From NCBI GenBank assembly GCA_030272585.1, contig BSYQ01000004.1, positions 7,192,001 through 7,256,000 of the forward strand: a DNA stretch of 64,000 nt. Direction: 5' to 3'. Below are positions 1-64,000 of this stretch, piece after piece (within the stretch, counting starts at the first letter, position 1; the number at the start of each line of letters is the position of its first letter). Position numbers and translations under genes: made by a program. The DNA comes from Bryopsis sp. KO-2023. Taxonomy: Eukaryota; Chlorophyta; Ulvophyceae; Bryopsidales; Bryopsidaceae. The notes under the pieces were generated by a model. That model was given only the letters and a program-made list of their open reading frames with translations, had not been told where the DNA came from and made no database searches.

Positions 1-957
1 ACTCTGATTTCCCCCCCGGCACTCTGATTTTCCCTCCCGGCACTCTGATTTCCCCCCGGCACTCTGATTTCCCCTCCCGGCACTCTGATTTCCCCCCCGG
101 CACTCTGATTTTCCCTCCCGGCACTCTGATTTCCCCTCCCGGCACTCTGATTTCCCCCCCCGGCACTCTGATTTCCCCCTCGGCACTCTGATTTTCCCTC
201 CGGCACTTTGTTTTCCCTCCCGGCACTCTGATTTCCCCCCCGGCACTTTGTTTTCCCTCCCGGCACTCTGATTTCCCCCCCGGCACTCTGATTTTCCCTC
301 CGGCACTTTGTTTTCCCTCCCGGCACTCTGATTTCCCCCCCGGCACTCTGTTTTTCCCTCCGGCACTCCGTTTTTCCCTCCGGCAATCTGATTCCCCTCC
401 CGGCACTCTGATTTTCCCTCCGGCACTTTGTTTTCCCTCCCGGCACTCTGTTTTCTCCCCCGGCACTCTGATTTCCCCTCCGGCACTCTGATTTCCCCCC
501 CGGCACTCTGATTTTCCCTCCGGCACTTTGTTTTCCCTCCCGGCACTCTGATTTCCCCCCCGGCACTTTGTTTTCCCTCCCGGCACTCTGATTTCCCCCC
601 CGGCACTCTGATTTTCCCTCCGGCACTTTGTTTTCCCTCCCGGCACTCTGATTTCCCCCCCGGCACTCTGTTTTTCCCTCCGGCACTCCGTTTTTCCCTC
701 CGGCAATCTGATTCCCCTCCCGGCACTCTGATTTTCCCTCCGGCACTTTGTTTTCCCTCCCGGCACTCTGATTTCCCCCCCGGCACTTTGTTTTTCCCTC
801 CGGCACTCTGATTCCCCTCCCGGCACTCTGTTTTCTCCCCCGGCACTCTGATTTCCCCTCCGGCACTCTGATTCTCCTCCCGGCACTCTGTTTTCCCCTC
901 CCGGCACTCTGTTTTCCCCTCCCGGCACTCTGATTCTCCCCCCGGCACTCTGACTTT
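1..957. repeat. 20-bp minisatellite
   Basis: Uninterrupted tandem array of a roughly 20-base unit (CGGCACTCTGATTTCCCCCC and variants with TTTG or TTTTCC), about 48 copies, starting before the window edge. Longer blocks recur inside it: the segments around 240-420 and 540-720 are nearly identical, so the array also has higher-order periodicity. No open reading frame is kept. It ends about 35 bases before a splice acceptor at 993, so it probably lies in an intron of the gene that follows. Confidence 0.95.
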
Positions 958-993
958 CGGTGTTAACTTTTGGTTGTATTAAACTATATATAG

Positions 994-3673
994 GTATGGT
1001 GATCATATATTCCAAGGGGATGAAGTCACGAGGGAAATTTCATACACTACGCATCGATTAGCCATGAAACGAGCTGGGCAGGCGGTTGGGTTCGTCACGG
1101 CTCACCCAACGCATTGCTGCCGTATCGCGGGTGCCAATGAGCTCAGGCTCAAAGGGTACTGAATTCTTTTCTTTTATTTTATTTACCACCAGCAAAAATG
1201 CATTCTCAGTGGCGAAAATGGATACCAACGCTTTTATTTTTTCCTGTACTTCATTCATTTCGTCATTTAATGCTTTCTTATGTTTTCAATGTACTCCCTT
1301 GGTTAATAATATGTTTCATTCCATTATTTATTTGTTTTTTTAATTCAATGTATATCTATATTTATTTTTTTTATTTTTTTTTTCAGTATTGATTTACAAA
1401 CCATAAAGACGCTCCTCCTTCATTCGCGGGACGACACGGAACTGTCATACGCTCGCTTGCCGCCCCCCGAGGCTTTATTGAAGCTCAGCGGCTTTGACGA
1501 TCGTGAGCACCACAACCTCCACAGGATGGATGTCAAAGCTTCCTTTTTTTTCCCTCAAATGGTGGCCTCTGTGTTTCCTGAAATTGATGCCCAATATGCC
1601 ACAAAGCAACGGGTGAGTCCTCAATTAAAAAAGAAAAGGAAAAAGAAAAATAAGACCAAGAACAAGGGGAGAAGGAAAGAAAAACTGTTGAATGTACTTC
1701 TTATGTTGTAGAGAAATATGACATACACCGTGAATTACCGAGATACGAGCGGGGCTAACTACCTCGAATGCAAGCAGTGGCTCCGCGACATTTTCTTCGC
1801 CGCCATCCCAGAGATACATGAAAGGTCCGCAAAAAAGGTTCGCGGCGTTTCCAGGCTGCCAATTATACTCAGATCAGCAAAATTACACTTCAGTGGTTTT
1901 TTTCAGCCGCATCAGAATCATCCAGAAGCACCACAGGAGTTGCATCTGGAAAAACAAAATGATGAACATATTTTTGCACCGATAAACAGGTACCCAACTC
2001 ACCCGATTTTCAACATGCCACAGCTGAGGGTGTTTTGGCAAGATTTCTTGAAGTGGAAATCCTTTCAGCTTTCCTACCTTGAATCGATGCATCTTCTAGC
2101 CGCAGCGGAGAGCGCCCAAGCAGAGGAGCACATTGCAGGCCATAAACATGCTGCTTATGTCTTTGCTTTGTCTCAAATGGGGACAGTTTCAGCTGGTTCC
2201 ACTCCACCAACCCACAATCCGATTCCTACCTCTGCACCCCCCGCTGCATCTACCCCCACTCCAATCCCTGGCACCCCAATCCCCGGCGCTGCACCAGCCC
2301 ACACTGTATTCCCCGCGGCCGCACCTGCCGCCAATCAGTTCCTTGCCGCTGCATCTACCCCCACTCCAATCCCTGGCACCCCAATCCCCGGCGCTGCACC
2401 AGCCCACACTGTATTCCCCGCGGCCGCACCTGCCGCCAATCAGTTCCTTGCCGCTGCATCTACCCCCACTCCAATCCCTGGCACCCCAATCCCCGGCGCT
2501 GCACCAGCCCACACTGTATTCCCCGCCGCCGCACCTGCCGCCAATCAGTTCCTTGCCGCTGCATCTACCCACACTCCAATCCCTGGCACCCCAATCCCTG
2601 GCACCCCAATCCCTGGCACCCCAATCCCTGGCACCCCAATCCCCGGCGCTGGGCCTGCCCACCATGCGTTCCTTGCTGCTGCACCAACCCACAATCCGTT
2701 CCCCGGCACCCATCCGTTCCCATCTGCACCTGCCCACACTCCAATTCCTGCCTCTGCTCACACTTCGACCCCAGCGGCTACAACTGCCCGCACTCCAATC
2801 CCCGGCGCTCCACCTGTCCACACTCTGTTCCCCACAGCCCCACCTGGCCACACTCCAATCCTTGCTCCTTTTCCAGCCTCCCTCGCTCCAGCTCCCCACA
2901 TTCCATCCCCCTTTGCTTCATTTCCCCGTATTGCAGCCTCCATTCCAGCCCCTGCTCCTCCACCACCCCACCGTCAGGTCCAAAGAACCCACGGTGGTTG
3001 CCTACTGCCCGTCGTCCTCCTCCGGAAGGAAGATTTTAGGCCACTGAAAGGTGAGGCCCAAAAAATTTACAGCAAGTACAAAATCACTTAGAAAACTGAT
3101 TGAAAACACTTTGAAAGATTTCACAAGCTTCTCGGAAAAGCTTTCGTATGAATCAGGATGGATGAGTTTCAGCGACACCAAAGTAAACCAAACGGAGGCA
3201 GGATTCGAACCTACCGCTGCCAAAATCAAGACAACGTGGGACACCAACTGCTCCATCCGTTCGCATCACAATTAGTCAATCCAACAGATGTTTTTCCAGT
3301 CCTTGTCGAAAAAAAATTATACTCAGGTTACCATGCGTCTTGATACTTACATTGGGATGGATGCATGGCGGGGGCTTCAGCAATGGATGCGGAAGGTTTG
3401 TGGACAGAATGGACGGAGGGCATCGATGTTGCCGGTCACAAGACGTCAGCCTTGCGGGACTTGGAGCGGCTTGAAAATCCTGCTTTGTGGAGACAACCAA
3501 ATGACACTGGGTTGAAATTGATTCTTTGCAAAAGGAGAAAATTCTGGAAAATGATGGAAATCCGCGTCCGGGAGGTGGGAGTCACGACGATGTTGAGAGA
3601 GTTCGAAAATATGCGCAAGGCATTGAAGCCCCCGACTATGGCTAACTTGTATAGGAACATCACACGCACGTGA
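994..3673 (+). CDS. Crypton/Ndc10-like tyrosine-recombinase-derived protein with GCR1_C-like end (5' partial)
   Basis: Exons 994-1155, 1387-1612, 1712-3050 and 3381-3673 join in phase; the gene begins left of the window. Exon 1 reads in frame upstream of its ATG to an acceptor at 993. Seen: THCCR (an HxxR box), then LLLHSRDD and ELSYARL, giving the H and Tyr expected of a tyrosine-recombinase C-terminal half, followed by an R-x(n)-FFFPQMV...FPEID stretch typical of the Ndc10/DUF3504-type domain. The last exon has LWTEWTEG, then WRQ and KRRKFW, as in GCR1_C domains of Crypton-derived proteins. Between them lies a Pro/Ala-rich repeat region. A 69-nt segment (1838-1906) has splice-like borders but is also open in frame. 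Either a Crypton transposase or a domesticated DNA-binding protein; family assignment is from motif pattern only. Confidence 0.6.
2246..2645 (+). repeat. 105-bp x3 and 15-bp x5 coding tandem repeats
   Basis: Three near-identical 105-base units begin at 2246, 2351 and 2456, coding a 35-residue Pro/Ala repeat. They are followed by five copies of a 15-base unit coding PIPGT. Both periods are multiples of three, so the reading frame is preserved. The strong GC and C bias also leaves long antisense frames, which are shadows. Confidence 0.9.
3191..3261 (-). pseudogene. tRNA-like sequence (degenerate)
   Basis: Reading the minus strand, 71 bases fold partly as a tRNA. The 7-bp acceptor stem AACGGAT/CTCCGTT has one mismatch, the T-arm is perfect, and the B box GGTTCGAATCC matches consensus. 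An A-box-like GGAGCAGTTGG precedes it at the right spacing. The D-stem and anticodon stem pair badly, no reliable anticodon can be read, and no T-run terminator follows. It lies antisense in the last intron of the recombinase-like gene. Likely a tRNA pseudogene or the head of a SINE. Confidence 0.5.
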
Positions 3674-4545
3674 CTGGGTGTGTGTGACCAAAACAGTTTG
3701 TAGTTTCTTTTTTCGTTCTGCAAATCAACCGAACTTGCCTTGACAATCGTCCAAACAGATGCTCCAAGCTGTGGACATTACAACCACCGCAGCCAAGTCT
3801 CCTGGTGTTGATCCTCCCAGCGTCTCCTATTTTTTTCAGTTTTTTTTCTTTTGCGAAGCTCCATCTTCCATTGATGAACACAAGCCAGTGGCGGATGCTG
3901 CAAATGATTCCCACTAAATTCACCAAATGCGGCATATCGTGCGATTCCAGCTGTCAAGCCATTTACACCTGCATCAACATACGTCCAAAACTGTAACACT
4001 GCTTTCTTTTTTCGTCCCCTTCAGTGTTGGTTTTCATTACACCCAGGGTTCCTTCGGAGTTGGATCAAGAATGGAAAGAGAAGAATGTGGAGGATCCCCA
4101 CAATGTACATGTTTCATTATACAGTGGGTTCCCACACAACAAACAGTTATACTTTTGGAAAAAAAAAAGAGTTTCATTATTATCAGTTTCATTATTTCCC
4201 CCCTCATTATACCCAGGAAAGCAAAACAAGAAACAAAAAAAAGCAAAGCAAAGCAAAGCAAAACAAAACAAAACAAGCAAGTACCCAGGAGATGGGATTA
4301 AGCAAGCAAGCAAGCAAACAGGCAAACAAACAGGCTACAGGAACAACACCCAGGGAATGGGCTTCACCTGGGTTTACATGACAAGGTTTGTTTCCGACGC
4401 CTTCCTCGCTCGCTCCATGTCCTTCATCCTCCCCCGCTTCCCCAGCCCCCTCCCTCTTTTCTGAAAAACCTCGTCGAGGTCTTTTCCCTCCGTCGGACCC
4501 GCCTCGCGCACAAAAAGCGACCCGGCGCCCTCGCCCCAACTCGAC
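3674..4545. other. Intergenic stretch with simple repeats
   Basis: No convincing gene. An alternative 3' exon of the preceding gene could run to about 3996. At 4025-4215 a TTTCATTA motif recurs beside ACCCAGG motifs. At 4215-4330 there are A-rich AAGCAA and AAACA/CAAG microsatellite runs. Confidence 0.5.
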
Positions 4546-4941
4546 ATGGACGCCGGACGAGGACCAGGAAGGGGGCGCGGGCGAGGAAGAGGCGGAGGAA
4601 GGGGCGGAGGAAGCGCGAGAGGGCGAGGGGCAGCGGCACGTGGACGAGGGAGGGGAGCGAGGGGACGATCCCAGGGCGCGGCGGCGGCACCGCTAGCTGC
4701 GGCACCAGCGAGCAGCAGCGCTGGGGCTGGGGTCGACGGGGGAGCGGCTGTGGAGGCGAGCGCGAGAGCAGGTGAAACGGGGCAACAGAAGGGTGAGGGG
4801 TCGTCTCCGGGTGCGACTCATCACGCGATCGCGGAAACGCCCACGTGGCCGTCGTCCACGTGGGCGTTTCCCCGAGGGATCCCCGCGATTTTCGCTTGCC
4901 CCATATCCACACTCACCAAACATCCGCCGCCGTTTTACTGA
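4546..4941 (+). CDS. RGG/GRG-rich reading frame, unassigned
   Basis: A 131-codon GC-rich frame starts with ATG and codes a dense Gly-Arg (GRGRGRGGGRGGG) N-terminal 45 residues, then Ala/Ser-rich sequence. Such regions occur in RNA-binding proteins, but no RNA-binding fold is seen. It could be a stand-alone ORF, a first exon (a plausible donor CAG|GTGAAA sits at 4771) whose partner I cannot find, or non-coding GC-rich promoter sequence. The 3' part contains the palindrome at 4833, which argues that at least that part is regulatory. Confidence 0.25.
   Translation: MDAGRGPGRGRGRGRGGGRGGGSARGRGAAARGRGRGARGRSQGAAAAPLAAAPASSSAGAGVDGGAAVEASARAGETGQQKGEGSSPGATHHAIAETPTWPSSTWAFPRGIPAIFACPISTLTKHPPPFY
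4833..4871. promoter_or_regulatory. Perfect 16-bp inverted repeat with two G-boxes
   Basis: Arms GGAAACGCCCACGTGG and CCACGTGGGCGTTTCC are exact reverse complements around a 7-base spacer. Each arm holds a CACGTG core (G-box/E-box palindrome). It lies about 210 bases upstream of the first start codon of the iminopeptidase gene, a position that suits a bHLH or bZIP binding site. The promoter role is inferred. Confidence 0.55.
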
Positions 4942-5078
4942 TCCGTTTCACTAGATCAATTTTCTCTCCATCTGGGCAGAACACCGCCGTTTTTTCGCCC
5001 GACCGTCCAGTTGCCTCAGGCAGAAACGGAAAAAAAACACAAGGGGAAAAATAGGACCCCCCCCTTGAAAAAAATCTT

Positions 5079-8000
5079 ATGAATTCATGCGCAAAGATAA
5101 ATCCACGCCTGCACCAGGCCAGAGCCTTCGCCAGTCCTTTCCGATCCTTACAAACACTCACTGCTGGCCATCCTTCAATGGATTGTGGCAACAGCCGTAA
5201 AAAACGTCCAAGAGTGTATCACCCGCGCCCTGCTGCGATGGCGATCACGGCGGAAAACTCGGGTGGTGCGTTTTTGCCAGGGGGCTCGGCTGCTTACTCC
5301 CCTGGGGGCACCTACAAAGTCCCGGGTTATGTAGTGACAGAGCATTTTTTCAAAGTGCCGCTGGATCACTCGGGGAAGACTCCCGGCGAGATCTCGGTCT
5401 TCGCCAGGGAGGTGTGCGCGCCCAACAAAACTCAGCAACAGCTGCCCTACTTGGTTTATATGCAAGGTGAGAGTTTCTGGTTTGGGGGGGGATGATCAGG
5501 GGAGGAAAGCATCGATTTATGGGTGACGACCCTTTTCTTTTCATCAAGTCCTGCGTTTGTCGGAACCAAGACGCAACGTGGCCCGCGTGAGCGTTTGGTT
5601 TCTCAAGCACCAGACTGTTGTTTGCTTTGATGGGGATGTTCGTGACGCGCGTGAAAAAATATCTTACGCAATTGTTACGAGATCGTGAAGCAATGTGCAG
5701 AAGGGGAGAAGAACATTTACACTTTCTTACATATTTTTTGGACATAGTTCTTTCCTTTTTAAGAAGCACTTTGCCTTTAAAAAAGGAGTTTTTTTTTTTT
5801 TTTGGGGGGGGGGGCATTTAAACTTGGATGAGGAAGGATTGCCACATTTGTTTCTGGAAAATGGTATCCTTTCTCCTTCTGACAAGTGTGCGTCTCGAGT
5901 ATTTATTTTCCATTTATTTTCTTATTATTTCTTTTCTAGCACGTTGAAATTTAAAAAATAAAAAAAAAACTTGAATTAAGTTGGCCCTACCCCATTGCAT
6001 CCTGATTTTGGTTTCTGTAATCGGAAAAAAACAATGAGGGAACTGTTCTGTCGTGAAAAGTTTAATAAAAGTTGATTAAACAACTAAACAAAGTAAACAA
6101 CTGATATTTTAATGTTTTGTCGATAATTGTCAGGGGGCCCAGGTTTTTCTGCGACTTTGCCAATAGATGCCGGGGGCTGGCTGAGATCGGCAACGAATTA
6201 TTTCAAAGTGATCTTACTGGACCAAAGGGGAACTGGGAGGTCCGCACCTATATCATGCAAAAATTTAACCAGACAGGGAACCCCTGAGCAGCAAGCTGAA
6301 TACCTCAAATTCTTCAGGTAAATGAATTCTTTAATTTTTTTAATTTTTTTGACATCAGAAGGATGGATCAGAGAGCCCCCATTTGGAATGTTGACTTTTT
6401 TTTGTGAAAAGATGAGTCATTTTTATTTGCTCATCGAGTGAAATAAAACACCTGAATGAGTACATAACATAACATAACATTAAAGAATAAGAAGCTGGAA
6501 CCTGGATCGACAAACAAATGCACATGACAAATAAGCAATTACTGTACTTGAGCAATCTAGGGCTTTTTCAGTCTCTATGTAACACATTTTTCTTTTTTTT
6601 TTTGGTAAACATTTTCCCTTGTTTTCTCCTTCAATTCAAGGTTTTGTTGAGAGGAAAAAGACCTAATTATGATGTATGTGGTGAACTGATCGGGGCAGGG
6701 CAGATAGCATCGTACAGGATTGCGAAATGGTCCGAAAGGCCCTAGTTTCTGAAAGCAACCAGGGAGGTCGTTGGAGTTTGCTGTGTCAGTCATTCGGAGG
6801 CTTCTGTGCCGTTCATTATCTGTCAGTGGCTCCACAAGGTCAGCCAGAATCAGCGTTAGAAAAAAAATTAAAGAAAAAATAGAAAAATTCAAAATAAAAA
6901 AAATAGAAATAAAAATAAAACGCCGTGGCTGTTTATCCTCTATGGTATCCAATTAAGAAAGGAAATAGAACAAAAACGGTATTGTCTACTTTCCCTCTTT
7001 TTTTTGTGCTTACTTATCGAAACAAAGCGTGGGTTCATTGCCAGTTTTTCCTTCCATGGTTTTTTGTGTGAACTGTTTTTCTATGTAATTGTTTTTTTTT
7101 CCAGGATTGGTGGAGGTGATGTTGGCTGGCGGGCTTCCCCCTTTGGTCAGCGAACAGAATCCTGCGGACGATGTCTATAAAGTCACTTTCCAAAAGGTCA
7201 TTGCTCAAAATGAAAAATTCTACAAACGATATCCACAGGTGAGAACGCAAGTGGTTGGATCAGGAAGGAAAATTAACGGAGAAGAAGTTTTGATTAAAAA
7301 TAAATAAATAACTGTCGTAAAAAATGGAGCTGCTAACGGTATTGCTTCTTATCGACGTAGAATTCCCACCCACCCCTCTCCGTTCAAAAAAAGAGAAAAA
7401 AAGTAATGGCAGTATTAGAAGGAGTTTTATGAATGGGGGTGTGGGGATCTCAGGGTTTTTTTTCAGAGTGATGGACCTTTTTTTTTTAATAAAAAAATAA
7501 AAGCACAGTGGATGGGCGTTTCAGCCTTGATATAATACATTAACAAAGAAAGAAAAAGAAAAGAAATTTTGTGACAAGTAATAACACTGTATTTGACCAT
7601 GTCATTCAGGCATGATTTTTTTTTGTCAAAAAGAATATATTAATCGTTGTTTCTTCAGAGAGGGGGCACTGTTTGTTGGGGGTTTAGTAATACTTCAAAT
7701 TAAAACGTGTATTGTCATGCAATCAGAAGGGTGATATCAGCCCATTGCTCCTTGACCAGGTTTAAAAAAACCACCCAACTTCCCGGGTTACATTTATGTA
7801 TGTAATTGTTTTCTCCATTTCTAGGATGTGGAGTTGGTTTGGGACATTGTGAAATTTTTGGCCAGTCAGCCCGAGGGTGGAGTTCGTCTTTCTTCAGGGT
7901 CCCTGTTAACTCCACGGAGTCTACAGCTGTTGGGCTGTTCGGCATTGGGATTTGCAGGAGGGTTCGATAGATTACACTTTTTGTTGGAAACCGTGTGGGA

Positions 8001-9670
8001 CAGCGAAGAAAAGGATGAGATCAGTTGCAGGTTCCTCAAGGTAAATTAATTTTTTTAAAAGAGTGAGAGAGAAAAGAGTGAGGGCACAATATGCTGTTGG
8101 TGGACAAATGCGAAATTGACTAATTGGGAATTTTGGGCCAACAAAAGCATCCTGTATTAATTCCCAACGAAGTAAGATTGAAGTTGAGCGGACATGTTAG
8201 AAATAAAAAAATTATGACATTTGAAGAAATAAAAAAAAGTGTGACATTTAAAGAAATGAAAAATGGAATTGAAACTGAAATATGGTGGGGCGTGTGAGGC
8301 AAGAAATGTGGTTCATTTTTTATGGTCAAATCTATTTTAGGAAGAGACTGACAGTTTTTGCTTTTATTTTTTTGTGTGATAGGGGTATGAATCCTGGATG
8401 GCCTGGGAAACCAACCCACTGTATGTCCTCCTTCATGAACCCATCTATACTCAGGGCCCTGGAACCAATTGGGCTGCCCATAGAGTTAGAACCAATCATT
8501 TGAAATCTCAATTCGATGCAGTGGAGTGCGCTCAAGAAGGTGAAATATTCACTATTAATAAAAAAAGGAAATTGTAGTCAAGAGATTTACTCGATTTATT
8601 TCGTTCTTTTTTCTATTTGGAAAAGGAAAAAATGGCTTCGTATATTCTGGGAAACATTACAAGAGTGCACTGTTTTTGGACGTACAGGAAAACACCAATT
8701 ACCGGGGTGTGTGTGGGGGGGGTTAATTACATTTCGACATGATGTGTGTTTAGGGTTGATTTTCACCAAAAAACAAACCCCAGGAAACTGTCAAAACGAT
8801 TGTATGATTTATTTGTTGCAATTTTCTAATTTTTTTTCTGATGGGGTTGGTTGTAGGGCGCCCTGTGTTTTTCACCGGCGAAATGGTGTTTCCTTGGATG
8901 CTCGACGATTTCAAGGAACTGGGCCGAGTGAAGGAAGCTGCTAACCTAGTACAGAGTGTCAACGACTGGGGGACCCTATACGATCTAGATATTCTCAAGA
9001 ATAACACCGTCCCGGTGGCATCAATCACATATTACGAAGTAAGTTTCTTTTTTCATTTATTTGTAATTGTTAATTGTTTTTTTTGGGGGGGGGAATCTGA
9101 ACTCCAGCTGACCCTTGGATACGCTGGATTGATTGCCTGGAGGAAAATCAATTTCAGTCCACTGTACATTTTTTTTTAATCGTGCTTATCTATTTGAGTT
9201 CACGAATTGTGGATGGGCTTTGATGTGTGTATTAAAAGTACATGTTTTACTGAGAGGGAAGATTGTTCGCTGTCCGCTGTGGTGAGGGTTAACCAGGAAA
9301 TATTCCCCTTTCTTTTCAACACAAGGAAATGTTGTTTATAGCCCCGCACCATTTTCCATTTTTTCGATTTCGTTTTCATCTTCCCTGCAAAGTTTCACTA
9401 TGGTTTTTGACTTCGGATCTGGAAAGGGGGGCAAGTACATTTCTTTGCAACAACCGTTTCACTCATATTAAATGCCTGACCCCGTCTTTTTTTTTGATTC
9501 TGTAGGATATGTTTGTCAACTTCGATTTGGCTCAGCAAACTGCTCAGCACATCCAGGGAATTCGTCAATGGGTTACTAATGAATACGCCCATTCGGGTAT
9601 TCGAGACGATGGGGCCAGGATCTTCGAAAAACTTCTCGGCATGGCTAGAGACACGATCCTTCTTTCTTAA
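5079..9670 (+). CDS. Proline iminopeptidase (peptidase family S33)
   Basis: Eight exons: 5079-5466, 6134-6317, 6699-6838, 7105-7238, 7825-8040, 8383-8539, 8857-9038 and 9506-9670. They sum to 1566 nt (521 aa) with all phases closed. It should release N-terminal proline from peptides. Seen: oxyanion motif GGPGF (residues 130-134), then LLDQRGTGRS, nucleophile motif CQSFGG (Ser222), the S33-typical FTGEMVFPWM segment, and a C-terminal NEYAHSG with the likely catalytic His496. The first ~50 residues are basic and lack acidic residues, resembling an organelle presequence; Met34 (5178) or Met54 (5238) would give a cytosolic form. A possible 33-residue insert exon near 8628 was discarded because exon 6 joins exon 7 directly in phase. 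Confidence 0.9.
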
Positions 9671-10350
9671 TAAGCCTATCCATCCCAATTTGTTCGTTTT
9701 TCGCACCCCCCCCCCCCCTCTTTCTTCTTCCAGCTTCGTTCTTTTGTGTGGATTAACCAGTTCGGATTTTGTCTTTTTTTGGTGGGGGAGGTGGGTGTTT
9801 TCTTTTCCTTACCTTTCTTTTTGGATGTTTTAGTATTAGACCGGCGCAATAGGTTTCTTGGATGAAGGAAATGAACAGGATTTCGTTTGGGGCAACGCGT
9901 GGAGAGTTTACAAATGAACGCTGACAGGAAACTGTAATAGCCGAATGACCTTTGCCGCATGTACCTTCCTTAAAACTCACCTGTGTTGGAAAAAGAGGGG
10001 ATTGAACCTCGAGATGGCACAATCCAAAAATAGAAATGAAAATTGGAGTTTTGAAAGAGGAAAATAGTGATCGCCTTTTTTCTTTTTTCTTTTTTGAGGA
10101 TTCTTTGCTCAACAAATCCAACTCACAGTGGCAGGCACCCTGGCCAGAACCTATTCTAATCGAGCATCAATCTTTTGAAATTTTGGATTTCCCAGCAAAG
10201 ATGAGCTGGATCAAATGACTTAGATGATTGTTTAAACTTTTTTCGCTCTCTGAGGGGGGCGGTCAGATTTTGGGAAGTATACAGTGGATATTCTGTTGCA
10301 TGTCTAGGCAGTTCCAATTTTAATCCGAGCCATCGAGATTTGCGAATCGA

Positions 10351-13300
10351 ATGGCGCCGCTTGTTTCGAGGTCCCTCGAAGGCTGTTCTCCACACGCAAC
10401 CACAGCTATTTCGAGGAAACCTTCCATCGCCGCCAAAGCGGTGGGCTTCAGAGTTTCGTTTGTCGTTCTACTGCGACGACTTTTGGTACCTCTCGTTTGT
10501 TTTGCCATTCTTTCGTTCGACACCGTGAGTTTTTTCTGAACTAGGTGAGAAGAGAGCGCAACGGGGGATGCGTGGGCTATCTACGAGCCGCGCAGAGGTT
10601 GGCCAACGCTCGAGGGCGCGAAAGTCGGAAAGACGCGCCACTGTTTGTCGATTTGTTTGCTGAACTTCTGTGCGATGTGGTGGGTGCGCTCGCCTAGACA
10701 TAAAATCGTTCGTTTCGGCTAGATGTCCTTCGATCTTGACGATTTTTACTGACGACTTTAAATGAATGATCAGATTATGTTTGGACCCTAGGTCCATATA
10801 GATTTTTGAATTTGGACACTAAGCCTCGGGAAAATTAGTTTTTTTAATTCTTGTGGCTGTTTTTTCTTAATCCAATCACCAGTGCAACAATCCCAGAATT
10901 TCAAATCTGAGGGGTTTAGTCAACAAGAAATATCAGTTGAGCTGCTACTACAATTTTTTCGCTCACAGCTTTTACATAATCGCTGAGATTCCTGCCACAA
11001 AACATACCATTTCGAACAGACGTCTTTTCGACAAATATTGATCTGAGTGCCAAATCAACATTGCATTACATTTCATGTTTTCTCCTGATCAGTTTCTGCC
11101 TCTATTTACAATAATAGTTATCATAGATAATACTTCACGCATTGTTGCTGTTATTGACGTGGGTTGGGGTTGTAAGATTGTCTAGAGAAAAGACGATACC
11201 GAGAAATCGCCATCCACAATTGAAGCCCAGGATGTGATCGCAACTCAATACTTGGACGAATGCCTGATGCAAGCGGTTTCCCTGACAAATGAAAGTCGAG
11301 GGGATTATCGACAGGTCTGTTCTAAACCAAGAAAATTAGGATTAAAAGTTGCGAAGGGCAAATCCGCCCTGTTGCAACAACATCAATAAAACCATTGTTC
11401 TAAACCACCCTGCTATTTTTTCTTGCCGTGAAATGGTGGGGATTCTGTATTGAGGATGCATGTTTCGACCTCCTCTCGTCGATTAAACGAAGGCGTTGAA
11501 AAATTGAGAATCGATTGCAAGAATCCTTCCTCCACGTTTTTTTAGTTGTTTGTTGTTTGAGCATGAAGCTTCTTTCTTTAAAACCTGTTTGGGATCTATT
11601 GAACATGTCCAACAAGAAAAAAATTACCACGAGAAGATCCACAGTAAAAACTCTACTCGTCTTGCTTCCCTTTGCACCATGCTGCTGCAATACAAAATTG
11701 ACAAATTGGAATGTTACGATCAGGGCCCTTTTCACTTTCAATCTGCTGAAAAAGAAAAACAAGAAAAAACGTTGTTTTTTTAAGGAGGGGATTTTGTGTG
11801 TAGGTGGTTCTTCTTGGGCCGGGCCTGGATACCCGCCCATTCAGATTGCCCTGGCCAGCAGGCACTGTGATTTACTCAGTAGCCCCAGCAGAGCTGAACA
11901 AATTGGCAATTGATAAGATTGGTCAAGAAACCATGCGGGCTTCATTGCCTAAAGGATGCATCCATATTCCTGTTGATGTCGATTTTACGGTGAGTTTGAA
12001 GCGTGGATTTTTTTCTTTCGAAAAAATGTGCTGCATCCTTTTGAGTAACGATGTGTTTTGTTTCTATTTTTCTTATCAGCACAATAAAAACATCGCTGAG
12101 GAAACCATGGTGGTGTTTGGTCATTGCTTTTGTTCGCTTGGGTTTTTTCAAATTGACAAATCATGGTGTTTATCCGCGGGGGGAAAAGAGTTGAATGTTT
12201 TGCCTGCATTTTTCTTCGAATCCTTAGATTCTTTTTTGTGTTTTTGTTCGTGCCGAGAACCAGGACGGCGGGGGTTTAATGGATGGCTTTGCAAAGACAC
12301 CTTTCCAGGGGGATAAGCCCTCTGTTTGGGATTTGCAGGTGATTCTTCCATTATTTTCAGAATTAGTATCACATATATCCCTAGTACATTCTATCACAGA
12401 AGTTTTGAGAACCTTTTGCCTATGCGAGACCACTTGCCCTTTCAGATGCTGTTTAAATATATATTTATCTGAATTAGAGGTTTTCTTAAAAACTGTGAAT
12501 TTTTTTGTCAGGGTATGTCAGACGTGGGTTTGAGTCAGTCAGACTGGGCAAATCTTTTTGCAGAGATTGGATGTTTAGCTAGTTTTCAGAGTTTGATTTC
12601 TGGGGAGCTACCAGAGTCGGCGACCTTTCAATTACTGGCAGAGTCCGGGTTCCTGGGAGCCATTGTTGAATATGGCGATCCTGAGGCAAACTATAACAGG
12701 TAATATGTGTATTGAATATTGGATATAAAGGCAGCTGGTAAGCATAATGATGTATAAAAGCTTTAATAATAACAATCCATTGAAATGTTCTAGTTTTTTA
12801 ATGTAGGTTTTATTAAGGATACTTAGATATAAGATATTTGACTTGTTTCAACCTGGATCAGTGTTTGAGTGGAAACATTTAGTGGGGTAGTCATGTTATT
12901 CGAAGGGTTTTTTGTGGCAGTATTTTGATTTGTACAATTGCTGGGGTTGTTTGGGGGTTCTCAGTGGGGGGAAAAAAAGACTTAAGAAAAGTAAAGTGTC
13001 CTGTACACACATGTATCGACACTCTGAAAATTTCTCAGTAGAATGGGGTATATTTTTTCAGATGGGGCTGAAACTCTTTTCGGGGGGACGCAGCTTTCCT
13101 TTGGGGGTTTTCCAGCACATTTCGTTTTATTCTGAACTGGGAGTCTTCATTGTTTTTTATATGCCAATACATTGAAGGAGAAGCAATTGAGGTGCTAGCA
13201 CCCATGCATTTCACTAAAACTACATTCCACGCTCAGCTGGTTCAGCCACATTTGAAAAACAAGAATTGGGGTTTGCTTTTCGGGTTGGCGGTGCATTGTT

Positions 13301-13542
13301 TCGACAGATAGACTGATTTTGCACATCATATAAGTCAACATTCTTTTGGTAATCCCTTGACATGTAATGGTGTTGATGTTGGCAGATGGCCATTCCCAGC
13401 GGGTAGTAAGGACTCCCAAAGCCTAGGTGTGCTATTCAGTGCCCAGCATCAAAGATTGTCCCTCAAAGAAATGGAGACCTACGAAGCCCATGTGACAGCT
13501 GCTGAAGAAACGGACGAGGATTTTTTTGGAAATTTTAGCTAG
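10351..13542 (+). CDS. SAM-dependent methyltransferase, leucine carboxyl methyltransferase-like
   Basis: Six exons: 10351-10524, 11186-11314, 11804-11989, 12264-12338, 12512-12699 and 13386-13542, 909 nt, 302 aa, phases closed. Seen: motif I VVLLGPGLDTRPFRLPW (from residue 102), the SAM-binding signature of the LCMT/TIGR00027 group, preceded by TQYLDECLMQAV, the helix that leads into it in this group. The C-terminal half carries the KPSVWDLQGMSD and LAESGF segments. Members methylate a carboxyl group of a protein or small molecule; the substrate is not deducible here. Exon 1 is the least certain part: it encodes a basic then hydrophobic stretch (residues 35-55) that could be a signal anchor or presequence. 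Confidence 0.8.
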
Positions 13543-14328
13543 AATTTCTTGAATTTCTTCTTTCAGTTCAGAATGCATGTTTCCAGACATTTATTACAAG
13601 GGACAATTTTGAGGTCTGATGAGGTTCAATGGTGCCCTGTTGAAATATTTATTGAAGATATAAATATAGTTTGTTTTTGAAGGGGTGGTGGCATGGCTTC
13701 AAAAGGGTCTATCTACCGTTCAAAACAAAGATCGCATCCTATATGAACGGTGTGGTTGCAGGAGATTGTGGAGCTGGTCATACGACTGCATATGAACAGC
13801 AACAGGACACACAAAACAAAACAGGCGCCATTCTTGGCGCACTATCAGGCCGATATTCACACCTGGAGTTCGAACACAGCACTGTTAACATTTCACAAAG
13901 GAGCCCCCCTTGTTTTCATCCATCTGTCAAACGACATTCGTTTGGAGTCTATGAAAGGGGGCTGCTCAGTTACTTTCAATGTTTGCCAGGTTAAGTGCAG
14001 TTACTTTCAATGTTTGCCAGGTTAGGTGCAGTTGCTTTCAATGTTTTGCCAGGTTAAGTGCGGTATCAAACCGCAACGAATTCGATGCGGGTATGGGAAT
14101 AAGCGATTCCAGGCTGCAGACTCCAAAGTATGAATTTGTTGCGTCACGAAATTAAGCAAATCGATCACACAGAGACACGCAAAAGATAGTACCTACTCAA
14201 GATTTTCTTCAACCGCGTTTATTTTTTTGAATTCAAAGAAATTTGTGGGAACCCCTCGTCTTGGAACACTAACCCCTCTGCGACACTAAGATAGAAGCTA
14301 GAATTGGACGCGAGCACCTGCATTTCCC
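13543..14328 (+). other. Possible orphan exon followed by 31-bp tandem repeat
   Basis: After an acceptor at 13762, a frame open to 14025 codes about 75 well-mixed residues (EIVELVIRLHMNSN through FHKGAPLVFIHLSN), which looks protein-like rather than random, but no family is recognised. Its end runs into three copies of a 31-base unit (starting 13967, 13998, 14029) reading AGTTACTTTCAATGTTTGCC. No upstream partner exon was found, so it may be a gene remnant. Confidence 0.35.
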
Positions 14329-16734
14329 CTACTGGGGAGATGTTTGTTTTTTTTTGTGTGTCGTCGAGCCAGAAAGACCGGCCGCTGCGATTGACGCAGG
14401 CGAGACCGATCGATGACTTTGTTTCTTGGGTGAGCTCTTCAAACTTTGTTCAGCTTCGTCAGCTCTTATTCTCTGAGTTTTGACCACCTTGCACCAAGAA
14501 AAACAACACAAGCACGCACGTCGGCGTTCGCACAAGAAATCCTTCAACGATGGGAGGCCAAGCAGGTCAAAATAGGATTGAAAGTTGCATCCAGGTGGCG
14601 AAGATGGAGGGGGACTCTTCAGAATTTCGATGCTGAAAACTCACAATTGTCGGACACCGAAGACACAGGCTCAGATGGAGCGGAGGAATGGCGGGCAAAA
14701 GCTTTCTCGGTGGCTCTCCCAAGCGCCGCCATTAGCCGTTCTTGAGCTCGTCGAAGGGTGCGCCGTTGTCTACACGCCACGACGAAATCTCAGCAAATCA
14801 AAAACTGTGACGTTCAGTGCCAAAATGCCAAACACCAAAAAACCAACCTTGCATTCAATCGAAGCTCCCCCGCTGGGCCGACTTCCGGGCATTGTTGAGC
14901 TTTACCTTTCACCTTTTTGTCTATCGATGTGGCTATGATGTCTCCGAGGTGTTGTTGCGTTTGTGGTTTGGCCTCCTCCGAAGAAATCGCTCTTAGGGGT
15001 GACGACTTCCGTGGAGGAGAATTATACCGAGGAGGACTCTCCCGCGAATCCTGCCAAAACAGCACCAACAAAGTCTTGCATCTCAGCTCGAGCACGTGAA
15101 CATTGGCCGCCATGGCGGCGCTTAAAAAACAAAAGGATGCCTCCACGATCTGAACGAATTGCTGCAAAGCGCGCGCGAGCGAACCAGGCTCACCTTCGCA
15201 TACCGTTGCGCAGTCCATTGAAAATTCGAGTTTGACGCGTCATGACCTACTTGATTCGATCCACAATAGTAAGGGATGTACATGGGATAGTGTTGACCTG
15301 TGAAACAAGAGTCCCCTTCAAGTTGTGAACAATACTTTCCACATGGCAGCCAAACACCAGCGCACGTGGAGCCAGGTGCGAAAACGCCGATGGGAGCATC
15401 AGATTGACAGCCATCACAACAGCGCACTACCTAATGGTGAGCCTGGCGAGCCTGAAAATCGTTGCACGGGCGAACCCGCATCGTGAGAAGTCGAATAGTG
15501 AGATGGCAAGTACCATCCGTGACCTGATCCTGTCGATGTCTATGGAACACAAAATCGAAAGCCGTTGAAGACGATAGACAATTGGAACGGAAGTGTATGT
15601 AGGATCATACAAGCCAGAGAATCCACGGTTTCGGTTCTCGATCCTGTGGCATGTGGGATGTACGTACTGGTGACCCAGGCGGCGGTCCAAACGGGCCCAT
15701 CTTGTTCACCGCCCAATTTGTCGGACTTGGAGTACACACTCCCATTGTGGGTGTGAAGGGAACTAGGAAAACACACAACCCCTCAGTCTTTTTTACTGCT
15801 TTGGCCTCCTCTCCTGCTCACAACTAAAAATATGGAAAAACCAGCTGTACCCCGCACATGCAGCCGAGACGACGAGTACGCTAACGCACTTCTGGCATAA
15901 CCGTATCGGCAAGTACCTGCATCTAAAAGCTCGTAGACGCTCTTTCCGGGCTGATCACGTCGTTTGGGGTCCTCGGTACACACAACGAGGCCCCGTGGCT
16001 GACCCTCTTCACATCGCTGCAAAGTCGCACAGAAAAGTACGCTTGAAAATCTGTTTGATTGATGCAAGACATCATCTATCTGCGCTGACGCTGTGGACCG
16101 ACCTGTGTTGGACCTAATGCACCAAAGCGTGGATTCGACGAATTCTTTTTGGGCTTTCGTTGCCGACATCGAGGGTTGTGCGAAATCGAGGTTTCTGGAC
16201 ATTCGAAAACCCAAGGCTCTACGTCAGGCCAGTAATCGCAGGCAGAACGGTTCGAGGCGGTTTCGTGGCTAGACATATCAAAAACGTCCGGTGGGGCTGC
16301 GCTTTTTTTTGTTGGAGTGGCCCGTGCACACCCACTGAGACGCGTCGAGGGCTGGTTGCTAACCGCCGCTCGAGAGAAACGAGTTCCTGTTCGCTCCCTG
16401 AAACGTCCGGTTCGTACAGGCACCCATATGGTCTGCGAAAAGAAAAAAACTACCCAACCCTCCCCATCCAAACACGGCTCGCATTAATCCCCTTGAACGC
16501 GGCCCGAGAGCGTTGCTTCACAGCAACATCCTTCACCCCTCGTTTCGACCATGCAGAAAGACGTCCCACAAGTTGGGGGAAAAAGTTCGAGAAACTCGAA
16601 ACGAGCGCTGGCGTCGCACACGAGAAAAGAATAGACCTACTCACCGACTGCCACGAATCTTGTTCAGCTAAATAAGATGGGACAAAAGGCTCCGCGTCCA
16701 CACGCAGCTCCCTCTTGGGAGAAGTCGAGCTCAT
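14329..16734 (-). CDS. Disordered protein with N-terminal PAM2-like motif
   Basis: Eight exons on the minus strand: 16645-16734, 16103-16432, 15917-16016, 15668-15762, 15431-15539, 15194-15297, 14913-15050 and 14329-14487. They total 1125 nt (374 aa) with every phase closing. Residues 10-19 read LRVDAEPFVP, matching the PAM2 pattern L-x-x-x-A-x-x-F-x-P that binds the MLLE domain of poly(A)-binding protein. The rest is rich in Pro, Ser, Gly and Lys with no fold visible (GPFGPPPGSP, GSPGSPLGQHYPMYIPYY, Lys/Ser-rich tail), as in PABP-interacting CID/ataxin-like proteins. Role in mRNA metabolism is inferred from PAM2 only. A further exon around 14650-14740 is possible. It is divergent from sulfiredoxin. 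Confidence 0.65.
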
Positions 16735-17042
16735 ACAGGCCTCAGTGTGGGGAGTCGCATTAAGCTTTTGGAGATTTCACAGAGAGCGACGGCAGCCACG
16801 TTATTGGAAGGAAGAAAAAACACAAAACGGAAAACCGTAATAGCACAAATGATATGTTGCAGGGGTGGCGTCGTCCAAGGATATATCCAACAGAAATCGG
16901 CGAGCAAATAGTACGATCCAAGCATGACTTTGCCATGACTAATGTGGTACAAATCACATCCTCTCAGGATTTTTAAAGCGCAATCCCCTTTCCTTTCTGC
17001 CTCCTGTCGATTTGGTGAGGCAATCCACGCTCTGTTTTCGCG
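16735..17042. promoter_or_regulatory. Divergent intergenic region between PAM2 gene and sulfiredoxin
   Basis: The 308 bases separate the start codons of two divergently transcribed genes and must hold both promoters. No clear TATA box was identified on either side. Confidence 0.5.
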
Positions 17043-17456
17043 ATGAGGCTCGTTGGTCATTCGGCAAGCCTCTCATCGATCCAAAATATCCGACCGCTTG
17101 CAGCTGTCCGAGGGGGAAGGGCGCCGCTTGCTGTTACCAGATCGTCCAAGTACAACTGGGACTTCGATAAGAAACCAAGAAGCGACGACCGTTTGGTGAG
17201 AGAGTTGCCTGTGAAGGCCATCATTCGTCCCTTGGAGAAAGTTCGGTCGAACAACGAGGAAAAAGTGGAGGCGCTGATGGCCAGCATCGAAGAAGTCGGG
17301 CTGCAAGAGCCGATCGACGTTCTCGAAGTTGAAGGTCGCTATTATGGGTTTTCGGGTTGCCACAGATACGAGGCACACAAGCGCTTGGACCTCGAAACCA
17401 TCAAGTGCCGAGTAAGGAAAGCAAACAAAACAGTTCTGAAAATGCACATGATGTGA
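17043..17456 (+). CDS. SRX: Sulfiredoxin
   Basis: Single-exon gene, 137 aa. Sulfiredoxin uses ATP to reduce the sulfinic acid form of 2-Cys peroxiredoxins. Seen: ELPVKAIIRPLEKV, then EEVGLQEPIDVLEVEG and the signature FSGCHRYEAHKRL with the catalytic Cys106, ending in KCRVRKANKTVLKMHMM, which aligns with the family C-terminus. The conserved domain starts near residue 50; the first ~45 residues are basic and Ser/Ala-rich with few acidic residues, suggesting plastid or mitochondrial import. A GTAAGG inside the KCRV codons looks like a donor, but reading through gives the expected end. A short ATGCAATG-type repeat follows the stop. Confidence 0.93.
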   Translation: MRLVGHSASLSSIQNIRPLAAVRGGRAPLAVTRSSKYNWDFDKKPRSDDRLVRELPVKAIIRPLEKVRSNNEEKVEALMASIEEVGLQEPIDVLEVEGRYYGFSGCHRYEAHKRLDLETIKCRVRKANKTVLKMHMM

Positions 17457-18575
17457 TGTGATGCAATGCAATGTCATGTCATGTAATGCAATTTGATGCA
17501 AGTGATCCACTCGTGGATTGATCACTGTGTTTGGTGATGGTTGTAGTTCTTTCCATTTGTGAAAATATTGATAGTTTCTGAAAAAGCAAGAAAGATATGA
17601 AAAAAAGGAGGGGGGGGGGGAGGTTTCTAGATGCAAAAATATTGGTTCGCCGTTCCCGGGCCCCCCCCCCCAAAAAAAAATTCTGTTGTATGTTAGTGTA
17701 ATGATTAAGTGCAAAGGGGAACAAGTCACAGGAGTGAATCGCTGGCAGGGTAAAAAAAGTTTGATAAAGTGTGTCGCTTGTCATAAACTGTGGTTATCCT
17801 TTGAAAAAAAGCATAAATCAGGATCAATCGTCTGGAGAGAATTGCACCAAACTCAAAAATCTCAGCTGATTGCTTTTGTTTGCCTCTCTTTCATTAGTTC
17901 GTTCGAATAAAACAGAAAAGAAGAAAAAGAAAGCGCAAATTGGGAAGGAAAGTCAGGAAACTGAATCATGACAATTCATGGACGCACACGATTGCTTGAA
18001 CTTTTTGAAAATTAAGACTAATCTTTGGTTTGCCAGTCTCAAGTCGAATTAGAGCTGGTTTCTGTTTGATGAAACCAAGCTCGGGGAACAAATATGGAAG
18101 GAAAATATTTAAGAATGCCATTCTCAGAAATGACTAAAGAGGCAACAATTTGCAGTCTTCTATTTGGGGAAATACATGCAAAAAATGGATTTTAAAACAA
18201 GCAGTCCAGAACTATGGATTGTTATGCAAATTCTTTGGGCCTGGATTCGTTCTCGCTGAAGCACTGAAGCCATGAAAACAACATATCATCTTACTTTCAT
18301 TCTTCTCAGCACCAGTGCTTTTAAAGCACCATCCAAGTGTCCTGAAGTTCTGATAAAGATATGTGGTCACTTTGAAAAGTGTTCAATTGATGATAATATC
18401 CTCTACGTTTCTCCTTGCCTCCAAGTGTGCGGTACGACAGCTTTCAAGATTAACAGAGCTCGTTCAGAACAGGCGGTACTGAAACGGGTGCCGAGGATAC
18501 ACAAGGATTGGATGTGGTTGATCCTGTCTTTTTCTTTTCTTCCAAGAGACGGAGACAGAGCGTAACGATCGGGCA
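17457..18575. other. Non-coding intergenic stretch
   Basis: An ATG/CATG-rich simple repeat at 17450-17500, poly-G and poly-C tracts at 17610-17690, then AT-rich sequence. No gene is visible. Confidence 0.6.
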
Positions 18576-18628
18576 CGCTGATGGTCCATCGTGTCCAGAG
18601 ATTGCCAGCATGGCGCTTGGTGGGCGGG

Positions 18629-18634
18629 TATAAG
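18629..18634 (+). promoter_or_regulatory. TATA box of lectin gene 1
   Basis: TATAAG lies 107 bases upstream of the start codon. The inverted copy has GATAAG at the matching place. Confidence 0.6.
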
Positions 18635-18735
18635 TATGAACGCTTTGGCACTCCCAACACACCAAGCTTTGTGCGCCAAACCGACCTGCTCGATCAAGCA
18701 TTCGCCACTGCACTTGCCAGTTCTACTCAGTCAAG

Positions 18736-19116
18736 ATGAGTCCCGCCAATCTCGCTGTTGTTCTGCTCCTGGCGATGATCGCCACAAGTGCATATGCCAG
18801 AGTCGGGGTGGTCGACGTTACGAAACTGGGTGACAGGGGCTCTTGCCCCGTGAGGCCATGGACTCCACAGCAAGTCGCCGCTAGGGAGAAGACGGTTTCA
18901 GTGAAGTTCGGTTTCAAGTACACCACGCCGCCCCAAGTCATGGTGGCCCTTTCCGCCATCGACGCCGACAAGACGAAAAATTTGAGGATCCGCCTCGAGG
19001 CGGAAGATGTCACGGAAGAAGGGTTCACCTTGAGAGTGGGCGTCTGGTGCCAGACCTACGTCTACTGGGCTCGCGCGTCCTGGATCGCGATTCCCAATGT
19101 CATCGCCACTGCCTGA
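18736..19116 (+). CDS. Secreted H-type lectin domain protein, copy 1
   Basis: Single-exon gene of 126 aa. A signal peptide (VVLLLAMIATSAYA, cleavage near Ala21) is followed by one H-type lectin domain. Seen: REKTVSVKFGFKYTTPPQV, VALSAID and LRVGVW...YVYWARASWIAI, the strand pattern and closing Trp motif of the family, which binds GalNAc or related sugars. Cys37 and Cys105 could form a disulfide. It differs from copy 2 at only four residues (S18G, E94Q, I117V, I123Y). Its sugar specificity is unknown. Confidence 0.88.
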   Translation: MSPANLAVVLLLAMIATSAYARVGVVDVTKLGDRGSCPVRPWTPQQVAAREKTVSVKFGFKYTTPPQVMVALSAIDADKTKNLRIRLEAEDVTEEGFTLRVGVWCQTYVYWARASWIAIPNVIATA

Positions 19117-19385
19117 GTTTGGATCGACAACAGTGGTGGTTTTTTGGGGGGGTGGTCGGCTTAACCCTGGATCTGCTCGTGGGAAGCAGTGATTCTTTGC
19201 CGATTTTGAATCGCCTTTGTGTTCCGAGGCTTGGTTGAGCAGCTCACCAGGTCACAGAATCTTGGTGCTTTTTTGTTTGTTAGATATTTCAATTTTGAGT
19301 TTCCCATTTTTTTTTTAATGGTTTGGAGAGGATACACACAACTGAGCTGATGCAAATGATCAGGTCGTTTTAAATTTATGCTTAC

Positions 19386-19925
19386 CATGAAATATCTGCG
19401 TGTGTTTGTGTTTTGTCTTGTTTTAATGCAAAATTTGGTCAATACTTCAAGTTGCCCATGGGGACTCCTGAAACTCTGGAAAAAATATATCTTTCAATTC
19501 TTCTCATAATTTCAGGAGTTTGCAACAGCGGCTGCAATGGAGAACTCCTCTAAATACAGCACCTTTCGACCTCGAAATTTGCAAATTTCGAACTCTTCCA
19601 TTGTTGCGCGCACACAATTGTGTGCGTGCAACAAACACAAATAAATTAACTTGCGCGGTATTCATCTCTGGCACTTTGACCTTGTATCATTTTCATTTAA
19701 CCAAGGAAACATTGAAAAAATGAACATGGAGTTACATTAACGAATTTTCATGCAAGCAAACTAACACAAAGAAACCCAAAACCAAAATACTACATGCACG
19801 TGCGCAGAAGTGCTGCATTTTGACCCATTTCCTCTTTGTTGTGTTTGTTTTTTTTTCCTGGGGGGCTGCTGCGTTCAAGCCACTATTAATTTTGATTGGG
19901 TCATAGGAACCAAAAGCGGGTTAAA
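19386..19925. other. Non-coding spacer
   Basis: No gene seen. It contains a small inverted motif CGCACACAATTGTGTGCG at 19608-19625. Confidence 0.5.
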
Positions 19926-21858
19926 ATGGAGGGCAACAGCAGCAGTGATAAAAAGCCACCACCAAGTCCTATGAAGAATGTCGGCAAAAGAGTGCGAGCC
20001 GCCGCCAGCAAAAACAGCAATCCCTCCCGATGTTTCGGTCGACCTTTGAGTTTAGGGAAGAGCAAAGGAAAGGGGCCGCCGCTGTTGCGCACCGAATCCC
20101 CAACTCTGGAGTCCGTTGCGCTAAGCAAAGCGAAATCCAGATGGGTGAATGGGGAACAGCTCATGAGTCGGTAAAGTTACATCCCAGTGATACAAGAATT
20201 TCAGAATTCGACGAATATCTCAACCCTAAATTTTGTATTGAATAAACCAATCCAGTTTCTTGAGCGATGTTCTAGAGTCCCTTCAACCTAATGGATGTGT
20301 TTTAGTTCGAAACCCAACATGTTCATCCAATTCCACCTGAGCAATGATTTCTTTCTTTATCTGATGAAAGATTATTTCTGAGCAGGCCAAGCTATGATCC
20401 CCCAGAATCGGAAGAAATACACTATGCCAGGCGAATGTTGAGATGCAACCAGTATCAAGAAACTCAATTGCTCTACTTGAATGCTGAGCTGGAGTGTGAA
20501 ATCAAGCGAACACAAAAGGAGGTGATTGACCTTCCCGTAAAATCCATACTGTTTTTTTGTGTGTGAAATTGGGAAATAATCATACTGAGAGGTTGATTAC
20601 TTTGAGTAGAGGAATTTGTTCCATTTAAGTATTTTTTCTGTTATGTAGATTCGACCTAATTTGGAACATTTACTAACTATGTATTGTTTTTTTTTTTATT
20701 GTTGTTAAGATTGATACGAAAGTCCCACCGCTGGTTCTTGAAATTATCGAAAATCAAAATGCCATTGGGGAGTGCAAGGCCAAATGCATTGAAATGAAAC
20801 AAAATATTTCTGAGATGGAAGCTGCAAAGGAGCTGTGGCCAGCAATATCGGATGTGTACAGCCAGGAGGTATATTTATCACAGCCAGAACAAAAAAAAAA
20901 CACCTGAAAAGTAGCTTTTTCAAATAATGCTGCTTTTTTCAGCAGTGTATTTCAGTGTATTTCTGCAGCGAAAAGGTTCAGTGGAAGGTTGAAGTCTGCT
21001 TCTATATCCCCCCCCCCCCCAAAAAAAAAAAAAAAGAGACGAATGGAAAAAAACAAATTGTTAAAATGTTTGAGCCGCCTTTTTCTCATTTATTCGCAGT
21101 GAAAAAGAGCAAGAAAACACTTCAGCGAAAGAGAAAAAACTAGATGGTATCATGTCCAAATATTCGAAGAAAATTCCCAAAGAATCCCCCCAAAAAAACC
21201 TGAATTTTTGTTTTTCACAGAATTCCCCAATGAGGAAAAACATGAAACCAACCCTTTGCATTTTTGACAGGGGGAGTTTGTTCAGCAAATCGGGGAGATC
21301 TCAGAAATGCTGGACAATGCATTGCATTTGTTACCCCTAGCCCCAGCCATTCATCCGAATTCCGATCTGGAATCCACAGAAATGCTTTCTTTGATTGAGC
21401 AAATGGACCGAACCTTCAACACGCTTCAGGAAATCGAAGAGATCCTCCACCCAACCACAGCCATGGTGGAGTTAGATCGAAGCCAGCAACAGCACTTCCT
21501 TCCTTCTGGTCATCAGAGAACAAAACCCATCGGCTCAATATCTCCACCACCACATGAAGGACCCCATCAAACTGACATTGTGCAATACAGGTCTCTAGAT
21601 GAAAACAGGGCCACTCCAATTCTGGAAGTGACAAATTTACCAGTGGATGAAATTCTGGAGGCTGGGAACACCGCCCAAAGTGTGATTGGAGTGATTGGTT
21701 CGCATCAAGCCAGTCTTGAGGAGATCGGGAAGGAAATTGAAGCAGGGGAAAGAGTTGCAGCAGCTCTGTGTTCGCTAAGACTGGGGGAATTGTATCATAG
21801 GGATGTTTGTGCAGGGGAAATTGAGGCAGACTGTGAAGTCGACCACTTCTCAATATGA
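19926..21858 (+). CDS. Coiled-coil protein with basic N-terminus, possibly augmin subunit HAUS8-like
   Basis: Four exons: 19926-20170, 20386-20521, 20710-20868 and 21271-21858, 1128 nt, 375 aa, phases closed. Residues 1-80 are basic and Ser/Pro-rich (KKPPPSPMKNVGKR). Residues ~85-200 are heptad-like helices (LLYLNAELECEIKRTQKE, QNISEMEAAKELW), followed by more helices and an acidic, disordered tail. A basic disordered head, a coiled coil and a short helix with LHLLPL...IHP recall the microtubule-binding augmin subunit HAUS8/AUG8, but this rests on architecture and faint local resemblance only. The gene itself is solid; the name is a hypothesis. Confidence 0.7.
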
Positions 21859-24630
21859 AACCTGGGGACCTGTTCTTTTTCTTTGTCAATTGGATGCTCT
21901 TGCTGACCATGTATGTTCAGAAAGGTAGGGTTTGCATGGCTGCGGTGCACATGGTTTGGGTATCTGACTGATGCTGCAGGAATTACTAGGCGTTCTGGGT
22001 TGAAACTCATCGTCTGGCTGATGGGAAGCATTCTCAGAATGGAATTGAGTCATTTTTCAGGGGAGGTGGGGGCTGATGTACATTATGCGAGATATACGGA
22101 AAGAATATAGATGGGGATAAGAACAAGCTTTCCTTTTTTTGAGGAGGAGCAGTGCACTGAAACGGATATTGCTAAGTATCCATAAGTCGTCTCGATACTG
22201 AACAAAAATCGAAAAGAAAAATAACCTTGCCACAGAAGAAAACAATGAAAGAAAAGGAGAGAGGAATTAAATGACTTGTAGCAGTCACCAAGCAGTGACC
22301 AAAAAACCAACTCATGAACTGTTGGGTGTATTCTTTTTCTTCTCCCCACACTTGTTTTTTTTTGCATGTATCCCGATGCTTTTACTGGCAACTTGCCACT
22401 TCCCCAAAGCTAACCAACAGGTCAAAATTTACATTGGGAAATATTAATCCTCCCTTCACACTCATCTGACCTGACTCACAGCAAGCTTACATCTCATCAA
22501 ACAATCTCAAGATCATCACTCCCAACGCTATGCGTTACGGTGTGCGTAACGGTATACGTAGGGTGTAAATGGGTTCGCTTGAGGTGAAGGAAAGTGTAGG
22601 GACCAGTTTTTCTTTCGCCACGCGAAGGCCTTCGTCCAAATCGTGGATTGATGCACATGTAACCGTCTGTTCTTTTCTTGATTGATGGATGGATGTTACG
22701 ATTTCATTCCATTCAATGTGTGACCAATTCTAGAAAAGAAATCAAAACATCGTCCTCAGAATCGCCTACCAAACGAACCGAGCAAACGCTTCCAACGAGT
22801 TTTATGCTGTCTAGCCCAGCAGGGTGTTTTTTTTCCGTTGGGGTATTTTGGTGTTTTTTTTTTTTTTTTTTCTGGTGTCTATGCGCCTGATTTTCTTGTG
22901 TCCTTTTTGTTCCTCCGACTTCCCCCGATATTCCGCCTTTCGACAGCAAGGCGATATCTTGATAGTGTTTCTGGACTGGCCCGATCTCCTTGTCGGCTGA
23001 ATTTGCTACCGAGAGACATAGTTTCTGTTCTTTTTCTGTGGAGGCGGCGATTGCGACCCTGAGACTTGGTGGCGAGGTGGTCACTCATGACCTGACTGTG
23101 TCCGTCGCCCAAGATCTGAGAGCACGCTGAGTGAGTTTGGGGATTTCTTTCTTTCCTGACCTGAACTCCAGAAACCTCCGCAGTCAAAGGATGCCTGTCT
23201 GGTGTTGAAATACAATATAGGTCTTGATGCTTATCTGTTCAAGGGGGAGTTGTTACTGTTGGGAGGTCTTGTATCAACTTCAAGTGACTGCATGATTAAT
23301 GTGTTTCTAGAATTCAGCTGAAAGGGTGGAACCATTTTCCCTTCGCTTTTTTTGCCCATATTTGTATGAAATATGTTCAATGTTGGTTAGAACTATCTGT
23401 GTGTGCAAGACATTTTGTCTGCAAGAGCACCTCCCAAGAAGACGAAAGCCGCCATGTGCATGTCTGCTTGTCTCCTTTTTTTAAGTAGGGACTGATTGCA
23501 TATGTTCTCTTGCCAGCTTTCTGATGATTGTCTTGTTTGTTGGGAAATGCAACTTTGGTTGATATTCAGAGAAACGAATATCTTGTGTGTCTGAGTGGTT
23601 TGACTGAGAGTGTGCCTGTTCAATTTGCACATTCTTTTTTCCTGGTCAGACAGAGGAATGCGCTGTAAATTTCTTCCTATACTGCAAAACCTATGGGAGG
23701 CTATACGCCGGTGCAACATCACGAGATGTATTGTTGTTTGTGATATGGCTGGAATCTAGTTGGGTCAATGAAAGAATCCATCCCTTGGTGGGGTTTTGCT
23801 GATTAGTGCATTCTGGCCATCAGACCTTGGATCCAGCAGTGTTGAGCTGCTCAAGCGATGATGTTGTGCCATAGTCTCTATCTGACTTGAATTTTGTTGA
23901 TCATACCTGTTGTCTCAAGTTGAGACTCTCAACCGTGGAGGGTGGATTCTGACAAATAAGGAACATCCTATCCCAAAGAAGTTATGAACAAGTAACGAAG
24001 CAGACTCAATATTAGATTACCTCTCTGTCGGTTCAGCCATTCCTTCAAGGGATAAAATACGGATCAACCTTGTGGTTCATTTTGTCCATCGGCTCAAGGG
24101 TTGCCTGCCACCTAAATCTCTGTAGGTGAGACATGGAGAGGTGGTCAGACGGATGGAAGGAATTTGTCATAGAACAGTAAATTGATTCGTAACACCTCAC
24201 CCAGTTCTGTCTCCCTGGCACCAAAACGTCGTTGAGGTTTATCCTCTGGCCAGTCGTCCAGGAAATCGACTGCACGAACCCAACACTTCCCAATAGCGTC
24301 AGAAACGAAAATGTCAGTTCCTTGGTCGAGTGGTGTCCTTGGCTGCTGCGACGATTGCGGCGTTTGTGAGTGCCCCCCCCTCTCTTCTCATCACTTTGTT
24401 TTTTCAGAGACTGTGTCCAGTTCACTCGTTTCTGTATCGACGAAGTCGCGTTGCTCGTTTCTATCTTTGATTTATTTGTTCTAGAAAATTGCTGCTGCAA
24501 ATTTGATCAGGTTTATTTGGAGGACTTCCAGTTTTGGTGATCTGTTAGCGACCTGAGGTGCTTCGGTCATCTCTCGCCCTGGTCCGGAGCGTGGTGCGAA
24601 CTGAGTTGTTTTTCTGTTCGTCGACTTTAG
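21859..24630. other. Stretch without a confident gene
   Basis: It may hold 5' exons of the PLAC8 gene, not recognised. A 151-codon minus-strand frame at 24045-24500 has an ATG and mixed composition but no recognisable motif. At 22525-22560 there are imperfect GCGTTACGG/GCGTAACGG repeats, and at 22623-22634 a 12-bp palindrome CGAAGGCCTTCG. Confidence 0.4.
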
Positions 24631-26036
24631 GCTGCAAAGGCATCTGCTGCCCCTGCTGCTTGTACGCAGACAACGCAAAGTGTAGGTCACTCAACTTACT
24701 CACGTAAATTAGTCAATATCGACAACTGTCATATTTTTCTGACACAATCCACACCTCGACCGTCTAGGATGAGTGAAACCCACCAAGTTCGAAGTGGAGG
24801 TCTAGCGTGGATCACAATGGTTTTTTTCCCCAGTTTTTGATAAAAGGGATGGTCAGATCAGCACTGGACACCCAAAGAAAAAAGCTTGGAATCTGTTATT
24901 GCATGTTGCATTCATTTTTTTTCTTCTCAAAGGCAGTTCATTGACAAGCACCTTTGAACCCTACGAAATGTATTTCTTGAGTCCTGTTGCACTACATTTG
25001 CTCTATAACAGCTGAACTATACTCTTGTGTATTTTTTTATTTTTTTATTTTTTTATGGGGATGGGGGGTCCGCCTGTCCATTATCGAGTGACACCCAATG
25101 ACACTTATTAGCCAGAAATTTGTTCTGCAGTTTTTTGCCACAAATATGTTCTGCAATTTTTTGCCAGAAATTTGTTCTGCAATATTTTGCAACAGGGTCC
25201 AAGGGCACTGGGAGATGCAAATCTGGGTGTGTCTATTTGTGTTGCACTGGTATTGGTTGTATGTGGCTCTACTCTGTGGGCATCCGCACAACGATTCGCA
25301 GCAAATACAATCTGAAGCCGCAGCCCTGCGGCGATTGCTGCACACACTTTTGGTAAATAAAAGTTTTCTGCTTTTTCAAACATTAATATGGCTTGTTGAT
25401 AGAAATAGTAGTAATCTACATTTTTTTTACAAGAAAAGAAAACATCACACTTTCCACTATTTTTTCTTTTTTTTGTTTTGAAATGCCATTTTTTTCCTTC
25501 AACGATTGAATATTTTTGACGAGGCCGACAAAAATCTGCTGAGGATGTTTTTTTTCCCCCAGAAAAGAAAGGAGGGGGGCTTCACACTGTTCTCGTCAGT
25601 TTCCAGGAGGTTTTGAATCGGTTTTTTGAAAAAGGGGGTGTGCTCCTGTAGTTTTTACAAATCGGAAAATTGATGAAACATATCAAATGCATGCTTTTCC
25701 ATTTCTTTTGAAATTCACACAGCCTCCAACAGCCTCCTTTGCTCCTTTTTTCTTCCTACTTTTTTTTTTTTGGGGGGGGGGGGGGTGCAGGGAGATCCAC
25801 AGTTCTGGTGTTTGTTTTCTATGAACGTATTTCATTGATATTAGAAGCAGTATTTTCTTGTTATTGTTCTTATTTTTATTTTTTTTGCAAATCTTGACAG
25901 CTGCCATTACTGTGCACTTTGCCAAGAAGCAAGGGAGCTGAAGTTTCGTAGGAGGCAGGTGAATTATGCTCCTGCTCCTGCCCCTGCCCCTGCTTATCAT
26001 CCCCCCACACTCCCAAATAGTGGACCCATGGTGTAA
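24631..26036 (+). CDS. PLAC8-domain Cys-rich protein (5' exons not resolved)
   Basis: Three exons are clear: 24631 to ~24685, 25196-25352 and 25901-26036. The first gives GCKGICCPCCLYADNAK, the CxxxxCPC box of PLAC8. The second gives SGCVYLCCTGIGC and IRSKYNLKPQPCGDCCTHF. The third gives CHYCALCQEARELKFRRRQ, the closing CALCQExREL box, and a Pro/Ala tail ending in TAA. Exons 2 and 3 join in phase; exon 1 to exon 2 does not, so a small exon is missing between. PLAC8 proteins (cornifelin, FWL/PCR) are small membrane-associated proteins linked to organ size and metal or calcium transport. No function is assigned here. Confidence 0.8.
25111..25188 (+). repeat. 26-bp tandem repeat abutting a splice acceptor
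   Basis: Three copies of a 26-base unit (GCCAGAAATTTGTTCTGCAATTTT) start at 25111, 25137 and 25163 and end just before the acceptor at 25195. Each copy includes a T-run and CTGCAG or CTGCAA, resembling a 3' splice site. Confidence 0.8.
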
Positions 26037-27834
26037 GATTATCAGAAGCGAAATACACCAGCACCCAATAATGTCGGGTCAAGTTTCGTTTGCTATAAAA
26101 AAAAACAGGGCGAGAATTTTTTATATGAATCTCATGGTCCAGGGATAAAAAGGTGTATCCATCAACCCTTCCTTCCGATTATCTTTTTTTGTTTGTTTTT
26201 TTGTCGCACAGTGGAGGTGGAAAATGGGGTACTGCTGACTAGATAATGATATATTTCAGTTTCTTTTTCTATTTTGGTATGGTGTTTTTTGGATATTATT
26301 TCCAATATACAGTTTTGTGATGCATGCGATTGGCTTCGTTATTTTAATGAATATGTATAATTCCCGTTCAATGTTTTCTCTCATGGCATTCATGTGTTGG
26401 TGTTTTTAAATTGTGGTATGTGTGTGCTCATTAAAAAAAGGGTCCCTCTTTTTTCTAAAAGAAACCCCATCTCAAAAGAGTGATTGGAACCCCTGACTTT
26501 CGAAAGTTGAAATCATTTGATATTTTGTGGAATCCTCCTGGGGGCATCTTTCTTGTGTCATAAGTATTCTTTAATTCTTTGGGGCTGCCAACTGTTTGAT
26601 CAATAAATTTGCATCTGAATTAGACTGGAGCTAGACACCAAAACGAGGGAAAAACTCAGAGCACTTGCACAAAAGAAAAACAATAATCACTGGTTTCATA
26701 TCAGCAACATGTGGCTGAAATTGTACCTGTGCGAACATGTATATATTTTGTTGTAGGCAACAAGAGTTGGGAGTCTGGAACTGAGGAATCGGAACAATTA
26801 ATCTTTACATATCATCCAACAAAAAACAAGCCCCTCATTTCCCCTATTGCTTTTTCCAAGCCTTTAACGAGCCTTTGGCCACTGAAAAAGAAGAAAACAA
26901 GTGAGTTCCTTCCTCAACCTTCTTTTTCTCTTCGAAATTGCTTGCCATTCACCAACCCCACACACACATGCATGAAGGACAGTCTCCACTCTTGTTCACA
27001 TTTTGAATCATAAGCCCCACAATCCTCTTCCTTTCAGGGGTAAAAACCTCACTGCTTCAGTGTTCCAAAATTCACAGTGGAAAGAAAAGCACCCCTCTGT
27101 TACACCACTGATAAATCAAACGGGCACCACTGATTTTATTTCATCTTCACTCAGAACCGGCCATTCTCTCTCCAAACAGCTACCTGACTACTCTTCACCA
27201 TTCAGGTTGTCTTCAATCTTTCCTTCATTTCATAAGCATGTTGCATTTCTATATCCCAGTTTTTCAATCCAAGCCAGTCTTTTTTTTTAACGATAGTCCC
27301 CCCCCCCCCCCCCCCGAAAATTCCGTTCCTGGCGATTTGGGCTAAGAAAGCGACGGATTTAATTATCCGGCGGTTAACAAAGCGGCGTCTACTGTATTAA
27401 GAAAAGGACCTTGTATATTTTTAGTCACAGAAAATTTGATACATCCTTAAAACAGCAAAAGGAAATTAAAAAAACAGGTATACAGATGTATACTGTTTGT
27501 CACTCGACAAATAATTATGCTGTACAATCCACTTCAGACCACAGAGAGGTTTCTTATGACCTCTATCTATAATAGAGAATGAAAATGTTAGAACTTAGAG
27601 ATACCATGGATTACAGATTCCACAGAATTCCCAATCAATGCAACCCTAAACCCACTTCTTTTTTATTAGATAGCCTGATATTTGACTTGATGATCTTGTG
27701 GTGAATCCATTTGACTGTCCTGACAAACGACCTATCTGTATGAACTTAAGGAGGAAAGGTTTCATATGATCCATGATTGGGTTAACAATAGACAGGACCA
27801 TTTTAGAAAGCAATTGTTTGTTTTGCTTTGCTTT
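26037..27834. other. Stretch without a confident gene
   Basis: Two frames (26711-27013 and 27003-27290) with acceptor-like starts code Ser/Pro-rich sequence of uncertain status. A C-run lies at 27299-27315, followed by a transposon-end-like sequence. Confidence 0.4.
27316..27399 (-). mobile_element. Candidate pogo/Tigger-like terminal repeat fragment
   Basis: On the minus strand the sequence starts ACAGTAGACGCCGCTTTGTT and ends CGCCAGGAACGGAATTTTCG. The start resembles ends of pogo/Tigger elements (CAGTAGAC-type, next to TA). No transposase and no second end were found nearby. Confidence 0.3.
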
Positions 27835-28646
27835 CAAAGCACAAACAAGATTTAAAAAAGCTGATCATTTGTTTCAGCTCTGTATCTTCTCAAAACCTCT
27901 TGTTCAAAAATATAAGAAACTCAAAATTGAACTATCTAACAAACAAAAAAGCACCAAGATTCTGTGACCTGGTGAGCTGCTCAACCAAGCCTCGGAACAC
28001 AAAGGCGATTCAAAATCGGAAAAGAATCATTGCTTCCCACAAGCAGATCCAGGGTTGCGCCGCCGCCCCCCCCCGCAAAAAAACCACCACTGCTGTCGAT
28101 CCAGGCTCAGGCAGTGGCGTAGACATTGGGAATGGCGACCCAGGACGCGCGGGCCCAGTAGACGTAGGTCTGGCACCAGACGCCCACTCTCAAGGTGAAC
28201 CCTTCTTGCGTAACGTCTTCCGCCTCGAGACGGATCCTCAAATTTTTCGTCTTGTCGGCGTCGATGGCGGAAAGGGCCACCATGACTTGGGGCGGCGTGG
28301 TGTACTTGAAACCGAACTTCACTGAAACCGTCTTCTCCCTGGCGGCGACTTGCTGTGGAGTCCATGGCCTCACGGGGCAAGAGCCCCTGTCACCCAGTTT
28401 CGTAACGTCGACCACCCCGACCCTGGCATATGCACCGGTGGCGATCATCGCCAGGAGCAGAACAACAGCAAGATTGGCGGGACTCATCTTGACTGAGTAG
28501 AAGTGGCAAGTGCAGTGGCGAATGCTTGATCGAGCAGGTCGGTTTGGCGCACAAAGCTTGGTGTGTTGGGAGTGTCAAAGCGTTCATACTTATCCTTGCC
28601 CATCACCCGCCATGCTGGCAATCTCTGGATACGCTGGACCATCAGC
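27835..28646. repeat. Inverted duplication, right copy (lectin locus)
   Basis: Reverse complement of 18576-19385, containing lectin copy 2. Confidence 0.85.
28107..28487 (-). CDS. Secreted H-type lectin domain protein, copy 2
   Basis: Single-exon gene, 126 aa, with the same signal peptide and H-type lectin domain as copy 1 and only four substitutions (S18G, E94Q, I117V, I123Y relative to copy 1), so both are probably functional at protein level. Cys37, Cys105, the PPQVMVAL strand and the YWARASW motif are intact. Its promoter matches copy 1 except that the TATA box reads GATAAG (28589-28594), so expression may be weaker or differently controlled. Confidence 0.88.
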   Translation of the reverse strand: MSPANLAVVLLLAMIATGAYARVGVVDVTKLGDRGSCPVRPWTPQQVAAREKTVSVKFGFKYTTPPQVMVALSAIDADKTKNLRIRLEAEDVTQEGFTLRVGVWCQTYVYWARASWVAIPNVYATA

Positions 28647-29429
28647 GTTGACAGACTCCATTTACACCGTTGACAATCCCTTTCGGTCTTGATTGCGTTT
28701 AACTTCTGCTTGGTCTGAGTTTTTTTTTGGGGGGGGGAGGTTTGTTTTTTTTTCAATGCTTTGGGATTCAAGAAGCTTTTTGGGTGGGTTCTTTATGGCT
28801 ACATTCCTATTTCTCAAGCATTATCATAATAGAGGGTAATGGCTTTTTTTTACATTTAACGCAAAAACTTGTTGCAAAGTTTGTTTGATTCTCTCGACTT
28901 GATTTTTCAAACTACATTTTGTTGTACTTGGTGCAATAGATGCTGGTCGGCATCTTCGCATGTGATTTTGTTTGTTTGTTGCAATTTTTTTGTTTTTTGG
29001 TTACCCTGCACAAAGAGATTTGATTCTGGAGGAGATTAGTCAGGGTTTGGGTCTATCTGATGGTCAGTATGACCTGGAAGATCAGTTGTTGGTTTTTGAG
29101 CTACCAGGCATGTGTTTCAGCTGCCATCCATATCTGGGGAATGGCCAATGATCCCATATTGTGGAACGACGTCTATGTAAGTTTTTCTGGTGCCTCTCTT
29201 TGTACCAGCTCTGCAACTATATGCAACCACCGTCTGGTCTTGAGCACACAAAAAACTAAGGTTCGTTTGTGGCTGATTGTAGAGCGAAAGTCTGTCGGAA
29301 AGCGGCCATAGGTGCTGTGTCACTTCACACACACACACAACGAGGCCTAAAAGACGTTGAGGGACTGGAAAGACGGGACATCCCCTTGCCTTCTTGAAAC
29401 CATCACCCGCATCTTCCCCACAGTCCAAA
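28647..29429 (+). other. Spacer with a possible orphan exon
   Basis: Around 29020-29160 a frame after the acceptor-like AAAG at about 29013 reads RDLILEEISQGLGLSDGQ; a neighbouring frame reads GMANDPILWND, faintly F-box-like. Neither could be tied to a gene. Poly-G/T tracts lie at 28720-28760. Confidence 0.25.
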
Positions 29430-32400
29430 ATGCACAGGGTGCATGCAATCGTGTTGCTGGTTTTGTTCACGGCCCTGGTGTCGAAGGCCTTCGCTTCGCC
29501 CCCCGATCCGCCCCAGCCGCCATATTTCCTGCAAACAATCCTGGGTGGGGGTCCAGGCGCCTTCGACCCGACACATCTTTTGGGGAGCATTCGCAATGGC
29601 GTCCTGGACGACGCCCCCATCAACATGTGCCAAGAGCGGTATCGAAACACCACGCTCGATCACTTTGCGTGGGTACGAGAAGACACCTTGCAGCGATCCG
29701 AAATAGTTAAGAGGAGAAAAGGGCTGAAATGATAGATTTACTCGTGAGCTGAGGTTGGACACGGGGGGGGGGTGACCAGGACGATCAAGGTGGAACCCTG
29801 ACGTATCGCCAGCGGTACTTCTTCTGCGACGAATTCTGGAAAACTGAGAAAGGCGGCGGGCGGGGCCCTATTTTCCTCTACACTGGGAACGAGGCTGACG
29901 TTGAACTGTACGTAATGCATCAGTAACAAACGAAACATGTGGATTTTCGCTCTGTTTGGAGAGATTCAACGTCGTTTATTTTAGGAAGCTTGGATAAGAT
30001 GAGCCCAACGAATTCTAATGAAGTAAGAAGTGCTACAGGAAACACTTTTGAGGTTGAACCTCAAATGTGTTTTTTTTTGTTTAGTCAGATTTCTTTCATT
30101 TTTGTTTCAGGAGAAATTTAGAAAAGGGCACCGCAGGAAAGATCGTTTCATATCCAATTCAACTCCTCAAAATCACATGATTTTATTATCAGTTTTGTAA
30201 TACTTGAGTTTCTTTTGTCCTCTTACTCGTTTTTTTTTCAATCGTTTATTTATCTTTTATTCTTATTTTTTTGGGGGGTATTACAGGTATTTGAATGCAA
30301 CAGGGCTGATGTGGGAATCGGCTCCTGAATTTGGAGCTCTTTTGCTGTTTGTTGAGCACAGGTGTTGAGCATTGTGCCTTTGACATTGAACGAGAAAAAT
30401 ATGAATGCCAATATTCAAAAACAATTCTGACTGATATCTCCTCCGTGGAGAATTTTTTTTTTTCTTTTTTCCTTAATTTAAAAAAAAAAATCCTACAAAT
30501 AATGGGATGTTCAGAAAGGCTTTACACGGTGCTTTTGCTCAAAACAGCAAAAACAAGAGGAATTATTATGAGCAATTCACAAATTTTGTTAATGTTTTAC
30601 GCAAATCGATTCCTTCAAACGAACTGAAACCTGATCAAAAATCTTAACACTGGAAACGGGTCCGAAAAATAAAAACCTAGCATGCCACCCCCCATACACT
30701 GCCATTCAACTATGAATATAATTCCCCCACAGTCGCTTACCAAAAAAACAACAGGATTTGATGCCAACATATTTCTTGGTCCCTGCTTCAATGAAAAATA
30801 TTTCACCTCCCCTTCTGTCCAAAAAAAGAAAAATTTTAAGAAATACTGTGGCATTGGCTGGCTTTTTTGAAAACTTTCAGGTACTATGGGAAGTCGATGC
30901 CTTTTGGGGATGATTTCGAGAAACACAGAAAGTACTTGACGACAGAACAAGCAATTGCTGATTATGTGGAGGTGGTTACCGAAATTAAACGAATGTATGG
31001 AGCTGAAGATAGCGCTGTGATTGCATTTGGTGGATCCCTTGGTATTGATTGAAGTTAAACTCATTTTTTTCTTTCCTTGATTTATTTTCAAGAAGAAAGA
31101 AAAAAAAAACAGCTGAAATTTAATATAAATAGATATTAGCATCACTTTTCAGACGTTTTTTTGGTCCAATTGCATCCCTTCCAGGCCAAAAACAGAATTT
31201 TTTTAAAGAGTATATGGACCTGGACAATTATTATCATACAAATTTTCGTAATAAATTTCATAATCCCCTTGTTTTTAATTCTGCGTGTGCATTCCATATG
31301 CAAAGAAATATGTACACTCTCACCAGGCACACACCCTTGGCATTACTCAATTCTAATTTTCGTTTTCTTTTCTCAATCGAATTACGTGAAAACTCCACAA
31401 ATTAATGAGATGTGGGCATTTTGAGTATCACGGAAAAATAAACAGGAAAAGAAAACAGGGCATGTTTGAGTTACTTGTTTGTTCAGGTGGAATGTATGCT
31501 GCTTGGATGAGAATGAAATACCCTCACGTTTTGGATGGAGCCCTGGCAGCTTCTGCACCAATCTGGTCTTTTATGGGGGAGGCAAGAATTTCAACAAGAA
31601 ATGATGCATCTTTCCATATTTTCCATGTTTAGACATGCTTTGCTTCTTTTCGATTTTCTGTTGTTATTTTTCTTCTCTTCATTCAAGGAAAAACAAATCG
31701 TCCTCCACAAAATGTGCATGATTAAACTTTTTCAGTTTCGCAAAAAAATTAATCATGCACTGTTTTCTGGAGGACGTAGATATATTTTCGATTTTAATAA
31801 TCTATTAGTAACTATCTTAGCAGAATTGATGCGTGTAGCTGTGGTTTGAAATTGAACGATATCTTTTCATTAAAAAAAAAACCTCCTTTTTTCTTCTTCT
31901 TTTTTTTTTTTTTTGGTGGTTGCAATTCTGAGGGGTTTTTTTTTCAGGACCCCCCTTATGTGGCCAATTCTTATGCCAGGGTGGAAACCCATGATGCTTC
32001 AGTGGCAGCTGGGTCCACTGCCGAATGCGAGCCCAATATTCGAAAAATTTGGCCAACCATTTGGAGGTTCAGTTATACTCCAGAGGGTACAATCAATCTG
32101 TTTGAATTTTTTCTTAAAAATGAAACGATTCCAGCAGAAGAAAAACGGAACGATTTGTTTTTGAAAATGCATAGATTCCAGCAAGGGAAAAACAACACTG
32201 CTGTTTTTCCGGAACGAATGCTATTGCCTGCCTTGATACGGAAAAAAAAGAAGAAGAAAAACCTTGCATGCCTTTTTAATCATACATATCTTTGGAAGCC
32301 AAAAATTGTTTCTTTTTTGAGTTCAGATCGAGCAAAAATGGCGAAAGCAATGGGGTTTTGCGAGGATGTCGTTTTTGACACGCCCTCCAGCACTTGGTAT

Positions 32401-34008
32401 GCCATTTTTTGGTTCAAAACTGCGGTCGATTATCTGAGTATGGGCAGTTATTCATTCCCCTCCGGATATATGGTGGGTGGAAAAGGCTTGCTGCCAGCAT
32501 ATCCAATGAGGGTTTTGTGCAGTCATTTGGCTGAACCGCTGGAAGGTTTGGAATTGCTGAAAGGTAAGAACTAATTGAATGCACCTGAAATTTCTTAGTT
32601 TTTGATAAGAATAATTGCTTATCCTCCAGGGTTCGATATTTGACTTTTTCTTATTTTTTTTCCCATTCTTTTAATTCAGCATGCAATCATCAAGGACTCA
32701 AGTCTGAAAAAAAAGTCAGAAAAAAAACTGGAAAAGGGTCTAAAACACAATTTACCAACACTAGAGACAGATTTTTTTTCTCTTTTTTCTTAAACCATTC
32801 ATGCGGAAATAAATTCAAGGTAAGGTGAAAATCAAAAGAGACAAAAAGTCACCTACTTGATAGTCTGAGCTCTGTAATGCGGGTGGGTGTTTTCTTGCAG
32901 CGGCTTCTGCTGGGGCTGGCGTTTATTACAATTATACTGAAAGCAAGCCTTGCAATGACTACAGAAAAGCAGTCAACAAAGACCAGGAACTGGTGCTAGC
33001 AAACTGGAACTATCAATATTGTACTGAAATTTTTGGAATCTCCGCCACTGATGGAGGTGGGTTGCACAAGCACAGCCAGGATGGGGGGGGATTAAAAATA
33101 AAAAAATAAAAAATCCACGCCCTCCCTTTATGACGCACCCAATAAAAAAAAACGAAAAAGGAGCTCTCGACATATCTTTCCAATTTTTTTTCTTCGCCTG
33201 GTTTTCCTGTCTTGTTTTTCAAAGTCGCAAAGTAATTGAATGAATTTTTGTCGTTAGAAAAAAAATTGTTAGAAATTGTAGGGCTGTGTGAGGTTGCCAA
33301 TCTTTCAATGATAAATTTTAAAAAAATGAAACTGGCCACTATCCATGGATACTCGCCAAGCAACAGTACCCCCAAAAAAAGACTGTGTGTGTTCTTTTGT
33401 ATTTAAAAAACAAAATAGTGACAGATATGTTCTGGAATTCGCCTTGGAACCCTGATGGCCATATCGAGTGGTGCTGGGAAAATCTTGGAGTGAAACCGAG
33501 GCCTTACTGGGCCACTCAAAGATGGGGGGGCAAAAAAATCCAAACAGCCTCCAATATCATTTTCAGTAACGGAGAATTCGATCCTTGTTCGGCTGGGGGG
33601 GTGTTGAAAAACATTTCAGAGTCGCTGGTTGCTGTTATGATAAAAGAGGTGGGTGTAATTGAAGGAAATCTATATATAGAGGCGAACAAATGTGAAATTT
33701 TCCTCTTTTCTTAACAAAGGAGTGGTTGCAAGTGGATTTCATTTTTTTTAATCCAGGGGGGGTGTTATGTTGTGCTGCTGTGATTAAGAGGGCCAATTGA
33801 CAAAAATAAATGCTGAATTTTTTACTGATAAAATGTGAATTGTTTGCTTGAGAAAAGTCATGCTTTTCAGGGAGGCCACCATGCAGATTTGATGTTTTCA
33901 CATGAAGGCGATTCGGACTCTGTGAAGGAAGCCAGGAAATTGGAAAAGTTTTTTTTCAGGAAATGGATCGCTGAAAAGAAAGCTCAAAATGCAAAAGAAG
34001 CTTTTTGA
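29430..34008 (+). CDS. Lysosomal Pro-X carboxypeptidase-like serine peptidase (family S28)
   Basis: Ten exons: 29430-29672, 29780-29907, 30287-30361, 30881-31041, 31487-31581, 31948-32086, 32327-32563, 32901-33056, 33419-33648 and 33871-34008. They sum to 1602 nt (533 aa), all phases closed. A signal peptide (AIVLLVLFTALVSKAFA) directs it to the secretory pathway. Seen: TYRQRYF and IFLYTGNEADVELY, typical of S28; nucleophile motif FGGSLGG (Ser201; the family usually has GGSYGG); acid motif SNGEFDPCSAGG (Asp466); and GGHHADL (His491/492). S28 enzymes remove residues after proline (PRCP) or N-terminal dipeptides (DPP7); I favour neither. Intron 5 uses a GC donor (GAG|GCAAGA at 31582). Confidence 0.92.
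31699..31776. repeat. Imperfect inverted repeat inside GC-AG intron
   Basis: CGTCCTCCACAAAATG at 31699 is mirrored by the reverse complement ending GGAGGACG at 31776. The arms are about 27 bases with few mismatches, around a ~24-base loop. It lies wholly in intron 5 of the S28 peptidase and may be a MITE remnant or an RNA hairpin that shortens the intron. Confidence 0.6.
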
Positions 34009-34945
34009 ACAATCGTCTTCATTTTTTCCCAGTTTTTCATTATTTTAAACACCGATGGGGATTTTTGTTACCGTTTTTTTGTTTCAAACTGGCCTGGAAT
34101 CAGTCTCTTTTTTTGCTTTTTGTAAATATGGATGGATGGATTGATTGATTGAGAATTGTCATTGGGCTTGTTGTGACTTTCAAGAGAATATCTCTCCTAC
34201 ACAGTGTAATTGATGTTTGTTTGTTTGACTTTCAAGTGTGTGGAGTCGTTATGTTTTGAGGCTTCTCGCCTGAAATGGCTGACTTGTCTTTTTGCTGGTC
34301 GGTTTTGTGCATACCGTAAAAGTCCTTGAAAAGCTCCCCCCCGAAATAACGCCCACCCGTTGTACGAGTCAGGCACATACGACTTGCGACGAAACCGTCA
34401 CCTAATTGGTGACAAGAGTCTTTTACGGCCCCTTGCCGAAAAGTTTTTTATTTCCTTGCTTTGTTTCGCCCAGGGCCTATTTACGAACCTCTACGGTATT
34501 CGTGAAGGCGTTTCTCCCAGCCGCACGTTTGAACGTTTTTTTGGATGACAAATGTTTGCCCCTGGCGGGAAGAATAATTTCGGGTTCACGAAACCCCTGC
34601 GTTCCGTTAGATTCTAACGGCGTTAGAAATATCAAGACGTGCCACCACATGCTTTTCACGACTGCTTTGTGGATCACAGCCGGTGACGTCCTGCCGCCAC
34701 AGCGAGTGCTGTGTGCCTCGCGGCCGTGGAATGCGCGAGCGGCTGCCGTCGCTTGCCCAGTTGTTACTCCAGATTGTGTTTGATCCAGCCTGGAGAATCC
34801 CTGGCTTCATCCACCAGCTGTGCAGCAGCGGATGAGTAGGTCAGAGATTCGATATAAAGGTTGACCACAATACTACCCTCCACCCTCCCACTGTCGACAC
34901 ATCGATTCGTTCCCCCTGCGTCGCGAGACCCCGCACTCTTCCACA
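34009..34945. promoter_or_regulatory. Intergenic region and promoter of family member A
   Basis: No gene assigned. A 125-codon open frame at 34406-34783 has no recognisable features. A TATA box (TATAAA, 34853-34858) lies 93 bases before the start codon of member A. Confidence 0.5.
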
Positions 34946-36145
34946 ATGGCTGGTCGCTCCCTTTTGTCGGCGTTTCTTCTTTTCGTCGTTTTGTCTTGCA
35001 CCGCCCATGCGAAGCTATCGCGCAAGGAGACAAAGATCGTGACGAGCCTTCGCTCGGCCGCTGTCTCCACCTACGAGCAAGATTCCTTTTCTGTGCAGAC
35101 GCATTCCCAGTCCAAGACGACCCTCAGCCTCTTTGGATTCGCGTTCACCCAGGAATCAGAGGAAGAACAGGAAACCGTGAGGGTGGCTCGAGGCGGAGAC
35201 CGCGTGGACTTCTACGGCACTATTCGAAAAACCGAGACGATGCCCTTCACAGGATCAACGTCGACTACTGTGGAAGAAGTTGTGATTGGAGATGAGTGGT
35301 GGGCTAAACAGGACGGAAGCGCAGGTTGGACTCAGCCAGATCCCGAAGATCCCGACAACGAGGAGCTGGTGGACGATAGGGAATATTTTCAGGACGACGC
35401 AACTGGCTCAGAGGTGAGGAGTCCGCCGCTGAGAGTAGAGTACTTGCTCTGTTTTTTCGTCTCAACTGTGTGCACGCGTAATTGAAATTCCCGCATGGTG
35501 CGTCAAAATGTCATTTCTCAATTTCAAATTGTGCGTCGAATGAAGGTTGAATATTTTCATCGTCACAAACGGACTTAAAGTACTGAATCGAATTCTTTCA
35601 TTTCGTGCCCAACGAAAATGATTAACCCAGGAAAAGAAAAAAGGTTTATTGAAACTGATACTTGGCATAAGAATTGCAATCACAGCTGGTAGCACCGCGA
35701 ATTTTCCTGAATGCAGAAATGGACCCACCAGGAAAGTAGGTGCTGACTGTAAAGTTTCAACCCCAATTTTCTACACTGACAAACCACTGTTTTGCAGCTG
35801 ATGAAAGCCCTAATCACCGGAAACATCGCCAGTGTCGAGTCGATTGGTGACTCTTGCTACAATGTTGTCCCGACAAAGGAAGCTTTGCTGGAGGACGCTG
35901 GCTCTGACGAATTTGGCAGGAAAATGGTTGAGGAGGGGGAAGTCTCCGGCAGTGTCTGCGTTGACAGTGATACTGGTCTCCTGGCCTCAGTTGACATTTC
36001 CGTGGTGGCTGGTGAATTTTCTGTGGAGGTTGAAGGACACGAAACCACTGTACAGAATGTGGACGTCAAGTCAAAGACAACATTTTCAAAATTTGGCGAG
36101 CCCGTCGACTTCCCGGACACGTCTCCACCAACCATCATTACTTAA
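34946..36145 (+). CDS. Secreted protein of unrecognised four-copy family, member A (LppX/LolA-like topology proposed)
   Basis: Two exons, 34946-35413 and 35798-36145, 271 aa, phase-0 intron after codon 156. A signal peptide (LLSAFLLFVVLSCTAHA) is followed by a ~250-residue domain. Conserved in all four members: DFYG, an IGDxxWAK-type strand, SWTEP/GWTQPDPEDPD, a two-Cys pair (SCYNVVP and VCVDSDTGLL) likely forming a disulfide, and the C-terminal TTFSKFGEPVDFPD. The order of a beta-rich N-half, a helix-rich middle, CVDxxTGxL and a final YSxFGxPV strand recalls the LppX_LprAFG/LolA-like lipoprotein fold of bacteria; this is inference. Function unknown. A is the most divergent member and has the longest intron (384 nt). 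Confidence 0.75.
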
Positions 36146-37362
36146 GCCACCCTGGCAAGTCGGTGTTGTGGGATGTTCGTTTTCCAGACCCCTTTTTTTT
36201 CCATCAATCTCAATCAGCGTCTCATCTAGAAAGTTAAGTGAATTTTTGTGAGTTTTTTTGAAAACTAATTTTTGTGAGTTTTTTTTAATGTAAGGAGGGA
36301 GAAATGGTGCTTCTTGCATTTGATGGAGTGTGGCTGGAAAAACCAGTCTGGAATGTGTGATCTTCTTTCTGATAATTCCTCTGGCATGCACCCCTTCGCT
36401 GAGAAAGTTCAGTGAAAACCTGTGAGCAACTGTGACAAAAACTTTCATTTGGTTCCTCAATTCCTCAAACCACAGTCAGTCTAATTCATAATTTGCTGAA
36501 TCAAGATGTTGAAAACTCTGTCACCAACCAACAACACTACAAGACATGTTAGGCGAGATCATTGGCATCAGAATAATAATAATGATGATAATAATCACAC
36601 GTTCACGCAATCGTGACGATTTTTGGTGGCCATCAATGTGAAGTTTGACCTTAACTTCCACAGGGATACTCCCAGGTACCTTACCAATCGACTGGGAAAT
36701 CAAGTGAGTCGAATTAAAAGCTTTTGATCCCTTTAAAGGGATATTAGTATTACTATAAGTCCATTTTTGATTTTGGCTGAAAATTTTACCCCTGGGTCGT
36801 GTGTAAAAGAGATTGCAAGTTCTATTGTTTCGCTGACAGTCTCAACTCAGGAAAGATGGAATTGCACCGAATTACTAGAGATACGTGCTTGGGATCACAC
36901 TTCCGTGCAAAATTGTTCAGCGCGCAGAGCAGCAATCTTTGTTTCCTGCAATATTAAAACGCTTCACAGTGGTGGTGTTTGGATGGACCTGTGTTGAAGA
37001 CTTTGCACTTTTCTTAGTTCGCAGAGCTTTTGCAGAGCTCAATTTTGTGGTTTCCTTCCGCTCGTGGATTTGTGACTTGGTGACGTTCTCCTACCTCAGC
37101 GGCCGCTGGGCGGCTCGAGACTATTGCCGTCGTCTGGGGGCCACAGAATCCAAGACCAACGGTGGTCGCTTGCTGGGTCAATTTTGCGACGTCCACGCTG
37201 GATGGCGATCGATCTGGTAAAGATACCCGCTGGCTTCGTCCACCTGCTGTATACAGCTGTGCGTCTCCCGTTCAAGTCGTCTGTGACAACTTTTTACACA
37301 TTTCCCACCGCGAGGCCATCGATTCATTCCCCCAGGCGTCGCAAGACGGTGCCCTTTTCGCA
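36146..37362. promoter_or_regulatory. Intergenic region between members A and B
   Basis: No gene seen. It includes a palindrome ATCCCTTTAAAGGGAT at 36727-36742 and an AATAAT microsatellite near 36572. A weak TATA-like TATACA (37250-37255) lies 113 bases before the start of member B. Confidence 0.45.
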
Positions 37363-38337
37363 ATGGCTCGTCGCTCCCTTTTGTCGGCGTTTCTCCTGTT
37401 TGTAGTTTTGTCTGGCACAGCCCAGGCTAAGCTTTCGGCCAAGGAGGAAAAGATGGTGAAGGACCTGAGGGGGGCAGCTAGGACCACCTACTTGGTAAAA
37501 TCTTTTTCTGTACATAAGGCGACGACGACGAGCACGGACATGTACTTGAGCGTCTTAGACTTGCCGCTGTCCTCTGTGACGACCGAGGAACAGGTAACGG
37601 TCAGGTTGCGGAAACCAGGCAGCATAGACTTCTATGGTAAAGTTAGCAAAGTTGAGACGGACCCATTTGGAGGGGCACCCACCAAGAGCGGGGCGGAGGA
37701 GGTGCTCGTTGGATACGTGTGGTGGGCCAGAAGGCAGGGGGAAACAAGTTGGACTGAGCCCGATTTTGACGACAAAGATAACTCTGACTTGTTGGGATAT
37801 TCGAGCTCTTTCAAGGAGGATGCCACCGGCATGGAGGTGAAGTTTCTGTCGCAACGACATACATGTGTGTGTGTGGGGGGTGTTTCTTCGTTTGTATTAA
37901 ATGGGTGCACGGAAAATTAAAACATCATGCAATTATATTCGTCGTCCCAACAGCGCTGACGAACCCCTGACTCGCAGGTGCTGGACTCTCTTTACGCCAG
38001 TAAGATCGAAAGCATCGAGTCGATCGAGGCGCCGACCAACAGAGAGTCTTGCTACAAAATCGTGCCCACGCGTAAAGCCTTACTCGAGGATGTAGGGGGC
38101 GACGATTTCCTTGAGCGCATGATCGTTCACGGCAAGTACTCTGGCAATATCTGCGTGGACAAGGAAACTGGTTTTCTGTCCACTACCGCCTTATCCATGG
38201 TGACGGGTGGCTTCACTGCGAAGATGGAAGATTTTGAAGTCAGACTGAAGCGCATGGATTACAAATCGAAGACGACATTTTCAAAATTTGGCGAGCCAGT
38301 CGACTTGCCAGATGTTTCTTCACCTACGGCCACCTGA
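37363..38337 (+). CDS. Secreted protein of four-copy family, member B
   Basis: Two exons, 37363-37836 and 37978-38337, 277 aa, with the intron (141 nt) at the same phase-0 position as the other members. Signal peptide LLSAFLLFVVLSGTAQA. Shared blocks are present: DFYGKV, YVWWARRQGETSWTEPDFDD, ESCYKIVPT, ICVDKETGFL and TTFSKFGEPVDLPDVSSP. Ends in ATGA-type context ACC TGA, the ancestral-looking stop. Intermediate between A and the C/D pair. Unknown function. Confidence 0.75.
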
Positions 38338-39242
38338 GCCAACTCTCCACGTCCGCACCTCAGATCGACTTTTTTCCAGAGGAGCTGATTCTTTTACTTT
38401 CTCTACGTCCAGTATTTTGTTTCCTCCATTTTTGAGTGAGGCGGATTTTGCAGTATTTCTGGCAGGAGAAACAGAAAAACTGGTGCTTTGAAACAGAGCA
38501 TCCAGACTGATGGTTTTGTAATATTTGATATGACTGGGGTGGCTGTTTGTGCGACAACCCGATATGAGTGCCGTACATAAAACACTGGTCTGGCCGCCCC
38601 TGTCTGACTGGGGGTGCCGTGTGTTTTGTAGTTTCGTTTCCTTCCTGCCTTCCATTGTGTTCAACACATTGGGCAAATAAAGTTTATCAGCGATTGGGGG
38701 GGGGCTGAAAGACTAAACACTTGGATATCGAGTAGAATCCAAGTAGTAACCCCTTTGTAGTGACAAATTCGCATGTTGCGATCCAACCATATGGAGTTCC
38801 ACTGCGCATGTGTTTTACGTGTCGTGTCGAGGGTGTTGTGTCCCGCCCATCTCTTTCCGAAACGGTAGAGTCCCACCTTCGCGAGCTACAGTTTGGCTCC
38901 GTTGCATCCACCTGTCTCGATCGAGCTGGTCCAACGCGCGCAATGTCGAGGGGGCTTTTACAGGGAAGAACACCAAGGGGGATCGGCTCGACAGGGGGTC
39001 CATCTCGGCGCAGCAAATTACCAATTGCCGACGTTTACCCACCTCTTGAGAATTTCACACTTCTGGTATCGGAGCTAGAGAATCAACATGCCCGCTGGAT
39101 CGTGTTTGATCGTGCGAGGATACCTGGCTGTGTCACCCTGCTGTATATAACTGTGCGAATCCCACTGTCGCTGTCATAGGTTTGCCGCACTGCCCTCCAC
39201 CCACAAATTGATTCGCTCCCCAGGGCGTTACACTCTTCCACA
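38338..39242. promoter_or_regulatory. Intergenic region and promoter of member C
   Basis: From about 38838 this matches the region upstream of member D, but it carries a ~90-base stretch (about 39045-39135) absent from D. A TATA box TATATAA lies at 39144-39150, 99 bases before the start codon, exactly as in D. Confidence 0.55.
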
Positions 39243-40650
39243 ATGGCTGGTCGCTCTCTTTCGTCGGCGTTTCTCCTTTTCGTTGTTTTGTCTGGCACCG
39301 CTCGGGCGGAACTTTCGTCCGAGGAGAAAGAGATGGTGAAGAGGCTCACCAGCGTCGGTCTTAACACCTACTCTCAGAAGTCTTTTTCTCAGAGCACGGG
39401 GGTTAAGATGCTCACGACAGTAGACTCTGACGGGTCATCGGTAATCCATGATCTGGCAATTGCTCGGGTATTGGCCAGGGTGTCGAAACCCAAGAGCGTG
39501 GACTTTTATGGTAAAGTTAAGCTCTCTCAGTCCTCAACTGGAGAGGGAACCATCGAGGGTGGGGCGGAGGTGGTGGCCATTGGTGACAATGTGTGGGCCA
39601 AATACCAGGGAGAAACAAGTTGGACTGAGCCCGATTTTGATGACGATGATAACAAATACTTGTTGGAAAAATTCGACTCTTTCAAGGAGGAAGCCACTGG
39701 CGTGGAGGTGAAGTTTCTGTCGCAACGACACATGTCTGTGTATGCTTGTCCGATTCAATTTTACAAGTGTCCCGAGCACAAGAAAAGTGCGTCCGAAATC
39801 ATACTCATATCGCACCAGCAGCGCTGACGAACGGCTTACTTGCAGACGATGAAATATTTTAGCGCCGAAAATGTGGAGAGGATCGAGCTGACCAAGGCGC
39901 CGACCAAGACAGAGTCTTGCTACAGAATATTACCCACGCGTGAATTGATGTTCGAGGATTCTACCGATTTTCTCCGACAAGTGATTGAACATGGCCAGTA
40001 CCATATCACTGCTTGCGTGGACGACACAACTGGTTTCCTGTCCAGCATGCACGCTTTCCTGGAGGCGAAGGACTTCTCTGCGACGGAGCGCGGAGAGCTA
40101 TTCCAAGTGAAGCACACGATCGGCGATTCGAAGACGACATATTCCAAATTTGGCGAGCCTGTCGACTTCCCAGATGTTTCTTCACCTACGGCCACCCGAG
40201 CCAACTTTCCACGTCATCATCTCAGATCGACTTTTTTTTCATCTTGAGCTCATGCTTTCTCATATCAAATTATGATTACACACGATTTCATGCTTTTTCT
40301 ATGTTCAGTATTTTTTTATTTTTTTATTTTTGTCTCTGTCTCTTTCTCTCAAACTCAAGCAGCGTCCGTTTTTTGTGATTGAGACGAATTTTGGAGGATT
40401 TTTGGTAGGATTTTTGATTTGGAACTTGTGCTTTGAAAAAGAGCATCCGGAAAAAAATCGGGGTGGATTCTTGGTGTGCTTTTGTAATATCATATCCTAT
40501 TCTGGGATTACTGGGGTGGCTGCCTGAATCTCTTGCCCCTGCCAAGTGCGACAAATGTGCAACAGTTTTTGTATTTCAAGAAAACATCATCCAAGATGCC
40601 TGTTGTAAAAAACCCACAGTACGCCTCTCCATGGCTGCTGAGTTAACGTG
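38838..40650. repeat. Inverted duplication, left copy (member C locus)
   Basis: It matches the reverse complement of 55270-57002: upstream region, TATA box, both exons, intron and about 400 bases downstream. The spacing between copies is about 14.6 kb, spanning the apple-domain and ankyrin genes. Confidence 0.85.
39243..40247 (+). CDS. Secreted protein of four-copy family, member C
   Basis: Two exons, 39243-39707 and 39846-40247, 288 aa, conserved phase-0 intron of 138 nt. Signal peptide LSSAFLLFVVLSGTARA. Blocks seen: DFYGKVKLSQ, GDNVWAKYQGETSWTEPDFD, ESCYRILPT, ACVDDTTGFLSS and TTYSKFGEPVDFPDVSSP. Where member B stops (ACC TGA) member C reads ACC CGA, so a T-to-C change adds 15 residues (RANFPRHHLRSTFFSS-like tail). 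Nearly identical to member D. Confidence 0.77.
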
Positions 40651-40973
40651 GTGTAGAGTGCATATCACAGACCACTGGTGAAAAATCTCGACTTCCGTCT
40701 TCTTTTATCTTTTCCTCTTTTTTCCATGAGACTTTGATAGCCACTGGCTGGCCGGCGGCGCAGACTCAGGGAGGATAGTAAATTCGTCGGACAAAGTCAG
40801 TCACAAGTCACAGCGCGCGAGACAAACCATTTCCGAAACGTCTTGTCGACGGGACGTCCCCTTTTTTTTCGGAGCGATAAGAGTCTGGGTGAGTGCAAAC
40901 GGTGCTGCGTACGTTTCCCTCGCTGCTAGGATTTCTAAAACAGGCCCTGATCGTAGGAAGGGGAGCTCACACA

Positions 40974-43900
40974 ATGCGGCGGCCGATAGCATCCCTCGCG
41001 ATCCTGTTGATTTTCATCTCGTCGACGCTCCATGCGGCCGAGATAGGTCGATTGCTCCCCAAAACCACACCCCAATTTTTGTTTCTTGCGCTCTTTCCTG
41101 TCGTTGGTTGAACCGATCAACTGGACATTGGAGTGCTGCGGTGAGGAGGGCTGATGTTTCTGTGGCTGTGTTAGAGGGTGGATCTGACGAACTGCACCAT
41201 GTGCGGCGACTGGCTGCCAGAGCGAAAGCCACTTCGCTATCTCAAGGAAGCCGAGGTTCGTGCAATGGATCAGAAAAGTGAAGAAGTTGCGAAAAACGAA
41301 CGCACGTTAGTGTGGTTTCCCCCCGCATAGACCGCCCGTTTGTTTTTCTGGGAAAGCCGGTAGTTTAGAAAGGGGACATCATCGACCGAGCGATCCGATC
41401 GCTATAATGGTGGCTACGTATTCAAATGCAGATTAGCTGCTCGCTCAATAGAAATCGGCAACTACGAGGAGTGGTTTCAGACGGGAGCCGTTGACCAAAA
41501 AATAAAATATTATATCTAGAATACTACCAAAATGCAAAGTGGTCGAAGTTTTGGTTGATATTCGTTTTGATGATGTGACAGGAGCTGGACCAGTTTCCTC
41601 TTCTGCTGATGCGAAAGCCACACAGGGTGGCGATGTTGAGGTACACCTTCATTCACCTCCAGAGAATTTTCCATTCGTTTTCTTCCTATTGTTTCAACCT
41701 CAGTTTGAATTGGAGGACTCTGCGTCTATTCTAGGTTTCTTTTTTCCAAGGCTTCTTTCAGGGATGTTGTATTGTGATAGTGGGGTTTTTATTGGGGTGT
41801 TTTGAAACCAGGTGGATGCCAAAGCAATTGCTGCTGCCCAAGCCGAAGTGAAAAACGACATTGCTGAGGCCATCGCTGAAGCCATTTCGATAGTAAAGAG
41901 AGGAGGCAGTGCCAGCTCCCAGGCCTCCGCCACAGCTGAAGCAGTGGGGGTGGCCACGGCCAGAGCGGTCGCCAAAGCCAGTGTGAAGGTGATTGGCTGG
42001 AGTACCTCCATTGGTTTCGAAAGGGGGTGACACTTTCCAAAAAATCCGAACGAAACAATGCTCAAAAAGAGGAAAAAATTCCACCCCTCCCCCTCCCCTC
42101 GTTCCAAAACCAAAATTCCAAAACAAAAACAGCCTTCATGTGTCAAGTAATTTTTTGGGATAATATATCATATTTGTTTATTGGAAACCAACTAAATTTT
42201 GTTTTCTTTTTCTGACCATTTTCTATTTTCTTTTGGAGTAGATCGATGCTACTGGAAGTGCCATAGGCTCCGGTGCAGCTGAAGCCAGTGCAAAGAGCGT
42301 GGCCACTGTGGTTGCTTCTGCCATTGCGAATGCCTTTTCCAGTGCAAAGGGAGGCTCCTCAGAGGCCACCTCAGCAGTCAAATCCTCAGTATCCAGTTCT
42401 GGAATTGCGAGAGCGGCTGCCAGAGCCAGGGTGGCGGCCGAAAGCAAAGGGGGGAGTGTTGAAGTGGTGCAAGTGGTGAGCAACTTCAATTCAACTAAGA
42501 AAAAATTGGGGACCTCCCAAGTGACACTTTACAAGACCAAAAAATAGTTTTTGGATTTCTTGTCGGTTGATACGTTTTTGCTCTTCTTTTTGCTGGTGTT
42601 TTTTGGGTAAGATGCTGTGGTGGTTGCATTTTAGACTGTTTCCGAAGCAGTAACCAGGGTGGTTGCCAGAGCTATCGCTAATGCGTTAGCTGTGGTTGAA
42701 AAAGATTCGACTGTGGCCACTGCTGGAGTTGAAGCTACAACTAGAGTGAAGGAGCAAGCCACTGTGGACTCTACCAGCAGAGTCACGGGCAGAGGCAAGT
42801 TTCCCGAAGTGTTCTATCAAGAAACTCTTTGAAAGTGCATGGGAAGCTTCCTTTTCTGCCTCACTCAATTTCCCCCCTTTTTTTTCATATCTCATTTTTA
42901 TTTTTTATTTTTTATTTTTTTTTTTGGGGGGGGGCAACCGACCTGGTGCTGTGAGGTTTTCCTCTGTGGATTCTGGTGGGATGTATTATTTTTATCTGCT
43001 ACTGGATTGATTTTTTTCAAGGTAGTGCAACAAAATGTGAATTAGTTATTTAAGCGCTGGCTACAATAATAACCAATACTGTATGAGAAAGAGAGAAGGG
43101 GGGGGGGGGGGGAGCCCTTATGGATTGCTTGTATTGATGTGGATATATTTTTTGTTTTTCCTTTGGCTGCAGGTGACAGCTGTGATGTGAGATATAACAC
43201 CGATTTACCCTCTGGCAGTGGGGTGATTAATGATGGGAAAAAAGATATAGCTCGAACAGACGGAGATTGCTGCAAACTGTGCAATGATAATCCAGGTACT
43301 GTGGGAAGACGCAGGTCAGAAGCCAATACATATGTGGAGGAAATTAATAATACATCATGCAACCTTTTGTTGTGGTGTGTGTTTAGTCAATTTTTTTTTT
43401 TGATGGAAAGGGATGTATTTATTTGATGACCTGTGCACATTATCGAGGGCAGTTGTCCTGAAGGTCTTTTTGATTTTTTTTCTAATGTTCTCAATTTAGT
43501 TATTTTGCTGTGCTGCCAAGTCGATGAATTCATGTTTCCTTAAAAGTATTAAAACTATAATAACTATTTAGTGTTATTAATTCAGAAAAATTGTTTAAAT
43601 ATGCCATTTTTTTAATGTGTAGACTGCAGGGCCTGGACTAGAATCACAAAAGCGACTAAATGGAACAGGCAGGGCGAATGCTGGATGCGAAATCTTGTGC
43701 CAACCGGAAAAGCGTGCAGCCATTGCAATAGTGGAGTAAAGAAAGGCAAGTGAATAGCACCATGGAGACTCCACAATAGACAAAAAGAAATGTTTGCTCA
43801 CATACATAGAGAGAGGGGTGTGCACACGAGTTGACTCGTAAATTTATGGAGGCTTTTCAAGGATAAGGATGCTTTGTTGGTTCATGCAATTGAGGGAAAC

Positions 43901-46900
43901 CGAAGAAATACTCCTCAACGCAACATGGACCACGAGACATAGTTTTTTTTATTCAACTTTTTTTAAACCATATTCTGAACGACTTTTGCGAAAGCCGTTC
44001 CAATGAGAGGAGATTTTAAAGGTTATGAGATGTTTTCTATATTTTTCTAAACAGAAATTGAAAAGAAGAAAGACTTCCCGTTTCTCCCTCCCCAGAATGA
44101 CTTTGAAAAAATAGAATGAAAAAAAATTATAAATAGAAAATCATAAATAAAGTAAAATGAGAATTAAAGAAATCAACTGTCTGTTTAGCTTTCCTTAATC
44201 GATGATTGCAGGGGGATCAGGTTCGGCATCAGGGGATGGCAGTGCAGAGACATCATCCTCCGGTGATTCCACTGCCAAGGTATCGGAATATGTATTTTTT
44301 TCCACACTTTTTCAAGGGGTAAAAAACAAGGGCAAGTTGAAAACTTGCCCTTGTTTTTTTCATTTCCAAAACAGTTAGAAGAGCTGTTACGGGGAACTGG
44401 GCTTATTATTGTTACGGCAGTCGGGCCATAACCACTCATTTGCACAGTGGATGGATTTCAGCCTTGATGTGTGGTGAAAAAATGGAAGGACCCCGTCTGT
44501 TTTTAAATGCTTTTTTCTTTTTTTTTTTCTTTTTTAAACTTGGAAAATAAAGGTGGAGGCGCAGGCCATTGGGGAAGCCCAAACCAAAGTTAAGGAAGAC
44601 ATCGCAGAAGCCATTGCTGAAGCCGTGGCTACCGTCAAGAATGGGGGAAGTGCAAGGGCTGCTGCAACTGCAACAGCCACTGGCATTGGGACTGCTACAG
44701 CCACTGCTATTGCGGATGCTGCCATCAAGGTGATTGATTCCCTCTTCTATCCAGAAAAAAATTGAAAAGAAAACTGAAATCACATGTGGAACGACTAAAC
44801 ACTGTGTTGGAAAAAATACAAATTTCATTAAATAATTTTGATGAACAAATTTTCTTTGATGAATTACTCGAGTTTCATTCGAATTTGAGAAGCTTCCTCC
44901 TTGGGTAACTCAACCAGGTGAGAGTAGAAGGCAAAGGGTCGGGGTCAGGATTTGCTGAGTCTGGCAGCAAGGCAATTGCCAAGGTTGTGGTGGATGCCAT
45001 TGCTGAAGCTTTTGCCACTGCAAGTGGCAGTTCGAGAGCAGAATCCAGGGTCAGGGCGGAAGTCAGCGAACAAGCTGTAGCGGAGGCAGCCGCAAAAGCT
45101 GCTGTTCGGGCACACAGTTCTGGAGGCACAGCTGAAGCCTATCAGTCAGTAAGCAGTCAATATCACTTGGGTTCGAGATTTTCACCTCTCCTTCGTCGAT
45201 AGTCTATTTTATGGGGAGAAAGAAAACAGAAAGAAAGTGTCCTCCGCTGTTTCGACTTTTCACAGTTTTAGATTTCAGATTAGTTCACGTAGTTTGTGGG
45301 CTGGCCAGTTGCTTTTTTTTCCCTTCTTATTCCTTTATGGTACGTCTTGTTCATGTTTTGTTTTATGTGTGGGTTTAGACGGTTTCGGAGGCGGTGGCTA
45401 ACGTGGTAGCCAAGGCTGTAGCTTCTGCCCTTGCTGTTGTGGAGAACGATGTTTCCAGAGCAGAGGCCTCAGGAGAGGCCATTTCTGAAACCGGGAAAGG
45501 CCAAGCCTCCGTGCTAAGCGACAGCGGCTCCTCAGCATCTGGTAGGGAATCTCTCATTCATGAGTGAAATTTTTTTTTCGGCCAACTTTTCAAAACCCCA
45601 GAAAAAACTTTACTAAAAACTGGATGAAAATGTGCCAATCAACGCGTACAGAAAAAAAAATTCAGACACCTGCTCTCCATGTTGAATGGAAAATCCAAGC
45701 CCTCAAGTGCCAATAATGTTTTCATTCTGGCTCCTACAGTTTCATTACTAAAACCAAGAAGTGGGAAAAATATCCTTGGTTTCCTTCACATTCTCTGCTA
45801 CAAAAGCTGTGGTCCACTAGATTTTGTTTTGGTTTTTTCGACTTTTGACTTTTTTTTTGGTGGTGTTTTTTTGTTAGAATGCACTATCCAGTGGGGCACC
45901 GACTTCCCCGGTGGTGGTGTGATCAACAACGGAAAATCTGATATTACCCGTAACGAAGAGGCCTGTTGCAAGTTGTGTGCCTCGACCAGCGGTAAGAAGG
46001 AAAAATATTTAAAAAAACAATAATTTTCAATTAAAAAACCAATTAAATCCAATAATCAATACCATAATAAGGAAAACTAGCTAAACAAAAAGCAATAATT
46101 AAAAAAATAATAATTTTCAATTAAGAAACCAATTAAATCCAATAATCAATACCATAATAAGGAAAACTAGCTAAACAAAAAGCAATAATTACGGTCAAGC
46201 AAATAAAATTGAATTTTTTGAATCCATTGTGAATATAAAGCTAAAAAAGAAAAAGTGATCAAAACCTCGAAATTTAATGCCAAAAAGTAAACAAGAGGAA
46301 AACCTTGAGATTTGATTTTTTCCCCAGGCTGCAAGGCTTGGACCAGAATCTCGAAAGCCACCGAGTGGAACAAACTGGGCGAGTGCTGGCTGAGAGAAGT
46401 TGTACCTACGGGCCGATCATGTGATCACTGCAACAGTGGTGTGAGACAAGGCAAGTATCAAATCCAACACCCTTTTCACATGATTTTGAACATTACCACG
46501 AGAACCCTCTTTTTTTTCAAGAAGTTGCAGGCTTCACTGTACTGCAAGTTTTTTGGATGGAATGTTTTTTATTCGTACTTTGGGATTTTTTTTTCATTTG
46601 AAGCGGGATGAAGTTTGTTTTGGTTAAATTTTTGTTTTTTCAATCACAGGGGGTGCTTGTGGAGATAAGCCCGTTGATGGAAAATGGACCTGTGCCCAAC
46701 AGGTTGGGAAATTGACACAATACTTTTTTCTGCATCTTCTGTGTAAAATTTTTAACAAGAACAACAGTACACACTTCCTTTTTCTTTTTCTTGTTAAAAC
46801 TTTTATACAGAGGTGTTTAAAAATTTCATAACACACATTTTGTTGAGAAGTTTTGTACTGCGTGTGTCTATTTGTATGTACTGTCTGTGAGAACATTCTT

Positions 46901-47552
46901 CATCAAAAAAAAAAAGTGTGAGCTGTGGATCCATGCAGAAAAAGAGAATATTTTTTTAATTGATGTTTGATCAAGCATCTGGATCGCTTGTACTTCTATT
47001 GTGGAGTCCTATCTGTTCCGTAGCCCCGAGCATTTTTTTTTGTCCTGAAAATATTTATTCAGGAAAAATAAACATTCCTGAATATAAATAAATCTCCTGA
47101 TACTTTTTGTGATCTCCTGATTCTTGTTCTCATTTTGGTGTGGCACAATTTTTTTGGTGTCTACAGAAAAGTTTCGGAAAATGTAGTGAGGCTTGGATGG
47201 TATCCGGAGGCTACTGTAGAACGACCTGTGGCCGATGTGGTAAGCAGAGAATATGGAAAAAAATTCTTTCACTTCCATCATGGTTATTATTTTTCTGAAG
47301 TTGTAATGGGAAAAATCTCCATTGGACAAAAATACCAGCTGTTCTGAAGTTGTAACAAAACAATATCCAGATTGGCCAAAAATACAGTCCAAGGAGTGCT
47401 TGTGTATTGTGAAAACTTGTGTGGATATGTTTCGACAGTCGAAATACACTTTTTATTTTATTTTTTTGTGGTTGCAAACATTTTATTTCCTTCACATTAC
47501 AGGGTCTTCATCTGGTGGAGGTGGGAGTGGCAGCGCGAACACCTCTGGATAG
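40974..47552 (+). CDS. Secreted Ala-rich protein with two PAN/apple-like domains and internal duplication
   Basis: Seventeen exons: 40974-41046, 41175-41255, 41582-41640, 41812-41988, 42242-42475, 42635-42800, 43173-43295, 43623-43745, 44212-44279, 44553-44729, 44918-45148, 45379-45541, 45878-45991, 46328-46450, 46650-46702, 47167-47239 and 47503-47552. They sum to 2088 nt, 695 aa. Signal peptide at 1-22 (ASLAILLIFISSTLHA). Residues ~52-345 and ~346-637 are the same six-exon module: Ser/Gly linker, three Ala/Val-rich helical exons (DIAEAIAEA, TVSEAV), then a two-exon Cys-rich domain (GVIN, CCKLC, AWTRI, GECW, CSHCNSGV) of the PAN/apple type. A short tail has KSFGKCSEAWM...YCRTTCGRC and Gly/Ser. 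Probably an extracellular adhesive or wall protein. The donor of exon 6 (GCAA|GTTTCC) is weak. Confidence 0.82.
44321..44359. repeat. Perfect 18-bp hairpin in an intron
   Basis: AAAAAACAAGGGCAAGTT is followed, after the loop GAA, by its exact reverse complement. It lies in the intron between exons 9 and 10 of the apple-domain gene and would form a very stable RNA stem. Confidence 0.85.
46021..46191. repeat. Two-copy 90-bp tandem repeat in an intron
   Basis: Units beginning at 46021 and 46111 are nearly identical AT-rich sequence (TAATTTTCAATTAA start), inside the intron between exons 13 and 14 of the apple-domain gene. Confidence 0.9.
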
Positions 47553-49717
47553 GCGAAATAATTCAATATACGAAGCGTTAAGCAAAACAGAAGGGGGGAA
47601 AAAAAAGAACAAGCTGGAACACGTTTTGGGTTTTTGCTCTTACTATTTCTGTTGATCAGGATGGCTGTGTTTTTTTAAAATTTTAGGAATTCTTGGAGTT
47701 TTTTCTTGTTCTGTGTTGGATTTTGAAGTGTCGTTGAATGTTTTTCTCTCAAAGAGGGAAAAGTGAAGAAAAGGGTTTTTGCAGAATCCAAAAGGGGGTT
47801 GAGAAAGTTAAGAATTTCGGTGCATGAGTCGTTTCTCGATTTAACAAAAAAAAAGATAAGAAAAAAACAAAGGATGGAGGTGTTGATTTGATAGGAACAG
47901 TCTAATTTCAAGGTTTAGGTAATTTTGCATCTCTTTTTTTTTTGGTGTTTGATGGGGTTTGCCCTGAATATTTCGTAAAAGAGTCTTTCTTTTTCAAGGA
48001 AATTGACGAGAAGACATTAGGTGGATTTTTTGACTGGACCATGCTGCACTGCCAGTTGTGTGCCGACAAAAAGTCAAAATAGGGAACGCGTTAGTTGGGC
48101 AAGCGGACAAGGGAGCTATTTCATTATGTCAATTGGCTAAACAGGAGACGATGGATTTATTTTTTTTGGAAGCAAGTTCTTGTGCTGGGGTTGCCTTTCC
48201 CCTTCTCTTTCCCCTTTTGTATCTTATCTGCCTTTCTAAGCAAAAATGGACACATAGAAAATAGGTGGTCCATTCCAAAGAAACCAACACAGTATGTACT
48301 GTTGGATGTTTTATTATCACTGATTTATATTTATACGAAAGGGCCTTGTTCTGTTTCACGGAGGGGACATCTGAAATTTGGAGAAATCCTCTGCATCTGT
48401 TTGAAATGTTTTGGTGGGGATACTAAAGTGTCCACCACATTTTACTACTTGAATTGCCATACAGTGCTGCATATAATACTTTCCAGCTAGACACATCGCT
48501 AGAACTTCATTTCTTGAACTGGTAGGTTATTTTCAGTGCCAACATGTGGAATGCATCCAACTTTTGGGCTGCCAACTGTATAGGTTCTTCAAAGTTTGCA
48601 ATGACTTTATGATCCTATCACCAAATTTCGGACATCCATTTCCCAGTTAAACACTCATTTTCACAAATTGTTTTGCTAAAGGTGGCGTTCCCCGTACAAC
48701 GAAACTTGACAGTGTCACAATGGCCCTCCTAAAAACACGATTCAATTACATTCAGAAACTGCCCTCTGACAAAGCGCCCCAACTTTGCCCTCATCTGATA
48801 GATTAGATTAGAAAGCCAAGGAAATATCCCGTAAAACAATGTTAACCCCAGTTGTACTCCCCCCTTCTCGGGGAATCAAACTTATACAAATCGAAAAATA
48901 AAACTATAAACTACCAACAAAAGAAAAAAAAAGAGCCCATCAAGAAACCATCGCGACCGGTTTATTTTTTGGTTTATAGAAAAAAAAAGAACCCACAAAG
49001 CCGATATACATCGTGAGGAGGAGGTCGATCCTTCCCCCCACCAATTCCAGCAAAACCCTAATAGTACCGATTCATTCGACAACCGTGCACGCACGACCAA
49101 ATTTTCTTGTATTTTTTTTTGCCACCTAGATTTTTCACCGAAATATTCAACTATACACATGGGTAGTTTTTTTTGATTTTTTCTTCTTTGTGGTGTTTTT
49201 TTTTTTAAAGTAAATGCATTCGACCACATCGACGAATTCTTGAATCCCAAATCATCACGAAAACGGACGACCCACATTTCATTGCATTGTTCTCGATGTG
49301 TGCCATCCAACAAATTCTATCAAATCGTAAAACCTCAACCGACCATGCTAAACTCCTTGCACAATTCCCCCAAAGAAAACACTCGAAACTAGCACATGAT
49401 CGATACCATTCAACCGACCATCCTTTTCCGCACTCAATCCTCCATGAATCAATTCAATAAAATCAATGGACCATCACTAAAAAAAGACACGATCAATGAT
49501 GCACCTATCCATGATCATGCATGCGTATTTGATGCGAGCATCCCTTTATCCATAAAGTGATGGGTCGATCGACATCTGATGAACCATTCAACCCGTTTTG
49601 TCGCAAACCTAGCAATCGTCCATGATTTCAAGCATACGTTAGATTCTCGAATTAATCCCCCCCCTTCTCTTTGTGACCCTTGCCTTTGAATTATCTTGTG
49701 AGGAAAAAGTGGTTTGA
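47553..49717. other. Convergent intergenic region without a gene
   Basis: It lies between the 3' ends of the apple-domain gene (+) and ankyrin gene (-), so it must hold both 3' UTRs. No coding frame with sensible composition; a 143-codon minus frame at 48882-49313 is Lys/Phe-skewed and featureless. Confidence 0.5.
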
Positions 49718-52700
49718 TCACTGCTTGCCGAGGAGTTTGAAAATATTGAACTTAATGTCGACCGTGCAGAATCCATGTTCGCATGCAACGTCCATGACGC
49801 TTTTCCCCTTGCGATCAACAGCTTTTTTATTGGCACCTGATTTTATTAAAAAACAAAAAACAAAGCCACTTTTTGAATGAATATCGTATGTAGTACATAG
49901 CGCATATCGAAGCCAACATCTTCTCAAAAAATGCTCAGGGAATCATTCAAAAAAAGATGAGGTCTCATTTATTGTTTAGTTTATTCTCAAATTTAACAGA
50001 AATGATAAATTTTAGCACGAATTCACTCGACAGAAACTCGAAACCTTTACGAAAACGTAGGAAAGTGGGGCTATTCTTAAGGGCACGGCTGCTGAAGCTG
50101 ACTTATGTTTGGTAAAGACTGCAGATGATCCAAAAAAGATCCAAAAAAAAAGCATACATATCTTTTTGATGTAACGATGACCCACCAGCATTGACCAGAC
50201 TTTTCACTACGTCTTCCCTGCCGATGCCTGCAGCCCAATGCAAGGCTGTAGCCCCAGTTTTGTCTCGAGCGTTGACTTCTGCACCTGGACAAAAACAAAG
50301 AGTTTGATTTCCTCAGACCTCTCTTTTGCTTCAACCTCTTTTGAATAAAAAAATTGAACATAATATAGTTTTGATACAGGGAAAAAGTATCTACCGACAG
50401 GCGAGCAGTCATACCTTCAGAAATGAGAACATCTGCTACCATTGCTTTCCCATTCAAAGCAGCCCAAAGCAATGCTGTAGCTCCTAGTTGACCTTTGCCA
50501 TTCACTTTGGCTCCTAGATAAACATAGATCAAAGTCAGACAATTCGAAAACAGCGAATTCTGGAGAGCAGAATTTTTAAGTGGCTTTCTTTAACACTCAT
50601 CGGGTTTTCTGGCAAGACAAGACAAATGGGTTCTCAAGAAACCCTCTGATTGCATGTTGATATGATTTAGTAAAATTAATATGATCAGTGTGAAGTGTCG
50701 GTTACCTTCTGCAAGAAGAACTTCTACAGCTGAAGCATGCCCCCAGTAAGAAGCTTCGATTAACGCTGTGCTGCCATCATCGTTTTTGGCATCCACTTCA
50801 GCCCCTGCATATTTCCCCCGACAAGAATGAAATAAACAAAAATAAAATAAAATGAAATAAAATAAAACAATCAACTAAATTTAAACTCGCAAAAATTTGG
50901 TTTCGAAGCAATAATCCAGCATCCAGCTTCCCAAAGCCTCTTCACAGGTACAGGTTATTTTCATCCGTACGGAAAAAAAGAAAAAGAGAAGAAAAAGAAA
51001 AAGGCTCCTTAAACAGGGTCTTCAATAATGCTTTCTTTCGAGTTGAAAGTCACTTAATTAGTCATCTCTTGATGCTTGTATCGACTCGCTCGCAGAATAT
51101 ATAATTATGAATGCTATATATTACCTTCGTCGATCAAATACTGCAAAACATCCACCCTGCCTTTCCAAGCGGCCAGGATGAGCGGAGTCCATCCATAGTC
51201 ATCTTTCGCCTCAATATCAGCACCCCTCAATACTTGCTCCTTTTTGAAAAACAAACGAAAAATTAAGCCAGGAAAAACACACACACACACAGAAAATAAA
51301 AGATGATGTGTCAATACCTGATGCTTTTTTGACTCAATAAACTGTAGGTTTCTTCTTCTTCTCAAAAATCAAGAATCTTATCTATGATTTGCATGCTTCT
51401 GAGGCTGTGAATTTCAAAAAGAAAACAAGCAGAAATTTCACCTAAGTTAACAAATAAGAAATGTGTTGGCAGTGGGGCATACAAACCCATAGAAAGAAAG
51501 AACATATATCAAAAACACTAAGCACCCTCACAAACTGCACTTAACTTCCACTAGGCAAGAAGGTTTTTTTCTTTTTCTTTTAGTACCTTGACCAAATTAA
51601 CGTCTCCACCCTCTGCCGCAGTGAATAGATTCTCAGTGACTACCTTGCATTCTTTTTTGGTCGAGCATTTCTGAAGAGTGGAATGAAAACAAAAATATGT
51701 ATCAATAGAAGAACAGAATTAATATGTTTTTTCCAAATCAGAAAATGAAATGAAAATTTGAAATGTTCAGCAAGGGGCGGACCAGCATCGGCAATAACAG
51801 TCACATCGCAGGGAGAAGAGGTGCAAGATTGAAACTACCAAAAGAAAAGCATGATTCTGATCGAATAACAATCATAGTTTCTCCCCTTTACATATTTGTC
51901 CATAAAAAGAATGATTGGTTCAAGGTATACCTTCACTGCAGGAACTGCTGGCTCTTCAATGACTACAGCTTTGGTAGCTTTCTTTTTCTTTCCTTTTCCA
52001 GTGTTTTTTTTCGCTTTTCCGGTGGGTTTTTTCGCTTTTCCGTTGGTGCTTTTTTTTGCGGAAGTGGATGTTTTCTTGGACAGGCTGGGTATCGCCTAGT
52101 TTCAAAAAAATCGCACAACATTGAGTCACAAATTCAGGGACACTGTTACAAACCAAAAACGTGTTTCATGAAAGTTAAGAAAAATGCCTGGAGTATCACA
52201 ATATTTGTGGAAAAAAGAATCAGTGCAGGAAACACAAGGGCAAAAAATCAAGACAGCCTTCATCGATGGACATAGCCCAGTTTTCTCCGCAGAAAAGGGG
52301 GCCTGGTTAGATGTGAACCTCAATAAAAGGAAAGCTTTAAGGGATATGTGCATATGTCAGTCATGTAGCCCACCTTGCAATCAATCGGCTGAGGGGTCAT
52401 GTGGCAACGCTCTGTCAGTTTTTCCCTGAAAACAACATATGTCACAGTCTTTTCCCTCTTTTCATCATGGGAAAAAGAGCTTATGCAGTTGATTCATGTC
52501 CTAAAGAAAATAGCAAATGCATGATGGGGACTCACATGAATGGCACCACTCTCATTGCTGCGGAATCACAGAGGTTGGCCACGAAATCGCTCCAGCAGTC
52601 CTCTTCCATCTGGCACATCAAAGCATAAGAGGTTTAACTGGTTTCTAAGAGAAAAGTTTCCATGTTCACTGAGGTTTTTTTCCCCACCCCTTCCCCCACA

Positions 52701-54292
52701 CCCTAAAAAATAACTTTTTAAGATGGGGGGGCGAACGTCAACATGGAATGTAAGGCAAAAAATGGGAAATACGAGAAAACTATCCTATGGCGTTCAGGAA
52801 CAGCAATAAGAAAACTGAGTCACACAGAGGGAAAGCCTCTACTCAAACAACATACCTCTCCAAGGACAGCACCACAGGTTTGGGTACAGCATCCCTCATC
52901 GATGTTTATATCTGTTTGGCAACCCCCCAAAAGGTCGCTGGTGCTAAATTTAGAGCACGATTTTGGAGTGGGGATAGCTGGAATGGCAGCCACTGGAAAC
53001 ACACACACACAGGCAAAACTCTGAAGCTATTGGGATCAGGCCAATGTCACTGATGGACTTAAATTATGGTGATTTTTTGAGCGTAGGGCTGGGAAAACAC
53101 ATGACTGTGGCCCTTGGGTGGCGGGGGGGGGGGTTGAATTCCAACAGCAATCAACTATCACAACAGCAACGCCTCACACTGAAGCTTCCTGATTTCAAGA
53201 TTTCAATCCTATTTGAGTCAAGAAATTAAGAAAAACAAATCTTGAAGGTGTTGCTGAGTTTCTGTGCTTACGGGATTCAGGGTCGAGCGGCATTGTCACT
53301 GGGGTGACCACAGTGGTGGTGCATACCTACAGAAAAAAACACCATTATTTTTCTTATGCGCTCGCAAGTGTCGACAACTGGAGGTTTCCAGTTCACAGTA
53401 AGGCTCAACCAAGCATATCGGTGCATATCTGTCTTTGTTGATGAGTCTACGCAGATCTGAAAGTTGGCTTGTTGTTCATCTTGTTCAATGGTGGGGGGAA
53501 CAAAACGTAGACATGTAACTAATGACATGTGAGGACCATGGCTTACCTTCAGTCCAATGGTTGCAGATGCACCCTTGGCCTGCAGGGTCCGCCCACCTTC
53601 AAAAACACACACAGCACAACATAAACATACCACACAGCTGCTCATAATACATTTCCCCAAGTATGTTTGCTTTACGATGGCAATCCACACAGCAGGGCTC
53701 GGAGCTTAGGCGTTTCTATTTCATTTCTTTGCACACCGTTTTGTTTCTGTGCCTCAAGTTTTTTTAATTTCAAGTGATAGTAATTATTCACAGAACCTAG
53801 AGACAACAGATATACTTCTGCAGAGAGGTTCAGTTAGAGCCATTGTTCCGTTGATTCTTTCCTTATGTGGTGCTGAATAAAGAATATGTGTGCTTATCGG
53901 GAAATCAGCGCGTGGGGGTCCTCTGAATTGAGTGCTGCGTGCCCCCTAGCAAAAGCGGTCAAGCTCAATCTTCTCGACACAAGCTGCTCGTATTTTTTCT
54001 ATCGTTTACTCTACACAGCACCTCATATACGCTGACCTTGAGGCAAGAAAAACTGTGTCGACCAAGAAACCCTCCCACGAAAGTATGAAAACGTGTGTCA
54101 AGACATACTGTTCAAGCCTTCCTGCAGCTCTTCACGGAACGACGGGAAATTTTGTTCAGCAGCGAAGGGATGCCGTGGAAGCGAGGAGGTGGCTGGGTCC
54201 AGTCCTTGCGCGAACCCAACAGATCCTTGCCAAAAAGATAACACTAGGACGACCAGCGCCAGCACTGGCGCTCGGCTCGAAGACGAAAGCAT
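49718..54292 (-). CDS. Secreted Cys-rich, Lys-rich, ankyrin-repeat protein
   Basis: Thirteen exons (minus): 54109-54292, 53547-53596, 53272-53326, 52856-52992, 52536-52609, 52374-52425, 51931-52095, 51587-51670, 51125-51236, 50706-50804, 50415-50513, 50186-50284 and 49718-49836. They sum to 1329 nt, 442 aa, all phases closed. Residues 1-29 form a signal peptide (LALVVLVLSFWQGSVGFA). Residues ~90-184 hold about ten Cys (CSKF, GGCQ, GCCTQTCG, DCWS, NLCD, RCHM, DCK). Residues 185-239 are a Lys/Thr/Ser-rich linker (KKPTGKAKKNTGKGKKKK). From ~250 come four and a half ankyrin repeats (ADIEAKDDYGWTPLILAAWKG, TALLWAALNG, TALHWAAGIG). Three consecutive repeat exons are each exactly 99 nt (33 aa), all phase 1-1. 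Ankyrin repeats are normally intracellular, so a signal peptide is odd. Confidence 0.82.
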
Positions 54293-54563
54293 TTTGATTA
54301 AAAGAGTTGGCAAGAAACCTCTCCCGACAGGAAAAGGGCTGCGTCCCGCGATAGGTCTGAACGCACACAGGTTGCTTTTTCACTTTCCGTTGAGGAGCAA
54401 GGAAATTGTGCAGAGGCAAGCGCACAAATTCTCCAAAATTACGAAAGCACCCCGTGACGTCAAGCATTTGTTCTTGATAATGAAAAAATTGCTGCATGGG
54501 GCATTTTTGGAGCATGAATTTGTCTTTTGAACCATCCATGCTCCACACTCAATCCATATCACC

Positions 54564-54606
54564 CCAGTCATACCTCGTACTCAGACATAGTACGAGGTAT
54601 GACTGG
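54564..54606. repeat. Perfect 18-bp inverted repeat
   Basis: CCAGTCATACCTCGTACT and its exact reverse complement flank the 7-base loop CAGACAT. It lies 272 bases upstream of the ankyrin gene start codon. It could be a cruciform-forming site, a regulator site or a small hairpin RNA; nothing in the sequence decides. Confidence 0.85.
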
Positions 54607-55269
54607 ATCGTTGGATAGGGGAATTTTTTGGCAGGGATACTCCAAATGTCGTTTTAGGAACGCACAAGCAGAGCGGTAGAGACTGAGAGCTCGGGCTGGT
54701 AGTCAATGTCAGGTTTTCTTCTGATGACTGCCACGGATTGTTTTCTTTTTTTTTACCCTGGGACTGTGGGAGACTTCAGCAAGTGATTCTTTAAAAGTTT
54801 GTGAAGTTTCAGGTGGATTTGTTGGAGGTTTTAATGGCGTCATTTCAAGTACTCGAAATGACACTATGGTGTAGCTAAACTTCAGGGGTCATTTTTTAGA
54901 GCGTGAAGGGACCAGTGATTGGTTTTCAGGGCTGGGGTTTTTCTTTCAGTTCGGTGATCGATAAGTAGGATTTGCAGAATCCTTTCTTTCTTTTTCTTTT
55001 TCTTGGTTGCGCAATTTTCTTTCTTCCTTTGTCTGTATAAATCGATGGTTTAATTGATGGAGGGTGCGCAGTCGAGGGTTGATCTGTCGGCAGTGGGAGT
55101 TTGAGGATGAAATTGGTACGACAGGCTGAAGGGGTTAGAAATTGGAAAATATCATCGACTGTGAGCTTTGGGTTTTTCCCTGGCAGCTCTCACTGTTCGT
55201 CCTGTTTTCCGTCGAAAACTATTTTCTCCTCCCTGTCTGGTGTCTCTGGCGTGAAAAAAACTGCTAGTT
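54607..55269. other. Intergenic stretch with one half of a direct repeat
   Basis: No gene seen. About 55089-55150 matches 57213-57280 in the same orientation (shared core TTTGAGGATGAA...TTGGTAC, then ACAGGCTGAAGGG). Confidence 0.5.
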
Positions 55270-57002
55270 TGGTGATTCCAACCCAGCAGCCATGACTGTC
55301 GGAGAGGCTTACTGTGGAATTTCTACAGCAGGTAGTGCCCAATGGGGTCCTGGATGATGTTTTCTTAAAATTGAAAAAATGTTGCTCAGTTGACCCACTT
55401 GGCATGGGATGGATGTCAGTTGACCAGGCAGCCACCCTAGTGATCTCAGATATGATATTACATAAGCACACCAAGAATCCACCCCGATTTTTTCCCGGAT
55501 GCTCTTTTTCAAAGCACAAGTTCCAAATCAAAAATCCTACCAAAAATCCTCCAAAATTCGTCTCAATCACAAAAAACGGACGCTGCCTGGGTTTGAGAGA
55601 AAGAGACGGCAAAAAAACCATAACGAACATAGAAAAACCATGATATGGTGTTTGCTTGTTTGATTTGAGGAAGCATGTGCTCAAGACGAAAAAAAAGTCG
55701 ATTTGAGGTGATGACGCGGAAAGTTGGCTCGGGTGGCCGTAGGTGAAGAAACATCTGGGAAGTCGACAGGCTCGCCAAATTTGGAATATGTCCTTTTTAA
55801 ATCGACAGTCGTGTGCTTCACTTGAAGTTGATCTCCGTCGTCCGTCACAGAGAAGTCCTTCGCCTCCAGGGAAAAGCTCAAGCTGGACAGGAAACCAGTT
55901 GTGTCGTCCACGCAAGCAGTGGTATGGTACTGGCCATGTTCGACCGCTTGCCGGAAAAAATCGTCAGCATCCTCGAACAGGAATTCACGCGTGGGTAATA
56001 TTCTGTAGCAAGACTCTGCCTTGGTCGGCGCCTTGGTCAGCTCGATCCTCTCCACATTTTCGGCGCTAAAATATTTCATCGTCTGCAAGTAAGCCGTTCG
56101 TCAGCGCTGCTGGTGCGAGATGAGTATGATTTCGGACGCACTTTTCTTGTGCTCGGGACACTTGTAAAATTGAATCGGACACGTTTACACAGACATGTGT
56201 GAATGGTGCTATACATGTGTCGTTGCGACAGAAACTTCACCTCCACGCCAATGGATTCCTCCTTGAAAGAGTTGAATGCATCCAACAAGTCTTCGTTATC
56301 ATCGTCATCAAAATCGGGCTCAGTCCAACTTGTTTCTCCCTGCTTTTTGGCCCAAACATTGTCTCCAACGACCACCACCTCCGCCCCATCCTCCATGGTT
56401 CCCTCTCCAGGTAAGGAGAACTGAGAGAGCTTAACTTTACCGTAGAAGTCCACGCTTTTGGGTTTCGACACCCTGGCCAATACTTGAGCTATTGCCACAC
56501 CATAGATTACCGATGACCCGTCAGAGTCTACTGTCGTGTGACTCCTCACCCCCGTGCTCTGAGAAAAGGACTTCTGAGAGTAGGTGTTAAGACCGACGCT
56601 GGTGAGCCTCTTCACCATCTCTTTCTCCTCGGACGAAAGTTCCGCCCGAGCGGTGCCAGACAAAACAACGAAAAGGAGAAACGCCGACGAAATACAGCGA
56701 CCAGCCATTGTGGAAGAGTGTAACGCCCTGGGGAGCTAATCGATTGGTGGGTGGTGGGCAGTGCGGCAAACCTATGACAGCAACAGTGGGATTCGCACAG
56801 TTATATATAGCAGGGTGAGTGGGTGAACGTCACCAATTGGTAATTTGCTGTCTCGAGATGGACCCCCTGTCGAGCTGACCCCTCTCAACATCGCTGCTAA
56901 ATCAGCCTGGATCAGCTCGATCGAGAGAGGCGGATGACAGAATAAACAAACTGTAGTTCGCCAAGGTAGGACTCCACTGTTTCGGAAAGGGATGGGTGGG
57001 AC
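55270..57002. repeat. Inverted duplication, right copy (member D locus)
   Basis: Reverse complement of 38838-40650. Flanked at 55.1 and 57.2 kb by a ~65-base direct repeat not found beside the left copy, which suggests this is the inserted copy. Confidence 0.8.
55681..56708 (-). CDS. Secreted protein of four-copy family, member D
   Basis: Two exons, 56241-56708 and 55681-56082, 289 aa, conserved phase-0 intron (158 nt). Signal peptide ISSAFLLFVVLSGTARA. Very close to member C across DFYGKVKLSQ, GDNVWAKKQGETSWTEPDFD, ESCYRILPT, ACVDDTTGFLSS and TYSKFGEPVDFPDVSSP, and it shares the C-terminal extension after the lost stop codon. TATA box TATATAA is at 56801-56807 (minus), 99 bases upstream of the ATG. 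Substitutions relative to C cluster in the loops, with the Cys pair kept. Confidence 0.77.
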
Positions 57003-57637
57003 GCAGCTTTAATTCGACAAGCACAACCATACTTGTTTGGCAGCGCACATCAGTGACTCCAAAAGGACACGTGTACCAGTCCAACAAAGCTTGTCGCCAC
57101 TCCTACCGTTCGTCAATGATGGTCGCACCAACGCCACCAGCACGCGCAGTCGCACTGTTTCCCAGATTCGTGAAACTTGGGTGGTTCAGCAGCTGTTGGG
57201 ACTGATGTCGGCAGGGGACTTTGAGGATGAATTTGGTACAACAGGCTGAAGGGATTAGAAATTTGAAAAGATCCCCACACGTTGGCACATCGATTGATTT
57301 GGGTGTGTGGTCATGTTCATATAAGAGGAGGATGCGTGGGCTGTTCTTTGACGCTTGGATTAAACGGCCAGTCTTGTATTGGCGCTTGAGGGGTCTAATG
57401 GATTTTCTCAGGATCAACATGCATTCGTTTGCCAGCATGGTGGGTCTTTGCTCGACTTGACAAGAATCTGACCGTTGGCCAAAAAGGCCTAGACAACAGA
57501 TGATTATTTGCCCTCTCCAAACAGGATTGATTTGAAGCCATAAAGAAAAGCCGCTACCAAGTTCTGAAGAATTCACCACCCAAACCCCCAGCTCTTTTAT
57601 TAAGAAACCCAAGCAAATACACAGCAGAGGAAAACGA
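57003..57637. other. Intergenic stretch with possible coding remnant
   Basis: On the plus strand 57037-57249 is open and ends QQLLGLMSAGDFEDEFGTTG before a stop, which reads like a protein C-terminus, but no partner exon was found. The last part of it is the second half of the direct repeat with 55.1 kb. Confidence 0.3.
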
Positions 57638-60600
57638 TCAGCAATTCATTACTCCCCTAATGTAAGTGCACACATGCCCCTCCTTCAGTTCTTTATGTAC
57701 CAGAGGGGTTTCCCGAATATCCACAATCAAATGAATCCTTTCTCTTTTGCCTGCATTGACAGCCCTATGTCTGACCAAGTTGTTCAGTTCAAAAACATGG
57801 CCAGCTTCCATAGGCACCCTCAAACAATCATTTGCACTGCTTGATTCTGGACACACTTCGAAAATCGCCCCAGGTGGAGTTGTAATCGGAACATGAATTC
57901 GATGAGCTTTCTGCCGAAGGAAAGTTGATAAGTAAGGTATTGATTGAACTTAGAAAAATTAAAACAATTGATATTTGAGAAACGGAGTGCATGTATTCTT
58001 TATTAATCTATTTTTTATTCCCTCCAGAGTGAGAATAAGCAGCAGATTTGGTTTGAATAAAAAATAGTGACTAGGAAAAAGAAAACCCAGCAAAAACACC
58101 ACTTTGTTTTTGATGGTTACCAGTGCGTATCCCCCTGAATCAGTGTGGGGTTTGATTTCAGAGCCCGGCGGCATTGATGCGAATTGCATTCGGACGACTT
58201 GGTTTTCACAGCCCTCCCCCAAAACCTATGAAATATGAGGCACATTTAATCGATCGATATCTTTTTTTCCCCGGTCAAAATCAATTCAAGAATAGAAAAA
58301 CTCCGGGGGAGTTTTCCTCTGGACTCCAGAGTCTGGAGGTCGTTTCAACGCATAAAAAATTCTGCCCCATCGGAAAGAAAATATGATAAATTACTTGAAA
58401 AAAGCATCTCAAAGGGAAAAAACTTCCCAATTATTTATGAAGTCGTCGATGAGGCAGAAAAAGAACCATTTCTTTCAGTGTTTTATTCTTTTATTTTCAT
58501 TTTTATAACCTTGTTGATAATTGGCTCCAGTAGATGCCTCAATTTGTGGAACAGAGGAAACACATAGGGGTCCTCTCCACTGTTGCTGGAGAAGATTAAT
58601 AAAACACTTTTTATTCCCGGTTTGAATCGCTCCAATGTGCTTTGCCTTCCTTCCAATATCGCGTTGTGACTTTTCTGATATTCTTCGGTCCAAAAGTTTT
58701 TCGATTGAACAATCGACTGAACCCCGAAAAAAGAAATAAAAAAAAAGAATTTGCAAAGGAATCTTTTCTCAGATTTCAGAAAACCAAAGTTCCCAAACGA
58801 CATTTTTATTTTTTTTGAATAAATTCGTGGTTCTCCCAACAATTTTTAACATTTCGCAAGCTAAATTCTTGCAATCATTTTCTTGGTTTTTTAAATTCGT
58901 TTCCTTTATTTTCTTATCATTCCAATTTTATTGGTGTGATCGTTTCCCTTTTTTTTCTTTATGTTTCTGTTCCAAAATTTTTTTGTGAAAAAAATTTCCA
59001 AGAACCATTATCATACAGAGGATATTTTGATCAGAGGGCAAAAAAGCCAAAATGTTATTTGTCACTTCGGTCAAAACCTGCAGCAAAAATACCTTGGTAG
59101 AAAAAAAGAAAAATACCAATGATAAAAAAGTACATTTATATTTTATTGATTGTGAAGCAAACCCTCAAGACTTTTTTTTTGTTTTTAATTTGCCGTGAGT
59201 GTCTACCAGTATTTTCGTGACAGTCACTGTGGTCAGTCTGACATAGAAAGAAGCAGATGTAGGATCGTTTTGAATTCGGTCCAAATCCATGTATGGAAGT
59301 CCGCTTGGCCAATGCCCACCAATTTTAGTCTGAAACTCCCCCCGCAAGAAAAAATAACAGAAATTTAAAAACACCAAAAGAAAAAGAAAACTGCAGGGAT
59401 GAAGGGGCAAAACTTAAAAAAATAAAATAAAGTATAATATAATATAATGTATTCAAGAAGAACGGTCAAAACATTTAAAATTCAATTGCTAGGGAAAAGT
59501 GCTTTCGGCCTGAAATCCAGATTGAGCTATTTTTTTATATCGAATCCCCTCTCCAAATTAAAATATATTAAAACAATGAAATTTAAAAAAACTCCTCAAA
59601 ATTATTTAAGTAATTAGAAATGAATGATGCAAATATTGGAAAACCTGGCACAACAATAGATTGCCCCACCTTTTCACTATAAACGGCTTTGTATGTGGAA
59701 GTTTCGCTCAAAAGAGGGGCTCCAATGATGTTCAAAAGGCCTTTTGTTGGCAACTACTTTGAAACACAGAAAACCAAGAAATGAGGCAAATAAAAAAAGG
59801 ACTTTTCTTAATGTTTTCATGTAGACAGTATTAATAAATACAGTCATCCCCCGAAAAGGAAAAATATCCTGATGCATTTGTTGGGGAAAAAAGAAAAAGA
59901 CTGAAATGACCTCTAACAATCGATTGCTAGCATAACATAACAGAAAAAAATACTGAAAAAAAATGAAGGGCATAAAAAGCAGAAATGCCCTCTATCAGGT
60001 TTGGATTGCATTTAATACTGAAGGTTTGTAGCAGAATATACAAGTTCAGTGTTAAAAAAAAATGAACATGAAAAAAATGTGTAACAAAAAAATATTGACA
60101 AAAAAAAGAAGGAAATTAAGGGAGGAAAATGGTGAAATTCGTACAGTGCTACTTGTAACCCGACTTGCAAGCACACATTTGAAAAAATTTGAAAAAGGGA
60201 AAAAAAAAAGAACTTGTCTTACTTGTCTCCTCCATAGCATGGTTTCGGTGAGTAAATCCACCGCCACTATGTCCCCATTCAAGGTTTGATCGAACCTAGC
60301 CCTTCTTTGAGCTTTTTTATTGGCTCCAAAAAAAGCAACATCATCGATTACAGCAAGGCCCTTTAGAAAAGTCCCCTCTTCCGGTGCCTGTGTTCAAGAA
60401 AGAAAAAAAAAAAAAGAACAAGAAAAACATAGGTGAAAGATACAAGAGTCAGGAAACTTTTGTATAAGTGAATTTGATTCTTTTTTTTGCTGTGTATTGC
60501 AGGATTTCAGTTTCTTGATAATAAATAACTTATATATATCGCCTCAGAAAATCCAACTGTGAAAAAATAATGTTTCTCTTTTTACCTTAACCTTGGCTTT

Positions 60601-62978
60601 TCATTTTTTATTTTTTCAGCAAACGACCAAAAAATGAAAATTCCTTTTTTTATAATCCAGCATTTTTTTTTTCAGAAACCGAAAGAACGAACAGAACAAA
60701 CAAATGGCCAGGGGGTCGCCCATAAATTATGAATTTTGCCTGTGGCTCATTTGAGGGTTTTCTGATGCTCTTTTCAGTTAACACCAATATCCAATTAAAT
60801 GGGGGGGGGGGAGGGGATATACCTTCCAAATTGTGTTCTTTTCGCCAGTTTGTGGATGTATGGTCATGACAGCCCCTCTATCAGAATCCAGAATTACGAA
60901 AACTTTGCCCCACTCCACCAGACCGTGGACCATTTTCCCGATACCTTCAAATTTCTTGACGATTTTTCCTTCCTCCAAGTCAATTTCCACCATCATGCTC
61001 TGTAGCTCAAAGAAAAAAAATTAAGAAAACTTACTATATTATTACATCAAGTGTTTTATTTTGCCAATCTCAATGGAACAACGGATTCCAAAAAATAGCC
61101 AGAAAAGGGAAGAAGAAAAAACATCGTTGTGAAAAATGCACAACAGAGAGGTTTTGGTTTTTGGACAGGAAATTTTGTTGTGCTCTTCCCACCGGTTTTC
61201 GGAGCCTGTGCAGAACTACCCACAATGTATTGTCGTCCAAAGGGGCCAGAGTGTTGATATGGTCAGCCTTGGTGAAAAAATCCAACACCTTGATCTTGAA
61301 AGAAAATCAAAAAAATTCGTTTGCCCACATATTTTGCTGCTTTTTTTGAGAAATCGGAAATCCAAAACAGACACTCATTTAAAAACGAACCGGTGAAGAA
61401 GGATTCAATTTTTTATTTTCTTTTTGAAAATTTAGGACATTGAGGATGGAAGCAACCTGTTCGCTCTACAAATGAGTAATATGTGCCTCTTCAAAAAAAA
61501 GAAAAGAATATAAGATTCTTCCTCAATGGTTCGTTTTTTTATGATTAACAGAGTGTCTGTTTTTGTTTTTATTTTCTTTTTCACTGAAAAGCCCAAAATT
61601 CTGGAGTCACTTCATCTGCTTCCCTCCATCTTTTTTGGCAAAAAAAAAGGAAATGACATCTCACAATAATCTCATTTTTTTATTTTGAATTAGTTCATTT
61701 ACCTGCTATTGTTTTCGAATACCTGTCTCATCGTTGGAAATTCCAGCACCAATATTCGACCATTGTCTGTGTCGCAAACGTAGACTCTGTTCCCCCGTCT
61801 GACAGCATCATGAGTGAATTTTGAATCCACCTCAACCCTCCTCAAAAATTGCCCTATGTTTTCATCAAAAAAAAATTTAAATGCACTTTAGTAAAAATAA
61901 AAATTGGGAATATCAAGAAAATTGGAGCATGCAGCAAGTATTATTGATTTGGTAATTAAAAAATTATATATTTGCAGAAACATCCTGACCGAGATTCTAA
62001 GGAAATGCACATACGTGTGGGGAAATTTCTTTTTCTCAAAACACTTTCGACCACAGCACCTCAAACATAAATATCACTGAAACGAAATATAGCAAGAAAA
62101 ATGCATCCGCAGAAAAATTATCAACAAAAAAATTCATAATTTGAAAAGCTGATTACTCACAAAAACCGAAATATAAACCTCATCCATCTCAGAGCTCATT
62201 ATGTAACCCAAAATAAAACTGCATGTTACTGATTATCGCTTTTTTTTAATTAAATAAGAATTTCAGTTTCTCATGTTTCATTGTTGTTGATCTGGATTCC
62301 ACCTGTTTCCGTGTCCATTTCAGTAAGATATTCTTTGCTGTTGGCTGCCTTCCAGTCTTTAGCTCTAGTGATCACCCATACTGGTGTCGATTGATGAAGT
62401 TTGTTCATTTGCCCAGGGAACATACCATAAAATACACCTTCCTAAAAACAATAAAATAAATCAGGTAAATAATTCAATTCAAAGTTAAAAAAAAAGCCCA
62501 CATTTCTGTCATCTTATCCGGTCTCAGAATCATGTTTTTGGTTTTCAGGGTTCCAAAAATAAAAAGGAAAATTTGAAGAAAACAGGACACAGAAAATCAA
62601 CTCCTCGCTCCCAAACAAAACAAAAAAAAGGACCAAGAAAAAACAATAAAAGTTCTGAAAAAATCGAAAAAATGTAAGATATTGCTGTCTCAGGTGAGTA
62701 TGTTTTTTCACCTGGGCTTCGCTCAGAACCCCGACAGTATCGTTCTGATAGTCGTACCACATCAAGCGCGAATTCGTCGAGATCAAAAGCTGCTTCGACT
62801 TCTGCACGGTCGTATTCACTCCTCCCCAACCGCCACCTTCAATCAGAACGCTTTGTAGGACATATCCTCCCGCGAACAGCCGAAAAGACGTCATCCCAAT
62901 GGCAAAAAACGTCAAAACGCACAGGATCCCACATCGACCTTTTCTTTGGCGTCCTTTGCGCAGGTAAAGGGGTTCCAT
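57638..62978 (-). CDS. Type II membrane protein: beta-propeller-like repeats fused to aspartyl/asparaginyl beta-hydroxylase domain
   Basis: Twelve exons (minus): 62712-62978, 62303-62441, 61723-61853, 61193-61294, 60823-60999, 60223-60387, 59670-59753, 59207-59329, 59006-59077, 58510-58716, 58121-58225 and 57638-57910. They sum to 1845 nt, 614 aa, phases closed. Basic N-terminus then a membrane anchor at ~16-32 (CGILCVLTFFAIGMTSF) suggests a luminal body. Residues ~50-400 hold repeated blade-like strands: LMWYDYQNDTVGVL, VYVCDTDNGRILVLEF, VFVILDSDRGAVMTI, GDIVAVDLLTETMLW. Residues 421-614 are the 2OG/Fe(II) hydroxylase: FPLF, MPPGSEIKPHTDSGG (His516, Asp518), HRIHVPI, NNLVRHRAVNAG (His572) and RIHLIVD (Arg582, 2OG-binding). 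Animal AspH is also a type II ER protein but has TPR repeats instead of a propeller. Confidence 0.85.
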
Positions 62979-64000
62979 GCAGCCTCGTCCAGCTGCGAGA
63001 GTGTACGCACGGTGTACTTTTCCTTGGGCAAAGGCGCTTCAAGTGGAGCCGAGCGGTCGAGTCAGATCTGAAAGAAACGTCGTTTTTCGAGGAAGACGGG
63101 GGGAGGGCTGAGGGGGCCACAGACTACCATGGATCAGAAAGTTCACTTTTCAAGGCTTCTGCAGATAATATTTTTTGCCCTTCCTCGGAAGCCACTCGCA
63201 TTCGTACTTTGCTTGCAAGACAAACACCCGCAACCTCGGGCGCTGAGTGTAACATTGATTGATTGGTTTGATGCTGGGTTCGTACGGTGGTGCCTTCATT
63301 GTCGCACTACATTCTTTTTTTGTGGTTTTTAAATTATTGATTAATTGAGTGCTTGGGTTTTTGGATTTTTAAATGTTCCTGGTGGGATTTGTTTTTCTTG
63401 TTTTTTGGGTGCTACAGTGTAACTTCATTGATATTCGGATTTGAACATTCATGTACATTCTTTTTTCCAGTCTTTTTAGGGACATAGATTTGAGAATTGA
63501 CAAATGTTATATTTGTTTGTTTGCGTGGTTTTTTAATCAAAAAGCTGTATACTTTCAAGAGGGAGTAGCAGTTATCTTAAAAATGAGTGGTTGGATACTG
63601 CTGAAAAGTATCGAAAGTTGGATTTGCGAAAGGGCTACAGGCCCGCAGGCCGCCCTTCCGCCAGAAATTTCCACCTCCGTGTGGAGGTGGGGGAGCATTG
63701 GAAATAGTTTTCAACCAGCAAAAGCCATGTCTCGGTTATACCTCACAGACGATGGCATTGCCCCAAGCGCAAAGATGTCTTAACCACAATGGCGACAGGC
63801 CCCAACAAATAAACACTTTTTCCCCCTGCGGGCTTCACTGTTTCGCGAACTGCTTTGTGCCTTGGTTGAGGTGGACAAGACAAAATCGATCAAACATCCC
63901 GTGTCGGACCCGAACGAGTCGTTTGGGTGTGGGTCGATGTGGTGATGGAAAATGGGAGTGAACCAGTCGTGTTCCACGCACACACACACACAAAGAAGGC
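62979..64000. other. Upstream region of the hydroxylase gene; no confident gene
   Basis: It holds the promoter of the minus-strand hydroxylase gene. At 63640-63783 the plus frame codes a compositionally reasonable ~48 residues (ending DDGIAPSAKMS) after an acceptor-like AAAG, possibly the end of an unplaced exon. Nearby CCACCTCC/GGAGGTGG forms an 8-bp hairpin (63675-63694). A CA microsatellite is at 63976-63992. Confidence 0.35.

Follow-up and report, generated by a model that had tools for sequence, protein, structure and literature searches.

A secreted two-exon gene family of the green alga Bryopsis sp. KO-2023 with probable distant homology to bacterial LppX/LprG proteins

Within a window of 64,000 nucleotides from Bryopsis sp. 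KO-2023 (contig BSYQ01000004.1, positions 7,192,001 to 7,256,000), four similar genes code for secreted proteins of no recognised family, which raises the question of what fold these proteins adopt and what they could do outside the cell. All four genes lie where the first-pass annotation of the window had placed their starts (34946, 37363 and 39243 on the + strand and 56708 on the - strand), and they splice cleanly into intact two-exon open frames of 271, 277, 288 and 289 aa (g1 to g4, respectively). Their introns, of 384, 141, 138 and 158 bases, have GT-AG borders in 4/4 cases and, as the annotation had it, fall at the same codon in all four, in phase 0, after GSE, GME, GVE and GVE. The features are, in window coordinates:

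34825..34945, + strand, putative leader region of g1, resembling the leaders of g2-g4
34946..35413, + strand, g1 exon 1, with the signal peptide, N-terminal helix and first half (inferred shelf I, strands 1-6; order inferred from alignment)
35414..35797, + strand, g1 intron, 384 bases, GT-AG, phase 0
35798..36145, + strand, g1 exon 2, with the second half (inferred shelf II), the SCY and CVD cysteines and the tail TFSKFGEPVDFPD, stop included
37363..37836, + strand, g2 exon 1
37978..38337, + strand, g2 exon 2, stop included
39243..39707, + strand, g3 exon 1
39846..40247, + strand, g3 exon 2, stop included, with a 16-residue extension
56241..56708, - strand, g4 exon 1
55681..56082, - strand, g4 exon 2, stop included, with a 16-residue extension as in g3

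The g3 extension exists because a CGA codon stands where g2 has its TGA stop. Ahead of the g1 ATG, a TATA-like stretch is followed by a 5' leader, ATCGATTCG...TCCCC...CTCTTCCACA, with counterparts at g2-g4.

The family proved larger than the four members first proposed, since two distant paralogues occur elsewhere in the 91-Mb genome, L017 on contig C5 and L015, which carries a GPI-like tail, on C8, and contig C4 has three degraded copies, identical to one another, between 6.12 and 6.21 Mb. A search of the genome with g4 exon 1 returned the four genes and the three degraded copies and, beyond these, a single chance match (E 5.6). The g2, g3 and g4 proteins are 50%, 42% and 43% identical to g1, far beyond chance. 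By inspection, the annotated signal peptides of g1-g4 end at an AxA-type site (HA/K, QA/K, RA/E and RA/E, respectively), that of L017 at HA/L and that of L015 at HG/Q, with cysteines inside the signal peptide in the latter. In all six mature chains examined (g1-g4, L017 and L015) there are exactly two cysteines, both preceding the last strand (strand places being taken from the alignment); in g1-g4 these are the SCY and CVD cysteines, which bears out the invariant pair reported earlier, and the C-terminal strand SKFGEPVDxPD was likewise found in 4/4 genes. In LppX_LprAFG proteins, by definition, a lipobox cysteine begins the mature chain and serves as the lipoprotein anchor; inspection found no cysteine after the signal-peptide end in g1-g4 and L017.

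Direct library searches gave chance matches only, in Pfam (six proteins, L015 without its first exon), in NCBIfam (g1-g4 and L017) and among PDB sequences (g1 and two profiles), and no strong match to a different known family was seen in any of these. The profile search that the first-pass annotation had proposed, against PF07161 (LppX_LprAFG), LolA and DUF6612 (PF20316), yielded no direct Pfam match: none of the six family proteins matched PF07161 at E<=10 (L015 minus its first exon; the Pfam cut-off of 24 bits was not reached), LolA and RseB matched none of them, and PF20316 had no direct match among the algal proteins. A genome-wide PF07161 search found nothing, its controls being silent too. 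Nor were relatives found in viral and genome contigs, where the alignment-based scans relied on a single peptide pattern and could miss near kin of the host.

Comparison at the profile level, with an algal profile of the six members, gave a different picture. The first bacterial set had 29 rows, one of them misplaced (in L156, an ORF adjacent to the match), and it aligned with the algal profile at Prob 94.3 (score 54.8, 142 columns). Correctly placed rows kept this result, with Prob 74.4 for a strict set of 16 rows, 92.9 over 188 columns for all rows (29 usable of 31) and 95.3 over 198 columns for a widened set of 35 rows; however, hhalign with the narrowest pair of alignments gave a Prob of only 13.9. 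Depending on the alignment set, the similarity extends over a large part or most of the mature chain, and it includes the C-terminal S-x-[FY]-G-x-P-V strand. On the bacterial side, a profile of 15 rows matches the solved structures of LprG (3mh8, E 7.7e-61), LprF (4qa8) and LppX (2byo), and the bacterial relative L168 matches both PF07161 and DUF6612. With smaller queries, g1-g4 alone against the strict set reached 53% and single members against the first set 22-87%.

Searches of single sequences agreed in part. With the widest bacterial HMM, five of the six family members scored above every true decoy (pool n=1151), the E-values being 1.7e-7 for g4, 8.2e-7 for g1, 2.8e-5 for g3, 0.006 for g2 and 0.02 for L017, with the best decoy at 0.059; for the best two members they lie at about 1e-7 to 1e-6 when the set is widest and at 5e-4 to 1e-3 when it is strictest. 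With the first HMM, 1806 shuffled or reversed members stayed at or below 8.0 bits, compared with 24.8 bits for g4. L015 was missed throughout (E 5.6 with the widest set, 11 with the first, 30 and 58 with the correctly placed sets) and reached 1.8 bits with the first HMM, under the best shuffle. The strict set placed L017 below decoys (E 0.85 vs 0.69), and g2 was weak with two correctly placed sets (E 18 and 0.98). In the reverse search, of the family profile against the bacterial members, one correct row came first at only E 3e-4, the misplaced L156 ORF second (0.0076) and the next correct row third (0.13). The LppX/LprG link suggested by the first-pass annotation is supported by profile-profile and profile-sequence comparisons with shuffled and reversed controls, but not by the narrower alignments.

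We consider it likely that these secreted single-domain proteins are distant homologues of the actinobacterial LppX, LprG and LprF, probably with a LolA-type half-barrel and a role as carriers of hydrophobic ligands. On our best reading of the sequences, they form a secreted eukaryotic branch of the LppX/LolA-fold superfamily, probably stapled by a disulfide and probably binding hydrophobic ligands. The two families (PF07161; LprG 3mh8/3mh9, LprF 4qa8, LppX 2byo) share conserved segments that follow one another in the same order along most of the mature chain, the end motif (sdfGkPVtI..P) is common to both, and both consist of exported single-domain proteins; the algal genes, in contrast, are intron-bearing and eukaryotic, and their products lack the lipobox cysteine, have two added cysteines and longer loops, and lie under Pfam detection. 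The proposed half-barrel would be a curved beta sheet, its two halves flanking a lid; the intron would fall in the lid loop, such that each exon would encode about one half of the shell, and the two cysteines may form a disulfide that links adjacent strands within the second half. In place of the bacterial lipid anchor, the algal proteins would be freely secreted or, in the case of L015, carry the GPI-like tail, and the groove could hold a lipid or other hydrophobic ligand, to be carried outside the membrane in the cell wall, the vacuole or the medium.

Much of the LppX signal comes from the C-terminal tail motif, and an unrelated, lineage-specific secreted family whose S-x-[FY]-G-x-P-V ending resembles LppX by convergence would account for the sharp loss when that motif is removed (to Prob 26% with the first set, 18% and 56% with the correctly placed sets and 34% with the widened set), as well as for the 14% of the narrower alignments and for the one of 100 twenty-column block shuffles that reached 81% (score 41.8) with the widest set. 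However, the alignments span 132-198 columns by set, always in one register and including the strand pair VVIGDEWWAKQDGSAGW, the tail-free exon 1 half still gives 40-47% with the widened set (15% with the first), and the remaining controls were far lower (for the first set, 13.8 reversed, at most 17.2 in 200 column shuffles and at most 33.3 in 200 ten-column block shuffles), so that we regard convergence as unlikely. It is only somewhat unlikely that the fold was kept by secreted proteins with a structural, adhesive or regulatory role instead of lipid carriage, like VioE and RseB among the bacterial LolA-fold proteins, given that functions within the fold are described as diverse in PMC6363788 and that the near-neutral dN/dS of the young pairs (0.83-0.97) requires no conserved ligand. 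The same paper nevertheless presents the hydrophobic ligand pocket, which LolA-type proteins have in common, as what unites the superfamily, and this favours carriers.

The first-pass annotation had also stated that no eukaryotic family fits. As it stood this went too far, since the ependymin-related protein EPDR1 is described in PMC6363788 as an established eukaryotic branch of the LolA-type superfamily, to which LprG also belongs; it holds insofar as the algal family has neither the EPDR cysteine pattern nor a match to PF00811. A highly divergent EPDR protein would share secretion and fold superfamily with the Bryopsis proteins, and EPDR clades are reported there from protists and land plants. 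EPDRs, however, nearly always pair a strand 6 cysteine with a tail cysteine after strand 11 (C113/C210 in EPDR1; PMC6363788), while the algal chains have two cysteines only, none of them after the last strand, and another C-terminus. PF00811 matched none of the six proteins at E<=10 (L015 minus its first exon; most weak matches are removed by the HMMER filters), and its genome-wide search found 0, as did its 14 controls. We therefore think an EPDR origin very unlikely. LolA, LolB and RseB of E. coli belong to the same superfamily (PMC6363788), and their single sequences gave no hhalign signal with the family profile (0.07-0.43%), a weak test in that they reach only 0.4-1.3% against LppX itself. 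Ordinary plant non-specific lipid-transfer proteins are secreted too, and their lineage exists in green algae according to PMC9832785, but they are small helical proteins with an eight-cysteine motif, and there is next to no chance that they are the answer, because the Bryopsis proteins have two cysteines in about 250 residues; these also gave no such Pfam match.

If the homology to LppX/LprG is real, the family would be a second eukaryotic branch, besides the ependymin-related proteins, of a fold known chiefly from the lipid and lipoprotein shuttles of bacteria, and the one closest to the mycobacterial LprG/LppX type. In the open-licence literature we found no description of a eukaryotic family of this type, and proteins recognised by none of the libraries searched would gain a testable fold and function. 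They would also be candidate extracellular lipid carriers for Bryopsis, which is known to rebuild cells from extruded protoplasm (PMC3252328). A more speculative scenario, quite unlikely as a whole, is that this siphonous green alga took up, or kept from deep ancestry, an LppX/LprG-type lipid carrier, which then became an extracellular family, stapled by a disulfide and with each half-shell encoded by its own exon. Copies would have multiplied on an H-type-lectin-rich contig, where their products might provide lipids (or pigments) as wounds are sealed and a membrane is rebuilt around the extruded protoplasm.

The diversity of the tandem copies, together with the near-neutral dN/dS, would be consistent with copies that either drift or have been adapted to different ligands. 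In g2-g3 and g2-g4, pN exceeds pS for the second beta hairpin and lid; we do not read this as positive selection, since tests of larger blocks did not reach significance (for exon 2, Fisher p 0.13-0.34) and the low pS could reflect gene conversion. No convincing promoter element common to the family and lectin genes was seen, and neither direct repeats upstream nor Rfam matches at the lectin locus were found. Contig C4 is itself rich in H-type lectin genes, with 9 lectin matches.

The four genes g1 to g4 proved to be as the first-pass annotation had described them, each with a signal peptide, an intron at the same codon and in the same phase, and the SCY and CVD cysteines, and all of them splice to intact proteins:

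34946-35413 and 35798-36145, + strand, exons of g1, intact spliced protein of 271 aa
37363-37836 and 37978-38337, + strand, exons of g2, intact spliced protein of 277 aa
39243-39707 and 39846-40247, + strand, exons of g3, intact spliced protein of 288 aa
56708-56241 and 56082-55681, - strand, exons of g4, intact spliced protein of 289 aa

All four introns are GT-AG, in phase 0 and at one shared codon position; the four signal peptides end in an AxA-type motif (by inspection), and past them each protein has exactly two cysteines, one in SCY and one in CVD. Identity to g1 is 50% for g2, 42% for g3 and 43% for g4. The g3 and g4 proteins carry a 16-residue tail, because a CGA codon stands where g2 has a TGA stop. 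Directly 3′ of g3, from 40974 onward (+ strand), lies a secreted-looking gene with start MRRPIASLAILLIFISSTLHAAEIG and apparent introns, and the long ORF that overlaps it in another frame (40730-41281) is without a Pfam match.

The family had been taken to have four members, which holds for the window, at C4:7192001-7256000, but not for the genome. Exon searches of the whole assembly (91.1 Mb, 28 contigs) recovered, besides g1 to g4, at least three identical degraded copies and at least two distant paralogues, L017 on contig C5 and L015 on contig C8, these counts being lower bounds. The degraded copies (L005, L006 and L007, at 6.12, 6.17 and 6.21 Mb of contig C4) belong to a segment present three times, its copies being identical over 3162 bases, and have a shortened exon 1 and an exon 2 with a frame break and an early stop. 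This segment also holds a copy of the gene 3′ of g3, with a light-harvesting-protein match close by; the light-harvesting proteins of this genome look green-type. In L017 the intron follows the same GVE codon and the C-terminal end is TYSNFGKPVYIPDP. In L015 the intron is at the equivalent place, and the end KFSDFGVKVDFP is followed by a linker rich in Gly and Pro and then by a hydrophobic C-terminus, by inspection a putative GPI signal. The reciprocal search with L015 exon 2 returned g4 (E 3.5e-4) and g1 (0.04), and that with L017 exon 2 returned three of the four window genes at E 0.10-0.59, which is weak alone; that L017 belongs to the family is backed by the intron and cysteines that it shares. 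In the six-member exon-2 alignment ten residues, including both cysteines, are invariant.

In regards to the suggested relationship with the bacterial LppX/LprG/LprF lipoproteins (PF07161), library searches did not bear it out: the six family proteins (L015 minus its first exon) gave only chance matches in Pfam at E≤10 and none to PF07161, and chance matches alone were obtained with five family proteins in NCBIfam and with g1 and two profiles against PDB sequences. We do not file the proteins in PF07161, two of its defining features, the lipobox cysteine (by inspection) and a match reaching the Pfam cut-off, being absent.

The profile-profile comparisons point the other way. Bacterial PF07161 sequences were taken from 6 of 18 actinobacterial genomes and then from 23 of 149 (21 above cut-off), one genome being in both, and they can stand for the solved family since, among PDB sequences, a 15-row profile picks out the LprG, LprF and LppX structures (E 7.7e-61 to 6.9e-27) and nothing else below 0.8. 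The algal profile (six members, signal peptides cut off) matched the first bacterial set of 29 rows with a probability of 94.3% and a score of 54.8 over 142 columns, compared with 13.8 for the reversed control, at most 17.2 in 200 column shuffles, and at most 33.3 and 42% in 200 ten-column block shuffles. That set contained one misplaced ORF, from the actinobacterial locus L156; with rows correctly placed, the strict set (16 rows) gave 74.4% over 132 columns (53.4% with g1 to g4 alone) and the full set, 29 of whose 31 rows were usable, 92.9% over 188 columns (91.5%), with block-shuffle maxima (n=100) of 11.2% and 13.8%, respectively. The widest set (35 rows) reached 95.3% over 198 columns, yet one of 100 block shuffles hit 80.7%. 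H-type lectins, as an unrelated family, gave 0.07%. Single sequences have little power here, as 109 E. coli ORFs gave at most 2.4% and even single LppX rows reached just 0.1-32%.

However, with narrower alignments, of five algal rows and 15 bacterial rows trimmed to the ends of the match, the probability was only 13.9%, the register being unchanged, and removal of the C-terminal end motif lowered the probability to 26% (first set), 18% (strict), 56% (full) and 34% (widest). Taken alone, exon 1 reached 15% with the first set and 40-47% in the widest-set run, and exon 2 reached 81% and 38-76%, respectively.

HMM searches were made in a pool of 1151 sequences comprising the six family members, six-frame window ORFs and bacterial-locus ORFs. 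The widest-set HMM found g4 at 1.7e-7, g1 at 8.2e-7, g3 at 2.8e-5, g2 at 0.0057, L017 at 0.02 and L015 at 5.6, and no true decoy did better than 0.059; the three rows ranked above the family were bacterial members used to build the HMM, and those interspersed among it were the same exons read without splicing. Under the strict set g1 (4.5e-4), g4 (0.0014) and g3 (0.0049) alone stood out (best decoy 0.69). The first HMM scored g4 at 24.8 bits, g2 at 13.0 and L015 at 1.8, against a best of 8.0 among 1806 shuffled or reversed members. In the reverse search the algal profile ranked one bacterial member first (E 3e-4), the misplaced L156 ORF being second (0.0076) and most members above E 1. Further LppX-like lipoproteins were seen in the actinobacterial loci, namely the first ORF of L050 and the ORF beside the L156 match, the latter without a Pfam match when queried with one letter wrong.

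We consider homology to the LppX/LprG type quite likely, and file the family as a eukaryotic variant that shares a superfamily with the PF07161 proteins. In function its members would best be read as secreted carriers of a lipid or some other hydrophobic ligand, a reading that we moderately favour. The first-pass annotation had also found no known eukaryotic family to fit. No published eukaryotic family of LppX/LprG type was found in the open-licence literature searched. Eukaryotes do already have the fold, since EPDR1 is of LolA type, and its authors (PMC6363788) assign LprG to that superfamily too, which has clades in every domain of life. The algal family differs from EPDR in having neither its conserved cysteine pair nor a PF00811 match.

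The alignment matches the following segments to bacterial counterparts: the N-terminal helix, the strand pair VVIGDEWWAKQDGSAGW, the helix that precedes strand 7, the SCY and CVD strands, and the last strand. The intron is positioned after the first half has ended and ahead of the helix that leads into strand 7. In EPDR1 a lid region joins the two halves (PMC6363788), and the intron would lie in the corresponding region. The SCY and CVD cysteines should be on neighbouring strands of the second half and may form a disulfide. A cysteine in this CY context occurs in one of the 29 bacterial rows (from locus L168); none of the 29 carries both cysteines (by inspection).

The window genes look like a small tandem family under birth-and-death evolution. 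The dN/dS ratio was 0.42-0.61 for g1 against the others, 0.95-0.97 for g2 against g3 and g4, and 0.83 for g3 against g4, whose introns are 97.1% identical (138 columns) and coding sequences 91.7% (864). No test for an excess of replacement change reached significance, and a deficit was significant for g1-g2, the g1 pair tested. Across the four pairs analysed by segment, the final strand changed little (pN 0.03-0.14).

Other features of the window are as follows:

11804-12316, + strand, leucine carboxyl methyltransferase-type exon (PF04072)
17019-17456, + strand, ParB_N-type match with motif FSGCHRYEAH
18640-19116, + strand, secreted H-type lectin gene (PF09458 match 18892-19092)
28107-28574, - strand, secreted H-type lectin gene (PF09458 match 28131-28331)
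43073-43426 and 45628-46023, + strand, exons with PAN-like CCKLC motifs (by motif)
63646-63776, - strand, U4 spliceosomal RNA gene (98.3 bits)

We take the FSGCHRYEAH motif to mark a probable sulfiredoxin. The PAN_4 match is weak and present only in the 45628-46023 exon (E 0.0034, below cut-off). The two lectin genes are nearly identical and in opposite orientation (PF09458 E 4e-20), and the genome has 12 such matches, nine of them on C4. The Bryopsis plumosa H-type lectin BPL3 is among those said (PMC5793061) to act in wound healing and protoplast regeneration, and one might conjecture that the family is linked to wound sealing.
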